A stretch of DNA of 64,000 bases from Betaproteobacteria bacterium. Lineage in GTDB: Bacteria; Pseudomonadota; Gammaproteobacteria; Burkholderiales; Casimicrobiaceae. Where the stretch lies: the NCBI GenBank assembly GCA_013298695.1, contig JAAFIS010000001.1, positions 744,001 to 808,000 of the forward strand, read 5' to 3'. A program made the translations under genes and the position numbers. Below are positions 1-64,000 of this stretch, piece by piece; within the stretch, counting starts at the first letter, position 1; each line of letters begins with the position of its first letter. A model generated the notes under the pieces. It saw only the letters and a list, made by a program, of their open reading frames with translations, was not told the origin of the DNA and did not search any database.

Positions 1-2
1 AC

Positions 3-1526
3 GAAGGTTTGTATGCGAACGATCGTGTGACTTCGCCGATGGTGAAAGTGCATGGCGAATGGCAGCAGGCATCGTGGCAAGATGCGTTGACTGCGGCGGC
101 AGACGCCATCGCATCAAACGCGAAAACGGATGCGCATGAAGTTGCATTTCTGGTCGGCCCGCACAGCACGCTTGAAGAGTCATACCTCGCTGCGCAAATT
201 GCGAAAGCAATTGGCTCGGGCTCCATCGATCATCGCCTTCGCGTGACCGATCCGGCGCTAGACAAAGCCGGTGGCATTCCGTGGCTGGGTCGCAAGCTTG
301 CCGATTTCGCGAACGTTGATCGCTTCTTGGTGATCGGTTCGAATCTTCGTCAAGAGCAACCACTCGTCGCAAACCGCATTCGTCAACGCATCAAAAAGGG
401 CGCAACGCTCTCGTTGGTGAACGTCACCGATGATGATTTGCTTTGCCCCGTTGCCGCGAAAGCCATCGTTAAACCCTCGCAACTGCGCGAAGCGCTTGCA
501 GGAATCACGCTTTCGCTCGCGAAGCGTTTGGATAAACCAGCTCCAAACGTCACCGCCCCATCTTCTAGGGCGGTAGATGAGATTAGCGCTAATCTCGCTA
601 CTGGCAAAAATATCGCTATCCTCATCGGGGAGATAGCGCAATCAAGCGCAGAGGCGTCGCAAATTGAAACACTCGCTGCGTCGATTGCGTCGATGCTCGG
701 CGGAACGGTCGGCCGCCTTTCCGTTTCAGGCTCGGCAACGGCTGCGCACATCGCGGGCGCAGTGCCTGCAGGCAAAGGCAAGAGTGCGTTCGCGTCTTTA
801 ACTCGCGGCGTGAAAGCGTTCGTACTAATCGGTTGCGAACCGGAGCGCGATAGCGCGGCGGGCGCGCAAGCCATCGCGTCGCTAAAGGCTGCTGACAAAG
901 TTGTCGCGCTCACGTCATTCGCGTCGAACGCGATGAGAGATTACGCGGATGTGATTTTGCCGATAGCGCCGTTTACCGAAACATCGGGCACCTACGTTTC
1001 ACAAGATGGCACCGTGCAATCTTTCACCGGTGTCGTGCGTCCGCTCGGCGAAACGCGTCCGGGTTGGAAAGTGCTTCGCGTGCTCGGCGATTTACTTCAC
1101 GCGAATGTTGGCTCGTTCAATTCGAGTGAAGATGTGAAGAGCGCTGCGCTCGCGAATTTCAGCGACGCCTCGTTGGGCGCAAAGCCTGCCGCGATTGCTG
1201 CCAACGGCGCAGAATCAGTCTCAACGCTTGAACGCGTCGCTGACGTTCCGATCTATCACGCCGATCCGCTAGTGCGTCGCGGCAAGTCATTGCAACTATC
1301 CGCGTACGGCAAACAAGCGCGAGTTCGCATGAACGCAGAGACGGCGAAGCAACTCGGTCTCACGCATGGCGCACAAGTGAACGTCACTCAGGGCGCAACC
1401 TCCGTGACTTCAACCTTGTCGGTCGACGAATCTGTTGTAACCGGTGTGGTGCGCGTGCCCTTTGCCACTGAGGTGTCCGCGCAGCTCGGCGCTGTGAATC
1501 AACCGATCACGGTGAGCGCCGTATGA
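3..1526 (+). CDS. nuoG: NADH-quinone oxidoreductase subunit G, C-terminal part (5' end outside window)
   Basis: This is the downstream part of the large iron-sulfur subunit of respiratory complex I, which sits in the peripheral arm and carries electrons from NADH towards quinone. The reading frame is open from the first bases, so the start codon and the N-terminal ferredoxin-like and Fe-S domains lie outside the window. What remains, about 507 residues, is the molybdopterin-oxidoreductase-like fold, including a typical stretch around '[18 protein letters not shown]', and a C-terminal beta domain. The stop overlaps the nuoH start (ATGA at 1523-1526), as expected for translational coupling. Identification rests on this fold and on the following nuoHIJKLMN order. 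Confidence 0.95.
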
Positions 1527-2593
1527 ATCCCGTCGAGCAATTGATGATGTGGGGTTTGGGTACGAATTATCCATCGCTCGCTTATGCGATTTGGACGCTG
1601 ATCAAGATTCTCGTAATCGTGGTGCCGATCACCTTGTGCGTTGCGTTCCTCACGCTTTGGGAACGCAAAGTCATCGGCTGGATGCAAGTGCGTATCGGCC
1701 CGAACCGCGTTGGCTATGGCTGGTTGCAGCCATTCGCGGACGTATTCAAACTGTTGTTCAAAGAAATCATCGTGCCCACCGGCGCGAACAAAGCGCTTTT
1801 CTACATTGCACCATTGCTCGCGATTGGCCCGGCGCTTGCGGCTTGGGCGGTGGTGCCGTTTGCCGATAACAAAATGCTCTCCGACATTAACGCCGGATTG
1901 CTCTACATTTTGGCGCTCACTTCTGTCGGTGTATACGGCGTAATCCTCGCGGGCTGGGCGTCGAATTCGAAGTACGCGTTCATCGGTTGCCTCCGCTCTG
2001 CTGCGCAAATCGTGTCGTACGAAATCGCGATGGGCTTTGCGCTTGTCGGTGTGTTGATGGCAGCGGGCAGTTTGAATTTGAGCAACATCGTGAACGCACA
2101 AGCGGGCGGTTTGCATCAGTGGTATTTCATCCCGCTACTGCCGCTCTTCATTGTGTACTTCATTTCGGGCGTCGCGGAAACAAATCGCCATCCGTTCGAC
2201 GTTGCAGAAGGTGAGTCAGAAATCGTCGCCGGTTTCCATGTTGAATATTCTGGCGTAACCTTTGCCGTGTTCTTCCTCGCCGAATACGCGAACATGATTT
2301 TGATCGCGCTGTTGACGAGCCTTCTGTTCCTCGGCGGCTGGCTCTCGCCGTTTCCGATCACTAATGAACTCTCGCTCTTCGGTGTCAAACCGCTCGCCGA
2401 TGGTTTCATTTGGCTCGCGATTAAAGTGTTCGTGGTGCTCTTTTTCTTCCTCTGGATTCGAGCATCGTTCCCGCGCTATCGCTACGATCAAATCATGCGT
2501 CTTGGGTGGAAGATTTTTATCCCAGTCACGCTCGCTTTCATTCTGTTTCTCGCGGTCATTATGCAAACGCCGTGGGGCGCAGCATTTCATTAA
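1523..2593 (+). CDS. nuoH: NADH-quinone oxidoreductase subunit H
   Basis: This membrane subunit of complex I forms most of the quinone-binding chamber where the peripheral arm meets the membrane arm. The 356-residue protein has about eight hydrophobic segments. It carries the family motifs [10 protein letters not shown] near residue 57 and the acidic loop [20 protein letters not shown] near residue 220, which lies next to the quinone cavity. Its start overlaps the nuoG stop by four bases and nuoI follows after 14 bases, so it is co-transcribed. Length is slightly above the E. coli protein and normal for betaproteobacteria. Confidence 0.98.
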
Positions 2594-2607
2594 GAGGTCA
2601 ATAAATT

Positions 2608-3099
2608 ATGGTTGCCTCGCTTAAACACTATTTCCAAAGCTTTCTTTTGTTCGAGCTGTGGAAAGGCCTCGCTCTGACCGGACGCCACATGTTCGCGCGC
2701 AAGATCACCGTGCAGTTCCCTGAGGAAAAAACGCCGCAGAGCCCACGCTTTCGTGGCCTTCATGCGCTGCGTCGTTATGAGAACGGCGAAGAGCGTTGTA
2801 TCGCTTGCAAGCTGTGCGAAGCCGTGTGCCCTGCGATGGCAATCACCATTGAATCGACCGTTCGTGAAGACGGAACGCGTCGCACCAGTCGGTACGACAT
2901 CGATTTAACGAAGTGCATCTTCTGCGGATTCTGCGAGGAAAGCTGCCCAGTGGATTCCATCGTCGAGACGCGCTTGCTCGAATATCACGGTGAAAAACGC
3001 GGTGATCTGTATTACACAAAAGAAATGCTGCTCGCCGTTGGCGACCGCTATGAAAAACAAATTGCAGCCGATCGCGCTGCCGATGCACCATTCCGATAG
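2608..3099 (+). CDS. nuoI: NADH-quinone oxidoreductase subunit I
   Basis: This peripheral-arm subunit holds clusters N6a and N6b, which pass electrons to the terminal cluster N2. The 163-residue protein has two canonical 4Fe-4S motifs: C64, C67, C70 and C74 ([12 protein letters not shown]), and C103, C106, C109 and C113 ([12 protein letters not shown]). An N-terminal amphipathic helix would anchor it to the membrane subunits. A purine-rich AAGAGG stretch sits before the ATG. The 51-base gap to nuoJ contains a small CCAGC/GCTGG hairpin (3115-3128). Confidence 0.98.
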
Positions 3100-3150
3100 G
3101 AGCGCATGCGGGGGCCAGCGAAGGCTGGATCGCACAATGCACAATAAAAA

Positions 3151-3804
3151 ATGCCTGAATTAGCTACGATTGTTTTTTACGTGTTCTCGGGGATCTTGCT
3201 GTTCTCCGGCACGCGCGTTATCTCGGTGAAGAATCCTGTGCACGCGGCACTTTTCTTGGTGCTCGCGTTCTTCTCGGCATCGGCGTTGTGGATGTTGCTC
3301 AAGGCGGAATTCCTAGCGATTGCGCTAGTGCTCGTCTACGTGGGTGCGGTGATGGTGCTCTTCCTTTTCGTCGTGATGATGCTCGACGTGAACTTCGAAG
3401 AGTTACGTAAGCAGTTTAGGAGCCATCTTCCCGTCGCTTTATTGGTCGGCGCTGCGGTGCTTGTTGAAATGGTGCTCGTGATGCGGCTCGCGTTTGCGGG
3501 TAAGTCGGGCTCGACAGGCACGACCAATTCGATAGTGGTCGACGGCAGTAATACCAAGGCGCTAGGGCTCGAACTGTTCACGAAATACATCTATGCGGTA
3601 GAAATAGCCGGCGTGCTTTTGCTGGTGGCTATCGTTGCCGCAATCGCGTTGACATTGCGTGATCGTCGAGAAACGAAATACCAGAATCCAGGTGAGCAAG
3701 TGCTCGTGAAGCGCGAACACCGTTTGCGCGTATTGAAAGTAAAAGCGGAGACGCCGGTCGCTGCAGAATCCACGCCCGCTCCAGCAGAAGGGAGCAAACC
3801 ATAA
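3151..3804 (+). CDS. nuoJ: NADH-quinone oxidoreductase subunit J
   Basis: This membrane subunit of complex I contains the third-helix pi-bulge region that couples quinone chemistry to proton transfer. The 217-residue protein has five hydrophobic segments, including the conserved '[20 protein letters not shown]'. The C-terminal 30 or so residues form an Ala/Pro/Glu-rich hydrophilic tail. The last base of its stop is the first base of the nuoK ATG. No strong Shine-Dalgarno is visible before the start, but the hydrophobic N-terminus matches the family. Confidence 0.96.
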
Positions 3805-4118
3805 TGTTTGCCGCACCGACCCTCACATCCTATTTAATCGTCGCGGCATTGCTGTTTACCATTAGCGTGATCGGTATCTTCCTGAATCGTCGCAACGTCA
3901 TCATCCTGTTGATGACCATCGAATTAATGCTGCTCGCCGTGAACTTAAATTTCATCGCGTTCTCAAGCTACCTAGGCGACATTTCTGGTCAAGTGTTTGT
4001 GTTTTTCATTCTCACGGTTGCTGCCGCCGAATCCGCAATCGGTCTCGCAATTTTGGTTGTGCTCTTCCGTAACGTCGGTTCGATTGACGTGAATGAAATC
4101 GGCAAGCTGAAAGGGTAA
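3804..4118 (+). CDS. nuoK: NADH-quinone oxidoreductase subunit K
   Basis: This small three-helix subunit is homologous to MrpC antiporter subunits and contributes to the E-channel for protons. The 104 residues include the two membrane-embedded glutamates of the family, in '[15 protein letters not shown]' and '[12 protein letters not shown]'. It overlaps both neighbours by one base. Length matches other NuoK proteins (about 100 residues). Confidence 0.97.
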
Positions 4119-6124
4119 TGATGAAAACCTCTTACCTCATCGCCGCGTTCGCGCCATTGATCGGCGCAATCATTGCCGGGCTTTTTGGCAAACAAGTGGG
4201 TCGCAAAGGCGCTCACACCGTCACGATTCTCGGCGTGTTGATTTCGTTCATCGCGTCGTGCATCGTGTTTTCCGATGTGCTCGCCGGTAACACATTCAAT
4301 GGCTCGCTCTACACCTGGATGGTGTCTGGTGGCGTGCGCTTTGAAGTGGGATTTTTGATCGACAAGCTCACCGTTACGATGATGCTCGTGGTTACCTCAG
4401 TGTCGCTGATGGTGCATATCTACACCATCGGTTACATGGAAGAAGATCCGGGTTATCAGCGCTTCTTCAGCTACATCTCGCTGTTCACCTTCTCGATGAT
4501 GATGCTCGTGATGAGCAATAACTTCCTGCAGTTGTTCTTCGGTTGGGAAGCGGTTGGTCTCGTCTCGTATTTATTGATCGGTTTCTGGTTTAAGCGACCC
4601 ACCGCGATTTTTGCGAATATGAAAGCGTTCTTGGTGAACCGCGTCGGCGATCTGGGCTTTTTGCTCGGCATCGGCTTAGTGCTCGCGTACACGGGTAGCC
4701 TCGATTACAAAACTGTGTTCGAGAAAGTCAAAGCGCTCGAAAACATTTCCATCATCATGGGGCCGTTTGGCGTTGTTTCCTTGATGACGGCGATTTGCAT
4801 TCTGCTTTTCATTGGAGCAATGGGCAAATCCGCACAAGTGCCGTTGCATGTTTGGTTGCCGGATTCAATGGAAGGCCCAACGCCGATCTCCGCGTTGATT
4901 CACGCGGCAACGATGGTTACGGCCGGCATCTTCATGGTGTCACGCATGTCGCCGCTCTTTGAAATGTCGACGACCGCGCTCTCGTTCGTGCTCATCATTG
5001 GCGCGACTACTGCGCTCTTCATGGGCTTCTTGGGCATCATCCAATACGACATAAAACGCGTCGTCGCATATTCGACGCTCTCGCAGCTCGGCTATATGAC
5101 GGTCGCGCTCGGCGTTTCCGCGTACAGCGCTGCGATGTTCCACCTAGTCACTCATGCCTTCTTCAAAGCGCTGCTTTTCTTAGGCGCTGGCTCCGTCATC
5201 ATCGGCATGCATCACAACCAAGACATTCGTTATATGGGCGGTGTCTCGAAGTACATGAAGATCACATGGATCACGTCGTTGCTTGGCTCGCTCGCGTTGA
5301 TCGGTTTCCCATTTTTGTCGGGGTTCTACTCAAAAGACTCGATCATCGAAGCTGTGCATCACAGCAAGATTTTTGGTTCAAGCTACGCGAACTTCGCCGT
5401 CGTAGTCGGCGTGTTCGTCACGGCGTTCTATTCCTTCCGCATGTATTTCCTGGTGTTTCACGGGAAAGAGCGCTACGACCAAGCGCCGCATGATGATCAT
5501 CACGACGATCATGGACATTCTCATGACTCGAAGCCGCACGAATCGCCATGGGTCGTAACGCTGCCACTCGTGTTGCTCGCAATCCCGTCAGTCATCCTCG
5601 GCGCGTACATGTTCGAACCGGCGATTCTAAAAAACTGGTTTGCGAGCGTGAGTCCAACGGGTATGCCAACAATCATGGTGAACGCCGCAAACGACACGCT
5701 CGCCGCGATGCGCACGCCAGACAATTCCGCGATGCACATGGCGATGCACGGCTTTACTGCATTGCCATTCTGGCTAGCAATGGCTGGTATCGCGCTCGCG
5801 TACTACCTCTACATCGTCAATCCCGCTTTGCCGGCAAAGCTTCGTGAAAAATTTAGCGGTATCGTGAAAGTGCTCGAAGAGAAATACTACTTTGATCGCT
5901 TCAACGACTTTTTCTTCGCAGGCGGCGCGCGCAAATTGGGCGACGGATTGTTCCGTTTCGGTGATCGCGCGGTGATCGATGGTGCGCTCGTGAACGGCTC
6001 TGCAAAAGGGATCGGAATGCTCTCCGGCGTGATGCGCCATTTGCAAACAGGCTACATCTATCACTACGCGTTTGTGATGGTGGCGGGCATTCTCGCCTTC
6101 CTCACTTGGTTGCTGCTTCGATAG
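4118..6124 (+). CDS. nuoL: NADH-quinone oxidoreductase subunit L
   Basis: This is the distal antiporter-like proton pump of complex I, with the long lateral helix. The 668-residue protein shows the family core around 'FFGWEAVGLVSYLLIGFWF', 'GAMGKSAQVPLHVWLPDSMEGPTP' (split here for reading: GAMGKSAQVPLHVWLPD, then SMEGPTP) and 'LIHAATMVTAG'. A histidine/aspartate-rich loop lies at about residues 453-470 (PHDDHHDDHGHSHD), between the helical core and the C-terminal part. Tandem ATG codons at 4118 and 4121 leave the exact start open by one residue. NuoM follows after 21 bases. Confidence 0.97.
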   Translation: MMKTSYLIAAFAPLIGAIIAGLFGKQVGRKGAHTVTILGVLISFIASCIVFSDVLAGNTFNGSLYTWMVSGGVRFEVGFLIDKLTVTMMLVVTSVSLMVHIYTIGYMEEDPGYQRFFSYISLFTFSMMMLVMSNNFLQLFFGWEAVGLVSYLLIGFWFKRPTAIFANMKAFLVNRVGDLGFLLGIGLVLAYTGSLDYKTVFEKVKALENISIIMGPFGVVSLMTAICILLFIGAMGKSAQVPLHVWLPDSMEGPTPISALIHAATMVTAGIFMVSRMSPLFEMSTTALSFVLIIGATTALFMGFLGIIQYDIKRVVAYSTLSQLGYMTVALGVSAYSAAMFHLVTHAFFKALLFLGAGSVIIGMHHNQDIRYMGGVSKYMKITWITSLLGSLALIGFPFLSGFYSKDSIIEAVHHSKIFGSSYANFAVVVGVFVTAFYSFRMYFLVFHGKERYDQAPHDDHHDDHGHSHDSKPHESPWVVTLPLVLLAIPSVILGAYMFEPAILKNWFASVSPTGMPTIMVNAANDTLAAMRTPDNSAMHMAMHGFTALPFWLAMAGIALAYYLYIVNPALPAKLREKFSGIVKVLEEKYYFDRFNDFFFAGGARKLGDGLFRFGDRAVIDGALVNGSAKGIGMLSGVMRHLQTGYIYHYAFVMVAGILAFLTWLLLR

Positions 6125-6145
6125 AGCGATAACAAAGACAATACT

Positions 6146-7633
6146 ATGCTGCTCTCTCTTGCTATTTGGATTCCCATCATCGGCGGCTTAGCCGTGATGA
6201 CGACCGCGCGGGACAAAGGTCATCACGCAACGCGCTGGATTGCGTTGCTTGCTGCGCTTCTTGGTTTTGTTGTCACGATCCCGCTCTACGCTGGTTTCGA
6301 CCCCTCTACCGCCGCGCTTCAATTCGTCGAAAACGTGAAGTGGATCGAACGCTACAACGTGAACTATCACTTGGGCGTTGATGGCATTTCGATGTGGTTC
6401 GTGATTCTCAACAGCTTTATCACGATCTTCGTCGTGGTGGCCGGATGGAAAGTTATTGAAGAAAAACCCGCGCAGTATTTCGCCGCGTTTCTCATCATGT
6501 CGGGGCTCATCAATGGCGCGTTCGCCGCAGCGGATGCGGTGCTCTTCTACGTGTTTTTCGAAGCGATGCTGATTCCGATGTATTTGATCATCGGCGTCTG
6601 GGGTGGTCCGAATCGCGTTTATGCCGCCGTGAAGTTTTTCCTCTACACGCTGCTCGGATCACTCCTGATGTTGGTCGCGTTGCTCTACTTGTACAACGTG
6701 TCAGGCGGCAGCTTCGAGATCGCGCAATTCCACAAAGTGCCGCTCGCGATGAATCCGCAGATTCTGCTGTTCGTTGCGTTCTTCTTGGCCTTCGCCGTAA
6801 AAGTGCCAATGTGGCCGGTGCATACGTGGCTGCCCGATGCGCACGTTGAAGCACCCACCGGCGGCTCGGTCGTGTTGGCGGCGATCACGTTGAAGCTCGG
6901 CGCGTATGGCTTCTTGCGTTTTATTCTTCCTATCGTTCCAGACGCATCGCGTTACTTTGCGCCGTTTGTGATCGCGATTTCCCTGATCGCCATTGTGTAC
7001 ATCGGCTTTGTTGCACTAGTGCAAACCGATATGAAAAAGCTAATTGCGTATTCATCGATCTCGCACATGGGCTTTGTCACGCTCGGTTTCTTCCTGTTTG
7101 TCGGTTCGCAAACGAGCGCACTCGGCATTGAAGGCGGACTCATGCAAATGATTTCGCACGGCTTCATTTCCGGCGCGATGTTCTTGTGTGTGGGCGTTCT
7201 TTACGATCGGATGCATACGCGAAATATCGCGGACTACGGTGGCGTGGTGAACACGATGCCGAAGTTCGCCGCGTTCATGATGCTCTTCACGATGGCGAAT
7301 GCAGGCTTGCCTGGCACGTCCGGTTTTATTGGTGAATTCACCGTTACGCTTGCAGCGGTCAAGCAAGGCATGTTCTGGGTTGGCGCTGCCGCTGGTCTCG
7401 CGTTGATTCTTGGCGCGGCGTATTCCTTGTGGATGTACAAGCGCGTGATCTTCGGCGACATTGCTAACGACAACGTGCGCGCGCTTACGGATGTTACGCC
7501 GCGTGAATTCTGGATGCTTGCTGCGCTGGCTGTGTGCGTATTGGCGATGGGCATTTATCCCGCGCCGTTCACCGAAGTGATGCATCAGAGCGTAAACGAA
7601 TTGATCACGCATGTATCGCGTAGCAAGCTGTGA
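6146..7633 (+). CDS. nuoM: NADH-quinone oxidoreductase subunit M
   Basis: This is the middle antiporter-like proton-pumping subunit of complex I. The 495-residue protein has about 14 hydrophobic segments and the conserved motifs 'FFEAMLIPMYLIIGVWGG', 'FAVKVPMWPVHTWLPDAH', and 'SSISHMGFVTLG'. The lysine of 'AVKVP' and glutamate of 'FEAML' correspond to the key channel residues of the family. It lies 14 bases upstream of nuoN. Confidence 0.97.
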   Translation: MLLSLAIWIPIIGGLAVMTTARDKGHHATRWIALLAALLGFVVTIPLYAGFDPSTAALQFVENVKWIERYNVNYHLGVDGISMWFVILNSFITIFVVVAGWKVIEEKPAQYFAAFLIMSGLINGAFAAADAVLFYVFFEAMLIPMYLIIGVWGGPNRVYAAVKFFLYTLLGSLLMLVALLYLYNVSGGSFEIAQFHKVPLAMNPQILLFVAFFLAFAVKVPMWPVHTWLPDAHVEAPTGGSVVLAAITLKLGAYGFLRFILPIVPDASRYFAPFVIAISLIAIVYIGFVALVQTDMKKLIAYSSISHMGFVTLGFFLFVGSQTSALGIEGGLMQMISHGFISGAMFLCVGVLYDRMHTRNIADYGGVVNTMPKFAAFMMLFTMANAGLPGTSGFIGEFTVTLAAVKQGMFWVGAAAGLALILGAAYSLWMYKRVIFGDIANDNVRALTDVTPREFWMLAALAVCVLAMGIYPAPFTEVMHQSVNELITHVSRSKL

Positions 7634-7647
7634 GCGAGTAGAAAAAT

Positions 7648-9081
7648 ATGAATGACCTGAATCTCGTTCTCCCAGAAATCGTTCTGCTTTCGCTCGCGTG
7701 TTTGATCCTTGTGGTCGATTTGTTTGTGCGTCGCGATCAAAAAATTTATACGTTCCTTTGTGGCATCGGTGCGCTGCTGTGGACGGCAGCATTTGTGTAC
7801 GTACTCGGTACTCCGATTGGCATTGCGCCACAACTCGCGTTCTCAAATTTAGTCGTTGTTGATAGCGTTGCAACGATTCTGAAGCTAGCAATGTTGTCGT
7901 CCGCCGCGTGCGCGCTGGGTTATTCGTGGCGCTATTTGAAGAAGCACGGCCTCGATAACGGCGAATTCATCGCGCTCGTATTGCTCGGCACGCTCGGCAT
8001 GATGGTGATTGCCTCGGCCGCGAACATGCTCACCTCGTACCTCGGCCTCGAACTTTTGAGCTTGTCGATGTACGCGCTCGTTGCATTGAAACGCGATGAC
8101 AAAATCGCTACCGAAGCCGCGATGAAATATTTCGTACTTGGCGCGCTCGCCTCGGGCTTGCTTCTCTTCGGCATGTCGATTATTTATGGCGCAACCGGTT
8201 CGCTCGATCTCGACACCATTGGCGCAGCGCTCAGCAAAGGCAATCGCACGGCAGTCGCGCTTGGTCTGATTTTTATCGTCGCAGGCGTCTCATTCAAATT
8301 AGGCGTCGTGCCTTTCCACATGTGGGTGCCTGACGTTTACAACGGCGCGCCGACAGCGGTGACCTTGTTCCTCGGCACCGCGCCAAAAGTCGCCGCTTTC
8401 GCGCTTGCCTATCGCTTGTTTAACGATGGCCTCGCCTCCGCGATTGCCGATTGGTCGATCATCTTCGCGGTCATTGCAACGCTATCTGTGGTGCTCGGAA
8501 ACTTGATCGCGATCGCGCAAACGAATATCAAGCGCATGCTCGCGTATTCGGCGATTGCGAACATGGGTTTCTTGTTGTTGGGTGTTGTCTCCGGCGGTCA
8601 AGATGGTTTCGCTGCGGCGCTTTTCTATTCGGTTGCGTATGTGATCACCGGGCTCGTGTCGCTGGGCGTTTTGGTGTTGCTCTCGTCGCGCGGCGTTGAA
8701 TTCGATCAGATCGAGGATCTGAAGGGGCTCAATTCGCGGTCACCGTGGCTCGCGTTTCTGATGTTGCTTGCAATGTTCTCGCTCGCAGGAATTCCGCCGA
8801 CACTTGGATTCTGGGCAAAGCTTTCGGTGATTGAAGCGTCGGTGAACGCCGGTTACGTGTGGCTCGCAGTGATCGCTGTGCTTGCATCACTGGTCGGGGC
8901 TTTCTACTATTTGCGCGTCGTGAAAGTCATGTATTTCAACGACCCAGAAGAGGGCAAACTCGCGATGCCGTCACGCGGTGAAATGGTCTTGCTCTCAGTG
9001 AACGCGCTTGCAATTCTCGTGCTTGGGATGCTGCCGAGCGCTCTGCTTGCGCTGTGCGTGAAAGCGGTTCAGGCGTCATAA
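7648..9081 (+). CDS. nuoN: NADH-quinone oxidoreductase subunit N
   Basis: This antiporter-like membrane subunit of complex I is the last gene of the operon. The 477-residue protein has about 14 hydrophobic segments, with the motifs 'YLGLELLSLSMYALVA', 'KLGVVPFHMWVPDVYNGAP' and 'AYSAIANMGFLLLG'. No classical intrinsic terminator follows. Instead the paired palindromes at 9128-9212 start 46 bases after the stop. No nuoN-linked accessory gene such as a DUF2818 or Nudix gene follows. Confidence 0.97.
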   Translation: MNDLNLVLPEIVLLSLACLILVVDLFVRRDQKIYTFLCGIGALLWTAAFVYVLGTPIGIAPQLAFSNLVVVDSVATILKLAMLSSAACALGYSWRYLKKHGLDNGEFIALVLLGTLGMMVIASAANMLTSYLGLELLSLSMYALVALKRDDKIATEAAMKYFVLGALASGLLLFGMSIIYGATGSLDLDTIGAALSKGNRTAVALGLIFIVAGVSFKLGVVPFHMWVPDVYNGAPTAVTLFLGTAPKVAAFALAYRLFNDGLASAIADWSIIFAVIATLSVVLGNLIAIAQTNIKRMLAYSAIANMGFLLLGVVSGGQDGFAAALFYSVAYVITGLVSLGVLVLLSSRGVEFDQIEDLKGLNSRSPWLAFLMLLAMFSLAGIPPTLGFWAKLSVIEASVNAGYVWLAVIAVLASLVGAFYYLRVVKVMYFNDPEEGKLAMPSRGEMVLLSVNALAILVLGMLPSALLALCVKAVQAS

Positions 9082-9410
9082 GCACGCTATTTACGAATCT
9101 CAAATGTAAAACAGCTCATGCATTGATCGCCCAATTTAATTGGGCGAAACGTCATTTTTATTGATTTATCGAGAGACAGAATTTCGTAGGCGATTGCCCA
9201 ATTGAATTGGGCGATACGATGCGAAGTTGATTGTATTTAGTCTCGATCGAAACGGGACTGACGAACGCTCGCGATTCGCACGACGAATAGCTCATTGCGA
9301 ACCCATCTCACGCATCGCGAACCTCAAAACGCTATGCTCTCTGTCAATCGAAACACGCAAACTTTCTATCGCAGAAAGCTCCCGAAACTCACTCGAAATC
9401 GAGCCCCTTC
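9082..9410. other. Intergenic region between nuoN and the aldehyde dehydrogenase gene
   Basis: These 329 bases hold no convincing gene. They contain the paired palindromic element at 9128-9212. A short frame at 9227-9466 has no recognisable domain and runs into the dehydrogenase gene in another frame. The downstream half should contain the promoter of the aldehyde dehydrogenase gene, but I cannot assign boxes with confidence. Confidence 0.6.
9128..9212. repeat. Paired palindromic repeat element, copy A
   Basis: The left palindrome at 9128-9146 is CGCCCAATTTAATTGGGCG, with perfect 9-bp arms around a central T. The right palindrome at 9196-9212 is GCCCAATTGAATTGGGC, with perfect 8-bp arms around G. 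Their starts are 68 bases apart. The same arrangement recurs at 14732, 48449 and 52167, with related sites at 31817, 32582, 42141 and 60284. I do not recognise the family. In RNA each palindrome would form a hairpin, but no U-tract follows. Confidence 0.85.
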
Positions 9411-10856
9411 ATGACGACTATAGCCTACCCCAACACGCAACTCCTTATCGACAATCAATGGTGTGACGCCGCTTCCGGCAAAACACTCGCGGTGATCAAT
9501 CCATCGAGTGGCAGCGAAGCCGGCCGCGTCGCGCATGCCGACAAAGTCGATCTGGATCGCGCGCTCGCTGCGGCGCAAAAAGGTTTCACCACTTGGCGCA
9601 ACATGACAGCGCTCGAACGCTCTGATCTCATGCGTAAAGCTGCTGCATTGCTTCGTGAACGCGCTGACAAAATTGCAACGTACATGACGATCGAGCAAGG
9701 CAAGCCGCTCGGCGAAGCCAAGGTCGAGGTCGCCTCCACCGCGCAAATCATCGAGTGGTTTGCCGAGGAATCGCGTCGTGTGTATGGTCGCATCGTGCCC
9801 GCACGCGCGATGAACATCACGGCGATGGTGCTCAAAGAACCGGTTGGCGTCGTTGCCGCTTTCACGCCGTGGAATTTCCCGATGAACCAGGTCGTGCGCA
9901 AGGTGTCTGCAGCGCTTGCAACGGGTTGTTCGATCATCGTTAAAGCGCCGGAAGAAACGCCTGCATCGCCTGCTGAATTGATTCGCGCGTTCGTCGATGC
10001 CGGGGTTCCGCCAGGTGTCGTGCAACTCGTGTTCGGCAATCCTGCCGAAATTTCGAGCTACTTGATTCCGCATCCCATCGTTAGAAAAATCACGTTCACT
10101 GGCTCCACGCCGGTCGGCAAAACGCTTGCCGCGATGGCGGGTCAACACATGAAGCGCGCCACGATGGAATTGGGCGGCCACGCGCCAGTAATCGTCGCCG
10201 AAGACGCAGATATCGCACTCGCGGTGAAAGCAGCGGGCTCCGCGAAATTTCGCAACGCGGGGCAAGTGTGTATCGCGCCAACGCGCTTCTTGGTCGCCAA
10301 CAAAATCAAGGGTGAATTCACCGAAGCCTTCGTGAAAATGTCAGAAGCGCTCAAGGTCGGCGACGGACTCACGCAAGGCACGCAGATGGGGCCGCTCGCG
10401 AATGCGCGGCGACTCGACGCGATGGCGAAAGTGGTCGCGGACGCAAAAACCAAAGGCGCCAAGATCGTCACTGGCGGTGAACGAATCGGAAACGCTGGCA
10501 ACTTCTTCACGCCGACGGTTGTTGCCGACGTGCCGCTTGATGCATCGCTGTTCAACGACGAACCCTTCGGCCCCATCGCAGGCATTCGCGGCTTCGACAC
10601 GATTGAAGAAGCGATCACCGAAGCCAACCGCCTCGCATTTGGTTTGTCCGCCTACGCGTTCACGAAATCGATCAAAACTGCGCATATGCTCTCGCACAAC
10701 GTAGAAACCGGCATGCTCTGGATCAACCAACCCGCGGTCGCCGTTCCCGAAATGCCGTTCGGTGGCGTCAAGGATTCGGGCTACGGTTCTGAAGGTGGCC
10801 CTGAGGCACTTGAGGCGTATCTGAATACGAAGACAGTGTCGATTACGAACGTCTGA
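9411..10856 (+). CDS. NAD(P)-dependent aldehyde dehydrogenase, succinate-semialdehyde dehydrogenase-like
   Basis: This 481-residue cytosolic enzyme belongs to the ALDH superfamily and oxidises an aldehyde to the carboxylate. Conserved features are the NAD-site segment '[14 protein letters not shown]', the glycine motif [13 protein letters not shown], the general-base glutamate in [11 protein letters not shown], and the catalytic cysteine C287 in [12 protein letters not shown]. Overall it most resembles succinate-semialdehyde or 2-oxoglutarate-semialdehyde dehydrogenases, but substrate cannot be read from sequence. It converges on the SDR gene (37-base gap). With the nearby Rieske oxygenase and GS-family ligase it could act in amine or amino-acid catabolism, which is inference from proximity only. 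Confidence 0.9.
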
Positions 10857-10892
10857 AGCGCTACACAAAAAGTTGTTTGTGACGCACTAACA

Positions 10893-11591
10893 CTAAGCCG
10901 AACGGGTAAATGCCCCGTCAACTCGGATGCTTTCACCATTGATGTATCCGGAATCGCTCGAAAGCAGAAAAGCGACCGTCTTCGCAACCTCTTGAAGTTT
11001 GCCGGCGCGTCGCATCGGAAGTGTCGCGAGCGTATCAGCGTCTAGCCCCCAGTTCTCAAGGAATCCTGGGAGCACGTTGTTCATCCTTATCCCTTCACTT
11101 CCGTACTTTCGCGCAAACATTTTTGCGAAGGTTGGGAGCGATGCTCTGACGCTCGCCACATACCATTCGCCAGGCTCTACTGAATTGATCGAGCCGATAT
11201 TGACGAAAGCGCCGCCGCCCTGACGCACCATGATAGGTTGTACAAGTCGGGCCATGCGCACTACGTTCATGAAACACATTTCCCACGCGACGGTCCAATC
11301 CGCATCACTCGCACTCAACGCGTCGCCGTCAGGTGGATTGCCTGTGTTGTTGACGACGGCATCAATTCGACCATATCGCTCGATGGTCTTTTCAACGAGC
11401 CGGGCGAGGTCGTCTGCGACTTTGATGTCGCCGACAACCGCGAGAGCACCAAGTTCAGCCGCCAGTGTCTCTATGCGTGGCGAAGTTGAAAAGAGCGCAA
11501 GCTCGTAGTTTTGAACCGTTAATTCTCGCGCAATAGCAGCGCCGATGCCCTGACTAGCAGCAGTAACTATGGCAATTGGTTTTTGGTTCAT
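10893..11591 (-). CDS. SDR-family oxidoreductase with altered catalytic motif
   Basis: A 232-residue Rossmann-fold protein of the short-chain dehydrogenase/reductase family. The cofactor motif is present in altered form (TAASQGIG instead of TGxxxGIG), as is NNTG in place of NNAG. The catalytic serine is plausible in NIGSINS. The active-site segment reads YVASVRASL, whereas the family has YxxxK, so the lysine is replaced by valine. The C-terminal 'LSSDSGYINGESIRVDGAF' is typical. It may be a degraded, binding-only or unusual SDR. It is convergent with the aldehyde dehydrogenase and divergent from the Rieske oxygenase gene. Confidence 0.85.
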   Translation of the reverse strand: MNQKPIAIVTAASQGIGAAIARELTVQNYELALFSTSPRIETLAAELGALAVVGDIKVADDLARLVEKTIERYGRIDAVVNNTGNPPDGDALSASDADWTVAWEMCFMNVVRMARLVQPIMVRQGGGAFVNIGSINSVEPGEWYVASVRASLPTFAKMFARKYGSEGIRMNNVLPGFLENWGLDADTLATLPMRRAGKLQEVAKTVAFLLSSDSGYINGESIRVDGAFTRSA

Positions 11592-11690
11592 GTTTTATTT
11601 TTTTCTAGGTTATCTCGCGGAAACCCGGTGGCGCAGCAACATAGCGCGAAGTGAAGCGCTGATTTGCACGGTGAATAGTAATATTGGATT

Positions 11691-13070
11691 ATGCGCGCAG
11701 CACAAAACGAACGCCTTACCCGCATCGGCTCGGGAACGCCGTGCGGCAACCTGTTGCGTCATTATTGGCAACCGATAGCACTCACCGCAGAATTTGATCC
11801 TGCGCTTGATACGCGGATAAGTGAGCGCCCTGCGAAAGCAGTGCGCGCGCTCGGGCAAGACTTTGTTTTATTTCGCGACGCGAAGACGAGCGCGTTAGCG
11901 TTGATTGATCGGCAGTGTCCACATCGCGGCGCGGATTTGGCTTACGGACGCTTGGAGTCGGCGGAAAACGGCGGCGGCATTCGTTGCGCATTTCATGGCT
12001 GGCAATTTCGTGCGGACGGTCAATGCATTGATACGCCGGGTGAGCCGAAAGGATCGCGGCTTTGCGATGGCATTCGTCAGCGCGCGTATCCCGTTGTTGA
12101 AAAAAGTGGCGTGATTTGGGCGTGGCTTGCACCTGAAAGCGTTGCACCGATTGCGTTTCCAGCGCTTGATTGTTTTGTCGCGCCAGATTCCCACACCTTC
12201 GCGTTCAAGGGTTTGTGGAATTGCAATTGGTTGCAGGCGATGGAAGTGGGCATCGATCCGGCGCACGCGTCGTTCTTGCATCGCTTCTTCGAAGATGAAG
12301 ACGTGAGCCAAAGCTATGGCAAACAGTTCCGTGGTGCGAGTGCGGGTAGCGATTGGCCGATGACACGCGTCCTGCGAGAGTTCGAGAGCCCCGAGATTCG
12401 CGTTGAAGCGACCGATTACGGCATGCGACTCACTGCGCTTCGTCGCCTGAGCGAAACGCTCATGCATGTGCGCGTGACCAATCAACTCTTTCCGCAAGCC
12501 TTCGTAATTCCGCTGTCGAGTGACGCTACGATCACGCAGTGGCATTTGCCAGTAGACGATACGCACACTTATTGGGTGGCGATCTTTACGAGCTTCGGCG
12601 AGCCGCTCGACAAAATGCTCATGCGCGAACAGCGATTGAAGCTCTACGAATTGCCCGATTACACGCCGCGCGTTGGCAAACATAACGGCTACGGCTTCAA
12701 TCCGATTGAACAATCGCGCGAAACCTATACCGGGATGGGGCACGACATTAACGTTCACGACCAATGGGCAGTTGAATCACAAGGCGAAATTCAAGATCGC
12801 ACGAAGGAGCATCTCGGCACCACTGACAAAGCGATCATCGCGTTTCGTCGGCAACTCTCGAGTGCGATTGACACTGTGGAAGCGGGTGCTGCGCCGCCGA
12901 TGCAATGGAACGGATCGCATGCTGCGAACATCACGGGACCGATCACGGTGGATGGGATTTGCGCAGCGGATTCGTGGGACACGTATTGGCGTGAGTTTGA
13001 TGTGAAGCGGCGTGCGCAGTGTGAATGGATCTCGCAAAGTGCAAAGGCTGATTCGCAGTGGCAGAGTTGA
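11691..13070 (+). CDS. Rieske non-heme iron oxygenase, alpha subunit
   Basis: A 459-residue protein of the aromatic ring-hydroxylating/demethylating oxygenase family. The Rieske 2Fe-2S ligands are C76, H78, C99 and H102 (CPHRG ... CAFHGW). The mononuclear iron motif D189-P-A-H192-x4-H197 follows, with the bridging aspartate in place. It resembles the phthalate-oxygenase-type, single-component alpha subunits. These receive electrons from a separate reductase, and no reductase or ferredoxin is encoded nearby. The ATG at 11691 is upstream of all conserved elements, though no strong Shine-Dalgarno is visible. The next gene is a GS-family ligase on the same strand, which suggests joint action on an amine, as in aniline-type dioxygenase systems. 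The substrate is unknown. Confidence 0.88.
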   Translation: MRAAQNERLTRIGSGTPCGNLLRHYWQPIALTAEFDPALDTRISERPAKAVRALGQDFVLFRDAKTSALALIDRQCPHRGADLAYGRLESAENGGGIRCAFHGWQFRADGQCIDTPGEPKGSRLCDGIRQRAYPVVEKSGVIWAWLAPESVAPIAFPALDCFVAPDSHTFAFKGLWNCNWLQAMEVGIDPAHASFLHRFFEDEDVSQSYGKQFRGASAGSDWPMTRVLREFESPEIRVEATDYGMRLTALRRLSETLMHVRVTNQLFPQAFVIPLSSDATITQWHLPVDDTHTYWVAIFTSFGEPLDKMLMREQRLKLYELPDYTPRVGKHNGYGFNPIEQSRETYTGMGHDINVHDQWAVESQGEIQDRTKEHLGTTDKAIIAFRRQLSSAIDTVEAGAAPPMQWNGSHAANITGPITVDGICAADSWDTYWREFDVKRRAQCEWISQSAKADSQWQS

Positions 13071-13078
13071 GCGCGGTT

Positions 13079-13138
13079 GATCCCGGCTTTCGCCGGGACG
13101 CGCCTACAACCGGATGTAGGCGACGGCTTGACGTCGCT
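13079..13138. repeat. Composite intergenic palindromic repeats (CCCGGC hairpin plus GTAGG-type REP pair)
   Basis: Between the oxygenase and ligase genes lies a short hairpin ATCCCGGC/GCCGGGA, followed by CGCCTACA-accgga-TGTAGGCG and the REP-like sequence from 13115 (TGTAGGCGACGGCTTGACGT). Nearly the same 23-24 bases recur at 41274-41296. The GTAGG start followed by a TTG-containing stem resembles REP sequences known from other proteobacteria. Confidence 0.65.
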
Positions 13139-13203
13139 AAGCGTAACGAAAGAGTGGTCAAGTCCACCCATTGCCGCCACGGAATATCGTCTGCAATTCG
13201 AAG

Positions 13204-14718
13204 ATGAACGCCACTCTCGACACCACGTTCGAAGATATCGAACGTCATATCAAATCAGACAACATTGAACTCGTGCGCTTCGCGTTTTGCGATCAACACG
13301 GGATCTTTCGCTGCAAAACTATCGTTGCGAAGTACGCGATGGATGCAATGCGAAACGGTTTGCCGATGGTGGGAACGTTGTTGCTCAAAGACACGTCATC
13401 GCGAACTGCGTTTCCAACCTTTGATCCGAATGCGTTCTCCGCTTTAGTAGAAAAAAATCCGTCGCTTGCGCTGTTCGCAAACGCGTCAGACGTCGTCATG
13501 CGCGCCGATCCGACAACGTTTCACGTATTGCCATGGGCACCGAACACCGCGTGGATTCAATGTCAGGCGCATGATCACAGCGGTAATTTGTTGTCATTCG
13601 ATACACGCGGCCAGTTGCAGCGCGCGTTGCAACGTCTCGCTGCGCACGGCTACGGTTTGCGTTGCGGTCTTGAAGTCGAATTTCACATTTACAAACTCGA
13701 AGATCCACGCCTCTCGCCACAGGATTCATCATGGCCCGCGCCGCCACCGAGCGTGACGATGATTCATCCCGGCAACAACGTGCTTTGCGAACAGTGGGCG
13801 GATATGAGTGATGCGCCGCTCCGGATCGTGTTGCTCACCGCGCAATCGCTCGGCTTGCCGATTCGTTCACTCGAAGTAGAGCTCGGACCGAGCCAAGTGG
13901 AATGTGTGTTCGATGTGCAAGACGCGCTCGCGGCTGCGGATTCGATGGCGCTGTTTCGTAACGCAACAAAACAGGCTTTGCGCCGCGCGGGCTATCACGT
14001 CACTTTCATGTGCCGTCCGCAATTCCCCAACATCGTATCGAGCGGATGGCATTTGCATCAATCGCTTTTCGATTTAAAAACGGGCGCAAACTCGTTTGCT
14101 AAACATACCTCCCCTTCAAGGGGAGGTGGGCACGAGGTGCCAGGTGGGGATGGTTTTTCTAAGCGAGCTAACAATGTGCTCTCGAACGCCGGCACGCACT
14201 GGCTTGCAGGCCTACTCGCCCACGCACGAGCCAGCAGCGCCTTCGCAGCGCCAACGATCAACGGCTACGCACGCTATCAACCGAACATGATGGCACCGCA
14301 GCGCGCGATTTGGGGCGCGGGCTCGCGTGGTGCAGCGCTACGTGTGGTGTCGAATGGAAAAGCAAACGATGCGGCTACGAGAATCGAAAATCGCATCGGT
14401 GAACCTGCCGCAAACCCGTACCTCTATATCGCTTCGCAGATTCACGCGGGACTCGATGGCATCGAGCGCGGATTGCAACCCGCACCAGCCGAGACTGCGT
14501 CATACGCAACAAATGAACACGACGCGCTGCCAACATCACTTGGCGAAGCAATTAATTTATTGCATGCGTATGACGCGCTGCGCACCGGCTTCGGCGAAGA
14601 TTTCGTGAACTACTTTTCGCACCTCAAACGTCACGAAGTTTCGCGGTTTGAATCGAGTCGAAATGATGAAGAACGTAAGAAAGATTGGGAACAGCGAGAG
14701 TATTTTTTGTTGTTCTAG
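13204..14718 (+). CDS. Glutamine-synthetase-family ligase (possible gamma-glutamyl-amide ligase) with an in-frame repeat insertion
   Basis: This 504-residue protein has the GS beta-grasp and catalytic domains: 'GLEVEFHIYK' (metal glutamates), 'SLEVELGPSQVECVFD', 'GWHLHQSLFD' and 'NPYLYIASQIHAGLDG'. GS-like ligases of this branch often join glutamate to an amine (PuuA, IpuC, aniline-type enzymes) rather than to ammonia. The upstream Rieske oxygenase fits such a role, but this is inference. I chose ATG 13204, because the 11 codons before it start at a TTG in repeat-derived sequence. Residues about 301-319 (KHTSPSRGGGHEVPGGDG) are encoded by a palindromic repeat also found between genes. They sit in a variable loop between the HLHQSL motif and the 'HWLAGLLAHA' helix, so the fold may tolerate them. 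Confidence 0.87.
   Translation: MNATLDTTFEDIERHIKSDNIELVRFAFCDQHGIFRCKTIVAKYAMDAMRNGLPMVGTLLLKDTSSRTAFPTFDPNAFSALVEKNPSLALFANASDVVMRADPTTFHVLPWAPNTAWIQCQAHDHSGNLLSFDTRGQLQRALQRLAAHGYGLRCGLEVEFHIYKLEDPRLSPQDSSWPAPPPSVTMIHPGNNVLCEQWADMSDAPLRIVLLTAQSLGLPIRSLEVELGPSQVECVFDVQDALAAADSMALFRNATKQALRRAGYHVTFMCRPQFPNIVSSGWHLHQSLFDLKTGANSFAKHTSPSRGGGHEVPGGDGFSKRANNVLSNAGTHWLAGLLAHARASSAFAAPTINGYARYQPNMMAPQRAIWGAGSRGAALRVVSNGKANDAATRIENRIGEPAANPYLYIASQIHAGLDGIERGLQPAPAETASYATNEHDALPTSLGEAINLLHAYDALRTGFGEDFVNYFSHLKRHEVSRFESSRNDEERKKDWEQREYFLLF
14107..14158. repeat. Palindromic repeat inside the GS-family coding sequence
   Basis: Bases 14107-14127 are a perfect palindrome with 10-bp arms (ACCTCCCCTT, C, AAGGGGAGGT). 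They are followed by GGGCACGAGGTGCCAGG and TGGGGATGGT. The same order of blocks occurs between genes at 15771-15846 (CTCCCCTTCAAGGG, GGGCACGAGG, TTGGGGATGG). The related core CTCCCCCTTCAAGGGGGAG lies in the 103-bp units at 16247 and 18867. The reading frame of the host gene is kept open through the repeat. Confidence 0.85.
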
Positions 14719-14731
14719 CTTTAAAGCGTTG

Positions 14732-14818
14732 GGCCCAATTTAACCGGGCCATGCGGCGAAAAAAATAATTTATCGAAATTGAGTATTTATTCGATAGTCG
14801 CCCAATATTAGCGGGCGA
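14732..14818. repeat. Paired palindromic repeat element, copy B
   Basis: The left site at 14732-14750 is GGCCCAATTTAACCGGGCC, a slightly diverged palindrome. The right site at 14798-14818 contains CGCCCAATATTAGCGGGCG. Starts are about 67 bases apart, as in copies A, D and E. The element fills the gap between the convergent GS-family and rsgA genes, and the flank ends in AATAGCTGCTTTC, similar to ATATAGCTGTTTTC after copy D. Confidence 0.78.
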
Positions 14819-14853
14819 TATATAAAATAGCTGCTTTCTATTTTGCTTCGAAA

Positions 14854-15762
14854 TCAGTTCTTCGCGTAATGCGGAATCGCCTCGGTTTCCGAGCAAAATT
14901 TCCGCAAATACGAAAGCCGTTCCGCGCTCGCTTTTCCCTCTGACACTGCGTCTCGAAATGCGCAATTTGGCTCGTGCAAGTGCTTGCAATCGCGGAAACG
15001 GCATTTGCCCATCAATGGCTCAAATTCGGGAAATGCGCGCTCAATTTCGTTGCGTGAAAAATGAGCAAGGCCGAACACTTGCATCCCAGGCGAATCGATG
15101 ACCCAGCTGTTGCCGTCGGTTGTTGCGCCTGGCTCTGTTGCGATCTCAAAAAGTCGCGTGAACGTTGTCGTGTGTTTTCCTGAATTGAGTGCGTCCGAAA
15201 TTTCTTGCGTGTACTGCGCTTCTGCGCCGACGAGCGCGTTCAACAATTTGCTCTTGCCCATGCCTGATTGACCGATGAGCACGGTTTTTTCACCCATCAA
15301 TCGCTCATGCATCGGCTTCGAATTGAATTTTGCTGAGAAGGGGATCACATCGAATCCGAGATCGCGATACATCGCGAGCGCGTTCGCCGTCGCCGCTGCT
15401 TCGACGAGATCCACTTTGTTCAATCCAATGATTGCCTTCACGTTGCTCGCTCGCGCGCAAGCGAGCCAGCGATTCAATAGCTCATCGGAGTATGTGGGCA
15501 ACGGCGCGATGATGCACGCCACTTGCGTGACGTTCGCGGCGACCAATTTCTCTTTGAACTGATCGGCGCGATAGAAGAGCGACGTGCGTTCACCGAGCTT
15601 TTCAATTACGCCTTCGCTGGCGCTCGGAAAGCTAATAAATGCCGTGTCGCCGCACGCCGGCTGCAGCGTGCGCCCTTTGGTTATGCACTTTAATTTGCGA
15701 CCATCCGCAAGCTTTACCGTCGCGTGACGGCGTTGGGTTTCGATGACGAGGGCTTGTTCCAT
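14854..15762 (-). CDS. rsgA: Ribosome small-subunit-dependent GTPase A
   Basis: This circularly permuted GTPase binds the 30S subunit and assists late maturation. The 302-residue protein has an N-terminal OB-fold. The G motifs follow in permuted order: NKVD (in IGLNKVDLVE) before the P-loop GQSGMGKS and then DSPGMQ. It ends with the zinc-binding Cys/His segment CRFRDCKHLHEPNC. All catalytic and metal residues expected for the family are present. The gene is convergent with the GS-family gene, and a palindromic repeat lies just upstream of its start. Confidence 0.96.
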   Translation of the reverse strand: MEQALVIETQRRHATVKLADGRKLKCITKGRTLQPACGDTAFISFPSASEGVIEKLGERTSLFYRADQFKEKLVAANVTQVACIIAPLPTYSDELLNRWLACARASNVKAIIGLNKVDLVEAAATANALAMYRDLGFDVIPFSAKFNSKPMHERLMGEKTVLIGQSGMGKSKLLNALVGAEAQYTQEISDALNSGKHTTTFTRLFEIATEPGATTDGNSWVIDSPGMQVFGLAHFSRNEIERAFPEFEPLMGKCRFRDCKHLHEPNCAFRDAVSEGKASAERLSYLRKFCSETEAIPHYAKN

Positions 15763-15770
15763 TTATTTTT

Positions 15771-15846
15771 CTCCTCCCCTTCAAGGGCGGACTTACCGCT
15801 TCCTTTGCCAAGGAAGAGGGCACGAGGCGCCCGTTGGGGATGGTGT
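15771..15846. repeat. Palindromic repeat of the CTCCCCTTCAAGG family
   Basis: This copy lies between the rsgA start and the end of the pterin dehydratase gene. It has the imperfect core CTCCCCTTCAAGGGCGG, an internal hairpin CTTCCTTTGCCAAGGAAG, then GGGCACGAGGCGCCCG and TTGGGGATGG. It is the closest match in the window to the repeat embedded in the GS-family gene at 14107. Confidence 0.75.
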
Positions 15847-15848
15847 TC

Positions 15849-16208
15849 TTACGGATTTGCGGACGATTGTGCCAGGAACTGCTCAATGCGAGCAGCGCAA
15901 ATGAAGTCGTTGATTGAAATGCCACCTTTGCCGTTTTCAACGTCATGCGTATTGAACGCCACGACACAGCGGTTGTAGTGCACTGATAAATCGGGGTGAT
16001 GGTCGGTGGCGTGTGAAATCGCGGCGATGACGTTCACGAAGGCGATAGTTTCGTAGTAGTTTTTGAACGAATACGTTTTGACAATTTTGCCGTTTGTGAA
16101 TTGCCAGCCGGGAAGTTCGCGCAGATGGTCTGCGATTTGTGCTTCGGTGAATGCGCGTTTGTTGTGTTGGGGGTAGGGTGCTAGTGTTGCGAGGGAAGGA
16201 GCATTCAT
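15849..16208 (-). CDS. phhB: 4a-hydroxytetrahydrobiopterin dehydratase
   Basis: This small enzyme regenerates tetrahydropterin after aromatic amino-acid hydroxylation, and homologues also bind transcription factors. The protein is about 119 residues and shows the family active-site pattern HATDHHPDLSVHYNRC with the second histidine region FNTHD. I place the start at the ATG at 16208. The frame remains open upstream to 16259, but that part runs into a palindromic repeat (16247-16349). No phenylalanine hydroxylase gene lies in the window. Confidence 0.92.
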   Translation of the reverse strand: MNAPSLATLAPYPQHNKRAFTEAQIADHLRELPGWQFTNGKIVKTYSFKNYYETIAFVNVIAAISHATDHHPDLSVHYNRCVVAFNTHDVENGKGGISINDFICAARIEQFLAQSSANP

Positions 16209-16246
16209 CGGTTTTTTTTCTGAAGATATGAACTGCGTGGTGTGTC

Positions 16247-16349
16247 CCTCCCCCTTCAAGGGGGAGGCTAGGAGGGGGATGGGGTTCGGTCAACTTCCAT
16301 TCGATAGAACCCCATCCCCACCCCCGCCCTCCCCTTGAAGGGGAGGGAG
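16247..16349. repeat. 103-bp inverted palindromic unit (BIME-like), copy 1
   Basis: The unit starts with CCTCCCCCTTCAAGGGGGAGG (one perfect palindrome) and continues with GGAGGGGGATGGGGTTC. It then inverts through GAACCCCATCCCCACCCCC to a second palindrome CCCTCCCCTTGAAGGGGAGGG. The two halves could form a long cruciform or RNA stem. An almost identical unit of the same length lies at 18867-18969. Confidence 0.9.
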
Positions 16350-16369
16350 TTTAGCTGCGCCGCAAAAAG

Positions 16370-17638
16370 CTAACTCAACCCCTGCAAATGTGCAATCCGA
16401 ATCATCGCGGGCGGGTGCGAGTGATGATATGCAGAGTACATCGGATCGGGAGTTAACGTGTTTGCATTGTCGCGATAGAGCTTCGTGAGTGCGACGATCA
16501 AATCGCTTTTGTCGCTCATTTCCGCCGCATACGCATCAGCTTCAAATTCATGCTTTCGCGAATAGGCTGCGCTCAGCGGGCCGAGCCAAAAGAGCAGCGG
16601 CGGCAGCGCCATCGAAAACAAAATCAGCGCAACGCCCGGGGCGGCTTGCCCGGTGTCGGTTGCGAATCCGAACGAGGTGTAGAGCCACGGCTGTTGCATC
16701 GCCCACGCGACCGCTGCAAAGAAAGCGAGGCTTGCAAACGCCATCAATACGATGCGTTTCACGATGTGCTTGCGTTTGAAATGGCCTAACTCGTGCGCGA
16801 GCACGGCGACGATTTCGTTGTTGTTAAGTTTTTCGAGCAGTGTGTCGAAAAACACAATGCGCTTGCCTTTACCGAAGCCAGTGAAATACGCATTGCCGTG
16901 TGCCGAGCGCTTCGAGCCGTCCATCACGAAAAGACCTTTGCTTTCAAACTCGGTGCGTTTTAGCAAACCTTCAATCGCGGACTTTGTGTCGTCTTTATCG
17001 AGCGGCGTAAATTTGTTGAAGATCGGTGCGATCACGGTAGGATATAGCGCGAGCATCAACAATTGAAAGCCTATGAATATTCCCCACGCATAGAGCCACC
17101 AGAGTGATCCCGCGGCGCGCATGAGCCAGAATACGAGTGCGAGCAGCGGAAGAATTAACGCGGCGGATAGCAAAGTGCCTTTCACCATGTCGATCCAAAA
17201 CGTCGCTTTCGTCGTTTTATTAAATCCAAATTGCTCTTCAACGGTAAACGTACCGTAATAGCTAAACGGCAATCCGATGATGCCGGTTGCGATAGACATG
17301 AGCACAATCAATAGCAATTCGCGCAACCACATCGCATCGGTGATCTTGGCGGTGATGCCCCACATCCACGCGAGTCCAAAAAACAAAATTGTGACCGATA
17401 CGAAAACGCCAATTGTCGATTCAAGCGAACCTAGTTTTCCGCGCGCTGCTGTGTAGTCCGCCGCGCGTTGGTGATCGGAAAGGCTGATGCTTTCGGTGAA
17501 TGGCGAGGGCACCGCTGCGCGATGGGCGGCGACGTGAGCCAAATGTCGTCGCAGTAATAACGTTTCAACCAAATATTGCAGCACGATGGCTGCGAGTACT
17601 AGGCCGCTGAAGGCGGTGAAAGAGTCCAACGAAATCAT
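16370..17638 (-). CDS. M48-family membrane metalloprotease (Ste24/CAAX-protease-like)
   Basis: This is a 422-residue integral membrane zinc protease. Several hydrophobic segments form the N-terminal M48_N domain, with 'SYYGTFTVEEQFGFNKTT' typical of Ste24-type enzymes. The zinc motif is HELGHFKRKH and the third ligand glutamate is in KHEFEADAYA. Bacterial relatives degrade or process membrane and periplasmic proteins. The C-terminus 'SAYHHSHPPAMIRIAHLQ' is also conserved. The gene diverges from orn. Confidence 0.93.
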   Translation of the reverse strand: MISLDSFTAFSGLVLAAIVLQYLVETLLLRRHLAHVAAHRAAVPSPFTESISLSDHQRAADYTAARGKLGSLESTIGVFVSVTILFFGLAWMWGITAKITDAMWLRELLLIVLMSIATGIIGLPFSYYGTFTVEEQFGFNKTTKATFWIDMVKGTLLSAALILPLLALVFWLMRAAGSLWWLYAWGIFIGFQLLMLALYPTVIAPIFNKFTPLDKDDTKSAIEGLLKRTEFESKGLFVMDGSKRSAHGNAYFTGFGKGKRIVFFDTLLEKLNNNEIVAVLAHELGHFKRKHIVKRIVLMAFASLAFFAAVAWAMQQPWLYTSFGFATDTGQAAPGVALILFSMALPPLLFWLGPLSAAYSRKHEFEADAYAAEMSDKSDLIVALTKLYRDNANTLTPDPMYSAYHHSHPPAMIRIAHLQGLS

Positions 17639-17748
17639 GCGGAACTATGTGAAAATTGGGTGAGCCGTCATTTTCTTTCATTTCGCGGTAAGCGCGTAAA
17701 AATCAAGCGTTGCGGCGATTTTTCCTCGAAGTTGTTCTACAAAAAGCT

Positions 17749-18324
17749 ATGCCGCAAGACCAAAACCACCTGATCTGGCTCGATATGGAAATGTCGGGAC
17801 TCGACCCCGATGCTTGCAAGATTCTCGAAGTCGCCGTGGTCGTCACCGATAAAGAATTGAATACGATTGCGGAAGGGCCGGTCTACGTCATTCGCCAGGC
17901 GGACGCCGTGCTGGATGCGATGGACGAGTGGAACAAGAATACGCATGGCCGCTCCGGACTCATCGAAAAAGTCAAAGCCTCGCTGATGAATGAAGCCGAG
18001 GCTGAAAACCGCCTGATTGAATTTCTTTCGCAGCATGTGCCGAAAGGCGTGAGCCCGTGTTGTGGAAACAGCGTGCACCAGGATCGGCGCTTCATGGAGC
18101 GCTACATGCCGAAACTAGACAACTATTTTCACTATCGAAATTTGGATGTCAGCACCCTAAAAGAACTTGCGGCGAGATGGGCGCCGGAGGTGAAGAAATC
18201 GTTTCAGAAAAAGACGCGTCACACTGCGCTCGCCGACGTGTACGAATCGATTGACGAGTTGAAACACTATCGCGAGCACTTCATTAAGTTGCCAGTGGTT
18301 GCGAGCGCGGAGGCTTCGGCGTGA
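17749..18324 (+). CDS. orn: Oligoribonuclease
   Basis: This 3'-5' exonuclease of the DEDDh family degrades di- and short oligoribonucleotides, including pGpG from c-di-GMP turnover. The protein from ATG 17749 is 191 residues, with catalytic D12 and E14 in [12 protein letters not shown]. Further family motifs are '[18 protein letters not shown]' and '[19 protein letters not shown]' (H and D of the last motif). An upstream in-frame extension to 17710 lacks family similarity. The stop overlaps the GTG start of the Nudix gene. Confidence 0.96.
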
Positions 18325-18851
18325 AGTTTTGCTCCGAGTGTGGTAGCGGCAACATGACCCGCCGTGTTCCTGAGGGCGACCATCGCGTCCGTTATGTGTG
18401 CCCCGATTGCGGCACCGTGCATTACAAGAATCCGTTGGTCGTGTGCGGGGTCGTTCCGGTGTGGGACAACAAAGTGCTTCTCTGCAAACGTGGCATTGAA
18501 CCGCGGTATGGCAAATGGACGCTGCCCGCTGGCTTCATGGAGCTTGAGGAGTCCGTAGAAGAGGGCGCGCAACGCGAATTGCTCGAAGAATCGGAAGCAA
18601 CCGTAGAGCTGGGCGAATTGCTCTCTGTGCTCTCCGTGCCGCGCATCGGGCAGGTGCACATGATGTACGCGGGCGCGATGCGGGAACCAAAGTTCGCTAC
18701 TACCCCTGAGAGTACAGAAGTTCGCTTGTATGAAGAGCATGAAATACCGTGGGACGAACTCGCGTTTCGTACGGTGTCCGCGACACTGAAGCACTTTTTC
18801 GAATGTCGTCGAAAAGGTGAGTTTTCGGTGTTGCGGGATACGTTGCGCTAA
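18321..18851 (+). CDS. Nudix hydrolase with zinc ribbon
   Basis: The 176-residue protein combines an N-terminal zinc ribbon (CSECG ... CPDCG) with a Nudix fold. The Nudix box reads [20 protein letters not shown] followed by SEA, so the usual glycine after EEx is glutamate. Metal-binding glutamates of the RELLEE core are kept. Zinc-ribbon Nudix proteins of this type hydrolyse nucleotide diphosphate derivatives such as NADH or ADP-ribose. The start is a GTG overlapping the orn stop (GTGA), so the two genes form a coupled pair. Confidence 0.9.
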
Positions 18852-18866
18852 TCATCCGCGCAGGTT

Positions 18867-18969
18867 CCTCCCCCTTCAAGGGGGAGGTTAGGAGGGGGAT
18901 GGGGTTCGGTTGAACTTCTATCCACGGAACCCCATCCCCACCCCCGCTCTCCCCTTGAAGGGGAGGGAG
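18867..18969. repeat. 103-bp inverted palindromic unit (BIME-like), copy 2
   Basis: This copy has the same length and architecture as 16247-16349: CCTCCCCCTTCAAGGGGGAGG at the left, GATGGGGTTC and GAACCCCATC facing each other, and CTCCCCTTGAAGGGGAGGG at the right. Differences are mostly in the central loop. It lies downstream of the orn-Nudix pair. Confidence 0.9.
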
Positions 18970-19127
18970 CCCAGAAACAACGCGCCTGCACGCAAATCAC
19001 GCCCTCACCCATCCATTCGCGCCCGCGTCCGTCGATTCATCGCACACCGCTCGCATTCCACTTCACCGCGTTCAAGAATTCATTCCGTTGCGATGTCGCA
19101 ACGCACTCTCTCGAAATGGGGAACACA

Positions 19128-19526
19128 ATGAATCCGCTCGGTTTTGTCACTCGTCCCGCAAAAACGCTCTATGAAGCCGCTGCGGCGCCGTTCAAGTTTG
19201 CATTTGTGGTGGGGCTCTGTGCCTTCATCAACTGGATGACGTTTTCTGGTCACTGGTGGGTGAAATGGGTCGCGTTTGGAATGGCGATTCATTGGCTCGT
19301 CACCTGGGCTCGCGCTGCGAAAATCATCCTCGTGGTTGGAGTGGTGGCCGCGGTGGGCTACTTCATCTACAAAAAGTACGGCGCTGAAGCAAAAGCGCGC
19401 TACGACGCATGGCGCAAAGAAGGCAACGTAGATGAGAAGGGCGAGGTCACCCCGCGTAAACCCGAGCAAGCCGTACAGTATTACCTCGAAACAAAAGTGA
19501 GCAATAAACAAGTCGCGCCGGTATAG
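19128..19526 (+). CDS. Small membrane protein of unknown function
   Basis: I do not recognise this 132-residue protein. It has two or three hydrophobic segments (roughly residues 20-35, 45-55 and 65-85), followed by a charged C-terminal tail of about 45 residues. The ATG at 19128 follows GGGGA at the right distance. An alternative ATG at 19116 would add four residues. A strong hairpin at 19565-19595 follows, so the gene appears to be transcribed alone. Confidence 0.72.
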   Translation: MNPLGFVTRPAKTLYEAAAAPFKFAFVVGLCAFINWMTFSGHWWVKWVAFGMAIHWLVTWARAAKIILVVGVVAAVGYFIYKKYGAEAKARYDAWRKEGNVDEKGEVTPRKPEQAVQYYLETKVSNKQVAPV

Positions 19527-19564
19527 ATCGTTAGACGAAAAAGAGACTTTCCTCCTCCCGTTCA

Positions 19565-19595
19565 AAGCCGCCGTTCGGTTCGCCGACGGCGGCTT
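19565..19595 (+). terminator. Hairpin downstream of the small membrane protein gene
   Basis: AAGCCGCCGT pairs perfectly with ACGGCGGCTT around an 11-base loop, and is followed by CTCTC rather than a pure T-tract. It is a plausible intrinsic terminator for the gene ending at 19526. Confidence 0.6.
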
Positions 19596-19741
19596 CTCTC
19601 ATCGTTGCTGTGACGAGATCGCCGCTGGCGACGCGTGAATGCACTTCGCGACTGCTCACGCAGTGCTTGTCGCCTCTGCGTTGAGCGCAAAGCGCTTCGG
19701 CTAAACAATGGCCCTTCTAAATCAATGTTCACGGGGTCAGC

Positions 19742-20962
19742 ATGAATGGCTTAACTGCAACCGATCTTGGTATCCATGAACGGATACACGCGCTAGACGC
19801 AGCACGCGCGATCGCACTATTTCTTGGTATCGTATTGCACGCTGCGATTGCCTATATCCCCGGCCCGTCGGCGTCGCCAATCATGGATGAATCCCGGAGC
19901 GCTGTCCCCGCACTCGTGTTCTACGTTATTCATGCGTTTCGCATGCTTGTTTTCTTCGTGCTGGCGGGCTTCTTTGCGAGTATGTTGATTGAGCGCGTCG
20001 GCACGCGAAAGTTTTTAATCGATCGCTGGAAACGCGTTGCAGCCCCTTTGCTTGTATTCTGGTCGATCGTGCTCACTGCGATCGTAGCTGCGATTGTGTG
20101 GATGGTGAAGCTCAAGTTTGGCGAATTGCCGAAAGAATCACCGCCCGGACCGACCTTTCGCCCTGACGATTTCCCATTGACTCATCTTTGGTTCCTCTGG
20201 GTACTGATTCAGTTCTATGTTGTTTTCGTTACGGTGCGAGTGTTGGTCATCAAACTTTCGCTCTCTGAGCAAGCGAGCTGCGTCGCCGCCTTCGTTGCCA
20301 CACACGTTTCGCGATGGTATGCGCAACTCGCGGTAGCCATGCCTTTGGCGATCACACTTTACCTGCATCCACAGTGGATGCATTGGTTTGGTGTTCCCAC
20401 GCCCGATAAAACACTCTACGGTAACTTCGCGTCTTGGATTGCCTACGGCATCGCGTTCGCAGTCGGTTGCGCGCTTGAGCGTCATCGTGAATCGCTGCGG
20501 AAGATTCGAGACAATACCTGGTCGTTGCTTGCGATTGGTGTCGTAACCGTGTTTGCGAGCGTATCTTATTCTGACCTTGCTGCATTCGCTGGAGTAACTG
20601 ATCCCGGTTCAAAGAAACTGTTGTCGGCGATCCTTTACAGTATCGCCGCGTGGACACTGTGTTTCGCATTTTTGTCACTCGCAATTCGATTTCTCGGCCG
20701 CCCATCGCCGCAAGTTCGCTATCTATCCGCCGCATCGTACTGGACCTACATCGTCCATCTCCCAATCGTCATGTTCCTGGATGTCGCGGGTTCGCAGTGG
20801 AATGGTGGTTGGGCCATTGAATGGCCGCTTGTGATCGGCACAACGCTTGCGATTTCCCTCGGTAGTTATCATCTGTTTGTACGAAACACCTGGGTAGGAA
20901 TCATGCTCAATGGACGTCGTTGGCGTGATTTGAAATCGCGAGAGTTACTGAAGATTGCCTGA
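19742..20962 (+). CDS. Acyltransferase-3 family membrane protein (OpgC/MdoC-like)
   Basis: The 406-residue protein has about ten hydrophobic segments. The N-terminal motif 'RIHALDAARAIALFLGIVLH' contains the conserved arginine and histidine of the acyltransferase-3 family. The segment 'HAFRMLVFFVLAGFFASML' and its overall length match OpgC, which transfers succinyl groups to osmoregulated periplasmic glucans. No opgG or opgH gene is nearby, so the acceptor could be another surface glycan. The gene stands alone. Confidence 0.82.
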   Translation: MNGLTATDLGIHERIHALDAARAIALFLGIVLHAAIAYIPGPSASPIMDESRSAVPALVFYVIHAFRMLVFFVLAGFFASMLIERVGTRKFLIDRWKRVAAPLLVFWSIVLTAIVAAIVWMVKLKFGELPKESPPGPTFRPDDFPLTHLWFLWVLIQFYVVFVTVRVLVIKLSLSEQASCVAAFVATHVSRWYAQLAVAMPLAITLYLHPQWMHWFGVPTPDKTLYGNFASWIAYGIAFAVGCALERHRESLRKIRDNTWSLLAIGVVTVFASVSYSDLAAFAGVTDPGSKKLLSAILYSIAAWTLCFAFLSLAIRFLGRPSPQVRYLSAASYWTYIVHLPIVMFLDVAGSQWNGGWAIEWPLVIGTTLAISLGSYHLFVRNTWVGIMLNGRRWRDLKSRELLKIA

Positions 20963-21015
20963 CGTATCATCGCGTTCTGCGGCTCGGTCAGAGTCGGGCT
21001 TATCTCGAATTTCTT

Positions 21016-22536
21016 ATGCGTATTGCAATCGGTGGTTTCCAGCACGAAACCAACACATTCGCCCCCTCGCGCGCCACTTATGAGCGCTTTGTGCAAGGCG
21101 GCGGTTGGCCACCGGTGTCCGTCGGCAACGAAATTTTCGAGCGCTTTCAAAATCAAAACATTCCCATCTCGGGCTTCATCGCCGAGATGGGCAACAAACA
21201 CGAGTTGATTCCAACGGCTTGGGCGGCAGCGAGCCCGAGTGCTGAAGTGACTGACGACGCATTCGAGCGCATCTCGGGTGCGATTTGTGATGGCATTCGC
21301 AGAGCCGCCGTCGAGAAAAACCTGGACATGGTTTATCTCGATTTACACGGCGCGATGGTCACCGATTCGCATCGCGATGGTGAGGGCGAATTGCTGCGCC
21401 GAGTGCGCGAAATCGTCGGTGAGAAAATGCCAATCGCAGTGAGCCTCGATCTGCATTCGAACACGACGGAAGGGATGTTCAAGCACGCGGAAATGCTGGT
21501 TGCGTATCGCACCTATCCGCACATCGACATGGCCGAAACCGGCGCACGCGCTGCGTTTTATTTGAAGCAACGCATCAACGGAATGAACGCGCCGCACGTT
21601 GCGTATCGCATGTTGCCGTACATCATCCCGATCACCTCGCAGTGCACGGATTTGTTCCCCGGCAATGACATTTACAAACTCGTCGCCTCTCTCGAGTCGC
21701 GCGACATTTCAAGCGCTTCGTTTACACCCGGATTTCCAGCAGCAGATTTCGAAGGTTGTGGTCCGGTGGTGTGGGCTTACGGTTCATCCGAAGCCGCGGC
21801 GAACGCAGTGGTTGAGAAATTGGAGAAACGCGTGCTCGCCGCAGAGGGCGAATGGGAGGCCCGCGTGCTCACTGCCCTCGACGCGGTGCGCGAAGCGCAG
21901 CGTATCGCTAACGCTGGCAGCGGCGCGAAGCGCCCGGTTGTAATCGCCGACACCCAAGACAATCCCGGCGCGGGCGGCGATAGCGACACGATGGGCATGA
22001 TCCGCGCGCTGCTCGAATGCCGCGCTGAGCGCGCCGCCGCAGGTTTGATCGTCGATGGCGCCGCCGCTAATGCCGCCCACGAAGTTGGCGTCGGCAAAAC
22101 GCTCAACTTCGCACTCGGTGGCAAAAGCCGCATTCCCGGGGATTCGCCGCTCGAATTACCGTGGACGGTTGAAGCGATCGCGGATGGCAATGTCGCCGCC
22201 ACTGGCATTTTCTATCGCGGCATGAAACTGCGCTTGGGGCTCTCCGCCTGCCTGCGCTATCAAGGCGTACGCGTCGTCGTCGCCACCTACAAAACGCAAA
22301 TGGCCGACCAAGCCATGTATCGCTACGTAGGCATCGAGCCGAAAGACCAAGCAATTCTTGTGAACAAATCGAGCGTACATTTCCGCGCCGATTTCACGCC
22401 GATTGCAGAGACGATTCTCGTCGCCAAAGCGCCCGGCCCGATGGCCGCCGATCCTGCGGATTTGCCGTGGAAACATCTTCGCGAGGGCATTCGGGTGCGG
22501 CCGTTTGGCGAAGTGTTTTTACGTTCGAAGAGCTGA
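21016..22536 (+). CDS. M81-family metallopeptidase (MlrC-like)
   Basis: The 506-residue protein matches the microcystin-degradation MlrC family. The N-terminal motif 'RIAIGGFQHETNTFAPS' and 'DMVYLDLHGAMVTDSH' and 'AVSLDLHSNTTEGMF' hold the expected metal-binding histidines and aspartates. A C-terminal MlrC domain follows ('DTQDNPGAGGDSDTMGMIRA'). Family members occur widely in bacteria without microcystin and probably hydrolyse small peptides or amides. No export signal is visible, so it should be cytosolic. No transporter or mlrA-like gene is adjacent. Confidence 0.92.
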   Translation: MRIAIGGFQHETNTFAPSRATYERFVQGGGWPPVSVGNEIFERFQNQNIPISGFIAEMGNKHELIPTAWAAASPSAEVTDDAFERISGAICDGIRRAAVEKNLDMVYLDLHGAMVTDSHRDGEGELLRRVREIVGEKMPIAVSLDLHSNTTEGMFKHAEMLVAYRTYPHIDMAETGARAAFYLKQRINGMNAPHVAYRMLPYIIPITSQCTDLFPGNDIYKLVASLESRDISSASFTPGFPAADFEGCGPVVWAYGSSEAAANAVVEKLEKRVLAAEGEWEARVLTALDAVREAQRIANAGSGAKRPVVIADTQDNPGAGGDSDTMGMIRALLECRAERAAAGLIVDGAAANAAHEVGVGKTLNFALGGKSRIPGDSPLELPWTVEAIADGNVAATGIFYRGMKLRLGLSACLRYQGVRVVVATYKTQMADQAMYRYVGIEPKDQAILVNKSSVHFRADFTPIAETILVAKAPGPMAADPADLPWKHLREGIRVRPFGEVFLRSKS

Positions 22537-23084
22537 ACTAGGGCACATGCGAGCGCCGACTATTTAGCGTTTGCTATTTTGATTTAAGGCTCGTGGAGCT
22601 GTACAGAATAGTTCGTAGCCGCCGCTTTAGCGGACCAAGGCATGTCTGCACCGAGCTGACTGCCTTGACGCAGCGCGATGGAAGCAAACGTTGGGTGAGG
22701 CTTATCGATGGACGGACGCGACGATCGATGACGACGTAGCATGACTTGAATTCAGCCTTTTTTTGCCGAACTTTGGCCGCGGCGTGCACCGGTGAATAAG
22801 ACCCACGTTGACAAGTTTGCTCAACTTGGTGTGCGATCTGTTAGATTGCACTAAGTCTCTGAAAGAGAGATGTTTGCGGGTTTGCTGCGTATTTAGGAGG
22901 GTATCGGTTTTTGTTAGTATTCTTTCAAAATTACCGTTAAGTATGTGCTGGAGCCGATTGTGTGTCCGTACTCCGCTGATCAATTTTCGAAGGCCCTCGG
23001 AACCGTGCGGTCGCGCCTAGGTGGCTATCATCGCCCATCACAAAGTCCGTGAATTGAGATAACCCCCCCTGCTGCGCGACAAAG
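22537..23084. other. 548-base intergenic stretch, no gene recognised
   Basis: Several short frames exist on both strands (for example minus strand 22574-22789), but none has a recognisable domain, a good ribosome-binding site or the local codon pattern. There is a small hairpin CCGCCGCTTTAGCGG near 22621. The promoter of the downstream sensor kinase gene must lie here, but no boxes could be assigned. Confidence 0.5.
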
Positions 23085-25673
23085 ATGGTTAGAGAGTTAG
23101 CACCATTCATCTTCACAGCAATCGTTACGGCGGTAGTCGTTCTCGGCGTGATTATTGTTTTCGCGCAATGGCGACAACGGCGAGTCGCCGCCAACCTCGC
23201 TCTTGTGGCTCAGGCAGGGCAGCGAGGTGACGAGTTTGCTCTCCGAAGCGCTCTCGACCGATTGCCTGCTGATTGGAGGCCGCTTCGGGAGCATCTGGTT
23301 CGTAGCTCTGGGATACGGACCGAACGCGAAACGGTGCTGACGCGCGCCGCCGACGATTTGCACCGAACTCTAAGTGCCGCACTCGATGCGGTGGTAACTA
23401 TCGATGGACATGGACGGCTTTGCTACTTCTCACCTTCGGCTGAGAACATGTTTGGTATCGCCGCGAAACAAGTCATCGGTCGTTCCATGGCTGAGATCAT
23501 CGTGCCTCCTCGGTTTCGCGAGATGCATGGCAACGGGATGCAGCGCTTCCTTGCGACGGGAGAAGCGCGCGTGATTGGAAAGCGTCTTCAACTGGTTTCG
23601 CAGCGTGCCGATGGGACAGAGTTTCCGGTTGAGCTCTCGATTAACCAAAGCGGGCGCGAAGATCAAATTCGGTTCACCGCGTTCATACGTGACATTTCTG
23701 ATCAGCGCCGAGCTGAAGCAGCGCTCGCGCGCGCCAAACTAGATGCGGAACGCGCAGAGGAGCGGTTGCGTACTGCAATCGACGCCCTCGAAGATGGTTT
23801 TGTTTTGTTTGATGCCGAGGATCGACTGTTGCTCTGTAACGATCGCTACCGGGAGATTTACGCTGAGACTGCGGACGTGTTGAAACCCGGCGTGACATTT
23901 GAAAAGATTATTCGCGCTGGGGTTGAACGAGGACAGTACCCCGATGCCAAAGGGCGGGAGGCGGCGTGGATTGAAGATCGGTTAGCAGCGCATCGCACAG
24001 CAAATTCTGTGGTCGAGCAGCGATTGCCAAACGGGGGCTGGCTACGCATCGCGGAGCGGCGCACCGATGACGGCGGCACCGTTGGCTTTCGAGTCGATGT
24101 GACTCAACTCAAGCACGCGCAAGAAGTCGCGGAGCAAGCCAGCCGAAGCAAAAGCGAGTTTCTCGCCAACATGAGTCATGAAATACGCACGCCTCTCAAC
24201 GGTATGATTGGCATGACTGAGCTACTGCTTGAAACTGAGCTTGCGCCGCAGCAAAGGGAGTTTGTGCAACTCGCGCAAAGCTCCGCGCTCGCGCTGCTCG
24301 ATGTGGCCAATGACGTATTGGATTTTTCAAAGGTTGAAGCGGGCAGATTCGAATTCGAACGGGTGGTATTCACGCTCGATGAAACGCTTGGCGACTTGCT
24401 GCGCACGCTCCAGCACCGGGCGGCACGAAAAGGGCTTCGGTTCCAGCTCGATTTTGGCGGCTGTGACAACGTCGCGCTTGTGGGTGATCCGACTCGTTTG
24501 CGTCAAATCGTACTCAATCTCGCCTCTAACGCGATTAAGTTCACCTCCGAAGGTTCAGTCAGCGCAAAGTTCTCACTAGAGCGCGATGAGGCGCTTGCGC
24601 AAGTGGGCTGGCTTGCGATAGCGCTTATCGATACAGGAATTGGCATTCCCGACAAGCGGATTCACCAGATTTTCGATGCCTTCGTGCAAGGAGATGCCTC
24701 CGTTTCGCGCAAGTATGGCGGCACAGGCTTGGGGCTAGCAATTACGCGGCGACTCGTTGAAACGCTTGGCGGGCAAATATCTGTGACAAGTCGCGAAGGC
24801 GCGGGCTCGACATTTGCCCTGCGTATTCCAGTCGGTGTCGGGACGCAGGCCGTCGAGCGCGACCGACCCGCGCACGACCGGTCGACGCCTCTGCCTCGGC
24901 TGGACGCCTTGCGTACTCTAGTCGTGGAGGACAACGAGGTGAATCAAACGCTAGCGCAGCGTTTACTTCAGGGGCGCGGCGCAGTTGTAACGCTTGCGTC
25001 ATCAGGCTTGGAAGCGCTACGGCTCTTGCAAGAACAGAGCTTCGACGTGATGCTTCTAGATATTCAGATGCCCGAAATGGACGGATTCACTTTGTTGACA
25101 CACATAAGGGCTATGCCTGAACATCGTACGACTCCGATACTTTCCGTTACGGCGCATGCGACGGCCGGTGATCGTGAAAACTGTCTCGACAAGGGATTTA
25201 ATGGCTATGTATCCAAGCCATTCTCTAACGCCACGCTCGTCGCTGAGATCCTGCGCGTGGTTCGCATTGAGGCAGTGGTGGAACCAGTCGCGACAGCGTC
25301 TTTGCTAGTGTCCAAAAGCCCAGATAAAGGGCGATTCAAGTACGGGATCCGCGCGCTTGAAGGTGACGATGTCCTGTTTTGGAGCGCCGCTAGAAAGTTC
25401 GCGTCGCAAGCCGATCGCTTATGCGCTTTGCTTGATGAATCTCGTGAACGAAAAGACTTCGCGAAATTAGGCGCTATCGCGCATCAACTAAAAAGCGTTT
25501 GGTATTTGTTCGCACCCGAGCGCCAGCGCGATCTCGCCACCGATCTTGACGCGGCGGCTCGCGCAAAGGCTGACAGGTCATGGCAGTTATCGATTGAGCT
25601 TTGTGACGCGGTTAACGCCTGCGCGAGTGACATTCGCAGCGAACTTGCCAAGCAGCCACGGATTGAACCTTGA
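23085..25673 (+). CDS. Hybrid sensor histidine kinase (TM-PAS-PAS-HisKA-HATPase-REC-HPt)
   Basis: This 862-residue protein has one N-terminal transmembrane helix (about 8-28) and a PAS domain (about 85-205). A second PAS_7-type domain follows (about 225-345). The phosphoacceptor is H365 in NMSHEIRTPLNG. The ATPase domain has NLASNAIKF, DTGIGI and GGTGLGLAI. A receiver domain follows with D659 in LLDIQMPEMDG. A C-terminal HPt-like segment has H800 in AHQLKS. It therefore carries a complete phosphorelay. Its stop overlaps the TTG start of the OmpR-family regulator, and the Csu-type pilus operon follows, so I infer control of adhesion. The signal sensed is unknown. Confidence 0.93.
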   Translation: MVRELAPFIFTAIVTAVVVLGVIIVFAQWRQRRVAANLALVAQAGQRGDEFALRSALDRLPADWRPLREHLVRSSGIRTERETVLTRAADDLHRTLSAALDAVVTIDGHGRLCYFSPSAENMFGIAAKQVIGRSMAEIIVPPRFREMHGNGMQRFLATGEARVIGKRLQLVSQRADGTEFPVELSINQSGREDQIRFTAFIRDISDQRRAEAALARAKLDAERAEERLRTAIDALEDGFVLFDAEDRLLLCNDRYREIYAETADVLKPGVTFEKIIRAGVERGQYPDAKGREAAWIEDRLAAHRTANSVVEQRLPNGGWLRIAERRTDDGGTVGFRVDVTQLKHAQEVAEQASRSKSEFLANMSHEIRTPLNGMIGMTELLLETELAPQQREFVQLAQSSALALLDVANDVLDFSKVEAGRFEFERVVFTLDETLGDLLRTLQHRAARKGLRFQLDFGGCDNVALVGDPTRLRQIVLNLASNAIKFTSEGSVSAKFSLERDEALAQVGWLAIALIDTGIGIPDKRIHQIFDAFVQGDASVSRKYGGTGLGLAITRRLVETLGGQISVTSREGAGSTFALRIPVGVGTQAVERDRPAHDRSTPLPRLDALRTLVVEDNEVNQTLAQRLLQGRGAVVTLASSGLEALRLLQEQSFDVMLLDIQMPEMDGFTLLTHIRAMPEHRTTPILSVTAHATAGDRENCLDKGFNGYVSKPFSNATLVAEILRVVRIEAVVEPVATASLLVSKSPDKGRFKYGIRALEGDDVLFWSAARKFASQADRLCALLDESRERKDFAKLGAIAHQLKSVWYLFAPERQRDLATDLDAAARAKADRSWQLSIELCDAVNACASDIRSELAKQPRIEP

Positions 25674-26392
25674 ATCATTTCCGCGCTTCACCCACTGCCG
25701 TTAACCCGCTGAGCGTATTGCTGGTGGAGGATGATGCCGTTTTTTCGATGCTGGTTCAGCGCACGCTCGAGAAAGGGGGCTACCGGGTGACCTTGCTCGA
25801 AGATTCGCCAACGGTTGTCGATCGTGTTCGCAACGAATCGTTTGACGTGCTCATCATTGATGGAAATCTGCCCAGCGGCGACGGCTTTGATCTCTGTCGA
25901 CAGCTTCGTCCGATGTTCTCCGGGGTGATAGTGCTACTCACCGGGCGCGACGACGACTTAGATGAGTTGCTTGGCCTCGAGCTGGGTGCGGACGACTACA
26001 TCCGAAAACCCGTAGAGCCGAGACTGGTTTTGGCTCGACTCAAAGCCCACCAGCGACGTCACCAGAGAGATACAAACACTCACGGGAGTGCGACTGAACT
26101 CAAGTTTGGAGAGATCTCGATTCATCTCGAGCGGCGCGAGGTCTTTCGCTCTGGTGAGCGATTGTCACTTACGGACGCGGAGTTTGACTTGCTTGCCGCG
26201 CTTACCAACAGGGCAGGTGAAATCGTTGATCGCGACACGCTGTTTCAGGGCGCGCGTGGCGTTGAGTACGATGGGCTCGATCGCTCGATAGACATGCGTG
26301 TGTCGCGGCTTCGGAAGCTCCTCGGAGACGACCCTTCACAACCGCACATCATCAAGACAGTGCGTGGGCGCGGCTATCTCTTCGCTCGATAG
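25670..26392 (+). CDS. OmpR-family response regulator
   Basis: The 240-residue protein has a receiver domain with acidic residues EDD near residue 20. The phosphoacceptor aspartate is in LIIDGNLPSGDG, and the conserved lysine is in YIRKPVEP. A winged-helix DNA-binding domain follows, ending 'SRLRKLLGDDPSQPHIIKTV'. It starts at TTG 25670, overlapping the kinase stop. Its likely targets include the pilus operon that begins 216 bases downstream, where three 10-bp direct repeats lie. Confidence 0.93.
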   Translation: MNHFRASPTAVNPLSVLLVEDDAVFSMLVQRTLEKGGYRVTLLEDSPTVVDRVRNESFDVLIIDGNLPSGDGFDLCRQLRPMFSGVIVLLTGRDDDLDELLGLELGADDYIRKPVEPRLVLARLKAHQRRHQRDTNTHGSATELKFGEISIHLERREVFRSGERLSLTDAEFDLLAALTNRAGEIVDRDTLFQGARGVEYDGLDRSIDMRVSRLRKLLGDDPSQPHIIKTVRGRGYLFAR

Positions 26393-26461
26393 CGATCTTT
26401 GCACTTGCGTCTGCGCTGACCCGCGCGCAGAATATTTGACGGGTGTTCGCTCTTGGGGCGT

Positions 26462-26491
26462 CGTGACAATCGGTGACAAACGCTGACTATT
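26462..26491 (+). promoter_or_regulatory. Three tandem 10-bp repeats, candidate response-regulator site
   Basis: GTGACAATCG, GTGACAAACG and CTGACTATTG lie head to tail with no spacer, in register with one helical turn each. OmpR-family regulators bind as tandem dimers to direct repeats with about 10-11-bp periodicity. The site ends about 117 bases upstream of the first pilin gene and 70 bases after the regulator gene. A TACATACT sequence at about 26496-26503 may be the -10 region. Confidence 0.6.
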
Positions 26492-26607
26492 GCGCTACAT
26501 ACTTTCGACTCGGATGAGAGAAGAATTCATTCATCGGCGGTGCACTTAAACAAATGTAAAAGCGCGTTCCGAAACGAAACTACTTCTTATCTATCAAAGG
26601 AAACTCT

Positions 26608-27066
26608 ATGAAAACGACCCGCATTATCCTCGCAACTCTCGTCGCAGCCGCTGCGTCACAAGCGTTTGCAGCAGACCAAGCTGACGTTCGCGTTACCGCA
26701 TCCGTTTTGAACAACTGCAAAATCATCAGCACAAAAGACATCAACTTCGGCGCGCTTGATCCTGCTGCCGCTACCGACCGCACAGCTAATGGCTCGGTAT
26801 CGTTTGTTTGCACCAAGAACGTAGACTACGCACTCACCGCTGATTCGGGTGTGAACTTTGACAGTGCCTCGAAAAGCCGTCGTATGAAAGGCGGAGACAA
26901 GGACTTTCTCCCGTACGCACTAGCGGCAGACAGTTTTTCTGGCAAGGGCGCTGGTTTCAGCACGCCGCTGAGCGTTACGTTGACCGCGAACTTGGCTGGA
27001 GCTAGCTACAAAGACCTGCCCGCAGCAGACTACGCAGACGTACTTCGCGTTACCTTGACGCCGTAA
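26608..27066 (+). CDS. Spore coat U domain pilin, probable major Csu-type subunit
   Basis: The 152-residue protein has a clear Sec signal peptide ending SQAFA-AD at about residue 22. A single SCPU domain follows, with the family cysteine pair C35 and C72 and the C-terminal donor-like strand 'YADVLRVTLTP'. SCPU proteins are subunits of archaic chaperone-usher pili (CsuA/B in Acinetobacter). AAAGGA precedes the ATG at good distance. It is the first gene of the operon and is followed by a stem-loop, as expected for a highly expressed major subunit. Confidence 0.9.
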   Translation: MKTTRIILATLVAAAASQAFAADQADVRVTASVLNNCKIISTKDINFGALDPAAATDRTANGSVSFVCTKNVDYALTADSGVNFDSASKSRRMKGGDKDFLPYALAADSFSGKGAGFSTPLSVTLTANLAGASYKDLPAADYADVLRVTLTP

Positions 27067-27088
27067 TCTGAGCGATGCGAAATCACAT

Positions 27089-27114
27089 GGCGATGGGCTT
27101 TCCGGCTCATCGCC
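27089..27114 (+). terminator. Intercistronic stem-loop between pilin and chaperone genes
   Basis: GGCGATG pairs with CATCGCC around an inner GC-rich loop. No T-tract follows. A hairpin here would protect or attenuate, so that more pilin than chaperone and usher is made. This role is inferred from position. Confidence 0.5.
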
Positions 27115-27144
27115 ACGTCTAAAAAACTAACGTTAATACTCCCC

Positions 27145-27888
27145 ATGAATACTGCACTTCACATTCTCGCGCTTGCGTCTGCCTCACTCATCAGTGTTGC
27201 CGCCCAGTTTGCTTTCGCTGCGAACTTTGGCGTGAGCCCTTTGAGCCTTGATCTCAATAGTCAACAGCGCTCCTCGGTGGTCACGGTGAGTAACGACGAT
27301 ACGAAACCTATTCAGCTTCGCGTTCATGCGATGCGCTGGACGCAGAACGCCAACGGTGAAGATCAGTACGACCCTACGGACGACCTTGTTTTCTTCCCGA
27401 AAAGACTAGAAATCAAGCCTGGAGAGAAGCGAATCATACGCGCCGGTCTCCCGGCCTCTCCCATCGCACTTGGGGAAAAGGCGTACCGTCTTTTCGTCGA
27501 GGAGCTACCGCCGGTCGAATTGCCGAGTGAAGGGCAAACGAAACTCTCAGTGCTGCTTTCTTTCGCACTCCCCGTTTTTGTCGCACCGGTTACGGGTGTA
27601 GCCAAGCTCGATATCAAATCCGCTGAACTTGACCGCGATGGCAATTTGTCTGTTCGCCTCGGCAATTTGGGCGCTTCGCGCGCCAGGGTCTCTCGGATAA
27701 TGGCCGAGGATGGAAAAGTCGCGTCCGAGTCCTTGTCTTCACGCTATGTGTTTCCAGCCATCGAGAAAACAATCACTGCCAAGCTCGGAGCTGATGCTTG
27801 CCGCGCCTCGCCGAAGCGATTGAAACTAGAACTTGACAACCAGCTGATTGATATTGGAATCACTCGCAGCGCATGCGCACCTCTGTGA
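27145..27888 (+). CDS. csuC: Periplasmic pilus chaperone (CsuC-like)
   Basis: This 247-residue PapD-like chaperone has a signal peptide ending AQFAFA-AN at about residue 27. An immunoglobulin-like first domain follows ('VSPLSLDLNSQQRSSVVTVSN', split: VSPLSLDLNSQQRSS, then VVTVSN). The conserved basic motif for subunit binding is IKPGEKRIIRAG. It folds pilin subunits in the periplasm and delivers them to the usher. Its 3' end lies next to the usher gene. Confidence 0.92.
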   Translation: MNTALHILALASASLISVAAQFAFAANFGVSPLSLDLNSQQRSSVVTVSNDDTKPIQLRVHAMRWTQNANGEDQYDPTDDLVFFPKRLEIKPGEKRIIRAGLPASPIALGEKAYRLFVEELPPVELPSEGQTKLSVLLSFALPVFVAPVTGVAKLDIKSAELDRDGNLSVRLGNLGASRARVSRIMAEDGKVASESLSSRYVFPAIEKTITAKLGADACRASPKRLKLELDNQLIDIGITRSACAPL

Positions 27889-27946
27889 CTCTTGTAGGCG
27901 CGAAGCACGCGTCGCGTTGTTCCGTGTAGCGCGCAGAGGTCAAACA

Positions 27947-30253
27947 GTGCGTCTAGCGACATGCGTCTTCCTGGCTACTTTTGTTCTGGGTGCGCGCCCT
28001 GCTGCGGCCGAGGAGATGATCGTGGCGCTTCGGGTCAACAGCCAATCGCGTGGTGATGTGCTTGTCGATGTGCAGGCCGATGGCAGCGCGTTGATGGCTG
28101 CTGCTGAAGCAGGCAAACTTGGATTCACAAAGGAGCGCCTTAGCCAATTGGCGCGACCCGACGGCATCGTAGTGTTGATGAGCCGGTCTGATCTCAAAGT
28201 TCAACTCAATCCGGAATCGCTGACGCTTGAGGTGTCGGCTGAACCCGTCTGGTTCGCGCGTACCAGTTTGTCGCTGAGTTCACGCGGTGCGATCAAAGTC
28301 TCGCAGCTTCAAGGGGTGCATGGCTGGTTGAACTACGCCGTTTCGGCGCAAGCGGCGCGCGGTGCAGATCCAACTGCCGGCGTCGAAACGAGTGCCGTCG
28401 TCTCTTACAAAGGCTGGACATTGCAAAGCGATCAAAACATGGCGATCGCTGAACAGGGCACCACTTTCAAACGGCTTCGAAGCGCAGTTGCCTACGATGA
28501 TCTCACCTCAATGACACGGTTGAGTGCAGGCGACGTCACGCCGCAAGTGGGTCTTGGTAGCACCGCCTCGCGATTGTTGGGCGTGCAATGGTCGCGTCGC
28601 TTCGAGTTTGCTCCGGAAGTTGTCAGGCAACCCACTTTCGGCTGGAGCGGGCAGGTTGTCACGCCTTCGACGGTCGACGTGTTTGTCGATGGAGTGCGTG
28701 TGCGTACATTTTCTGTTGCGCCAGGGCCATTTGACTTGCGCGAGCTCTCCTACTTCGACGGTTTACGTAACGTCGAAGTCGTCATTCGTGATCGCGCCGG
28801 TGGCGAGTCTCGGCTCACGATTCCGTACTACTTTGCCAATGATTTACTCGCGGCAGGGCGAGACAGTTTTGACGTAGCAATAGGGACCGAGCGCGCCGCA
28901 GATGGCTCCAAGCCTTGGGCGATTTCTGGAAGCTATCGTCGCGGATTGAGTGATGCCGTTACGCTTGGTTCTGCGCTGGAGGCAAAAAGCGACTATCAGT
29001 CTGCCCGATTCGAATTCGGGCTACGTAGCGAAAAGCTGGGAACGCTATTCGCAACTGCAGCGGCGAGCAAGGCGCGTGACGCGCTTGCAGCTGGTCACTT
29101 AAGCGTCGCGCATCAATGGAGCGGCGGGCGACTTTCTACGCAAATGGCGGCCACCCGGCAGAGCGCCGGTTTTGGTATTGATCCGCAAGTGCAGGGCACT
29201 GCAAGGCAAATGTCGCAGCGCCGGGGCGCTAGCGCGGGTTACTCGATGGATCGACAGCGCAGCGTCTCGATGAATTTCCTGCGCACAAAGTACGCACGGG
29301 CAGCATCCGAGTCAATTCTTTCTGTGCGAGTCGCGCAGAGTTGGGGACGCAGCGGCAGCGTATGGTCTTCAGTGTCGCAAATCGCGCAAGACGGTCAGCG
29401 TACAAATGTATTTGCAATCGGTGTGTCGCTGCCGCTCGGGCCTCGGTGGTCGGTATCTACAACGCATACCTACGAAGTTCGTGGGGAGAACTCCACCAAT
29501 GTTCGGGCGGCGCGCAGTGACGCTGACGATGGCTGGACAAATCTGCGTCTAGCTGCCGAGCATCGGTCAAACTCAACGACGGTTGATGCGTTTATCCAGC
29601 GACCATTTTCGTTTGGCACATTGAGCCTCTCCAGCCGAGCGGCTGACGGCCAAGCCAAGTTTGAGTTTGGCGGCGAATCGCGATTCGCAGGCGCCGTCAG
29701 TTTTGCCGACCAAAAGCTTTGGCTTTCGCCGCCTATCGCGCAGTCGTTTGCGCTGGTGGATGCCGCGGGTGCGCCCAACGTTCGCGTGATGCATAACAAC
29801 CAACTTGCGGGACGCACGGATGACAGCGGGCGCCTCTTGCTTCCCAATCTCGCCGCCTTTACGGCGAACCAGATACGTATCGATGATCGTGACATTCCCA
29901 TGGAAATTGAACTTGAATCTGTGCAACAAGAGATAGCGCCGCGCTTCAATGCAGGCACGAACGTGGTGTTTCGCGGCAAGCGCTTCGCGGCAGTGGCGGG
30001 CACACTTGAGTCGAGCGACGCCACAGGTAAGACAATTAAAGTGACGGCGGCTGAACTCACCGTAACCCAAGGTGCAGAAACCGTTGTTTCAAGCACCGAT
30101 GAGCAAGGTGGCTTCTACCTTGACAACATAAAACCCGGGCGATGGTCGATCACAGCGATCAATCGCAACGTACGTTGTGCCGCCGAACTCACACTGCCCG
30201 ATCCCATTCCGACCTTCATTGATTTAGGAGTCGTGACATGCGCTGGAAACTAG
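27947..30253 (+). CDS. csuD: Outer-membrane pilus usher (CsuD-like)
   Basis: This outer-membrane pore assembles and secretes the pilus. From the GTG at 27947, preceded by AGAGG, the protein is 768 residues with a signal peptide ending RPAAA-EE. An N-terminal chaperone-binding domain comes first, then the beta-barrel with plug ('PSTVDVFVDGVRVRTFSVAP') and C-terminal beta-sandwich domains including a carboxypeptidase-regulatory-like segment. A longer frame from 27848 overlaps the chaperone gene and lacks a signal peptide at its start, so I prefer 27947. The next pilin overlaps its 3' end by 16 bases. Confidence 0.9.
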   Translation: MRLATCVFLATFVLGARPAAAEEMIVALRVNSQSRGDVLVDVQADGSALMAAAEAGKLGFTKERLSQLARPDGIVVLMSRSDLKVQLNPESLTLEVSAEPVWFARTSLSLSSRGAIKVSQLQGVHGWLNYAVSAQAARGADPTAGVETSAVVSYKGWTLQSDQNMAIAEQGTTFKRLRSAVAYDDLTSMTRLSAGDVTPQVGLGSTASRLLGVQWSRRFEFAPEVVRQPTFGWSGQVVTPSTVDVFVDGVRVRTFSVAPGPFDLRELSYFDGLRNVEVVIRDRAGGESRLTIPYYFANDLLAAGRDSFDVAIGTERAADGSKPWAISGSYRRGLSDAVTLGSALEAKSDYQSARFEFGLRSEKLGTLFATAAASKARDALAAGHLSVAHQWSGGRLSTQMAATRQSAGFGIDPQVQGTARQMSQRRGASAGYSMDRQRSVSMNFLRTKYARAASESILSVRVAQSWGRSGSVWSSVSQIAQDGQRTNVFAIGVSLPLGPRWSVSTTHTYEVRGENSTNVRAARSDADDGWTNLRLAAEHRSNSTTVDAFIQRPFSFGTLSLSSRAADGQAKFEFGGESRFAGAVSFADQKLWLSPPIAQSFALVDAAGAPNVRVMHNNQLAGRTDDSGRLLLPNLAAFTANQIRIDDRDIPMEIELESVQQEIAPRFNAGTNVVFRGKRFAAVAGTLESSDATGKTIKVTAAELTVTQGAETVVSSTDEQGGFYLDNIKPGRWSITAINRNVRCAAELTLPDPIPTFIDLGVVTCAGN

Positions 30254-30762
30254 TTCGCAGAGTGGTGCGTGAGCATAAAGCACTCGCGCGAGCGAGCTTT
30301 GCCAGTCGCGCCCTTCGTGCTGTCGGCTGCTTTTGTCTCCCCGCGTTGTGTATGTCAATGAATGTTGCGGCGCAAGCGGCGCGTTGCAGCGTGTCGACGC
30401 AACCGCTTTCATTCGGTTCATACGCCGTTGATGCAATCACGCCGCTCGTCACGTCAAGTAAGGTCGAACTTCGCTGTTCAGCGTCGACGAGCATTGTGCT
30501 TGGAATCGACGGTGGCGCGAACTCGCCGGGTTATTCAGCATCACGACAAATGCGCCATCAGCGCACAAACGAACCACTCGTGTACAACGTGTTTCAAGAT
30601 GCATCGCTTTCACGTGTTTGGGGCGACGGCGTCCACAGCGCTGCGCGCTCAATCATCGTTGACAAAACGGCAACAGTGTTCGCCTTCGCGATGATTCCGG
30701 CAGGTCAAGACGTGACGTTTGGCGAGTATCGAGACGCGCTCTCTATCGTGGTGATGCCATGA
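30238..30762 (+). CDS. Spore coat U domain protein, pilus subunit
   Basis: The 174-residue protein has a long signal region with a charged N-terminus and a cleavage site near VAAQA-AR at about residue 44. An SCPU domain follows, with cysteines in ARCSVS and ELRCSAS. AGGAG lies before the ATG. It overlaps the usher gene by 16 bases and the next pilin gene by four. Its place after the usher suggests a tip or minor subunit, corresponding in position to CsuE. Confidence 0.85.
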   Translation: MRWKLVRRVVREHKALARASFASRALRAVGCFCLPALCMSMNVAAQAARCSVSTQPLSFGSYAVDAITPLVTSSKVELRCSASTSIVLGIDGGANSPGYSASRQMRHQRTNEPLVYNVFQDASLSRVWGDGVHSAARSIIVDKTATVFAFAMIPAGQDVTFGEYRDALSIVVMP

Positions 30763-31238
30763 GCGGATTTTCGATGCTCCATATTTTCCGCGTGCTCGTG
30801 GTCAGCGTTTTGCTTGCACACTCGGCGCATGTTGCCGCGCAAGAGCAGGTTGCAACTTTTGAGGTTAGTGCGTCGGTAAGTATTCGCTGTAAAGTGCAAA
30901 CGCTCGGCGACATTGCGTTCGGCGCGCTTGACCCTGCCCAGGCAATCAATACCTTCGCCACAACGGAGGCGAGCGTCGCTTGCACGCGAGGGGCGACCTA
31001 TCGACTACTTGTTGATGAGGGAAGAAACTTCGATGCGCGACGCAAACTTCGCCAGATGGTGAGCTACAGCGGCGAAACGCTTCCCTACACTTTAGAGATT
31101 GTGGATGCGAAGGGACTCGCCAACGGCTGGTTTCGTCCGTCGTTGATTCGCTTCAACGCAAGCGTTCGCGGCACCGATTACATCGACCTGCCAGCTGGAC
31201 AGTACCAAGATGTGATTCGTATCTCAATTGAATACTAG
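30759..31238 (+). CDS. Spore coat U domain protein, pilus subunit
   Basis: The 159-residue protein has a signal peptide ending HVAAQ-EQ at about residue 28 and an SCPU domain closely related to the first pilin of the operon. Shared segments include 'DIAFGALDPAQA' against 'DINFGALDPAAA' and 'LPAGQYQDVIRISIEY' against 'LPAADYADVLRVTLTP'. It starts by ATGA overlap with the previous gene and ends the operon. It may be a second structural or adaptor subunit. Confidence 0.87.
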   Translation: MSGFSMLHIFRVLVVSVLLAHSAHVAAQEQVATFEVSASVSIRCKVQTLGDIAFGALDPAQAINTFATTEASVACTRGATYRLLVDEGRNFDARRKLRQMVSYSGETLPYTLEIVDAKGLANGWFRPSLIRFNASVRGTDYIDLPAGQYQDVIRISIEY

Positions 31239-31579
31239 GTCAGCCAGCGAATCGCGGGCGGCAGCGATCGACTTACCTTTGAGGAGCGCTTCAATTCTTC
31301 CCGGCCCATAGGTGCACCCTACCTAGCGACCGCCACCTGGAACCTGCGCGACGGCCTCGGTGCGGGCTCGTTCGCAGCGTAAACCCGCTTCACGCGATGC
31401 AACGCAACTGACTCGTTCGCAATTGACACCGCCGCTTGATCGCAGCAAATAGCCTTGGTTGGTTTGACAGCGGCGACGTGTGGATTAACGCATTCTGAAT
31501 GTTTTCGTAATACGAATCGTTCGTATTTGTGATAAAGTAATGTCGTCTTCAACTCTTTCGCGCTTTTGCCGAGACTGCC
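31239..31579. other. Intergenic region upstream of bfd
   Basis: These 341 bases hold no convincing gene. A minus-strand frame at 31319-31600 has no known domain and starts inside bfd. The region contains the 19-bp palindrome at 31509-31527 and is likely the iron-regulated promoter region of bfd. Confidence 0.55.
31509..31527. promoter_or_regulatory. 19-bp palindrome upstream of bfd, candidate operator
   Basis: AATACGAA, TCG, TTCGTATT: perfect 8-bp arms with a 3-base centre, 52 bases before the bfd start. Its length equals a classical Fur box, but the sequence is not the GATAATGATAATCATTATC consensus. It could be a variant Fur site or another iron or redox regulator's operator. Confidence 0.5.
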
Positions 31580-31765
31580 ATGATCGTTTGCATTTGCCAC
31601 GGGATTAATGACAAAGCTATTCGCAACGCGGTTTCCGATGGGGCTGTGTCGCTCTCAGACATCGCTTGCGCGACGGGGGCGGGCACGTGTTGCGGGAAGT
31701 GTCACGATTGCGTGCGTGAGATTGTGGATGAGCAGCTTAGTATGTTGATGCCCATTGCTGCTTAG
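31580..31765 (+). CDS. bfd: Bacterioferritin-associated ferredoxin
   Basis: This 61-residue 2Fe-2S protein donates electrons to bacterioferritin to release stored iron as Fe(II). The cluster ligands C4, C6, C38 and C41 match the Bfd family (MIVCICHG ... TCCGKC). It lies 230 bases upstream of bfr on the same strand, which supports the assignment. A palindromic repeat sits between them. Confidence 0.94.
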   Translation: MIVCICHGINDKAIRNAVSDGAVSLSDIACATGAGTCCGKCHDCVREIVDEQLSMLMPIAA

Positions 31766-31816
31766 TTTTCACTGGAAAAACAAAGTACTGCGAAAAATAG
31801 CAAAACTCTTCGTTTT

Positions 31817-31833
31817 GCCCAATTAAATTGAGC
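31817..31833. repeat. Palindromic repeat of the GCCCAATT family, single copy C1
   Basis: GCCCAATTAAATTGAGC lies in the bfd-bfr gap and has the right-hand form of the pair (central A). No left partner is visible 67 bases upstream. Its flank TTAGAGTAATCGCT resembles CTAGAGTAAACGCT after copy C2 at 32582, which suggests that the two share more than the palindrome. Confidence 0.7.
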
Positions 31834-31994
31834 GCTTAGAGTAATCGCTATACACGTTCACGCCTAAATCGAAGCCACGCTTTTGTTTGCCGTTCAAAGT
31901 TTTATTGCACGATTGCTCCGCAAACGCGGTGACGCGATGCGAGGTCAATCCGTTACAGTTCTGGTTCGCAAAAACTCGTCGCAAAGGATGTCCC

Positions 31995-32477
31995 ATGAAG
32001 GGCGATAAAGACGTCATCAAGCATCTCAACAAGATTCTCTACAACGAGCTTGTTGCGATCAATCAGTATTTTTTGCACGCGAAGATGTTCAAGAACTGGG
32101 GGCTTGAAAAGCTCGGCGCGTATGAGCATCACGAGTCGATTGATGAGATGAAACACGCGGATCGTTTGATCGAGCGGATTTTGTTTCTCGAAGGTTTACC
32201 GAATTTACAAGACCTCGGCAAACTGATGATCGGCGAGGATTTGAAAGAGGCGCTTGAGTGCGATCTGAAATTAGAGATGATTGCGCATCCCGATTTGAAA
32301 GCGGCGATTGCGCATTGTGAAGCGGCGAAAGATTACGTGTCGCGCGATCTTTGCGCCGACATTCTTGCGAGCGAAGAAGAGCACATCGATTGGCTGGAAA
32401 CGCAGCTCGAACTCATCAACCGCGTGGGTTTGCAAAACTATCAACAGAGCCAGATGGAAGTGCGGTCTGGGTCGTAA
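31995..32477 (+). CDS. bfr: Bacterioferritin
   Basis: This ferritin-like cage protein oxidises and stores iron and binds heme. The 160 residues carry every ferroxidase ligand at the standard positions: E18, E51, H54, E94, E127 and H130. The heme-ligating M52 is also present. The ATG at 31995 follows AAAGGA; the frame extends upstream to 31887 without family similarity. Bfd upstream is the matching reductant. The gene converges on rnr. Confidence 0.96.
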
Positions 32478-32581
32478 ACACTGCGGCTATGCGCTCTATC
32501 TTTGGACGGGTAACTCCAGTTTCACTGAGGTGACGTACGATCTACGCAGACTATTGAGAAATGACTGAATCTATCGCGTTG

Positions 32582-32598
32582 CCCAATTGAAGTGGGCA
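32582..32598. repeat. Palindromic repeat of the GCCCAATT family, single copy C2
   Basis: GCCCAATTGAAGTGGGC lies in the gap between the convergent bfr and rnr genes. It has one arm mismatch and the right-hand form of the pair. The left partner is not recognisable. Confidence 0.65.
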
Positions 32599-32627
32599 CC
32601 TAGAGTAAACGCTGACACCGATTCAAC

Positions 32628-35294
32628 TCAACGTCTTTCAAATTTCCGCGATTGCTTACTCTTGTGTTTTCGCGCTCCAAACTCGCTGCGTGAGTTAGCG
32701 ATGAACTCGCCGTCCACGTTCTCGCCACCGCGTTGTCGATCACTGGTTTCGCCCTGGCCGTCGGCCTCACGCGCAACAAACTCAAAATCAACTTTACCGG
32801 TATCAGCATTGACTGCAGCCACTTTCACGATCACGCGCTCGCCGAGCGAGAGCGTGAAACCGCTGCGTTGACCGACCAAGGTCACTTTGTCGCGACCCAA
32901 TTCATAGTAATCGCGGGGCAACGTCGTCGCGTGTACCAATCCGTCGGCAAAGGTGTCGTCGAGCGTCACGAATGCACCGAACGGCACTACGCCGCTAATC
33001 GTGCCTACGAAGTCTTCACCCAATTTTGATTCGAGAAACTTCGCTTTCAAGAATTGAACGACTTCGCGCGATGCAACGTCCGCGCGGCGTTCGTTAGCGC
33101 TGCAAATTTCGCCAAGTAAATCCCAATTGGGTTCGCTGTATTTTTTCTTGGCGGCTACCGCTTTTATCCCGCGATGAACGAGCAGATCAGGATAGCGGCG
33201 AATCGGTGAAGTGAAGTGCGCATAATGCTCGTAGGCAAGTCCAAAATGCCCGCCGTTTTTCGGCGTGTAAATCGCTTGCGGCAGTGATCGCAGCATGGTC
33301 ATGTGCAGAGCGGGCGCGTCGATGCGCTCTCTTGTTTGCTCGATCAATGCGGCGTAATCTTTGGGCTCCGGGCTTTCGCCACCGCCGAGCGTTAATCCCC
33401 GCAACGAAAGCGTTTCTCGCAGCGTCGCTAATTTTTCCGGCAATGGCACGTCGTGCACCCGATAAAGCAACGGTTGTTTCGCTTTACCTAAATATTGCCC
33501 CGCACAGACGTTCGCAGCGAGCATCATCTCTTCAATCAGTTTGTGTGCGTCATTGCGCACGGCGGGCTTGATTGACTGCACGCTGCCATCATCGTTGAAC
33601 GTGAACACAGCTTCTTGCCCTTCAAAGTCAAGCGCGCCGCGAAACTTCCGCGCATCGCGAAACACTTTGTACAGCTCGTAGAGCGTCTTCAACGAGGCAT
33701 CGATGCCGCCTTTTTTCGGGCTCGACGTTTCAAGTTCGGGTAAGCGCGCCGCAACCTCTGTGTACGTCAAGCGCGCTTTCGAATTCATCACTGCGTTGTA
33801 GAACGAATAGCTGGCAATTGATCCGCTAGAGTCGACCTGCATATCGCAAACGACGCAGAGGCGATCCACGTTGGGTCGCAATGAGCAGAGTTCGTTAGAA
33901 AGCGCTTCCGGAAGCATCGGGATTACCCGTCTCGGGAAATAAACGCTGGTTGTTCGTTCACGTGCATCGGTGTCGAGCGCAGTTTTTACTTTCACATAGT
34001 GCGACACGTCTGCAATGGCAACCAGCAAACGAAACCCGCCGGATTTTGCGTTGCGCTCAGCGTAGACCGCGTCGTCGAAGTCTTTCGCGGTCTCACCGTC
34101 GATGGTAACCAGTGCGATGTCGCGTAGATCAACGCGATCTTTGATATCGGCCGCCGTGACGTGATCGCCGTACTGCGCAGCTTCTTGTAGCGTGGCTTGC
34201 GAAAACACGTAGGGCAGATTGTGTTTGCGAATCGCAATTTCGAGTTCGATGTCAGAGGCATCATCATCGCCCACTACTTCAACGATTTCACCGACGGGAT
34301 CTTCGTAAGGTGTTGGTTGCTGCGTGATTTCAGCCACCACAATCTGATCAAGCGCCGCTTTATTGAGCTTCTGTTGTGGGATCAAAATATCCTGATTGAT
34401 GCGGCGCTCTGAGGCAACGACAAACCAAACGCCGTCCTTCGCCCTCAACTTGCCGACCACTCGATGTTGTCCGCGCTGGATAATGGAAACCACCTCGCCC
34501 GCAACTTTGTCGTTCCTCGCGAAGCCGTTGACGCGAACTGCGATCCGATCTCCGTGCAGCACGGCGCGCATCTCGTCTTCCGACAAATACAAGTCATCTC
34601 CACCTTGATCGAGCTTGGCGAAACCATATCCGTCGGGATGTCCGATCACGGTCGCAAGCATTGAATTCGGCGGAAGCTTGGTGGGAGTGCTTGCGGCTGC
34701 AGCTGGTGCGGCTGTCGTCGCCACTACGGGCGCTGAGCTGCCGACGTCAGTTTTGCTGCGAGCGGGATTTTTTGTAGGTGCAGATGCGCTTTGCTTTGGC
34801 GCAGGCTTCGATTTGGTCGCAGCGGGGGTGACCGCTCTAGATTTCACGGACTTCGGATTTGTATCCAGTTCGGACGCTTTTTTTACCGCAGGTGATATCT
34901 TTCCAGCAGCAGCTGCTTGACTAGCGGCGGTAGCCTTCTTTTTTGTTGCGCCAGCTTTTGGCGTTACGCTTTTTGATGTTGCGTTCTTTGACGTTGCTGG
35001 CTGTATTGCCCGGGGTTTCGCGGTGGACGGTGCAACCGATTTCGTGGCGACCCGCTTAGCACTGACAGGCTTTCCTTTGGATTCGACGAGCGCACTGGCT
35101 TTCTTTGTTGACGCTGCTTGTCCGACCGCAGGCTTCTTTTTTGCGCCTGTGTCTGCCGCCGTTGATTTCGTACGTTTGGTAGTAGCCGTTGCCGCCAACG
35201 CACGTTTGGTTTGGGCGACAGGCGTTTTTTTAGCCGATGTCGCAGTAGATTTCGTCGTCTTGCTCGCGCTTTTGGAAGTTGTTTTGGTAGTCAA
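32628..35294 (-). CDS. rnr: Ribonuclease R with long basic N-terminal extension
   Basis: This processive 3'-5' exoribonuclease degrades structured RNA. The 888-residue protein begins with about 210 residues rich in Lys, Ala, Thr, Ser and Pro, resembling histone H1 or AlgP tails. Cold-shock-type OB domains follow from residue 212 ('ATVIGHPDGYGFAKL'). The RNB domain has catalytic D399, D405, D407 and D408 (TIDGETAKDFDD), and a C-terminal S1 domain comes last. The usual N-terminal helix-turn-helix domain is not visible. The basic tail probably assists RNA or ribosome binding. The start codon lies just upstream of the divergent tRNA-Leu promoter. Confidence 0.95.
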   Translation of the reverse strand: MTTKTTSKSASKTTKSTATSAKKTPVAQTKRALAATATTKRTKSTAADTGAKKKPAVGQAASTKKASALVESKGKPVSAKRVATKSVAPSTAKPRAIQPATSKNATSKSVTPKAGATKKKATAASQAAAAGKISPAVKKASELDTNPKSVKSRAVTPAATKSKPAPKQSASAPTKNPARSKTDVGSSAPVVATTAAPAAAASTPTKLPPNSMLATVIGHPDGYGFAKLDQGGDDLYLSEDEMRAVLHGDRIAVRVNGFARNDKVAGEVVSIIQRGQHRVVGKLRAKDGVWFVVASERRINQDILIPQQKLNKAALDQIVVAEITQQPTPYEDPVGEIVEVVGDDDASDIELEIAIRKHNLPYVFSQATLQEAAQYGDHVTAADIKDRVDLRDIALVTIDGETAKDFDDAVYAERNAKSGGFRLLVAIADVSHYVKVKTALDTDARERTTSVYFPRRVIPMLPEALSNELCSLRPNVDRLCVVCDMQVDSSGSIASYSFYNAVMNSKARLTYTEVAARLPELETSSPKKGGIDASLKTLYELYKVFRDARKFRGALDFEGQEAVFTFNDDGSVQSIKPAVRNDAHKLIEEMMLAANVCAGQYLGKAKQPLLYRVHDVPLPEKLATLRETLSLRGLTLGGGESPEPKDYAALIEQTRERIDAPALHMTMLRSLPQAIYTPKNGGHFGLAYEHYAHFTSPIRRYPDLLVHRGIKAVAAKKKYSEPNWDLLGEICSANERRADVASREVVQFLKAKFLESKLGEDFVGTISGVVPFGAFVTLDDTFADGLVHATTLPRDYYELGRDKVTLVGQRSGFTLSLGERVIVKVAAVNADTGKVDFEFVAREADGQGETSDRQRGGENVDGEFIANSRSEFGARKHKSKQSRKFERR

Positions 35295-35302
35295 TCTATA
35301 AT
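35272..35302 (+). promoter_or_regulatory. Promoter of tRNA-Leu
   Basis: A perfect -10 box TATAAT lies at 35297-35302. A weak -35-like TTGGAA at 35272-35277 is 19 bases upstream. Transcription would start about 11 bases before the tRNA. The boxes overlap the first codons of the divergent rnr gene. Confidence 0.6.
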
Positions 35303-35319
35303 CTCAGGTTACTTGAAAT

Positions 35320-35404
<85 letters not shown>

Positions 35405-35460
35405 AACGCACGCTCAGTGCGTGCAACTTGATTCCAAAGTGATTTGGCATCCACATCATA

Positions 35461-35490
35461 AGCCCCGCTCGTCGGGGCTTTGTTGTTTTT
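35461..35490 (+). terminator. Intrinsic terminator of tRNA-Leu
   Basis: AGCCCCG, loop CTCGT, CGGGGCT, followed by the T-rich run TTGTTGTTTTT. This is the clearest Rho-independent terminator in the window. Confidence 0.88.
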
Positions 35491-35631
35491 GTTCGTCGCA
35501 TTGTCCCATAGGCTTGCGGCAAATGCGTGATCCCGCGAGTCAAACCGTGCGACGATGCGATGTAATCGTCGAGCTCGTCTTCGCGTGTTCAATAGGGTTC
35601 TAATGCCGCTTTCTGGCTCGCGTGCAATCAT

Positions 35632-37566
35632 TCAAGCAAGGCCGTCTGCGTCGCCATCGAACACGACTCGATCCTTGCCAGCGCGTTTCGCTAGCAGCAA
35701 CGCAGCGTCTGCACGCTGAATCAACTGTTTGGCGGTGATTCCATTTGTGGGTTTCGCTGCCGCGACCCCTGCGCTCAAATGAATTGAGCTACGAGTTCCG
35801 CCCGCGTCAAAGGTGTGGTTTCGGGCCGCTACGACGATGCGATTGGCAGTGTTGAGCGCAGCGGTGGCATCGGTGTTGGGCATCACCACCAAGAGCTCAT
35901 CACCACCGATACGCCCGAGGTAATCGCTCGCAGAAATGCACTGTTTGATGACCTTCACGCACTCGAGCAGCACCTGATCGCCAACGTCGTGTCCGTGATC
36001 GTCATTAAAACGCTTGAAGTGATCAATATCGATCACGCACACGGCCAGTGGCGAAGCGTGGCGCGCGGCTTGCGTAAATTCTTGGTGCGCCGTTGAGAGA
36101 ATGGCGGCACGCGAACTCACCCCAGTGAGTGAGTCGGTGTCAACAGTTTGCTTCAGCGTGCGCGAGCGGCGGTAGAGAAGAATCGCTACTGCGAACAGCG
36201 CCAGCAGTAGAAGCGCGGATGCCGCGATAGCCACGTTTTGCCAAAAAATTTGGCTCTCATCGCGCTTCAGTTTCAGCTCCTGTGCATCGCGCTCGCTTTG
36301 TAGCAACTTCATCGAAAGCTCGCGCTCAGTAACGCCGTGGTATTCACGGAGTGTGTTGGCTAGTCGAGTCGTGTCAGCGCTCAGTTTGAGGTTTGCGATG
36401 CGATCTTCTTCGGCTTTAGCCCGTAGCGCAGCATCTGCGTCGCCTGTTGAAATCGCAATCGCGGTTTTCGCTTTACTGATCGCCAGCCGCCAGCCGAGGC
36501 TTGTGTCCTCCGCGCGAACCTGTAACGCTTCCGCTAGGAACTTGCGCGCGTTTGCGATATTTCCGCGCCCCGCTTCAATCATTGCCAAGGCGCGTCTCGC
36601 GTCGGCTTTATGAAATGTGTCGTCAAGCCGATCAAAATAATGCTTTGCTTCAACCGCGAACGTGTACGCGGTCGCAAGATCATAATTTGCGAAGTGAGCG
36701 TCCGCTAGGAACAGGCTCGACGACGCTTTCGCGAGCGCGTGGTTTTCTTTGTTTGCCAGCGCGCGCTGCTGGGTCGCGGCTACGATTGATTCAGCAATCA
36801 TCGCTTGATCGAGATACGCGGCCGCCTGTGCGCCGTAGATCTCTACCAACCAACCACGGTCATTAAATTCGGTAGCAATTTTTTGTGCGTCGTTGAGATG
36901 CGCAAGCGCTGCGTCGCGTTCTCCGAACGCGAGTCTGAGCCCAGCATTTGAAAAGTGCAGCCAAATCGAGTTGCGTTCGCTCTGCCGAGTGAGTGGCAAC
37001 AGTTGTTCAGCCAAGCGCAGGTGTGGCACCGTTTCAGCGTCGAGGGATACCGCCATGAGCATGTCGATATGATCGGTGAGCTGATGAAACAATCGCGACG
37101 GATCCGGGTGCTTCAAAGGCTCTGCGCTGATCGACAGCTGCATTGCTATGGCTTGTTTCGCTGCTGGAATAGAGGCACGATCCTCACCGCTGAAAAAACG
37201 CGCTCGCGCTGCCAGATGCTTCATCGTCGCGAGCCGCATGCGATCACCACTGACGGATGCGAGCTCTTCTGCAGCGGCAAACAACGGCGGCAACTTGTCG
37301 GCGAGCCCAACGTCGATCCAAGCCGCAGCCTGTAGCTTCACGGTGTCAAGAATCAGCTCGGGCGCCACCTGTGGACTGAGTTTCGCAACCAGTCGCGTGG
37401 CTAGCTCAAACTGTTTAGCTTGAGAGAAATACTCAGGGGTTTCAGCTAAGTCGAGCTCGGTGCGTGTCACCGCGAGTGATGTGGCGCAGAAAATGAATTG
37501 CACACATCCGATAAGCACAATCCATCCTGTTTGCCGCGCAGCAAACATCAATGTCGCGTGCGGCAA
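35632..37566 (-). CDS. GGDEF-domain protein (probable diguanylate cyclase) with periplasmic TPR-like region
   Basis: The 644-residue protein has an N-terminal signal or membrane segment (about 12-32) and an Ala/Leu-rich helical region to about residue 430 that looks like TPR repeats. A transmembrane helix (LLLLALFAVAILLYRR) and a C-terminal GGDEF domain follow. The active-site motif reads IGGDELLVV, with leucine in place of phenylalanine. The metal and substrate region FKRFNDDHGHDVGD is intact. No RxxD inhibitory site precedes it. It probably makes c-di-GMP in response to a periplasmic cue. The gene stands alone, downstream of tRNA-Leu on the other strand. Confidence 0.88.
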   Translation of the reverse strand: MPHATLMFAARQTGWIVLIGCVQFIFCATSLAVTRTELDLAETPEYFSQAKQFELATRLVAKLSPQVAPELILDTVKLQAAAWIDVGLADKLPPLFAAAEELASVSGDRMRLATMKHLAARARFFSGEDRASIPAAKQAIAMQLSISAEPLKHPDPSRLFHQLTDHIDMLMAVSLDAETVPHLRLAEQLLPLTRQSERNSIWLHFSNAGLRLAFGERDAALAHLNDAQKIATEFNDRGWLVEIYGAQAAAYLDQAMIAESIVAATQQRALANKENHALAKASSSLFLADAHFANYDLATAYTFAVEAKHYFDRLDDTFHKADARRALAMIEAGRGNIANARKFLAEALQVRAEDTSLGWRLAISKAKTAIAISTGDADAALRAKAEEDRIANLKLSADTTRLANTLREYHGVTERELSMKLLQSERDAQELKLKRDESQIFWQNVAIAASALLLLALFAVAILLYRRSRTLKQTVDTDSLTGVSSRAAILSTAHQEFTQAARHASPLAVCVIDIDHFKRFNDDHGHDVGDQVLLECVKVIKQCISASDYLGRIGGDELLVVMPNTDATAALNTANRIVVAARNHTFDAGGTRSSIHLSAGVAAAKPTNGITAKQLIQRADAALLLAKRAGKDRVVFDGDADGLA

Positions 37567-37734
37567 GCGCCGCGACGGTTGGACTGATAAGAAAAAAATG
37601 ACAAACTCCGGCGCGTTTACGCTTTTATGCCTTGAGTTTATATAGCAAAGGTCGCCGTCGGAACGTTATTCGACTTTCCTAAATAAGTACGTAACGCGAC
37701 GTTTTAACTGGGGCTCGGCCTGTCAAGCCCGTGT

Positions 37735-38823
37735 CTAAACGTACGCGGCCACCGGTGCGTCTGTTGCTGCAAAACCACGCAACGTATCGTCGGCGGCAAT
37801 GAGCGAAAACAAATTTTTAGGGTCGCTCAGTTGCGGCACGAGTTCGATCTGCTCAACGCTTTTTAGATCGCAGACTTGCGCGTAGAGGTAGCGCAGCGCA
37901 GAGAAATCTTCGACCGCGAAGCCAACGGAGTCAAACAGCGTAATGTCAGCATCAGCGCTGCGCCCCCCGCGCTCACCGTTGATAACTTGCCAAAACTCGG
38001 TAACCGCAAACTCGGCGTCCATTTGCTGCAAATCACCTTCGACGCGCGTTTGTGGTTCGTATTCAACGAACACTTTTGACGCGCGCAAAACGTCTGCGTG
38101 GAGCTCAGTCTTTCCGGGGCAGTCGCCGCCGACACCGTTGATGTGCATGCCTGGCTCAAGCATGTCTGCGGTGATGATCGTTGCGTTTGTTTTGTCGGCT
38201 GTCACTGTAGTGATGACGTCAACGCCGCGTACGGCGTCGCGTGTGCACTTAAATGTTTTGATCGCGCACGACGGCAATGCACGCTGCAGATTCTTGACGA
38301 GTTTTTCGGTCGCCGACGCGTCAACGTCGAACAGGTGAAATTGATCGATCCCCACCATTTCGTGAAACGCGAGCGCTTGAAATTCGCTTTGCGCGCCGTT
38401 GCCGATGATGGCCATCTTGCGCGAGTTTTTTCTTGCGAGTTTTTGCGCGGCCAGCGCCGACATCGCGGCGGTGCGAAGGGCTGTAGTGAGCGTCATTTCT
38501 GAAAGCAACAACGGCATGCCTGTTTCAACATCGGCGAGCACGCCGAAAGCCATCACGGTGGGCAACTTTTCACGCGTGTTCTTTGGATGCCCGTTGACAT
38601 ATTTGAACGCATAGCGCTTAGTGTCGGCGACGGGCATCAGTTCAATCACGCCATTTTCGGAGTGGTTGGCAACACGAGGCGATTTGTCGAATTCCTGCCA
38701 GCGCAGAAAATCCTCTTCAATGGCTGTGGCAATTTCTCGAAGCACTCGCCGCGGACCTCGGCGCTGAACAATAAGCGCGACATCAATAGGCGACAGGAAT
38801 TTAGGTTGTGCGAAGTGCTTCAT
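37735..38823 (-). CDS. Ornithine cyclodeaminase
   Basis: This 362-residue NAD-dependent enzyme of the ornithine cyclodeaminase/mu-crystallin family converts ornithine to proline and ammonia. Supporting motifs are 'YAFKYVNGHPKNTREKLP' (substrate lysine region), the Rossmann glycine motif AIIGNGAQSEFQ and the active-site aspartate segment GVGGDCPGKTEL. Length fits bacterial ornithine cyclodeaminase. The divergent Lrp-type regulator 149 bases away suggests amino-acid-responsive control. Related lysine cyclodeaminases cannot be excluded. Confidence 0.9.
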   Translation of the reverse strand: MKHFAQPKFLSPIDVALIVQRRGPRRVLREIATAIEEDFLRWQEFDKSPRVANHSENGVIELMPVADTKRYAFKYVNGHPKNTREKLPTVMAFGVLADVETGMPLLLSEMTLTTALRTAAMSALAAQKLARKNSRKMAIIGNGAQSEFQALAFHEMVGIDQFHLFDVDASATEKLVKNLQRALPSCAIKTFKCTRDAVRGVDVITTVTADKTNATIITADMLEPGMHINGVGGDCPGKTELHADVLRASKVFVEYEPQTRVEGDLQQMDAEFAVTEFWQVINGERGGRSADADITLFDSVGFAVEDFSALRYLYAQVCDLKSVEQIELVPQLSDPKNLFSLIAADDTLRGFAATDAPVAAYV

Positions 38824-38916
38824 AAAACGCGTTTCGGCCGATAGGCAACAAAAGAAGATAAAGACGATGAGTGATTGTTCCTTGCCCTCGCGTCAATTCA
38901 TATCGTCAAAAATAGT

Positions 38917-38926
38917 CCATTAATGG
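38917..38926. promoter_or_regulatory. Palindrome in the ocd-lrp intergenic region
   Basis: CCATTAATGG, followed directly by the A/T-rich TATATAACT, lies between the divergent ornithine cyclodeaminase and Lrp genes. It is a candidate site for the Lrp-family protein, which often regulates the divergent gene and itself. Confidence 0.4.
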
Positions 38927-38972
38927 TATATAACTGTCGTTTTGATATTGGTTTCTACCGAATTGTTAGTTT

Positions 38973-39398
38973 ATGGACGAGACTGATCACAAGCTCATTG
39001 GGTTGCTGCGAACCAACGCCCGCGAAACGATCGCGACGCTCGCCCATCGATTGGGGGTTTCACGTGGCACTGTCAATAATCGCCTCAGAAAATTGGAGGA
39101 AGAAGGCGTAATCGTTGGATACACGGTACGGCTTCGACCTGACGTTTCTGCCCAGAAGATCAGGGCTTGGATGAGTATTGCTGTTGAAGGCAACCAGACA
39201 CGCCGCGTAATCGCCGATCTCATGGGCGAGCCCGCCGTCGCCACACTGCACGATACCAACGGTCGCTGGGATTTGCTCGCAGAGCTGCGCGCTGAAAATC
39301 TGCAAGAAATTTCGCAGGCCTTGGAGCGAATTCGCCTGATCAAGGGCATCAGCAATTCAGAGACGAGTATTCACCTCGTCACTTACCGCGCGGCTTGA
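38973..39398 (+). CDS. Lrp/AsnC-family transcriptional regulator
   Basis: The 141-residue protein has an N-terminal helix-turn-helix ('DHKLIGLLRTNARETIATLA' and 'GVSRGTVNNRLRKLEEEGVI') and a C-terminal RAM ligand-binding domain. It most likely controls the divergent ornithine cyclodeaminase gene in response to ornithine, arginine or a related amino acid, which is inferred from arrangement. Its 3' end overlaps the convergent marR gene by 20 bases. Confidence 0.92.
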   Translation: MDETDHKLIGLLRTNARETIATLAHRLGVSRGTVNNRLRKLEEEGVIVGYTVRLRPDVSAQKIRAWMSIAVEGNQTRRVIADLMGEPAVATLHDTNGRWDLLAELRAENLQEISQALERIRLIKGISNSETSIHLVTYRAA

Positions 39399-39921
39399 CG
39401 GCGTCTTGCGGATCAGCTCGCGGGGCGCGACTCGCGCCGTTGTTGAAGTTCACGACCTTATTGAGCAATCGGTCGAACGATCGCTGCTCGGCTGCGCTGA
39501 GCGGTTCGAGAATTCGCCGCTGCGCAGATGAGATCTGCGGCGTGATGTTCTCGAGCAACTGTTTGCCTGCGCCTGTGATGACGAGTCGCTTTCGTCGACG
39601 GTCAACACCGTGGGATTCGCGTGCGAGAAGCCCGCGCTCCTCGAGTCGTGCCGCAACCTGGCCAAGCGTTGCTGCATCGACGGCGATCTGCGACGCAAGC
39701 GTTACTTGATCAATGTCGGGCACGCGCGCAAGTTCAGAAAGTAGTGCGAACTGTATCGGCGTTAAATCAAAGCCTGCAGTTTCTTCCATGAAGATTGCAA
39801 CTGCGATTTGCTGTGCACGGCGAATCAAGTAGCCGGGCGCAACGTGAAAATCAAACTCCGAAACGGAATTCACTTTCGCTGCGTTCACTGCGGCCGACCC
39901 GCGACTTGCCATGGATTGCAA
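39379..39921 (-). CDS. MarR-family transcriptional regulator
   Basis: The 180-residue winged-helix protein has the family core 'LTPIQFALLSELARVP' and 'VDAATLGQVAARLEERGLLA', and the wing RESHGVDRRRKRLVIT. MarR proteins often repress aromatic catabolic genes and respond to phenolic ligands. It diverges from the gentisate dioxygenase gene with a palindrome between them, so gentisate or a precursor is a plausible effector. Confidence 0.92.
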   Translation of the reverse strand: MQSMASRGSAAVNAAKVNSVSEFDFHVAPGYLIRRAQQIAVAIFMEETAGFDLTPIQFALLSELARVPDIDQVTLASQIAVDAATLGQVAARLEERGLLARESHGVDRRRKRLVITGAGKQLLENITPQISSAQRRILEPLSAAEQRSFDRLLNKVVNFNNGASRAPRADPQDAVKPRGK

Positions 39922-39931
39922 CCCGAAAAAT

Positions 39932-39949
39932 TAGTAAGTACACTTATTA
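39932..39949. promoter_or_regulatory. Candidate MarR operator
   Basis: TTAGTAAGTACACTTATTA contains the palindrome TAAGT-AC-ACTTA with further matching outer bases. It lies 11 bases upstream of the marR start, towards the divergent gentisate dioxygenase gene. Size and A/T-rich form fit MarR operators. Confidence 0.5.
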
Positions 39950-40113
39950 TATTTCGTGAAACCTAGGTGAGGCGCGTGCGCGATGCGTGTTGGGCACGAA
40001 GGTGTTCATGTGAGCTAAACACACGCCGCGTCCCGACCTCTCGGCGCTGTCGCACGCGGCAGCTCAATGATCCGCGCCATCTCAAGTTTCTTAATTCGCA
40101 TCGGCAACACTTC

Positions 40114-41178
40114 TTGCAAAGCCATCTTAATCCCGCCGCCACCGACGCTCAGCGTGCACAACTCTATGCGGACATGTCGCCGCACAACCTCACGCCGCTG
40201 TGGGAGGTGCTGCATGCGCTAGTGCCGCGTGAGCCGAACACGCCGTGTGTTCCCGCACATTGGAAGTACGCTGATGTGCGACCGCACTTGCTGCGAGCAG
40301 GCGAACTCATTACGGCCGAAGAGGCCGTGCGCCGCGTGCTGATCCTTGAAAACCCTGGCCTGCGTGGGCAAAGTGCGATCACACAATCGTTGTATGCCGG
40401 ATTGCAGCTCATTCTGCCCGGAGAAGTTGCGCCAAGTCATCGTCACACCCAAAGCGCACTTCGATTTGTCGTCGAAGGCGCAGGTGCATTCACTGCGGTC
40501 AACGGTGAGCGCACTACGATGCATCCGGGCGACTTCATCATTACGCCCAATTGGACGTGGCACGATCACGGCAGCGATGCCAATGAACCCGTGATTTGGC
40601 TCGACGGGCTCGATATTCCGATGCTTCGTTTTTTCGATGCGGGCTTCGCTGAAAACGCAAGCGCTGCGCAACAACAAGTGTTGCGCCCTGAGGGCAACAG
40701 TTTTGCGCGTTACGGCGCTAATATGCTTCCGGTCACATACGATGCGCCGCACGGCGCAACGTCGCCCATCTTTTCTTATCCTTACCAGCGCTCGCGCGCG
40801 GCGCTACACAAGCTCGAGCGAGACGCATCGCTTGACGCCTATGACGGCGTGAAATTACGCTACGTGAACCCGGCAACCGGTGCGTCGCCCATGCCAACAA
40901 TGGCCACGTTTCTACAGCTATTGCCGAAAGGATTCGTTGGAAAGTCCTATCGTCAGACCGATGGCACCGTGTTTAGCGTCGTTGAGGGCAGCGGCGTTGC
41001 GAAAGTTTCGAAGGGCGAAAATTCGTACGAGATCGCGTTTTCGCCGCGTGATCATTTCGTCGTGCCGTCTTGGTGTTCGCTGTCGCTTATGGCGACTGAA
41101 GAGTGCGTGCTTTTTTCGTTCTCAGATCGACCCGTGCAGCAGGCGATGGGAGTTTGGCGGGAGGAGCGTGCTGCGTAA
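40114..41178 (+). CDS. Gentisate 1,2-dioxygenase
   Basis: This bicupin ring-cleavage enzyme opens gentisate to maleylpyruvate. The cupin metal motif appears as '[20 protein letters not shown]' and '[18 protein letters not shown]', and a second cupin lies near '[22 protein letters not shown]' (split: [22 protein letters not shown]). The N-terminal '[19 protein letters not shown]' is diagnostic. The frame is open from 39967, but the first 49 codons look non-coding. Starting at TTG 40114 gives 354 residues, the usual length. ATG 40174 would be too short. Fumarylpyruvate hydrolase follows on the same strand. Confidence 0.9.
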
Positions 41179-41273
41179 CACGCTTCGCGCTTGTCTCGCG
41201 AGCGGCGCAAGTCCGGTTGAGCCCGTGCGTGCAAACTGTCTTTCGATCCAAGCAAGGGAATAGCGCGCAACAA

Positions 41274-41296
41274 TGTAGGCGACGGTTTGAGTCGCT
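41274..41296. repeat. GTAGG-type REP-like sequence
   Basis: TGTAGGCGACGGTTTGAGTC and the following GCT match the REP-like sequence at 13115-13138 almost completely. It lies in the 214-base gap between the gentisate dioxygenase and fumarylpyruvate hydrolase genes. Confidence 0.6.
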
Positions 41297-41392
41297 CCGA
41301 GTCTCACCCTTATCGAAACCCCAGCGCTCGTTTCAACCGCCACGTAAGTAAAAAACTACTAGCTTTTTCGTCCGCATAATTTTTTCCTCACT

Positions 41393-42088
41393 ATGAACTT
41401 CGTTTTCCCAGAGCAACCTACCGTTTCGCTCCCCATCGTTGGCAGTGATCAACGCTTTCCCATTCGTCGCGTGTACTGCGTCGGACGAAACTACGTCGAG
41501 CACGCACAAGAAATGGGGTTTACCGGTCGTGAGCCGCCGTTCTTCTTTTTGAAGCCCGCCGATGCCGTAGTTCCTGCAGGTATTGGTCAAGCGATCTCGA
41601 TTCCTTATCCATCACTCACAAAAAATCTTCACCACGAAGTTGAGCTTGTTGTCGCAATTGGCACCGGCGGTAAAAACATCGCTGCGGCCGATGCCGTGAA
41701 GCATGTTTTTGGCTACGCAGTGGGTCTCGACATGACGCGGCGGGATCTCCAAGGAGAGGCCAAGAAGACCGGCCGCCCGTGGGAAATCGGCAAGGCGTTT
41801 GACCATTCTGCGCCAATCGGGCCGATCACGCCGATCGCAAAATCGGGCGCAATCACCGCTGGCGAAATCCAGCTCACCGTGAACGGAAAAACAACGCAAA
41901 AAAGCGATGTTGCCAAACTTATTTGGAGCGTGAACGAAATCATCGAACACCTGAGCGCTGCGTGGGAATTGCAAGCCGGCGACATCATCATGACCGGCAC
42001 GCCCGAGGGGGTTGCAGCGGTCGTGAGTGGCGACACGATGGTGGCGAGCTGCGTTGGATGTCAAGGGCTAACGGTACGAGTGTCGTGA
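41393..42088 (+). CDS. nagK: Fumarylacetoacetate hydrolase family protein, probable fumarylpyruvate hydrolase
   Basis: This 231-residue enzyme would cleave fumarylpyruvate to fumarate and pyruvate, the last step of the gentisate pathway. Conserved FAH elements are 'VYCVGRNYVEHAQEMG', the metal-binding glutamates in 'LHHEVELVVAIG', the aspartate in 'VGLDMTRRDLQ' and 'IIMTGTPEGV'. Length and sequence fit NagK-type enzymes better than full-size fumarylacetoacetases. The gentisate dioxygenase gene directly upstream supports this. No maleylpyruvate isomerase gene is found in the window. Confidence 0.88.
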   Translation: MNFVFPEQPTVSLPIVGSDQRFPIRRVYCVGRNYVEHAQEMGFTGREPPFFFLKPADAVVPAGIGQAISIPYPSLTKNLHHEVELVVAIGTGGKNIAAADAVKHVFGYAVGLDMTRRDLQGEAKKTGRPWEIGKAFDHSAPIGPITPIAKSGAITAGEIQLTVNGKTTQKSDVAKLIWSVNEIIEHLSAAWELQAGDIIMTGTPEGVAAVVSGDTMVASCVGCQGLTVRVS

Positions 42089-42140
42089 GCTAGTTTCATT
42101 AAACAAAAAACCTAGCTATATCGCCGCAAGAAATGGGATT

Positions 42141-42205
42141 CGCTCAGTATTACGGGCACTATTGATTAATTTCAAAAATTCGCTAATCGCCCAATTAAAT
42201 AGGGC
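42141..42205. repeat. Paired palindromic repeat element, copy F (shortened)
   Basis: The right site at 42188-42205 is CGCCCAATTAAATAGGGC. A diverged left site CGCTCAGTATTACGGGCAC lies at 42141-42159. The spacing is 47 bases instead of 67, so about 20 bases of spacer appear to be missing. It lies between the fumarylpyruvate hydrolase and acyl-CoA ligase genes. Confidence 0.62.
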
Positions 42206-42292
42206 TCTGACGCGTATGTCTGGATACCAGTTTTTCGAACTGCCTTCGCAGCGCGTTTCGTCTACATTGTGAATCTCATAGGAGGTTTTTCA

Positions 42293-43924
42293 ATGCTCGG
42301 ACTTATGCAGCAACGCGAGTTGCTCATTTCAAACATCATCGATTTCGCAGCGCTTTATCACGGCGATACTGAAATCGTTTCGCGCCGCGTTGAGGGTGAC
42401 ATTCATCGCACCAACTACGCAAATTGTGGGCGACGTGCGAAGCAAGTGGCTTGTGCGCTAAATGCGTGGGGATTGGGCGAATCAGCGCGTGTTGCAACGC
42501 TTGCTTGGAACGGCTATCGTCATTTCGAGCTGTATTACGGCGTGTCCGGATCGGCGCGTGTTCTGCATACAGTGAACCCGCGATTGCATCCGGAGCAAAT
42601 GGCTTGGATCGTGAACCACGCGGAAGATGAAGTCATGTGTTTTGACCTCACTTTTTTGCCGTTGATCAAAGCGATTGCACCGAAATGCCCAACGGTTAAG
42701 CACTACGTTGCGCTCTGCGATGCATCGGCGTTACCCGCCGATCACGGCATCGCCAATCTCGTGGCCTATGAGTCCTTAATTGCTGACCATGAAGCGAGCG
42801 CCGCGCGTTACGCATGGCCAACGTTTAATGAAAACCTTGCGTCATCGCTTTGCTACACCAGCGGAACAACGGGCAACCCGAAAGGCGTTCTTTATTCACA
42901 CCGTTCAACCATGCTGCACGCGATGGCATCCGCTGCGCACGATTCGATTGGTGTGAGCGGGCGTGACACCGTGCTGCCGGTGGTACCCATGTTTCACGTC
43001 AACGCTTGGGGCTTGCCTTATTTGATGCCGATGGTGGGCGCTAAGGTCGTGTTCCCCGGCCCCGCACTAGACGGTAAATCAATCTATGAATTGTTTGAGA
43101 GCGAGCGCGTAACGTTCTCCGCAGGCGTTCCCACGGTGTGGCAAATGCTTCTTGCCCACATGGACGCGAACGGGTTAAAACTTTCAACGATGAAGCGCAC
43201 GACCATTGGCGGATCGGCGTGTCCGCCGGCGATGCTTGATTCGTTCCGAGACAAATACGGCGTGACCGTGAATCACGCTTGGGGCATGACCGAAATGAGC
43301 CCACTGGGCACCTACGGCACCTTGAAAGTGAAGCACTTATCGCAAGACTGGGCGGCGCAGCGCGCGGTGTTACTCAAACAAGGGCGCGCGGTGTTTGGCG
43401 TTGACATGAAGATCGTCGATGATGAGGGCGGGGAGCTCCCGCGCGATGGCAAGGCGTACGGCAATCTCATGGTACGCGGCCCATGGATCATTGATCAATA
43501 TTTCAAAGAACCGGCAAAGATTCTCGACAGCGAAGGTTATTTCCACACGGGAGATGTGGCCACGCTCGACCCCGACGGCTATATGCAGATCACCGATCGC
43601 AGTAAGGATGTCATCAAGAGTGGCGGCGAATGGATCAGCTCAATTTATATAGAAAACATTGCGATGGCGCATCCTTCAGTCCTGATGGCGGCATGCATTG
43701 GTTTGCCGCATCCGAAGTGGGACGAACGCCCGGTGCTATGCGTGGTGAAGAAACCGGATACCGCCGCAACCAAGGAAGAGCTGCTGGCTTTTTACCAAGA
43801 CAAAATCGCCAAATGGCAAGTGCCTGACGATGTGCTTTTTGTTGACGCGATCCCGCTCGGCGCGACTGGAAAAATGCAGAAATCAAAGCTGCGCGAACAG
43901 TTCAAAGACTACAAATTCGCGTGA
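42293..43924 (+). CDS. Acyl-CoA synthetase, AlkK-like medium-chain fatty acid ligase
   Basis: This 543-residue ANL-superfamily enzyme activates carboxylic acids to CoA thioesters through an acyl-adenylate. The P-loop-like motif is CYTSGTTGNPKGVLYSH. Also present are 'HAWGMTEMSPLGTYG', 'GYFHTGDVATLDPDGY' and the catalytic lysine near 'PLGATGKMQKSKLRE'. The N-terminus MLGLMQQREL and overall pattern are AlkK-like. ATG 42293 is preceded by a perfect AGGAGG; an earlier GTG at 42269 is upstream of that site. The substrate could be a medium-chain fatty acid or an aromatic acid. Confidence 0.92.
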   Translation: MLGLMQQRELLISNIIDFAALYHGDTEIVSRRVEGDIHRTNYANCGRRAKQVACALNAWGLGESARVATLAWNGYRHFELYYGVSGSARVLHTVNPRLHPEQMAWIVNHAEDEVMCFDLTFLPLIKAIAPKCPTVKHYVALCDASALPADHGIANLVAYESLIADHEASAARYAWPTFNENLASSLCYTSGTTGNPKGVLYSHRSTMLHAMASAAHDSIGVSGRDTVLPVVPMFHVNAWGLPYLMPMVGAKVVFPGPALDGKSIYELFESERVTFSAGVPTVWQMLLAHMDANGLKLSTMKRTTIGGSACPPAMLDSFRDKYGVTVNHAWGMTEMSPLGTYGTLKVKHLSQDWAAQRAVLLKQGRAVFGVDMKIVDDEGGELPRDGKAYGNLMVRGPWIIDQYFKEPAKILDSEGYFHTGDVATLDPDGYMQITDRSKDVIKSGGEWISSIYIENIAMAHPSVLMAACIGLPHPKWDERPVLCVVKKPDTAATKEELLAFYQDKIAKWQVPDDVLFVDAIPLGATGKMQKSKLREQFKDYKFA

Positions 43925-43932
43925 CTCTTGTC

Positions 43933-43954
43933 ACCCGAATGCTTGCGTTCGGGT
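43933..43954 (+). terminator. Weak hairpin downstream of the acyl-CoA ligase gene
   Basis: ACCCGAA pairs with TTCGGGT around an 8-base loop (TGCTTGCG), nine bases after the stop, followed by only two more T residues. It is a plausible but weak terminator. Confidence 0.45.
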
Positions 43955-44090
43955 TTCCGCAACCGAGCACGGCGACGCGCTCCGTTGTGCTCGTAAGGTT
44001 GAGAAAGCCGGACGCGAGCATCCGCGCTGCATTAAACTTAAATGACATTCGCATAACCGCAAAATTTTCTGCAGTTCTAAGGAGGAACCC

Positions 44091-45326
44091 ATGAAATTGA
44101 AACCTATCGTCGCAGCGATTGCGACAACCGTTCTCGCATCAACGTCGTTCGCGGCGGAAGTCGAAGTGTTGCATTGGTGGACGTCTGGAGGCGAGGCCAA
44201 GTCCGTCGCCGAACTCAAGAAAATGATGGAGGCGAAAGGCCACAAGTGGAAAGACTTCGCGGTGGCTGGTGGCGGCGGTGATGCTGCGATGACTGCGCTC
44301 AAAGCGCGTGTAGTTGCGGGCAATGCGCCCGTCGCTGCACAAATCAAAGGCCCTTCGATTCAAGAATGGGCGCAGCAAGGCGTGCTCGCCGACGTGAGCG
44401 GTGCCGCAGGCGAATGGGACAAATTGTTGCCGAAAGTTGTTGGCGACGCGATGAAGTACAAAGGCAAGTATGTAGCAGCGCCGGTAAACGTGCATCGCGT
44501 AAATTGGCTTTGGATCAATCAAGACGCGCTCAACAAAGCGGGCGGTAAAGCACCTGCCAACTTTGATGAATTTTTCGCACTCGCAGACAAATTTAAAGCA
44601 GCCGGCATGGTCGCGATTGCGCATGGCGGGCAACCTTGGCAAGATGCAACGGTGTTTGAGTCGGTCGTGCTCGGCGTGGGCGGCGCAAAGTTTTTCAACG
44701 ACTCACTCGTGAAGCTCGATCCGAAAGCGATTGATTCGCCAACGATGCTCAAATCGTTTGACACGCTCGCGAAAATCAAAACCTATATCGACAAAGACTC
44801 TGCAGGTCGCGATTGGAACCTCGCCACGGCGATGGTGATGAATGGCAAAGGCGGCATGCAGTTCATGGGCGACTGGGCGAAAGGCGAATTCACCTCTGCG
44901 AACAAAGTTGCGGGGAAAGACTACGCGTGTGTGGCAACGCCTGGCACCGCAAACGCCTACACCTTCAACATCGACTCGTTTGCGATGTTCAAAGTAAAAG
45001 ACGCGGCGGTGCAAAAAGGTCAACTCGATCTTGCCACCGCGATCATGTCGCCTGAGTTCCAGGAAGTGTTCAACCTAAACAAAGGCTCGATCCCGGTTCG
45101 CTCTGGCATGAGCGACGCAAAATTCGATGCGTGTGCGAAGAAATCGATTGTTGATTTCAACGCGACTGCGAAAAGTGGCGGCCTCGTGCCAAGCTTCGCG
45201 CACGGGATGGCCGTGCCTTCGGCGACGCAGGGCGCAATTGTTGATGTGATCGCAAAGTTCATGAACTCGAATATGTCGAGCAAGGATGCGGTCGTCGCGT
45301 TGGCTAAGGCTGCGAAGACGAAGTGA
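44091..45326 (+). CDS. gtsA: Sugar ABC transporter substrate-binding protein (GtsA-like)
   Basis: This periplasmic binding protein of a glucose/mannose-type importer is 411 residues, with a signal peptide ending TSFAA-EV at about residue 22. It belongs to solute-binding family 1. The stretches 'VEVLHWWTSGGEAKSV' and 'GNAPVAAQIKGPSIQEWAQQG' closely follow Pseudomonas GtsA. AAGGAGG stands directly before the ATG, and it heads a four-gene operon. A very strong hairpin follows it and may raise its expression above the membrane components. Confidence 0.92.
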   Translation: MKLKPIVAAIATTVLASTSFAAEVEVLHWWTSGGEAKSVAELKKMMEAKGHKWKDFAVAGGGGDAAMTALKARVVAGNAPVAAQIKGPSIQEWAQQGVLADVSGAAGEWDKLLPKVVGDAMKYKGKYVAAPVNVHRVNWLWINQDALNKAGGKAPANFDEFFALADKFKAAGMVAIAHGGQPWQDATVFESVVLGVGGAKFFNDSLVKLDPKAIDSPTMLKSFDTLAKIKTYIDKDSAGRDWNLATAMVMNGKGGMQFMGDWAKGEFTSANKVAGKDYACVATPGTANAYTFNIDSFAMFKVKDAAVQKGQLDLATAIMSPEFQEVFNLNKGSIPVRSGMSDAKFDACAKKSIVDFNATAKSGGLVPSFAHGMAVPSATQGAIVDVIAKFMNSNMSSKDAVVALAKAAKTK

Positions 45327-45338
45327 TGCAAACGCATC

Positions 45339-45389
45339 TGTAGGCGCCGCTTGCCGCGACCGACCTGATCGCGGCAAGCGGCGCCTACA
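45339..45389. repeat. Perfect 21-bp-arm hairpin, GTAGG-type REP pair
   Basis: The arm begins TGTAGGCGCCGCTTGCCGCG and its exact reverse complement follows after a 9-base loop (CCGACCTGA). It lies 13 bases after the substrate-binding gene and nine before the permease gene. The GTAGG start resembles REP families. Such a structure in the mRNA could block exonucleases and stabilise the upstream message. Confidence 0.85.
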
Positions 45390-45397
45390 CGCACACA

Positions 45398-46267
45398 ATG
45401 CAAGCTGACCGCTGGCTCCCCAAGCTCATACTATCGCCGACTCTCGCGGCGAGCTTATTTTTCGTCTACGGCTTCATCCTAATCACGATTGCGCTTTCGT
45501 TTACCGAATCGCGCTTGCTGCCGAACTGGGAGTGGGCGGGCTTTGAGCGCTATGCTGAGTTGTTTGATAACGAGCGTTGGTGGACATCTGCGCAGAACCT
45601 CGCAATCTTTGGTGTTTTATTCATCGCTGTCAGCATGGCGCTCGGGTTGTTGCTTGCCATTTTTCTCGATCAAAAAATTCGCGGGGAAGGATTTTTGCGC
45701 GCGATTTATTTGTATCCGATGGCGCTATCGTTCATTGTCACCGGCACCGCATGGAAATGGATTTTGAATCCTGGTTTGGGTTTAGAAAAACTCGTGCAAA
45801 GCTGGGGTTTTACGAGTTTCACGTTCGATTGGTTAGTTGATCCCGACAAAGCGATTTACACGGTGGTGATCGCGGGCGTCTGGCAAAGCGCAGGCTTTGC
45901 GATGGCGCTGTTCCTCGCGGGATTGCGCGGCGTTGATTCTGAGATCATCAAAGCGGCGCAAGTGGATGGCGCTTCAATGCCAACGATTTATCGACGCATC
46001 ATTGTGCCAACGCTGCGCCCTGTATTTTTCTCGGTAACGTTGATTCTTGCGCACATCGCGATCAAGAGTTTCGATCTCGTGATGGCGCTTACTGGCGGTG
46101 GGCCGGGCACGGCGACCGACGTCCCCGCAATCTTTATGTATCAGTTTTCGTTTTCGCGCGGACAGCTCGGTGTGGGCGCAGCAAGCGCGGTGATGATGTT
46201 GATGACGGTGATCGCGATCATGGTGCCGCTGATGTATGCGGAAACAAAATCGGCGAATGCACGATGA
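45398..46267 (+). CDS. gtsB: Sugar ABC transporter permease (GtsB-like)
   Basis: This 289-residue inner-membrane protein has six hydrophobic segments. The ABC-permease EAA loop reads 'IIKAAQVDGASMPTIYRRII'. The N-terminal part 'LILSPTLAASLFFVYGFIL' is typical of the first permease in the GtsB/MalF group. It sits between the substrate-binding and second permease genes and would form the heterodimeric channel with GtsC. Confidence 0.93.
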   Translation: MQADRWLPKLILSPTLAASLFFVYGFILITIALSFTESRLLPNWEWAGFERYAELFDNERWWTSAQNLAIFGVLFIAVSMALGLLLAIFLDQKIRGEGFLRAIYLYPMALSFIVTGTAWKWILNPGLGLEKLVQSWGFTSFTFDWLVDPDKAIYTVVIAGVWQSAGFAMALFLAGLRGVDSEIIKAAQVDGASMPTIYRRIIVPTLRPVFFSVTLILAHIAIKSFDLVMALTGGGPGTATDVPAIFMYQFSFSRGQLGVGAASAVMMLMTVIAIMVPLMYAETKSANAR

Positions 46268-46277
46268 GCTTACAAAC

Positions 46278-46402
46278 GCGTCATCCCGGCGTAGGCCGGG
46301 ACCCATCGTTGATTGGCAGTGTTCTCAGCGCAAGCGCATCTGAATTGTTGGGGTGGGTCCCGGCCCTTCGTCACCCCGGCGAAGGCCGGGGCGGGATGAC
46401 GC
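46278..46402. repeat. Large inverted repeat of the TCATCCCGGC family
   Basis: The unit begins GCGTCATCCCGGCGTAGGCC and ends GGGGCGGGATGACGC, with inner GGGACCCA and TGGGTCCC also facing each other. It is the widely found proteobacterial CATCCCGGC repeat in an inverted pair. It fills most of the gap between the two permease genes, and a reading frame runs through it into gtsC without being the true start. Confidence 0.85.
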
Positions 46403-46406
46403 AGCT

Positions 46407-47255
46407 ATGAGTAAGTTATCGCGTGCATGTATCTACGCAGTGCTCATTCTCGCAGCGCTCTACACGCTTGCGCCGCTTTGGGTGATGGTGGCGACGTCGC
46501 TCAAATCGCTCGATGAAATTCGCGAGGGCAGCCTGATCGCCGCACCGCTCGCACCCTCGCTCTCCTCATGGGGAAAAGCGTGGTCGAGTGCCTGCTCGGG
46601 CGTGCGCTGTGAAGGCTTGCAACCGTTCTTCTGGAATTCGCTCATCATGACGATTCCCGCCGTGTTGATTTCAACGTTCGTGGGTGCGCTCAACGGTTAC
46701 GTGCTTACGCAGTGGCGTTTTCGCGGTTCGGAAGTGTTATTCACAGCGCTGCTCGTTGGCTGTTTCATTCCGTTTCAAGTGGTACTGTTGCCAATGGCGA
46801 GAACCTTAGGCGCAATTGGTTTATCTGATTCGGTGATCGGCTTGATTTTCGTTCACGTGGTGTACGGTCTCGCATTCACCACACTATTTTTCCGCAATTA
46901 CTACGTGAGCATTCCTGCTGATTTGATGAAAGCGGCGCGCGTTGATGGCGCAGGTTTCTTCACGATTTTTTGGCGAATCCTGATGCCGATCAGCGGCCCT
47001 ATTTTCGTGGTGTGCATCATTTGGCAGTTCACGCAAATCTGGAATGATTTCTTGTTTGGCGTGGCCTTCGCAGGTTCCGATTCGCAACCGATTACAGTGG
47101 CGCTCAATAATCTTGTGCGTACCTCCACCGGTGTGAAGGAATACAACGTTGACATGGCCGCAGCGATCATTGCCGCGTTGCCGACATTGTTTGTCTACAT
47201 CGTGGCGGGCAAGTATTTTGTTCGCGGATTAACAGCCGGTGCGGTGAAGGGTTAG
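46407..47255 (+). CDS. gtsC: Sugar ABC transporter permease (GtsC-like)
   Basis: This second inner-membrane permease has 282 residues and six hydrophobic segments. Its EAA loop is 'LMKAARVDGAGFFTIFWRIL', followed by 'IWNDFLFGVAF', typical of the MalG/GtsC group. I start at ATG 46407; the 18 codons before it belong to the repeat. The ATPase gene follows after 46 bases. Confidence 0.93.
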   Translation: MSKLSRACIYAVLILAALYTLAPLWVMVATSLKSLDEIREGSLIAAPLAPSLSSWGKAWSSACSGVRCEGLQPFFWNSLIMTIPAVLISTFVGALNGYVLTQWRFRGSEVLFTALLVGCFIPFQVVLLPMARTLGAIGLSDSVIGLIFVHVVYGLAFTTLFFRNYYVSIPADLMKAARVDGAGFFTIFWRILMPISGPIFVVCIIWQFTQIWNDFLFGVAFAGSDSQPITVALNNLVRTSTGVKEYNVDMAAAIIAALPTLFVYIVAGKYFVRGLTAGAVKG

Positions 47256-47301
47256 TCACGTGCCGCCGCGATCAATTGATAGAAGGATGAAGGGCTAAGT
47301 T

Positions 47302-48411
47302 TTGGCAAACCTCTCAATTAGAAATATTCGCAAAACCTATCCCAACGGTGTTGAAGTGTTGAAGGGGATTAATCTCGATATTGCTGACGGCGAATTTCTG
47401 ATTCTCGTCGGCGGTTCGGGTTGCGGGAAAAGCACGCTGCTCAACATGATCGCAGGGCTCGAAAGCGTTACCGAAGGCGAGATCGCGATTGGCGCGAAGC
47501 GTGTGAATGATTTGCCGCCGAAGGATCGAGATATCGCGATGGTGTTTCAGAGTTATGCGCTCTACCCCTCGATGAGTGTTCGCGAGAACATTGCATTTGG
47601 TTTGTCCTTGCGTAAAGTGCCGAAAGCGGAGCAAGAGGCAACGATTGCGCGTGTTGCAAAGCTTTTGCAAATCGAGGCATTACTGGATCGTCGGCCTGCG
47701 CAACTCTCGGGCGGACAACGTCAGCGCGTTGCGATGGGGCGTGCGCTCGCCCGTGAACCGCAGCTCTTTCTCTTCGACGAACCGCTCTCGAACCTCGATG
47801 CGAAGCTGCGCGTTGAGATGCGAAGCGAAATCAAATTGCTGCACAAGCGCCTCGGCATCACCACTGTCTACGTCACGCACGATCAAATCGAGGCGATGAC
47901 GCTGGGCGACAAGATCGCGGTGATGAAGGATGGCGTAGTTCAGCAGTTCGGCACACCGGACGAAATTTATCAACGGCCTACGAATACGTTCGTCGCCAGT
48001 TTCATGGGTTCGCCGCCGATGAACTTGATTCCGGCCACACTGGCCGCGGAAGGCGATCGCGTGGTTGCGCGCGTTAGCGTGGGCGAGCGCGGCGCGATCA
48101 CCGCGACGTTGCCGCTGTCGCCGTCGCCAAGCGCGCTCACGGCTTGGATGAATCGCAAGGTACTGCTCGGCTTGCGTCCGGAACAAATTTCCGACACCGT
48201 TCGCGCGAGTGAATCGGTGCAAATCTCGATTCCGGTGACGCTGACCGAAATCACTGGCGCCGACGCGCTGGTGCTCACCAAAATCGGTGGCGTCAGTGTG
48301 GTGTGTCGTCTACATCCGCAAAGTGTTGGAGCGCGCGATTGGGTGAACGTGCAAGTGGACATGACTCACGCTGTACTTTTTGATCAGCAGAGCGGCCAGA
48401 GGATCGATTAA
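47302..48411 (+). CDS. ugpC: ABC transporter ATP-binding protein (UgpC/MsmK/MalK family)
   Basis: This 369-residue ATPase energises the sugar importer encoded upstream. It has Walker [10 protein letters not shown], the signature [14 protein letters not shown], Walker [12 protein letters not shown] and the switch histidine in YVTHDQ. A C-terminal TOBE-type regulatory domain follows. The start is TTG with AAGGATGAAGGG upstream. ATPases of this type can serve several sugar systems, but the operon position makes the gts system the main partner. Confidence 0.93.
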
Positions 48412-48448
48412 CGATGCGCCGCTCGTGTTTATAGCTTTCACTAGAAAA

Positions 48449-48532
48449 CGCCAATTTAATTGGGCGAAACGGTATTTCGCGTAGTAAATTGCTACAGCAA
48501 TAAATTAGTGTTTAACCCCAATTAAATAGGCG
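48449..48532. repeat. Paired palindromic repeat element, copy D
   Basis: The left site is CGCCAATTTAATTGGGCG at 48449-48466 (one C shorter than the consensus). The right site is CCCCAATTAAATAGGCG at 48516-48532. Starts are 67 bases apart. The element lies after the sugar transporter operon and before the DUF1800 gene, and is flanked by TAGCTTTCACTAGAAAA and ATATAGCTGTTTTC. Confidence 0.83.
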
Positions 48533-48698
48533 TTCAGGTCATATAGCTGTTTTCTCGGGATGAGCGGTTGACTTGCAATGACGTTGGCATAAACTCCTGC
48601 TAACAGTTGCGTTTCACTTTCGACATCAGATCGAAACACCCTCGCAACTTGCAAACTCGCCGGGGGATTTGCGCAGACGATGTCCGAAAGGGGCACTT

Positions 48699-50762
48699 AT
48701 GTCGCAGGTCAGTGAGTTAAATCCGATTACCGTGATGGGGGGAGCCGCGCCAGCCCGCGCTGCGCCAGCACGTACCGCGCCAGCCCGCGCTGAGCCGACT
48801 AGTGCTCGCGTTCACGACTTTCAAGGCAATCGCGAACTGCGATCTGAAGCTGATCGAAGCGCTGCGCGCCCGCGCTTTTCGTGGTGGAGATTTGCCTTTG
48901 GCCTTGTGGTGATTGCCGTCTGGATCGCCGCTGCAATGCAATCATCTGCGGCCTCGATCACCTTGTCCGCAAGCGGCCAGCCTGCTGCGGGCGGCGCGTG
49001 GGACGTATCGTTGCGCTACACGGCGAGCGATATCGGCAGCGCAAGGCTCTGGCTTTTCGTCAATGGCAAGCGCGCCACGCCGCTCGAGGGCAGCACGGGC
49101 ACCTACGTTGCGCGTGATTTCGGCAGTGGCAGTTACAACTTCATTGTGAAGACGCAAGGCGCAATTTCCGCCGCATCGCCCGTGGTCAAGCTCGCGCTTG
49201 GCGTGGTGCCCCCTGTGGTCGTCAGCGATAAGAAGCGCGATGCCGCGCGACTTTTGATGCAAGGCAGTTTTGGTCCGCGCTCGATGGATGACATTAATGC
49301 AGTGGAGGCGCAGGGCGCAGCCGGGTGGATCGACGCGCAATTCGCGAAACCTTGGTCGTCGCACAAGCTCTATATCGATCGCTTAAAGGCGGCCGGTGAA
49401 GAGGAAAAAGAAGAGCACGTCTTTGAATCCTATTGGCAACAGCTTATTTGGGGCGATGCGCGGTTGCGCGCTCGGATGGCGCTTGCGCTCTCGGAAATCA
49501 TGGTGATTTCCAATGTTGCACCGGATCAGAAAAACGACGCGATGATTTCCTGGATGGACATGCTTTATCGCAACGCGTTTGGCAATTATCGAACGCTGCT
49601 GCAGGAAGTGACGCTGCATCCAGCGATGGGCTACTACTTAAATATGCTCAGCAACGATAAGGAAGATCTCGCAACCGGTCGCATGCCGAACGAGAACTAC
49701 GCTCGCGAAGTGTTGCAATTGTTCTCGGTCGGACTCAACGAGCTCAATGCCGACGGCACACCGAAGCGCGATGGCGTCGGCAAAACAATTCCCACCTATG
49801 ATCAGTCCGTAGTTCAAGGATTTGCAGCGGCGTTTACGGGTTGGAATTTTGCGGGCAACGATACGTCAAACAAAGACAGCTTTGATTCGCCCCGAGAAAA
49901 CTGGACGGAGTTCATGCGCGCATGGCCTTCCCGGCATTCAACAGGCGCCAAGAAATTAATCAACAACGCGGCGCTTCCTGCAGGGCAAACGCCGGAGCGC
50001 GATCTGGCCGATGCGCTTGATGCGATTTCAAATCATCCAAACGTTGCGCCTTTTTTGGGTAAGCGACTGATTCAGTTGTTGGTGACAAGCAATCCGTCAC
50101 CCGCGTACGTCGCTCGGGTCAGTGCCGTGTGGAATAACAATGGGCAGGGCGTTCGCGGCGATTTAAGAGCTGTCGTTCGATCAATATTGCTCGACACCGA
50201 AGCACGATCGTTTGCTGAGAACTCAACGAGCGCGGGCAAAGTGCGCGAACCCATGGTGAAGTTCATTCACTTCGTCAACGCCATGCAGGGCCGGTCCAAG
50301 AACGGTCGTAATTCCATCTGGTGGCTTGATTCACCCGATGATTATTTGGGGCAATCGCCGCTGCTGGCGCCTTCGGTGTTCAATTTTTACTCACCGTTTT
50401 TCACACGCCCTGGCGCGATTGCGCAGGCGGGTTTAGTGGTTCCGGAAATGCAGTTGGTTACCGACACGCAAATCGTCGGTAGCGCGAATTTTTTCACGCG
50501 CATGATCAACAACCACGGCGTTGGATTTAACGAAACCTATGCGGTGAACTTCGATACGGCGCAATGGGAATCGCTCGCAGCGACGCCAGACGCATTCGTC
50601 GATCAACTCAATTGGGTCTGGTTCGCAGGCACCTTAAGCACCCAGTCGCGCGACATTATTTTGCGTGCGATGAACAAGCTGCCTGCAGCTGACAAACATG
50701 AGCGTATGGAGCTTGCATTCAAGCTCGCGGTGATCGCGCCCGAATTTTCGGTTCAGCGTTAA
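48699..50762 (+). CDS. DUF1800-domain protein
   Basis: The 687-residue protein has an Ala/Pro/Arg-rich N-terminus with a near-repeat of PARAAPART/PARAEPT. A hydrophobic signal-anchor follows (about residues 70-90, FGLVVIAVWIAAAMQSS), then a short beta domain and the DUF1800 domain from about residue 180. Conserved parts include 'LLMQGSFGPRSMDDINAVEA' and 'NENYAREVLQLFSVGLNELN'. DUF1800 proteins almost always pair with DUF1501 proteins, as here, and are thought to act at the cell surface. Their chemistry is unknown. ATG 48699 has AAAGGGG upstream. Confidence 0.87.
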   Translation: MSQVSELNPITVMGGAAPARAAPARTAPARAEPTSARVHDFQGNRELRSEADRSAARPRFSWWRFAFGLVVIAVWIAAAMQSSAASITLSASGQPAAGGAWDVSLRYTASDIGSARLWLFVNGKRATPLEGSTGTYVARDFGSGSYNFIVKTQGAISAASPVVKLALGVVPPVVVSDKKRDAARLLMQGSFGPRSMDDINAVEAQGAAGWIDAQFAKPWSSHKLYIDRLKAAGEEEKEEHVFESYWQQLIWGDARLRARMALALSEIMVISNVAPDQKNDAMISWMDMLYRNAFGNYRTLLQEVTLHPAMGYYLNMLSNDKEDLATGRMPNENYAREVLQLFSVGLNELNADGTPKRDGVGKTIPTYDQSVVQGFAAAFTGWNFAGNDTSNKDSFDSPRENWTEFMRAWPSRHSTGAKKLINNAALPAGQTPERDLADALDAISNHPNVAPFLGKRLIQLLVTSNPSPAYVARVSAVWNNNGQGVRGDLRAVVRSILLDTEARSFAENSTSAGKVREPMVKFIHFVNAMQGRSKNGRNSIWWLDSPDDYLGQSPLLAPSVFNFYSPFFTRPGAIAQAGLVVPEMQLVTDTQIVGSANFFTRMINNHGVGFNETYAVNFDTAQWESLAATPDAFVDQLNWVWFAGTLSTQSRDIILRAMNKLPAADKHERMELAFKLAVIAPEFSVQR

Positions 50763-50769
50763 AGGGGCG

Positions 50770-52140
50770 ATGATGAACAACGCAAATTTCAGTAATCGTC
50801 GGCGCTTGATCCAACTCGGAGCGCTCGCGCCGATGGCGTTTTCTACTGGCATGTTGGGCGGCCTCGTGCGCAGCGCATACGCGCAAAGCGCGACCAATCC
50901 GTCGGACTACAAAGCGCTCGTCGCAATCTTTATGTTTGGTGGTAACGACGGCAACAATTTGCTCATTCCGCTTGATGCGAGTGGGTTTAATGATTACACC
51001 GTCGGACGAGGTCGGCTTGCGCTGGATCGCGCGAGTCTCGCTTCGATCAATCCCACCAATACTTCTGGCCGTCCGTTCGCCTTCCACGGTTCGATGAACG
51101 CGCTCGCCGATCTCCTCACGCAAGGCAAAGCGGCTGCGATAGCCAATGTCGGACCGCTGGTAAAGCCGACCACGCGCGCGCAGTGGCAAAACGATGATTC
51201 GTTTTCGCCGCCCAATTTGTTTTCGCATAGCGATCAGCAGAATCAATGGCAAAGCGCGGCCGCCGAAACAGGTGTTCGTCAAGGTTGGGGCGGTCGCGTT
51301 GCCGATCAAATTGCATCGCTCAACGGTGTGCAAAACATTGCAACCGCGATTGCGGTGAACGGACGCAGCTTCTTTCAACAGGGCGTAAACGTTGCGCCGT
51401 ACGCGGTGTCGCCAAGCGGCTATTTTGGGTTTGAGTCGTACGATCCAAAATCAACAAGCGCGCTTTCGGTCGGCTTTGGTGAGATGATTAACGTGCAGCG
51501 AACGCACCTGTTCGAGTCGGCATGGAATGAAGTGATCAAACGCGGTATTGACACTCAGAAAGTCTTTCAAACCGCACTAAGTACGTCCCCCGCGCTAACG
51601 ACAGTGTTCCCGCAAACGGCACTCGCCGATCAACTGCAAACAATCGCTCGCTTAATCGCGGTGCGTGGCGCGCTGGGCGTAAAACGTCAGGTGTATTTCG
51701 CGTCTATCGGCGGTTTTGACACCCACGGAATAGATCAACTCCAGGATCAAGCGGCGCTGCTCGGAACGGTCAGTGATGCGATGGCCGCTTTCTACAAAGC
51801 AACCGTTGAAATGGGCGTTGCCAACAGTGTCACCGCATTCACTATGAGTGATTTCGGTCGTGACTTTCCGGCAAACGGCAACGGCGGCTCGGATCACGGT
51901 TGGGGCTCTCATCACGTCGTGGTTGGCGGCGCGGTGCAAGGCAGCAAACTCTACGGCGCGTTCCCAACGCTTAAAGTCAGTGGCCCGGACGACACGACCG
52001 GTGGGCGCTGGATTCCCACCACTGCGACGGAGCAGTATGCCGCAACGCTCGCTAAATGGTTCGGGCTTTCATCAAGCGAGGTAGCCGCTTCGTTTCCAAC
52101 GCTCACACGATTTGCGGCGAGCAATCTAGGATTCGTGTGA
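50770..52140 (+). CDS. DUF1501-domain protein, putative exported sulfatase-like fold
   Basis: The 456-residue protein begins with a Tat-like signal (NRRRLIQLGALAPMAFSTGM, twin arginines near residue 9) and belongs to the DUF1501 family, which is distantly related to alkaline phosphatase/sulfatase folds. Conserved parts are 'LVAIFMFGGNDGNNLLIPLD', 'FSHSDQQNQWQS', 'SIGGFDTHGIDQLQ' and 'DHGWGSHHVVVGGAVQG'. It starts seven bases after the DUF1800 stop, so the two are one operon. The Tat signal suggests folding or cofactor loading before export. Confidence 0.9.
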   Translation: MMNNANFSNRRRLIQLGALAPMAFSTGMLGGLVRSAYAQSATNPSDYKALVAIFMFGGNDGNNLLIPLDASGFNDYTVGRGRLALDRASLASINPTNTSGRPFAFHGSMNALADLLTQGKAAAIANVGPLVKPTTRAQWQNDDSFSPPNLFSHSDQQNQWQSAAAETGVRQGWGGRVADQIASLNGVQNIATAIAVNGRSFFQQGVNVAPYAVSPSGYFGFESYDPKSTSALSVGFGEMINVQRTHLFESAWNEVIKRGIDTQKVFQTALSTSPALTTVFPQTALADQLQTIARLIAVRGALGVKRQVYFASIGGFDTHGIDQLQDQAALLGTVSDAMAAFYKATVEMGVANSVTAFTMSDFGRDFPANGNGGSDHGWGSHHVVVGGAVQGSKLYGAFPTLKVSGPDDTTGGRWIPTTATEQYAATLAKWFGLSSSEVAASFPTLTRFAASNLGFV

Positions 52141-52166
52141 ATGAATCCCACAACTTAATGCAGTAA

Positions 52167-52251
52167 CGCCCAATTTAATTGGGCGATTGGCTTTGTTTGC
52201 TAATTTGTTGAGAAAATTTTTCACGAGGCTTTAAGCCCGATTAAATAGGGC
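52167..52251. repeat. Paired palindromic repeat element, copy E
   Basis: The left site is CGCCCAATTTAATTGGGCG at 52167-52185, identical to copy A. The right site is GCCCGATTAAATAGGGC at 52235-52251. GCCC starts are 67 bases apart. It fills the gap between the convergent DUF1501 and SpmAB genes. Confidence 0.85.
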
Positions 52252-52273
52252 AACGACGCATGAAGTTGTTTTC

Positions 52274-53512
52274 CTAGTGGAAGAATAAGTACGACACCCA
52301 AATCGCGGCGACAACGCCCGCTAGATCCGCAAGCAATCCAAACGGCACGGCGTAACGCGTTCGGGTGATTTTCACGGCACCGAAATACAACGCGATGATG
52401 TAGAGCGTGGTGTCGGAAGAGCCTTGCATGACGCTGGTGAGTCGCCCAACGAATGAGTCGACGCCATAGGTTTTCATGGCATCGATAAACATCGCACGCG
52501 CGCCGCTGCCTGAGACGGACTTCATCAATGCGGTCGGCAACGCGGGGGTGAAATCGGTGTTGAATCCCATCGACGCGAAGAGCCAGGTGAAGCCTTGCAC
52601 AATCATTCCGAGCACGCCTGAATTGCGCAGCACACTGATCGCCACCAACATGCCGACCAAATACGGAATGATCATCAGCGCAGTCTCGATGCCGCCTTTT
52701 GCGCCTTCGATGAACGCTTCGTACACGTTGATTTTTTTGCGTAACCCGAGCACTAAAAACGCGATGATGATGCCGAACAAAATGAAGTTGCTCGCGATCT
52801 TTGAAACGAGTTCTATTTCTTCGCGCGTTAAGTAATTCACGAAGTAATACACCATGCCGAAGAGCAGCGAACTCAATAGCGCCACGCCGCCGAGCAGCAC
52901 CGGATCAACGATGCGAATGCGTTGTTTCAAACACACGGCAAGCACAGCGACTAGCGTGCCGACGTAAGTCGCAATCAGTGTTGGAATAAAAATGTCGGAT
53001 GGGTCTTTAGCGCCCAGTACGGCGCGCTGAGCGATCACCGAGAGCGGAACCAGCGTGAGCCCTGCTGTTTGAATCACCAAAAACATAAGCTGCGCATTGC
53101 TCGCAGTATCTTTCTGCGGATTCAGCTCTTGCAAACTTTGCATCGCCTTCAACCCGAAGGGCGTTGCGGCGTTATCCAATCCCAAAAAGTTCGCCGAATA
53201 ATTCATCACCATGTGGCCAGTCGCCGGATGATCGCGCGGCACTTCGGGGAAGATGCGAGAGAAGAACGGCGATATCCAGCGCGAAATTACTTGGATCGCG
53301 CCCGCTTTTTCACCAATGGCCAAGATGCCCAGCCAGAACGTCATCACGCCCGCGAGCGGCAGTGAAATGTCCATCACCGCGACCTTCGCGGACTCGAAGG
53401 TGCCGTCCATCACTTTCTTGAAAATGGTGCCGTCGCCAAGAAAAATCCATTGCGCAAGCGCCGCGAGAAAGCCCACGATAAAAAAGCCGCACCAGATGTA
53501 GGTGAGTGCCAT
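52274..53512 (-). CDS. Fused spore maturation protein A/B (nucleoside-recognition membrane protein)
   Basis: The 412-residue membrane protein joins two Gate/nucleoside-recognition domains. The SpmA-like half contains 'MDISLPLAGVMTFWLGILAI' and 'NYSANFLGLDNAATPFGLKA'. The SpmB-like half contains 'PYLVGMLVAISVLRNSG' and 'VMQGSSDTTLYIIALYFGAV'. Non-sporulating bacteria carry this fusion with unknown transport function. The start at 53512 has AGGGGA upstream; the longer frame to 53692 is Arg-rich and not membrane-like. Confidence 0.9.
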   Translation of the reverse strand: MALTYIWCGFFIVGFLAALAQWIFLGDGTIFKKVMDGTFESAKVAVMDISLPLAGVMTFWLGILAIGEKAGAIQVISRWISPFFSRIFPEVPRDHPATGHMVMNYSANFLGLDNAATPFGLKAMQSLQELNPQKDTASNAQLMFLVIQTAGLTLVPLSVIAQRAVLGAKDPSDIFIPTLIATYVGTLVAVLAVCLKQRIRIVDPVLLGGVALLSSLLFGMVYYFVNYLTREEIELVSKIASNFILFGIIIAFLVLGLRKKINVYEAFIEGAKGGIETALMIIPYLVGMLVAISVLRNSGVLGMIVQGFTWLFASMGFNTDFTPALPTALMKSVSGSGARAMFIDAMKTYGVDSFVGRLTSVMQGSSDTTLYIIALYFGAVKITRTRYAVPFGLLADLAGVVAAIWVSYLFFH

Positions 53513-53679
53513 GCTGTCCCCTGAAATAAACGTTGCGCAGAGCCGCAACCGGTAGCGGCGCAGGCGCTTGCGAAATTGTTGAATAAGTCTATCGCGCGAT
53601 GTGCAGCTGCGGGCAGCAAATGCCGTGCTCATGCGAAATTGGCAACCGATGAAGCGTGCCACGATGCAACAATTGCTAC

Positions 53680-54576
53680 ATGCAAAGCACATTCATCTCC
53701 CCGCGCGGTGGCGCGTTAGTCTGGGTCGCGCTGTCTGCCCTGTTGCTCTCTGGTTGCGCCGGTTTCGGCGAGCGACTCAATCGTCCAATCGAAATTGACG
53801 CAACCAGCTATCAGTCGGTGAGCCAAGATTCGCGCGCGCAGCATTTGGTGCTGCACTTTACGACGATCAATAATGAGGCATCGATTCGCGTGCTCACACT
53901 TGGAGCCGTGAGCTCGCATTATTTGGTGACCGAGCGCGAAGACAACGTGCCGCCAAAAATCTATCAATTCGTTCCGGATACGCGCCGCGCTTTTCATGCC
54001 GGCGTGAGCTACTGGAAAGGCGCTGCTGGCCTCAACGCGAGCTCCATCGGGATCGAGATCGTCGGCAAAGGCTACACCGACACGCCGGACGGGCGTACCT
54101 GGCATGAATTCCCGAAAGAACAGATGGATTTGGTAATTGCGCTGACCAAGAAAATTGTCGCTGAGCACAATATTCGCCCCGACCGCATCGTCGGTCATAG
54201 CGACATCGCGCCGGGTCGAAAGAATGATCCCGGCCCCAAATTCCCGTGGAAGCGATTTGCTGATGAAGGCATCATTCCGTGGCCAGATGAATCGCTGGTT
54301 GTGGCGAAGCGGATTGAATTCGAGGCGAAACTGCCAGAGGTCTCGTGGGTTCAACAAAAGCTCACCGCTCACGGCTTCAACGTGCCGGTGACCAACACTC
54401 TCGATCAAATCACGAAAAACGCGCTGGAAGCGTTTCAGATGAAATATCGCCCCGCAAAATTTGACGCCGTGGTTGACGCCGAAACCGCAGCGCTGCTCGA
54501 CGTGGTGACCCGCGCGGAAGGCTTTCGCGTGCGCGGTGCAACGCCTACACCCGGATCAAGAGAGCGTCAACAATGA
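53680..54576 (+). CDS. Lipoprotein N-acetylmuramoyl-L-alanine amidase (AmiD-like)
   Basis: The 298-residue protein has a lipobox LLLSGC with C26 as lipidation site. An Amidase_2 domain follows, with zinc ligands expected from HLVLHFT, the AFHAGVSYW histidine and the 'GHSDIAPGRKNDPGPKFPW' segment. A C-terminal peptidoglycan-binding domain (about 215-270) ends it. It would remove peptides from muramic acid in the periplasm, facing the envelope. It overlaps the next gene by four bases (ATGA at 54573). The later cell-wall genes suggest a role in recycling or remodelling. Confidence 0.9.
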   Translation: MQSTFISPRGGALVWVALSALLLSGCAGFGERLNRPIEIDATSYQSVSQDSRAQHLVLHFTTINNEASIRVLTLGAVSSHYLVTEREDNVPPKIYQFVPDTRRAFHAGVSYWKGAAGLNASSIGIEIVGKGYTDTPDGRTWHEFPKEQMDLVIALTKKIVAEHNIRPDRIVGHSDIAPGRKNDPGPKFPWKRFADEGIIPWPDESLVVAKRIEFEAKLPEVSWVQQKLTAHGFNVPVTNTLDQITKNALEAFQMKYRPAKFDAVVDAETAALLDVVTRAEGFRVRGATPTPGSRERQQ

Positions 54577-55979
54577 AGGCGAACCTTTCAACCGTTGTGA
54601 CCGCGCTCGCGATGATCGGGCCACTTACCTCCTGCAGCACGAATGCACCTGACACCACCACCCGATCCCCTATGACCGCCTCGCTAAATGCCTCCCAAAA
54701 GTTAGCCATCGACCAGTCGCTTGCCTCGATTGCAGCGACACCGGGCCGCGAACTAGCAAGCATTGCGGCCGTCGTGATTCGCGACGCAGGCGTGGTCTAT
54801 GAAGGCGCGGTTGGGCACCGATTCATCGACGGTGTGAAGCCCGCAAATCACGCCGCGGCCACGCCAGACAGCTTGTATCGCATCGCATCAATTTCCAAGA
54901 TGGTGGTGTCGGTCGCAGTGGCGAAATTGGCCGATGAGAACAAGCTCGATCTCGATCGAGACGTGAGTGAATATTTGGGCTACCGCCTGCGCAATCCTAA
55001 TTTCCCAGATTCGAAAATCACCTTGCGCATGCTGATGACGCACACCTCGTCGCTGCGTGATAGCGGCGGCTACAACTTCCCCGAAAGCGTCAACCTGCGC
55101 GACGTACTGATGCCTGGCGGCGCGCGCTATGACAAAGGTGCGATGTGGGCCAAAGATCGCGCACCGGGCGCGTTCTTCAGCTACTGTAACTTTGGTTGGG
55201 GTGTGATCGCCAACGTCATGGAGCGCGCCACAAACGAGCGCTTTGATCGCTTGATGCAACGCGAGCTTTTTGCGCCGCTTGGGGTCACTGCCACGTTCGA
55301 CCCGGCATCGCTTTCGCCAGTAGAGCGGGCGCGGGTTGTCACGCTGTATCGCAAGCGCGCTGAAATTAACGGCAAGGAAGTGTGGAATACCAACGGGCCT
55401 TGGGTGCCGCAAGTTGATGATTTCTCTATCGAACCGCCCAAACCTAGAGCTAGCGCGAGCTACATTATCGGCAGCAACGGCTCGCTGTTCGGCCCGCAAG
55501 GCGGCTTGCGAATCTCCGCACGCGATTTGAGCAAACTGATGCTCATGTTGATGAACGAGGGAAAGTATGACGGCAAGCAGATCCTTTCAAAACGTGCGGT
55601 CGAACTCTTGCTATCGGAGCAGTGGCGCTTCGACAAGGGTGCGTTTGCGGGCAAAGGCAATCGCGCGGAAGACGACGAAGGCGAGGGCGGGTTATTCAAT
55701 GCGTGGGCGCTCGGGCCGCAAAAGTTTTTAGATGTGTCCGAGGGGAAAGGTCGCGGCGATCGCATGCTCGCTAAAGGCGGTTTCACCGGCCTTGGGCATT
55801 TAGGAAACGCCTACGGGCTTACGTCTGCGTTCGTGTTTAATCCAGAAACGAAGCGCGGCGTGATCTTTTTAGTCGGTGGCACAGCCAGTGATCCCGAGCT
55901 TAACAAAGGACAATATTCCGCGTTTTATCGCTATGAAGAAGAGATTTTCAACGCGCTTGCTCCCGCGTTATCGAACTGA
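54573..55979 (+). CDS. Class C beta-lactamase-family serine hydrolase, putative lipoprotein
   Basis: The 468-residue protein has a lipobox-like LTSC with C21. The serine-hydrolase motifs are S106-I-S-K109 (SxxK) and YCN in FFSYCNFGWG, with GGFTGLGH as a likely KTG equivalent. It is larger than true AmpC enzymes and probably a penicillin-binding-protein-like DD-peptidase or esterase. It is translationally coupled to the amidase gene. Its 3' end overlaps the convergent LD-carboxypeptidase gene by 12 bases. Confidence 0.88.
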   Translation: MKANLSTVVTALAMIGPLTSCSTNAPDTTTRSPMTASLNASQKLAIDQSLASIAATPGRELASIAAVVIRDAGVVYEGAVGHRFIDGVKPANHAAATPDSLYRIASISKMVVSVAVAKLADENKLDLDRDVSEYLGYRLRNPNFPDSKITLRMLMTHTSSLRDSGGYNFPESVNLRDVLMPGGARYDKGAMWAKDRAPGAFFSYCNFGWGVIANVMERATNERFDRLMQRELFAPLGVTATFDPASLSPVERARVVTLYRKRAEINGKEVWNTNGPWVPQVDDFSIEPPKPRASASYIIGSNGSLFGPQGGLRISARDLSKLMLMLMNEGKYDGKQILSKRAVELLLSEQWRFDKGAFAGKGNRAEDDEGEGGLFNAWALGPQKFLDVSEGKGRGDRMLAKGGFTGLGHLGNAYGLTSAFVFNPETKRGVIFLVGGTASDPELNKGQYSAFYRYEEEIFNALAPALSN

Positions 55980-57035
55980 AGCTGCGTGTAGCGTTAGCGT
56001 TTGTGCGTCGGTGTTGAGCGTTGCCACTGCACCAATCGGCATCACCATTTGATGGGCGATGTGGCCCACGGAATAGCCGCTCACGGTGGGCACAGCGTGA
56101 TCGCTTGCGTGATCGGCAAATGCCTCCGCGAGCGTGATTGACGGCTCGCCGTCAGTGGCTTCACACTTTCGAAACACACCAAAAATCGTTGCGGCAGGTT
56201 TTGCGTTCGCGCTGTGTTGCCGCAGCTGTGTGAGCATGCGATCAATGCGATAAGGCGCTTCGTTGATGTCTTCAAGAAAGAGCAGTTTGTTGGCAAACGT
56301 TGGCAAGTACGGTGTGCCGACCAGTGCAGAGAACACAGCGAGATTGCCGCCAACGAGCGCGCCCGTTGCCACACCTTCGCGCAACGTGCGCACTCGAAAT
56401 TCCGGATCAGTGGCCGCACGCTCATCGTTGGCCGCGGCAGATCGCATCACATAATTTTCGGCACCTTCAAACAAGATGGATTCGAGATGATTTCTCGAAT
56501 AATCAGTCAGCGTTGAGATGCCACTCGGCGTGTGGAATGTGATCATCCTCGAAAGGTGAGTGACTGCATTGAGCAGCGCTGTCATGTCGGAATAACCCAT
56601 CAATACTTTGGGGTTCGCGCGCAGCATCGCGTAGTCGATCAGCGGCAAGGTTTGTGATGTTCCGGAGCCGCCGCGCACCGACCACAACGCACGTATTTCA
56701 GGGTTGCGCCACATCGAATGCACATCGTCTGCGCGCTGCTGCGGCGTGCCCGCATAGCCACCTCGCTTCGCGCGCAAATTGGTGCCGATACGTGGCTTGA
56801 GCCCAAGCGATTCCGCATTTTTCACCGTGCTTTGGATATGCTCGTCGCTGACCACACCGCCTGGATTAATCAACGCAATCGCGTCGCCCTTCTTCAATCG
56901 CGGCGGGCGCAACATGCGCGAGTTAGGTGAAATCAATTGCGGCCTAGCTTCGCGTGACTTGGCCCACGATTGTTGGGCGAGTATCGCTGAAACTCCAGCT
57001 AACGAATAGGTTAAGAATTGGCGCTTGTCGCCCAT
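55968..57035 (-). CDS. LD-carboxypeptidase (peptidase family S66)
   Basis: The 355-residue protein has an N-terminal signal-like segment (FLTYSLAGVSAILAQQSWA), while classical LdcA is cytosolic. The S66 nucleophile is in MGYSDMTALLNA. The acid and base residues would be in 'LLFLEDINEAPYRIDRML' and 'SGYSVGHIAHQMVMPIG'. It removes the terminal D-alanine from murein tetrapeptides. The two upstream convergent cell-wall genes and dacB further on support a peptidoglycan-recycling role. The signal suggests periplasmic action. Confidence 0.88.
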   Translation of the reverse strand: MGDKRQFLTYSLAGVSAILAQQSWAKSREARPQLISPNSRMLRPPRLKKGDAIALINPGGVVSDEHIQSTVKNAESLGLKPRIGTNLRAKRGGYAGTPQQRADDVHSMWRNPEIRALWSVRGGSGTSQTLPLIDYAMLRANPKVLMGYSDMTALLNAVTHLSRMITFHTPSGISTLTDYSRNHLESILFEGAENYVMRSAAANDERAATDPEFRVRTLREGVATGALVGGNLAVFSALVGTPYLPTFANKLLFLEDINEAPYRIDRMLTQLRQHSANAKPAATIFGVFRKCEATDGEPSITLAEAFADHASDHAVPTVSGYSVGHIAHQMVMPIGAVATLNTDAQTLTLHAASVR

Positions 57036-57109
57036 AAGAATCGCGCTTATAAAGAAAAAGCCGACGCTACTTTCGCAACGTCGGCTTTGACGAGTGAGTT
57101 ACGAAACGA

Positions 57110-59983
57110 CTATTTGAAATCGTATTTCACGCCGATCCAGAATGAGCGACCACGCGGGTCGGTCAAACGGGGTTCCCACGAGCTGCCAGCGCCTAGGTCG
57201 CCGTCGTACGCTGCAGAAAATGGTGGATCAGTATTCAGAATGTTTTTCACGCCGAACGAAATCGATGTGTTCTTCATTCCGGTGTACGTTGCGCTCAGGC
57301 TAAACGTTGAGTAAGCCTTTACGTTTGGATCGTAATTGACCGGTGTGACCGTGCCGTTTTCTACGCCCGGCGCAACGCGATCAACGTAGCTAGCTACGTA
57401 GTAGTTCGACAACGTGCCGCTCCAAGGACCTTGCGCGTAGGTGAAGGTCATGGTGTGCTTCCAACGAACAGGAATGTCGCCTTCCGCAGAGAACTTGCCT
57501 ACTTCGTTTGGACCAAAGCCCACGGTTGGCAGCAAGCGGAACTTGCGCTCAATCATGTACGTGCCGTCAAGCGTCGCTGTGAATTTGCCTTTGTACATTG
57601 GCGTATTCGCACGCAAGCTCACGTCAACGCCTTTGGTGCGCGTTTCACCCGCATTTACCCAGCGCTGATCGATGATCACCAAGTTGCCAGCGGCGTCACG
57701 GATGAAGCTCGATGGGAACAAGGCGGAGTTTGCGACCAGAGTTGACAGACTCAGTGTTGTGATTTGGTTGTCACGCTGAATTTCCCAGTAGTCAACGCTA
57801 CCGTTTAGCCAAGTTGTCGGCTCGAACACGAGGCCCAGGTTGTACGACTTTGAAGTCTCTGGGCTCAGGTTCGGTTTGCCACCGAAAATGGTGTCGGGCG
57901 TGATTGCTTCGCAGCCGGGTTTCGTGCTGTCGACTTTAAGCGTTGGGCACTTTGCTGGATCGACGAGATCTTTACCGGAGTAAGGTGAAATCGTCACGCC
58001 AAAAAGTTGTTGCGAGAATGTTGGTACGCGGAAGCCTTCGCTATACGAACCACGAACGAGCACTTCTTTCGTTGGCACGAAACGGAAGCTTACCTTCGGA
58101 TTGGTCACCGCGCCAAAACCGCTGTAGCGGTCGTAGCGAAGTGCGCCGGTCACTTCGAGTTGCTTGGTGATTGGCAGTGCGATTTCGCCGTAGAGTGCGG
58201 TGACGTCACGCTTGACACCCGAGAGCTCGTTGCTTGCATCAAACGGCGCAAGCAAAATGCGCTCTTGCGTTTTCACGTCAGTTTCGCTGCCGTTAAACGT
58301 GTATTTCTCAGTGCGGAAATCGGCACCCAGCGCGCCCAACACATCACCTGCAGGCAGCTTAAACAGCGGCCCAGAGATCGACGCGTCGATCGCGTTAGTC
58401 GTGTATTTTCCGCCGTATAGTTTGGTGCCAGCCGCAGAGGCTGCGGCCAAGCCATCAATGGCTGCTTGAGTTTGCGATTGCCCTGCGCGCAGGAACGGAT
58501 TCAACGTGCCGGTATTGATGAGCGCCGCGAATTTGTCTGCAAAGTAATAGCCACCGCCGAGAACGGAGTTGGCATCGCTGTACGCAGTCCATGCGCCAAC
58601 TTTGTAGTCGTAGTTGCCGAATGCGCCTTCTGCACCAAGCAAGAAGCGGCCGGTTTTTGCGGTCGTTTCAATTTGGCGCGGTCCGCATTCCATACAACGC
58701 CAGCGGAATGCAATGGGCTGCCCGCGGTTTTCTTCGATGGTTGGGAACTGTGCAACGATCGCGTTAAACACTTCGTTGTAGGAAGATCCGGTTGACGGAT
58801 ACAGCGCGAGCAAACCCAAGTTACGGAACTGGAAGTTGTTACTCGTAATTTGTGGATTCGAGAATGACTTCTTGGTTGTTGTGTCTGAGAACGTGCCCTC
58901 AGCAAAAACATTGAGGCTTTCGCTTACTTTCAGCACGCCGCGCACAACGCCAGTCACGCTATCGACAGGCTGTTGGATGGTTGCTGCGCGTCCGGTATCC
59001 CATGCACAACCCCATTTCGCGCTCGGGGTGTCCCAAAGCTTTTCGTCGTAGGCCTGCATGCCGGGCACCGTAGAGCAGCCCGCCTGACCGTTCAAGTCGA
59101 GCACGTTGATGCCGTTCATGGCTTGGGTAGTTCCAGGCTGCGTTGGGCCGGTGCCGTTTGAAAGTGCGCCTGCCGAATTGCGCGAGGTCAAGATTGAGCG
59201 CGCTTGCCCGATTGCGAATGCTGTCGCGTAAGGGGTGCCGCGCGTATCAACCGACAAGCCACGATCAGGCTGGAACGTGTTGACGAAATCGCGCTGCGAG
59301 CCGAGCAATTTCTCGTTTTTGTTGTACGAGATCGAACCCATCACGTTGTAGCCGTTTTTCGCGAGATCGCCCCAACCGCCAAGCACCGAGCCGCGATAGA
59401 CTGCGCCGCCGCTGGCTTCTGGAAGGTCAACAAACGCCGAAACTGAGACGCCTTGATAGTCTTTGCGCAGGATGAAGTTGATCACGCCACCAATCGCATC
59501 TGTTCCATAGATCGCAGATGCGCCGTCTTTCAACACTTCCACGCGTGCCACTGCATCGAGCGGAATCTGTTTCAGATCAACCGTGCCGCCGTTCAAACCG
59601 TGCGCGGCGACGCGGCGACCGTTCAACAGAATCAGCGTCGCGTTTGAGCCTTGGCTGCGTAAGTTCGCCGCAGACAAACCGTTGTTGCCGCGATTAGCGC
59701 CCGCCACCACGTCGGAGGTCGACGCGAGGTTATCGAAGCCCGCGCCGTTCGACGTGAGCTGTGTGATGAATTGTTCAACGGTGACGATGCCGCTGCGATC
59801 AAGCTGATCGCGCGTAATGACTTGCACCGGCAGCGCGCCTTCGGTTTGCACGCGCTTAATGTTTGAGCCGGTGACTTCAACGCGCTCCACTTTTTGCGGC
59901 TCGGCAGGCGCCGTCTGCGCAAAAACAAGTGGCGTTGCGATCATCGACAACGACAGGCCATAGGCGATTTTTTTCAGTTTCAC
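57110..59983 (-). CDS. TonB-dependent outer-membrane receptor
   Basis: From GTG 59983 the protein is 957 residues with signal peptide 'KKIAYGLSLSMIATPLVFAQ'. A plug domain follows with 'GSNATLILLNGRRVAAHG' and 'VEVLKDGASAIYGTDAIGGV', then a large barrel ending 'GRSFWIGVKYDFK'. GGAAGGG precedes the GTG; an in-frame ATG at 59998 is the alternative start. The substrate is unknown: no siderophore, sugar or cobalamin gene is adjacent, only a dyad element upstream at 60332. The TonB box cannot be assigned with certainty. Confidence 0.9.
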   Translation of the reverse strand: MKLKKIAYGLSLSMIATPLVFAQTAPAEPQKVERVEVTGSNIKRVQTEGALPVQVITRDQLDRSGIVTVEQFITQLTSNGAGFDNLASTSDVVAGANRGNNGLSAANLRSQGSNATLILLNGRRVAAHGLNGGTVDLKQIPLDAVARVEVLKDGASAIYGTDAIGGVINFILRKDYQGVSVSAFVDLPEASGGAVYRGSVLGGWGDLAKNGYNVMGSISYNKNEKLLGSQRDFVNTFQPDRGLSVDTRGTPYATAFAIGQARSILTSRNSAGALSNGTGPTQPGTTQAMNGINVLDLNGQAGCSTVPGMQAYDEKLWDTPSAKWGCAWDTGRAATIQQPVDSVTGVVRGVLKVSESLNVFAEGTFSDTTTKKSFSNPQITSNNFQFRNLGLLALYPSTGSSYNEVFNAIVAQFPTIEENRGQPIAFRWRCMECGPRQIETTAKTGRFLLGAEGAFGNYDYKVGAWTAYSDANSVLGGGYYFADKFAALINTGTLNPFLRAGQSQTQAAIDGLAAASAAGTKLYGGKYTTNAIDASISGPLFKLPAGDVLGALGADFRTEKYTFNGSETDVKTQERILLAPFDASNELSGVKRDVTALYGEIALPITKQLEVTGALRYDRYSGFGAVTNPKVSFRFVPTKEVLVRGSYSEGFRVPTFSQQLFGVTISPYSGKDLVDPAKCPTLKVDSTKPGCEAITPDTIFGGKPNLSPETSKSYNLGLVFEPTTWLNGSVDYWEIQRDNQITTLSLSTLVANSALFPSSFIRDAAGNLVIIDQRWVNAGETRTKGVDVSLRANTPMYKGKFTATLDGTYMIERKFRLLPTVGFGPNEVGKFSAEGDIPVRWKHTMTFTYAQGPWSGTLSNYYVASYVDRVAPGVENGTVTPVNYDPNVKAYSTFSLSATYTGMKNTSISFGVKNILNTDPPFSAAYDGDLGAGSSWEPRLTDPRGRSFWIGVKYDFK

Positions 59984-60283
59984 GTGTATCCCTTCCATCC
60001 GGTTAACCGTTTGTGACGCGTCGCGCATGGCGTCGCGCCGCGTTGCGCTACACCGCACCCCTCCCTCGAAAGGCGCGCTGCACCGCAAAATTTTGTCCCG
60101 AAAACCACGACATTGCGTCAACTGGTTTCTAACTGGCATTATCGAGCGGCGATTGCGAAAGGGTCAATTGGCTTGATCGGCATTGCCAAAATCGCATGGA
60201 GTTATGTGCGGAAATGGGACAACCGTCTGCGGCTTGGGGCGATTGCGTTATCGTCGGTAGGTTAATGGACTAATTGGTGTATA

Positions 60284-60365
60284 GCCTTTTTAATTGCGCA
60301 ACTAGCCTTAAATTAGACAAAGCGAAATTTACTGTAAACGTGTTTACAGCCCAATTAAATTGGGC
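60284..60365. repeat. Paired palindromic repeat element, copy G
   Basis: The right site at 60349-60365 is a perfect GCCCAATTAAATTGGGC. A diverged left site GCCTTTTTAATTGCGCA starts at 60284, 65 bases upstream. Unlike the other copies it lies in a divergent promoter region, and its right site touches the CTGTAAAC palindrome. Confidence 0.7.
60332..60349. promoter_or_regulatory. CTGTAAAC-GT-GTTTACAG palindrome, candidate operator
   Basis: Perfect 8-bp arms flank a GT centre. The form TGTAAAC(n)GTTTACA resembles LacI-family operators, which often control TonB receptors for sugars. It lies about 180 bases before dacB and 350 before the receptor gene. Confidence 0.55.
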
Positions 60366-60529
60366 GCATCGTGGCTACGCTGTAATCCTCATTCGCGGGG
60401 GAATCCGTTATGCCGATTCGTATTCTTGGCACGGGTTTTTGCGTCTGCTACCCCGGGCGATTGCCGATATGTCGCCCAAGAATCGACCGCGCCTCAACAC
60501 CGCGTGGGTCCCTCCATTACGATTCAAGC

Positions 60530-62080
60530 ATGCCAAATTTCTTGTCGCCTTCTTCAAAAACCACGTTGCTCTGTTCGCTGATCGTCGCCTGCGTATCGGG
60601 TTGCGCATCGCTATTTCCTACGGAGAATACCCAGCGCGCCGCGCCGTCTGACGCGATCGCGCAATCGGTGAAAGCTGCGCTCGCGGCCGGCGACATTCCT
60701 GAAAGCGCCTTGGGCGGCGTTGTGATCCGTGCGCGAAGTGGTGAGGTGCTCTGGTCGCGTCAGGCGCAGAAGCCGATGCAGCCCGCGTCAACGATCAAAG
60801 TGTTGACCTCTATCGTTGCGCTTGAAACGTTAACGCCTGCGTATCGCGGCAGTGCGACCTTGGTGACGAACGCGCCGCAGCGCGGCGATGTGCTCGCGGG
60901 CGATCTCGCCTTGATCGGTCGCGGCATGGATGAATTTCACGTATCGCAATTGCAAGCGATGCTTCGCGCCTTGCGTGCGCAGGGCGTCGCAACGATTGAT
61001 GGCAACGTGATTCTGGATCGCGAATTTTTTCAGCCGCCGCGTGCGTATGAAGGCGTTGCGCCGTTTGATGAGTCGCCCGAGTTTCGCTACAACGTGATCC
61101 CCGATGCCTTGATGCTTGGCTCCAATTTGAATCAGCTCGCGCTCGCCTCGGATGAAAACACGCTGCGTGTCGTGTTCGGCCCCGCAATGGAAGGCGTTGA
61201 ATTCGTAAGCGAGATGACGCTGGGCGACAAGCCCTGCAGAGATTGGGAAGACGACTGGAAAATTCCGCGCGTTGAAAAAAATGCAAGCGGCACGATTCGC
61301 GTCACGCTGCTCGGCGAATTCCCGAAGCGCTGCACCGCGAACACCGAGATCAATGTACTAAGCCGCACCGATTACGCCGAACGCATCATTCGCCACGAGT
61401 GGAGGGCACTGGGCGGCATGTGGCGCGGTGTTGCGAAAGAGGGCATTGCTCCGGGTGGCGCAAAGGACGGCACTGCGCCAGCTGGCGCAGACTTACGCAT
61501 CATCTCAAAACAAGAATCGCGCACGCTTGCCGAATTCAATCGCGACATCAACAAGCGCAGCGATAACGCAATAACGCGCACCGCCTTCCTCTCGCTCGCC
61601 GCCACGAAATCCAATGTTGAAGAGAGCGACAAAACACTTTCAACGAGCGCCCGCGCCGAGCGCATCGTGCGCGCATGGCTCACCGCCAAAAATATCGATC
61701 ACGCTGGCCTTGTAATAGAAAACGGCTCCGGTCTCTCGCGCATCGAAATGATTTCGCCGATGACGCTCGCGCAAACGCTTCACGCCGCGCATGCAAGCAA
61801 ATGGGCCAGCGAATTCATGATGAGCCTGCCGATCGTAGGCGTCGACGGTGCCATGCGAAATCGCCTGCAAGACACCGCCGCCAAAGAGATTGGCCGCATG
61901 AAAACCGGCGGCCTGCGCAACGTAACGAGTGTCGCCGGGTATCTGCCCGATCCAAAGAGCGGCGACGCCAACGACTCACTAGTCGTCGTCCTCTTCCTCA
62001 ATCATGACAACGCGCGTGGCGCCAAGGGCAGGGCAGTGCTTGACGAACTCATGAAAGGATTCATGCAGCGCGTGCAGTAG
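60530..62080 (+). CDS. dacB: D-alanyl-D-alanine carboxypeptidase/endopeptidase (PBP4)
   Basis: The 516-residue protein of peptidase family S13 has a lipobox VSGC with C25. The three penicillin-binding motifs are S87-T-I-K90 in QPASTIKVLTS, SDN in KRSDNAITR and KTGG in RMKTGGLRN. It trims or cleaves peptidoglycan cross-links in the periplasm, and the lipid anchor would tether it to the membrane. The start at 60530 gives the signal sequence; an upstream frame to 60410 is not signal-like. The MerR gene is convergent. Confidence 0.93.
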   Translation: MPNFLSPSSKTTLLCSLIVACVSGCASLFPTENTQRAAPSDAIAQSVKAALAAGDIPESALGGVVIRARSGEVLWSRQAQKPMQPASTIKVLTSIVALETLTPAYRGSATLVTNAPQRGDVLAGDLALIGRGMDEFHVSQLQAMLRALRAQGVATIDGNVILDREFFQPPRAYEGVAPFDESPEFRYNVIPDALMLGSNLNQLALASDENTLRVVFGPAMEGVEFVSEMTLGDKPCRDWEDDWKIPRVEKNASGTIRVTLLGEFPKRCTANTEINVLSRTDYAERIIRHEWRALGGMWRGVAKEGIAPGGAKDGTAPAGADLRIISKQESRTLAEFNRDINKRSDNAITRTAFLSLAATKSNVEESDKTLSTSARAERIVRAWLTAKNIDHAGLVIENGSGLSRIEMISPMTLAQTLHAAHASKWASEFMMSLPIVGVDGAMRNRLQDTAAKEIGRMKTGGLRNVTSVAGYLPDPKSGDANDSLVVVLFLNHDNARGAKGRAVLDELMKGFMQRVQ

Positions 62081-62171
62081 GGGCGAGCATGACGAAAATT
62101 ACAAGCTCCAACTTCGCTGACACTTGTGTTCGCGTTATCACCCTGCGCCGGGCGGGGAGGGTAGAGATGTC

Positions 62172-62197
62172 CCACGCTAAGAAGTCGCGAAGCGTGG
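62172..62197. terminator. Hairpin between convergent dacB and merR genes
   Basis: CCACGCT pairs with AGCGTGG around a 12-base loop. It lies eight bases past the MerR stop codon and has no T-tract on either side, so it could serve as a weak bidirectional terminator. Confidence 0.4.
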
Positions 62198-62204
62198 ACG
62201 GCTT

Positions 62205-63134
62205 CTAAAGCACTAGTCCTTCTTCAACGACGATGCGCGCGAGTGCCTGTTCAAGCATTGTCCGCGCTGCGCTTGTGACTTCATGAAGATGGCGATGCAG
62301 CGCCGCGTCGCTTGGGTTGCGCGCGGCGCACTCAGCGCTGTAGAGCTCAAAGTTCACCAGCAGGGTAACAATTTCGGCCATGTGGCGCGGACACTCGCAC
62401 GCAATAGTGGATGAAATCTCCGTAAGAGCGACCAATTCAGCGTCGCTGTAACGCCGCCGATTTTCCTGAACAGCAGGAACGGGCGCAGCCACCATAGGTC
62501 GCGTTGCAACGATCAGTCTCGCTAATTCTTTTCCGCTCACAGGCTCGCGCCGAACGGTTACGCCGGAGGCGCGTAGGGCATCAGCAACCGCTTCTGCGCC
62601 AAAGGAATAGACAACGATGACGCTAGCTGCAGGCAGGCAGCTTCGCAGCGCCAGTACACGCTCGGTCATCGATGTAACCAGTGACGGCACCAAAATGACC
62701 AGAACATCAAAAGTACCAGCGCGACTTACTTCTCGCTCTGCGTGGCTTAGGTCGTCGAGGACGAGCGCTGGGGGCGGTCGCAGTCGACCTTCAAGTTTGT
62801 GCGCTGCGGCCTGGCCGACTACAAGAACACGCTGTGCTCCTGTAGAGGGCGTCGCACTGCTCGATGACAGCGCGGTCAGTGCGTCAATATCAAGGTGCGC
62901 TAGCGTGCCGATTGCGTGACCTTCAATCGTCAGCCGTTTAATAGCTCGCAGTCGCTCGATGTCTTTCATCGAGTACGTACGCTGGCCGGACATTGACTTC
63001 GGCGGCGCAACGACCCCGTAGCGGTGCTCCCAGATTCGCAGCGTTGAAGGCGAAATGCCCGCGAGGCGAGCCGCAGCGCCGCTCCGCACGAGGGTTTTGA
63101 CAGCGGGGTCGGCGGTGGCGGTTGGAGAGGCCAT
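62205..63134 (-). CDS. MerR-family transcriptional regulator with C-terminal sensor domain
   Basis: The 309-residue protein has an N-terminal MerR winged helix (SGAAARLAGISPSTLRIWEH and the YGVVAPPKSMSGQRTYS wing). A Rossmann-like domain follows (about 100-200), then a helical C-terminus. The layout is like the light-responsive LitR/CarH proteins. The typical B12-binding motif DxHxxG is not visible in the predicted sensor region. The divergent DUF393 gene and fasciclin gene are often found with LitR-type regulators. An exact inverted repeat in the shared promoter region supports autoregulation. Confidence 0.86.
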   Translation of the reverse strand: MASPTATADPAVKTLVRSGAAARLAGISPSTLRIWEHRYGVVAPPKSMSGQRTYSMKDIERLRAIKRLTIEGHAIGTLAHLDIDALTALSSSSATPSTGAQRVLVVGQAAAHKLEGRLRPPPALVLDDLSHAEREVSRAGTFDVLVILVPSLVTSMTERVLALRSCLPAASVIVVYSFGAEAVADALRASGVTVRREPVSGKELARLIVATRPMVAAPVPAVQENRRRYSDAELVALTEISSTIACECPRHMAEIVTLLVNFELYSAECAARNPSDAALHRHLHEVTSAARTMLEQALARIVVEEGLVL

Positions 63135-63182
63135 TGGGGTGCGTTTAGGTAGCGTGAACAGCTCACATTATGTACTTTTCTC

Positions 63183-63254
63183 TAAATGAAACGTTCTTGA
63201 AACGCATAAAACGGTAAAAATCACACAAATAACGGTTCAAGAACGTTTCATTTA
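63183..63254. promoter_or_regulatory. Inverted repeat operator between merR and the DUF393 gene
   Basis: Two 19-base arms at 63183-63201 (TAAATGAAACGTTCTTGAA) and 63236-63254 (TTCAAGAACGTTTCATTTA) are perfect reverse complements, separated by 34 bases. Each arm lies on the promoter side of one divergent gene, so binding could repress both. A TATACT -10-like box for the DUF393 gene lies at 63268-63273. This is the strongest regulatory dyad in the window. Confidence 0.75.
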
Positions 63255-63280
63255 TGTGTCACTTCCGTATACTTCGCGGC

Positions 63281-63709
63281 ATGAGATCGTCCAAAGCACC
63301 GGAAATTGTTCCCGCTTCAAATGAATTCACGCCCGCTCTAACCGTGTATTACGACGGTGCATGCCCAGTGTGTTCACGCGAGATAGACCTGTATCGGCGG
63401 CAGGCGGGTTCAGAACTTTGCGTCTGGGTTGATGCTTCCTCATGTCCCGAATCTGCGCTAGGTTCGGGGCTCTCGCGAGATACCGCGCTCAAGCGCTTCC
63501 ACATCCGCCGATCCGACGGCGTTCTGATTGACGGAATGCAAGGCTTCGCCACACTCTGGCGGGTCTTACCCCGTTTTGCCTGGGCTGGTCGAATCGCGTC
63601 AATCAGACCCGTTGCGAGACTGCTAAATGTTGCCTACACCGTTTTTTTGCGGGTTCGACCTCTTTGGCAGAACGCGCCCCCGACATCAAGCCCGAAAACG
63701 CGACCGTGA
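63281..63709 (+). CDS. DUF393 / DCC-family thiol-disulfide oxidoreductase-like protein
   Basis: The 142-residue protein has the diagnostic motif VYYDGACPVCSREIDLYRR with a CPVC pair, which gives the DCC family its name. Its function is unknown; a thioredoxin-like redox role is suggested by the motif. I start at ATG 63281 because the alternative ATG at 63254 lies on the end of the operator arm. If the TATACT box is real, the transcript would begin at or next to the ATG, making it almost leaderless. The fasciclin gene follows. Confidence 0.85.
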   Translation: MRSSKAPEIVPASNEFTPALTVYYDGACPVCSREIDLYRRQAGSELCVWVDASSCPESALGSGLSRDTALKRFHIRRSDGVLIDGMQGFATLWRVLPRFAWAGRIASIRPVARLLNVAYTVFLRVRPLWQNAPPTSSPKTRP

Positions 63710-63835
63710 GTCATCCGCGCCGATTTTGCCGTTTGAAGGCGAATCCAGTTAATTCCTCGCTGAGAGACCACAAGTCTCGCAGCGCACTTCGTTCAGCAAA
63801 CACTGAACCCGTTACGTTCGAATAGAAAGCAAATC

Positions 63836-64000
63836 ATGCAAGACATCATCGACACCGCCGTTGCAGCTGGAAGTTTCAAGACCCTCGCTGCGGCACTTAC
63901 CGCAGCGAAGCTTGTGGACACGTTGAAAGGTGCGGGTCCATTCACGGTCTTCGCACCAAGTGACGAAGCGTTTGCGAAGCTGCCAGCTGGCACTGTGGAA
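63836..64000 (+). CDS. Fasciclin-domain protein, N-terminal part (cut by window end)
   Basis: The first 55 residues are a fasciclin (FAS1) domain start: '[20 protein letters not shown]' and '[19 protein letters not shown]'. No signal peptide is visible at this start, so it is either cytosolic or the true start lies elsewhere. FAS1 proteins mediate adhesion or are induced by stress. It lies 126 bases after the DUF393 gene on the same strand. The rest of the gene is outside the window. Confidence 0.88.

Follow-up and report, generated by a model that had tools for sequence, protein, structure and literature searches.

The window analysed here, a stretch of 64 kb, holds nuoN, rsgA, ugpC, a glnA-like gene and a TonB-receptor gene, and beside or between its genes lies a dispersed DNA element with dyad symmetry. 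A full-length profile recovers nine copies, and a retrained half-site matrix adds a tenth candidate (Table 1). The sequence-only reading of this stretch had described such an element, placed mostly at gene 3' ends and constrained in its spacing, and that description stands: palindromes are present at the sites it named, with coordinates off by at most 1. Its eight sites are intergenic by gene calls, as it had said, but genes do contain some of the copies found elsewhere. The weak ninth copy and the tenth candidate were not on its list. Two sites where it saw a diverged left partner (42141 and 60284) correspond to profile copies whose left half is indeed diverged. Two others, taken to have the right palindrome only (31817 and 32582), turned out to have both halves once the full-length profile was applied.

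Table 1. Copies of the dyad in the 64-kb window, in window coordinates (a dot marks features given without strand)
Feature	Position	Strand	Score and remarks	Earlier site
Best dyad copy, just 3' of nuoN	9111..9230	.	profile 82 bits on +, 74 on -	
Parts of the 9111..9230 copy	outer ~9110-9116, palindrome 9129-9145, centre ~9165-9176, palindrome 9196-9212, outer ~9223-9229			
Dyad flanked by the glnA-like gene and rsgA, in convergent orientation	14716..14834	.	59-60 bits, both strands	
Dyad, left half decayed	31732..31850	.	33-37 bits	31817
Dyad, left half decayed, between convergent genes	32497..32615	.	37.5 bits on +	32582
Tenth candidate, centre ~39125	39065..39184	.	35 bits, retrained half-site matrix; missed by profile search	
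Dyad, left palindrome diverged	42131..42222	.	35-36 bits; better-preserved orthologous copy in G002, L074	42141
Dyad 3' of ugpC gene	48431..48550	.	55 bits on +	
Dyad between convergent genes	52150..52269	.	72.6 bits on +	
Weak ninth copy	56946..57064	.	profile 18-20 bits; half-site matrix 37 bits	
Dyad between divergent genes, left half diverged	60271..60383	.	38-40 bits	60284

Some window copies can be followed into a second genome, G002. There the gene next to the copy at 31732..31850 likewise has an element on its upstream side (L180:14042-14162), and none is called 3' of the gene at the 32497..32615 copy, where the following sequence differs. The glnA-like and rsgA genes, which have a common element in the genome that contains the window (G000), are ~9 kb apart in G002 with one element each (G002:C17, L179:16249-16369 and L180:4914-5034), and G010 also has an element right after glnA. 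The separate elements at the two G002 genes suggest either exchange between elements or separate origins. The weak ninth copy adjoins a strong intrinsic terminator-like site 3' of the TonB-receptor gene (57057-57088, minus strand, a 14-pair stem with a T tail).

The motif GCCCAATTNAATTGGGC matches the window 11 times with at most three mismatches, compared to 0.38 expected and a maximum of 2 in 100 shuffles. In the 4.08 Mb of G000 it has 261 sites with at most two mismatches, and the reversed pattern has 1. Around 76 palindromes, a second palindrome with at most 6 mismatches stands at +67 in 29 cases, at -67 in 23 and at +66 in 9, over a background of 0.18 per offset. The first profile was built from 52 elements, with the nine of the 76 palindromes that lacked a scoring partner set aside. 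In these 52 elements the palindromes start 67 bp apart in 42, 66 bp in 8 and 68 bp in 2, the range proposed earlier; the left palindrome is centred on T in 37 and the right one on A in 35.

The 17-bp palindromes are only the most visible part of the dyad, which measures ~122 bp rather than the ~85 bp first estimated and includes a conserved centre and outer blocks. It reads, in order, outer block CAGCTTT, palindrome, AT block and centre TTTATC/GATAAA, followed by the mirror image. Measured outward from the middle of the dyad over 104 aligned halves, the AT block lies at ~13 bp, the palindrome is centred at ~33 bp and AAAGCTG, the other arm's form of CAGCTTT, lies at ~55 bp; conservation weakens past ~60 bp. 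The AT block, palindrome and outer block are spaced ~two helical turns apart on each arm. A half-site matrix drawn from 266 halves contains several blocks and ~29 bits per half. The linkers are constant in length and variable in sequence in the aligned elements, as had been said of the spacers.

In 804 kb of G000, 151 elements score at least 20 bits (188 per Mb); both halves reach at least 10 bits in 124 of them, and the weaker half scores 0-10 bits in 19 and below 0 in 8. The sequence-only reading depended on an excess of paired over single sites, and the excess is there: among 54 near-consensus palindromes (at most 2 mismatches, same 804 kb), the partner half is clear in 46 (at least 5 bits), weak in 6 (-5 to 5 bits) and absent in 2 (below that range). 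Half-sites of at least 15 bits number 333. The partner is at background level in 79, of which 61 are wrong-orientation readings of called elements; the remainder may be lone halves.

A symmetry of this kind could reflect an RNA hairpin in 3' UTRs or a DNA cruciform, a reading that we find scarcely credible. In its favor, the palindrome remains palindromic in several dialects (described below), G000 shows weak mirror covariation in the outer block (z 2.4, or 2.9 in the first 52 elements) and the centre (z 2.2), and some palindrome pairs lean positive, namely three G000 pairs (z 1.4 to 2.1) and one G005 pair (z 3.4). However, the 16 paired palindrome positions of G000 and G002 vary nearly independently (z -1.5 to 2.1), and the palindromes show no clear mirror covariation (z 1.6, -0.2 and -1.0). 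On the sense strand, G.T and A.C mismatches are about equally frequent (43 vs 35 in G000, 28 vs 23 in G002), which gives no clear G.U bias. No compensatory changes that form a long hairpin were seen in the inner linker, where mirror z is -0.1 in G000, -1.7 in G002 and 0.1 in G005. An Rfam gathering search of the window returned a tRNA only (35320-35401). Long hairpin, cruciform and RNA hairpin were rejected because neither paired bases nor mirrored halves vary together to any great extent, and the earlier suggestion of an RNA 3'-end fold is not supported. Taken with the fixed linker lengths, the two-turn spacing of the blocks and the regularity with which arms pair, the near-independence of the halves suggests a site on double-stranded DNA for a putative symmetric complex. 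Of the three readings first offered for the element, it is the protein-binding site that stays alive.

The element is abundant and, as far as convincing copies go, appears confined to one genus, presumably of uncultured betaproteobacteria, most members of which carry it. Elements were scored with matrices trained on the same genome, except in G012, for which the G011 matrix was used. By this measure, element counts (with those of the reversed control in brackets) are 79 (1) for 404 kb of G000, 74 (0) for 360 kb of G002, 22 (0) for 280 kb of G005, 10 (2) for 99 kb of G010, 8 (0) for 80 kb of G011 and 3 (0) for 80 kb of G012. Extrapolation from 804 of the 4077 kb of G000 gives ~770 copies per genome. 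The G000 profile, counting both strands, has from 74 to at least 150 matches in 11 of 17 genus genomes (G000 included), 2 to 8 in G007, G008, G012 and G013, and none in the genus members G003 and G016; these counts in relatives are lower bounds, as palindrome dialects differ between genomes. The same profile has 0 matches in seven other genomes of the same family, and among 13 genomes from other families it matches only G031, three times and weakly (best E 0.012). The paired G000 pattern has no match in a collection of named genomes, which may omit this genome and its near relatives, and a literature search found no title or abstract opening that describes the element, which by itself does not prove its absence from the literature.

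The palindrome is written in several dialects. It reads GCCCAATT.AATTGGGC in G000, approximately GCC.TATT..ATAAGGC in G010, and CGACC..GGTCG in three elements of G012, which combine these other palindromes with a GTCGAC centre and the same outer block. A pattern search for the GTCGAC dialect in 399 genomes found matches in G005 and G008, and once in G201.

Copies are concentrated at the ends of genes, as called by our own hexamer script rather than a standard gene caller. Among intergenic regions of at least 100 bp, the element occupies 15/25 convergent, 39/116 tandem and 8/43 divergent regions in G000, and 18/27, 20/86 and 3/32 in G002. Between tandem genes it lies nearer the upstream stop in 27/40 (G000) and 17/21 (G002) cases, at a median distance of 29 and 5 bp from that stop versus 98 and 88 bp from the next start. 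In both G000 (L019 ~1541, C4:44941) and G002 (L083:3001), an aminotransferase-like gene, named and inspected by eye, seems to take its stop codon from the palindrome at its 3' end.

The 3' end of nuoN, readable at nine loci, illustrates how the position is kept. An element scores there in G000, G002, G010, G011, G005 and G012; inspection by eye adds an element in G001 and half an element in G004, and finds none in G013. The comparison leaves out G014, G015, G016, G008 and G003, whose loci are on the minus strand, and G009, whose locus ends inside the gene. Compared by eye, G005 and G011 have a different sequence from G000 past the element, and therefore the element stays with nuoN. The nuoN match in G015 (L169, C77:52076-53509) has an in-frame TAG.

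The closeness to upstream stops and the persistence at nuoN despite a changed downstream sequence are what a bidirectional transcription terminator at gene 3' ends, protein- or hairpin-based, would predict, and tandem ends with an element also have fewer separate intrinsic terminators (2/61 vs 15/129). We nevertheless consider a terminator unlikely. A hairpin with a T tail, our test for intrinsic termination, occurs in only 16/151 elements; convergent ends do not differ in their separate terminators (7/50 vs 4/34); and a 20-kb part of the window has about as many terminator-like sites as its shuffles (35 vs 30.8, sd 6.1). Copies inside genes and the even spacing described below also count against it.

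The in-gene copies hold up against controls. At a cut of 30 bits, 133 sites in 804 kb of G000 divide into 115 intergenic and 18 inside called genes, although genes make up 685 of the 804 kb; four wrong-spacing controls and one direct-orientation control give 0-1 in-gene matches at this cut. The wrong-spacing controls do give 15-21 intergenic matches at 30 bits, because one true half then pairs with weak sequence. At a 15-bit cut, 14/79 elements in G000 and 27/74 in G002 are called inside genes, some of them doubtfully. The copies in genes tend to occur where intergenic space is scarce: 24 of them, taken at 20 bits where wrong-spacing controls yield 4-6 in genes, have 1.12 intergenic regions within 2.5 kb versus 1.97 for random gene positions, a difference given without a significance test.

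Along the chromosome, elements follow one another at ~5 kb, more evenly than chance in 5/6 stretches of G000 and G002. The coefficient of variation (CV) of the spacing is 0.53, 0.49 and 0.54 in the three G000 stretches C12 (n=24), C16 (n=44) and C1a (n=73), compared to 0.94, 0.90 and 0.91 for equally many sites drawn within each intergenic class (P 0.002, <1/3000 and <1/3000). Against uniform placement, G002 gives a CV of 0.50 in C1b (P <1/3000) and 0.55 in C17 (P 0.012), whereas two large gaps (29 and 15 kb, one of them annotated) leave its C1a irregular overall (CV 0.97, P 0.56). Of 138 gaps in G000, 10 are shorter than 2 kb and 7 longer than 10 kb, where exponentially distributed gaps would give 44.6 and 19.6.

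The largest G002 gap (29 kb, C1; L206:6703-20000 and L207:1-18000) is free of elements and holds several defence-like genes. Eight of its proteins were scanned. Models of DrmMI or type IIG, DpdE, DruE and IetA are matched by methylase, helicase and AAA proteins, and the set also includes WYL and DUF2779 proteins, a protein with an integrase core and a single ordinary transporter. A gap of at least 25 kb in G000, cut by the end of the stretch, contains mostly ordinary metabolic genes among the 10 of 18 listed proteins that were scanned, with phosphatase, transporter, PdxA and helicase genes among its contents.

Did these copies arrive by transposition? As a REPIN or MITE, the dyad would be a non-autonomous mobile element, now decaying. 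It shares with REPIN/BIME repeats an inverted palindrome doublet as the unit, a fixed spacing (67 bp here; 71 bp in GI REPINs, PMC3116915), a variable spacer and hundreds of mostly extragenic copies (features compared with PMC3116915 and PMC3733652). We regard this origin as very unlikely and largely contradicted by three lines of evidence.

First, there is no sign of recent duplication. The best linker identity between copies is 26-29 of 50 positions, when the null maximum averages 27, and linker similarity reveals no recently duplicated copies beyond chance among the 79, 74 and 22 copies of G000, G002 and G005.

Second, orthologous positions are shared, and at two sites where they differ the DNA has not changed in length. 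With orthologous elements accepted from 8 bits within 200 bp, all intergenic G000 elements mapped on both flanks have a counterpart: 9/9 in G002, 1/1 in G009 and 1/1 in G010. The reciprocal mapping from G002 to G000 gives 7/7, with one weak case (15 bits) and one in-gene case among them. Intergenic elements with one flank mapped are shared in 8/15 cases with G002, 0/3 with G009 and 1/1 with G010, and rearrangement may account for the lower figures. In-gene elements mapped on both flanks are shared in 2/4 cases with G002 and 1/3 with G009. At the hutF site (G000 C12:926; gene name above the NCBIfam cut-off), a perfect palindrome in G000 faces unrelated G002 sequence of equal length (-13 bits, flanks at the same distance, length difference 0), and the two proteins agree at 17/40 residues inside the element versus 59/80 beside it. 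The PEPC site (G000 C16:190203) is a weaker element-free case, with no length change and a G002 score of 7 bits by the G002 matrix, just under the cut of 8. At these two sites the genomes differ by substitution, not insertion, through gain in G000 or loss in G002. Across orthologous elements of G000 and G002, identity is 55% in the palindromes, 53% in the outer blocks, 52% in the AT block, 45% in the centre and 37-39% in the linkers.

Third, the candidate transposase belongs to another repeat. A Y1_Tnp search in 24 genomes found one match in G000, 4 in G001, 4 in G005 and 7 in G010. The sole G000 match, a RAYT-type gene (L071:3154-3675, G000:C1 ~100 kb), is flanked by a GTAG-type REP of its own, GTAGGGTGGGCACCCCGTGCCCACC, at ~3069 and ~3735 with a variant at ~3800, and the nearest dyad is centred 1.8 kb away (L071:1392). 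An IS110-family transposase gene (L071:4087-5118) adjoins it. RAYT-family matches do not track palindromes with at most one mismatch (1 vs 133 in G000; 7 vs 0 in G010, though G010 has its own dialect). A REP/RAYT origin was rejected on the ground that the single G000 RAYT has its own, different REP, and the mobility first proposed for the element is not borne out.

Further differences from REPIN/BIME repeats are the lack of a GTAG or CGTC tag at the palindrome in the dyad consensus, the lack of compensatory spacer changes, the in-gene copies without length change and the even spacing; REP doublets are reported to be spread at random over extragenic space (PMC3116915). Comparison with other mobile repeats leads the same way. 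By description alone, the dyad resembles ERIC in its similar length, overall dyad symmetry and intergenic location. ERIC sequences of enterobacteria (~127 bp) are regarded as inserted mobile sequences. Unlike a MITE or ERIC-like repeat, the dyad shows no recent duplicates and a length change of 0 at the hutF and PEPC sites, the second being the weaker case.

The features above may be joined in one general picture, which we hold to be almost as likely right as wrong. The element would be a chromosomal milepost: a 122-bp symmetric nucleoprotein site, written by selection or transfer drive through point mutation about every 5 kb, intergenic where possible and in genes where necessary, with a dialect that shifts together with its putative binding protein. 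Binding of a protein is suggested by the near-independence of the halves, the fixed linker lengths and the spacing of the blocks. A putative dimer would sit on each 17-bp palindrome, and the complex would also touch the AT blocks, the centre and the CAGCTTT blocks at either end.

What such a complex would do can be read in two ways. In the first, the dyad would be a chromosome-organising site. A putative architectural complex would bind it at intervals of about 5 kb, for the most part next to gene ends, the places where supercoils gather, and would thereby fold the chromosome or insulate it. This is a possible function to which we give a minority share of our confidence, and it is a close rival of the DNA-transfer tag discussed next, explaining symmetry and spacing equally well. 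It agrees with the even spacing, the higher occupancy of convergent than divergent regions, a block spacing consistent with contacts on one face of the helix, positions conserved between species, and in-gene copies where intergenic space is scarce. Known nucleoid-organising sites such as matS and those of SlmA and Noc are also palindromic protein sites spread across the chromosome (binding of the dyad being predicted), but each is a single short palindrome, and they are far less numerous. Two points weigh against it. A single site among several hundred should be under weak selection, but the sites are well kept, so strong selection per site would be needed; and with several palindrome dialects in one genus, the sites would have to follow a changing protein.

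In the second and preferred reading, tentative and held at somewhat less than even confidence, the element is a genome-wide tag of self DNA, read by a putative two-fold-symmetric protein complex and kept by biased DNA transfer. The tag would be recognised as double-stranded DNA and would mark self DNA for preferential transfer and recombination; sites would arise and persist in place through base substitution, and transfer itself would drive and homogenise them. Even spacing, intergenic preference, in-gene copies where there is little such space, the lack of sites in a defence island and dialects form the pattern of uptake sequences, which makes a role in DNA transfer the most likely function.

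DUS of Neisseriaceae and USS of Pasteurellaceae are functional singly. Two papers (PMC3630211, PMC7811141) describe them as present in hundreds of copies or more, originating by point mutation, evenly distributed, split into species dialects, fewer in genes and newly acquired DNA, and found as inverted pairs at gene ends; they are explained by biased uptake plus recombination. The dyad is alike in its hundreds of copies, gene-end preference and species dialects, in its point-mutation origin (two sites, unpolarised) and even distribution (5/6 stretches), in its under-representation in genes and in its one defence-rich 29-kb gap. It differs in scale. DUS are 10-12 bp and USS ~31 bp, in contrast to a 122-bp dyad with a rigid 67-bp spacing and extra blocks; USS recur at ~1 kb rather than ~5 kb; and uptake sequences are short motifs that act singly, whereas only 2/54 near-consensus dyad palindromes have a partner at background. 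Of the features of the dyad, in-situ origin, even spacing, avoidance of genes and a defence island, gene-end preference and dialects are known marks of uptake sequences; size and symmetry are not. In S. muelleri, 1294 overlapping dyad DUS occurrences are described, for which dimer-based recognition was suggested (PMC3630211).

Besides its size, we count against the tag the irregular C1a of G002, the ordinary genes in the G000 gap, the incomplete sharing of in-gene copies and the weakness of the PEPC case. ComEC also counts against it: all 15 genus genomes searched have this protein, even those in which the G000-type element is scarce or missing. It therefore does not discriminate between them and was rejected as a discriminator.

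If the tag reading is true, this genus would mark self DNA in a much larger and symmetric form than DUS or USS, and the dyad would give a way into how long DNA is read by a DNA-transfer machine. Were the architectural reading true, it would be a sequence-coded, evenly spaced scaffold of a bacterial chromosome. Under either reading, the dyad is a repeat family that resembles REPs yet evolves in place, and it warns against calling every dispersed palindrome pair mobile.
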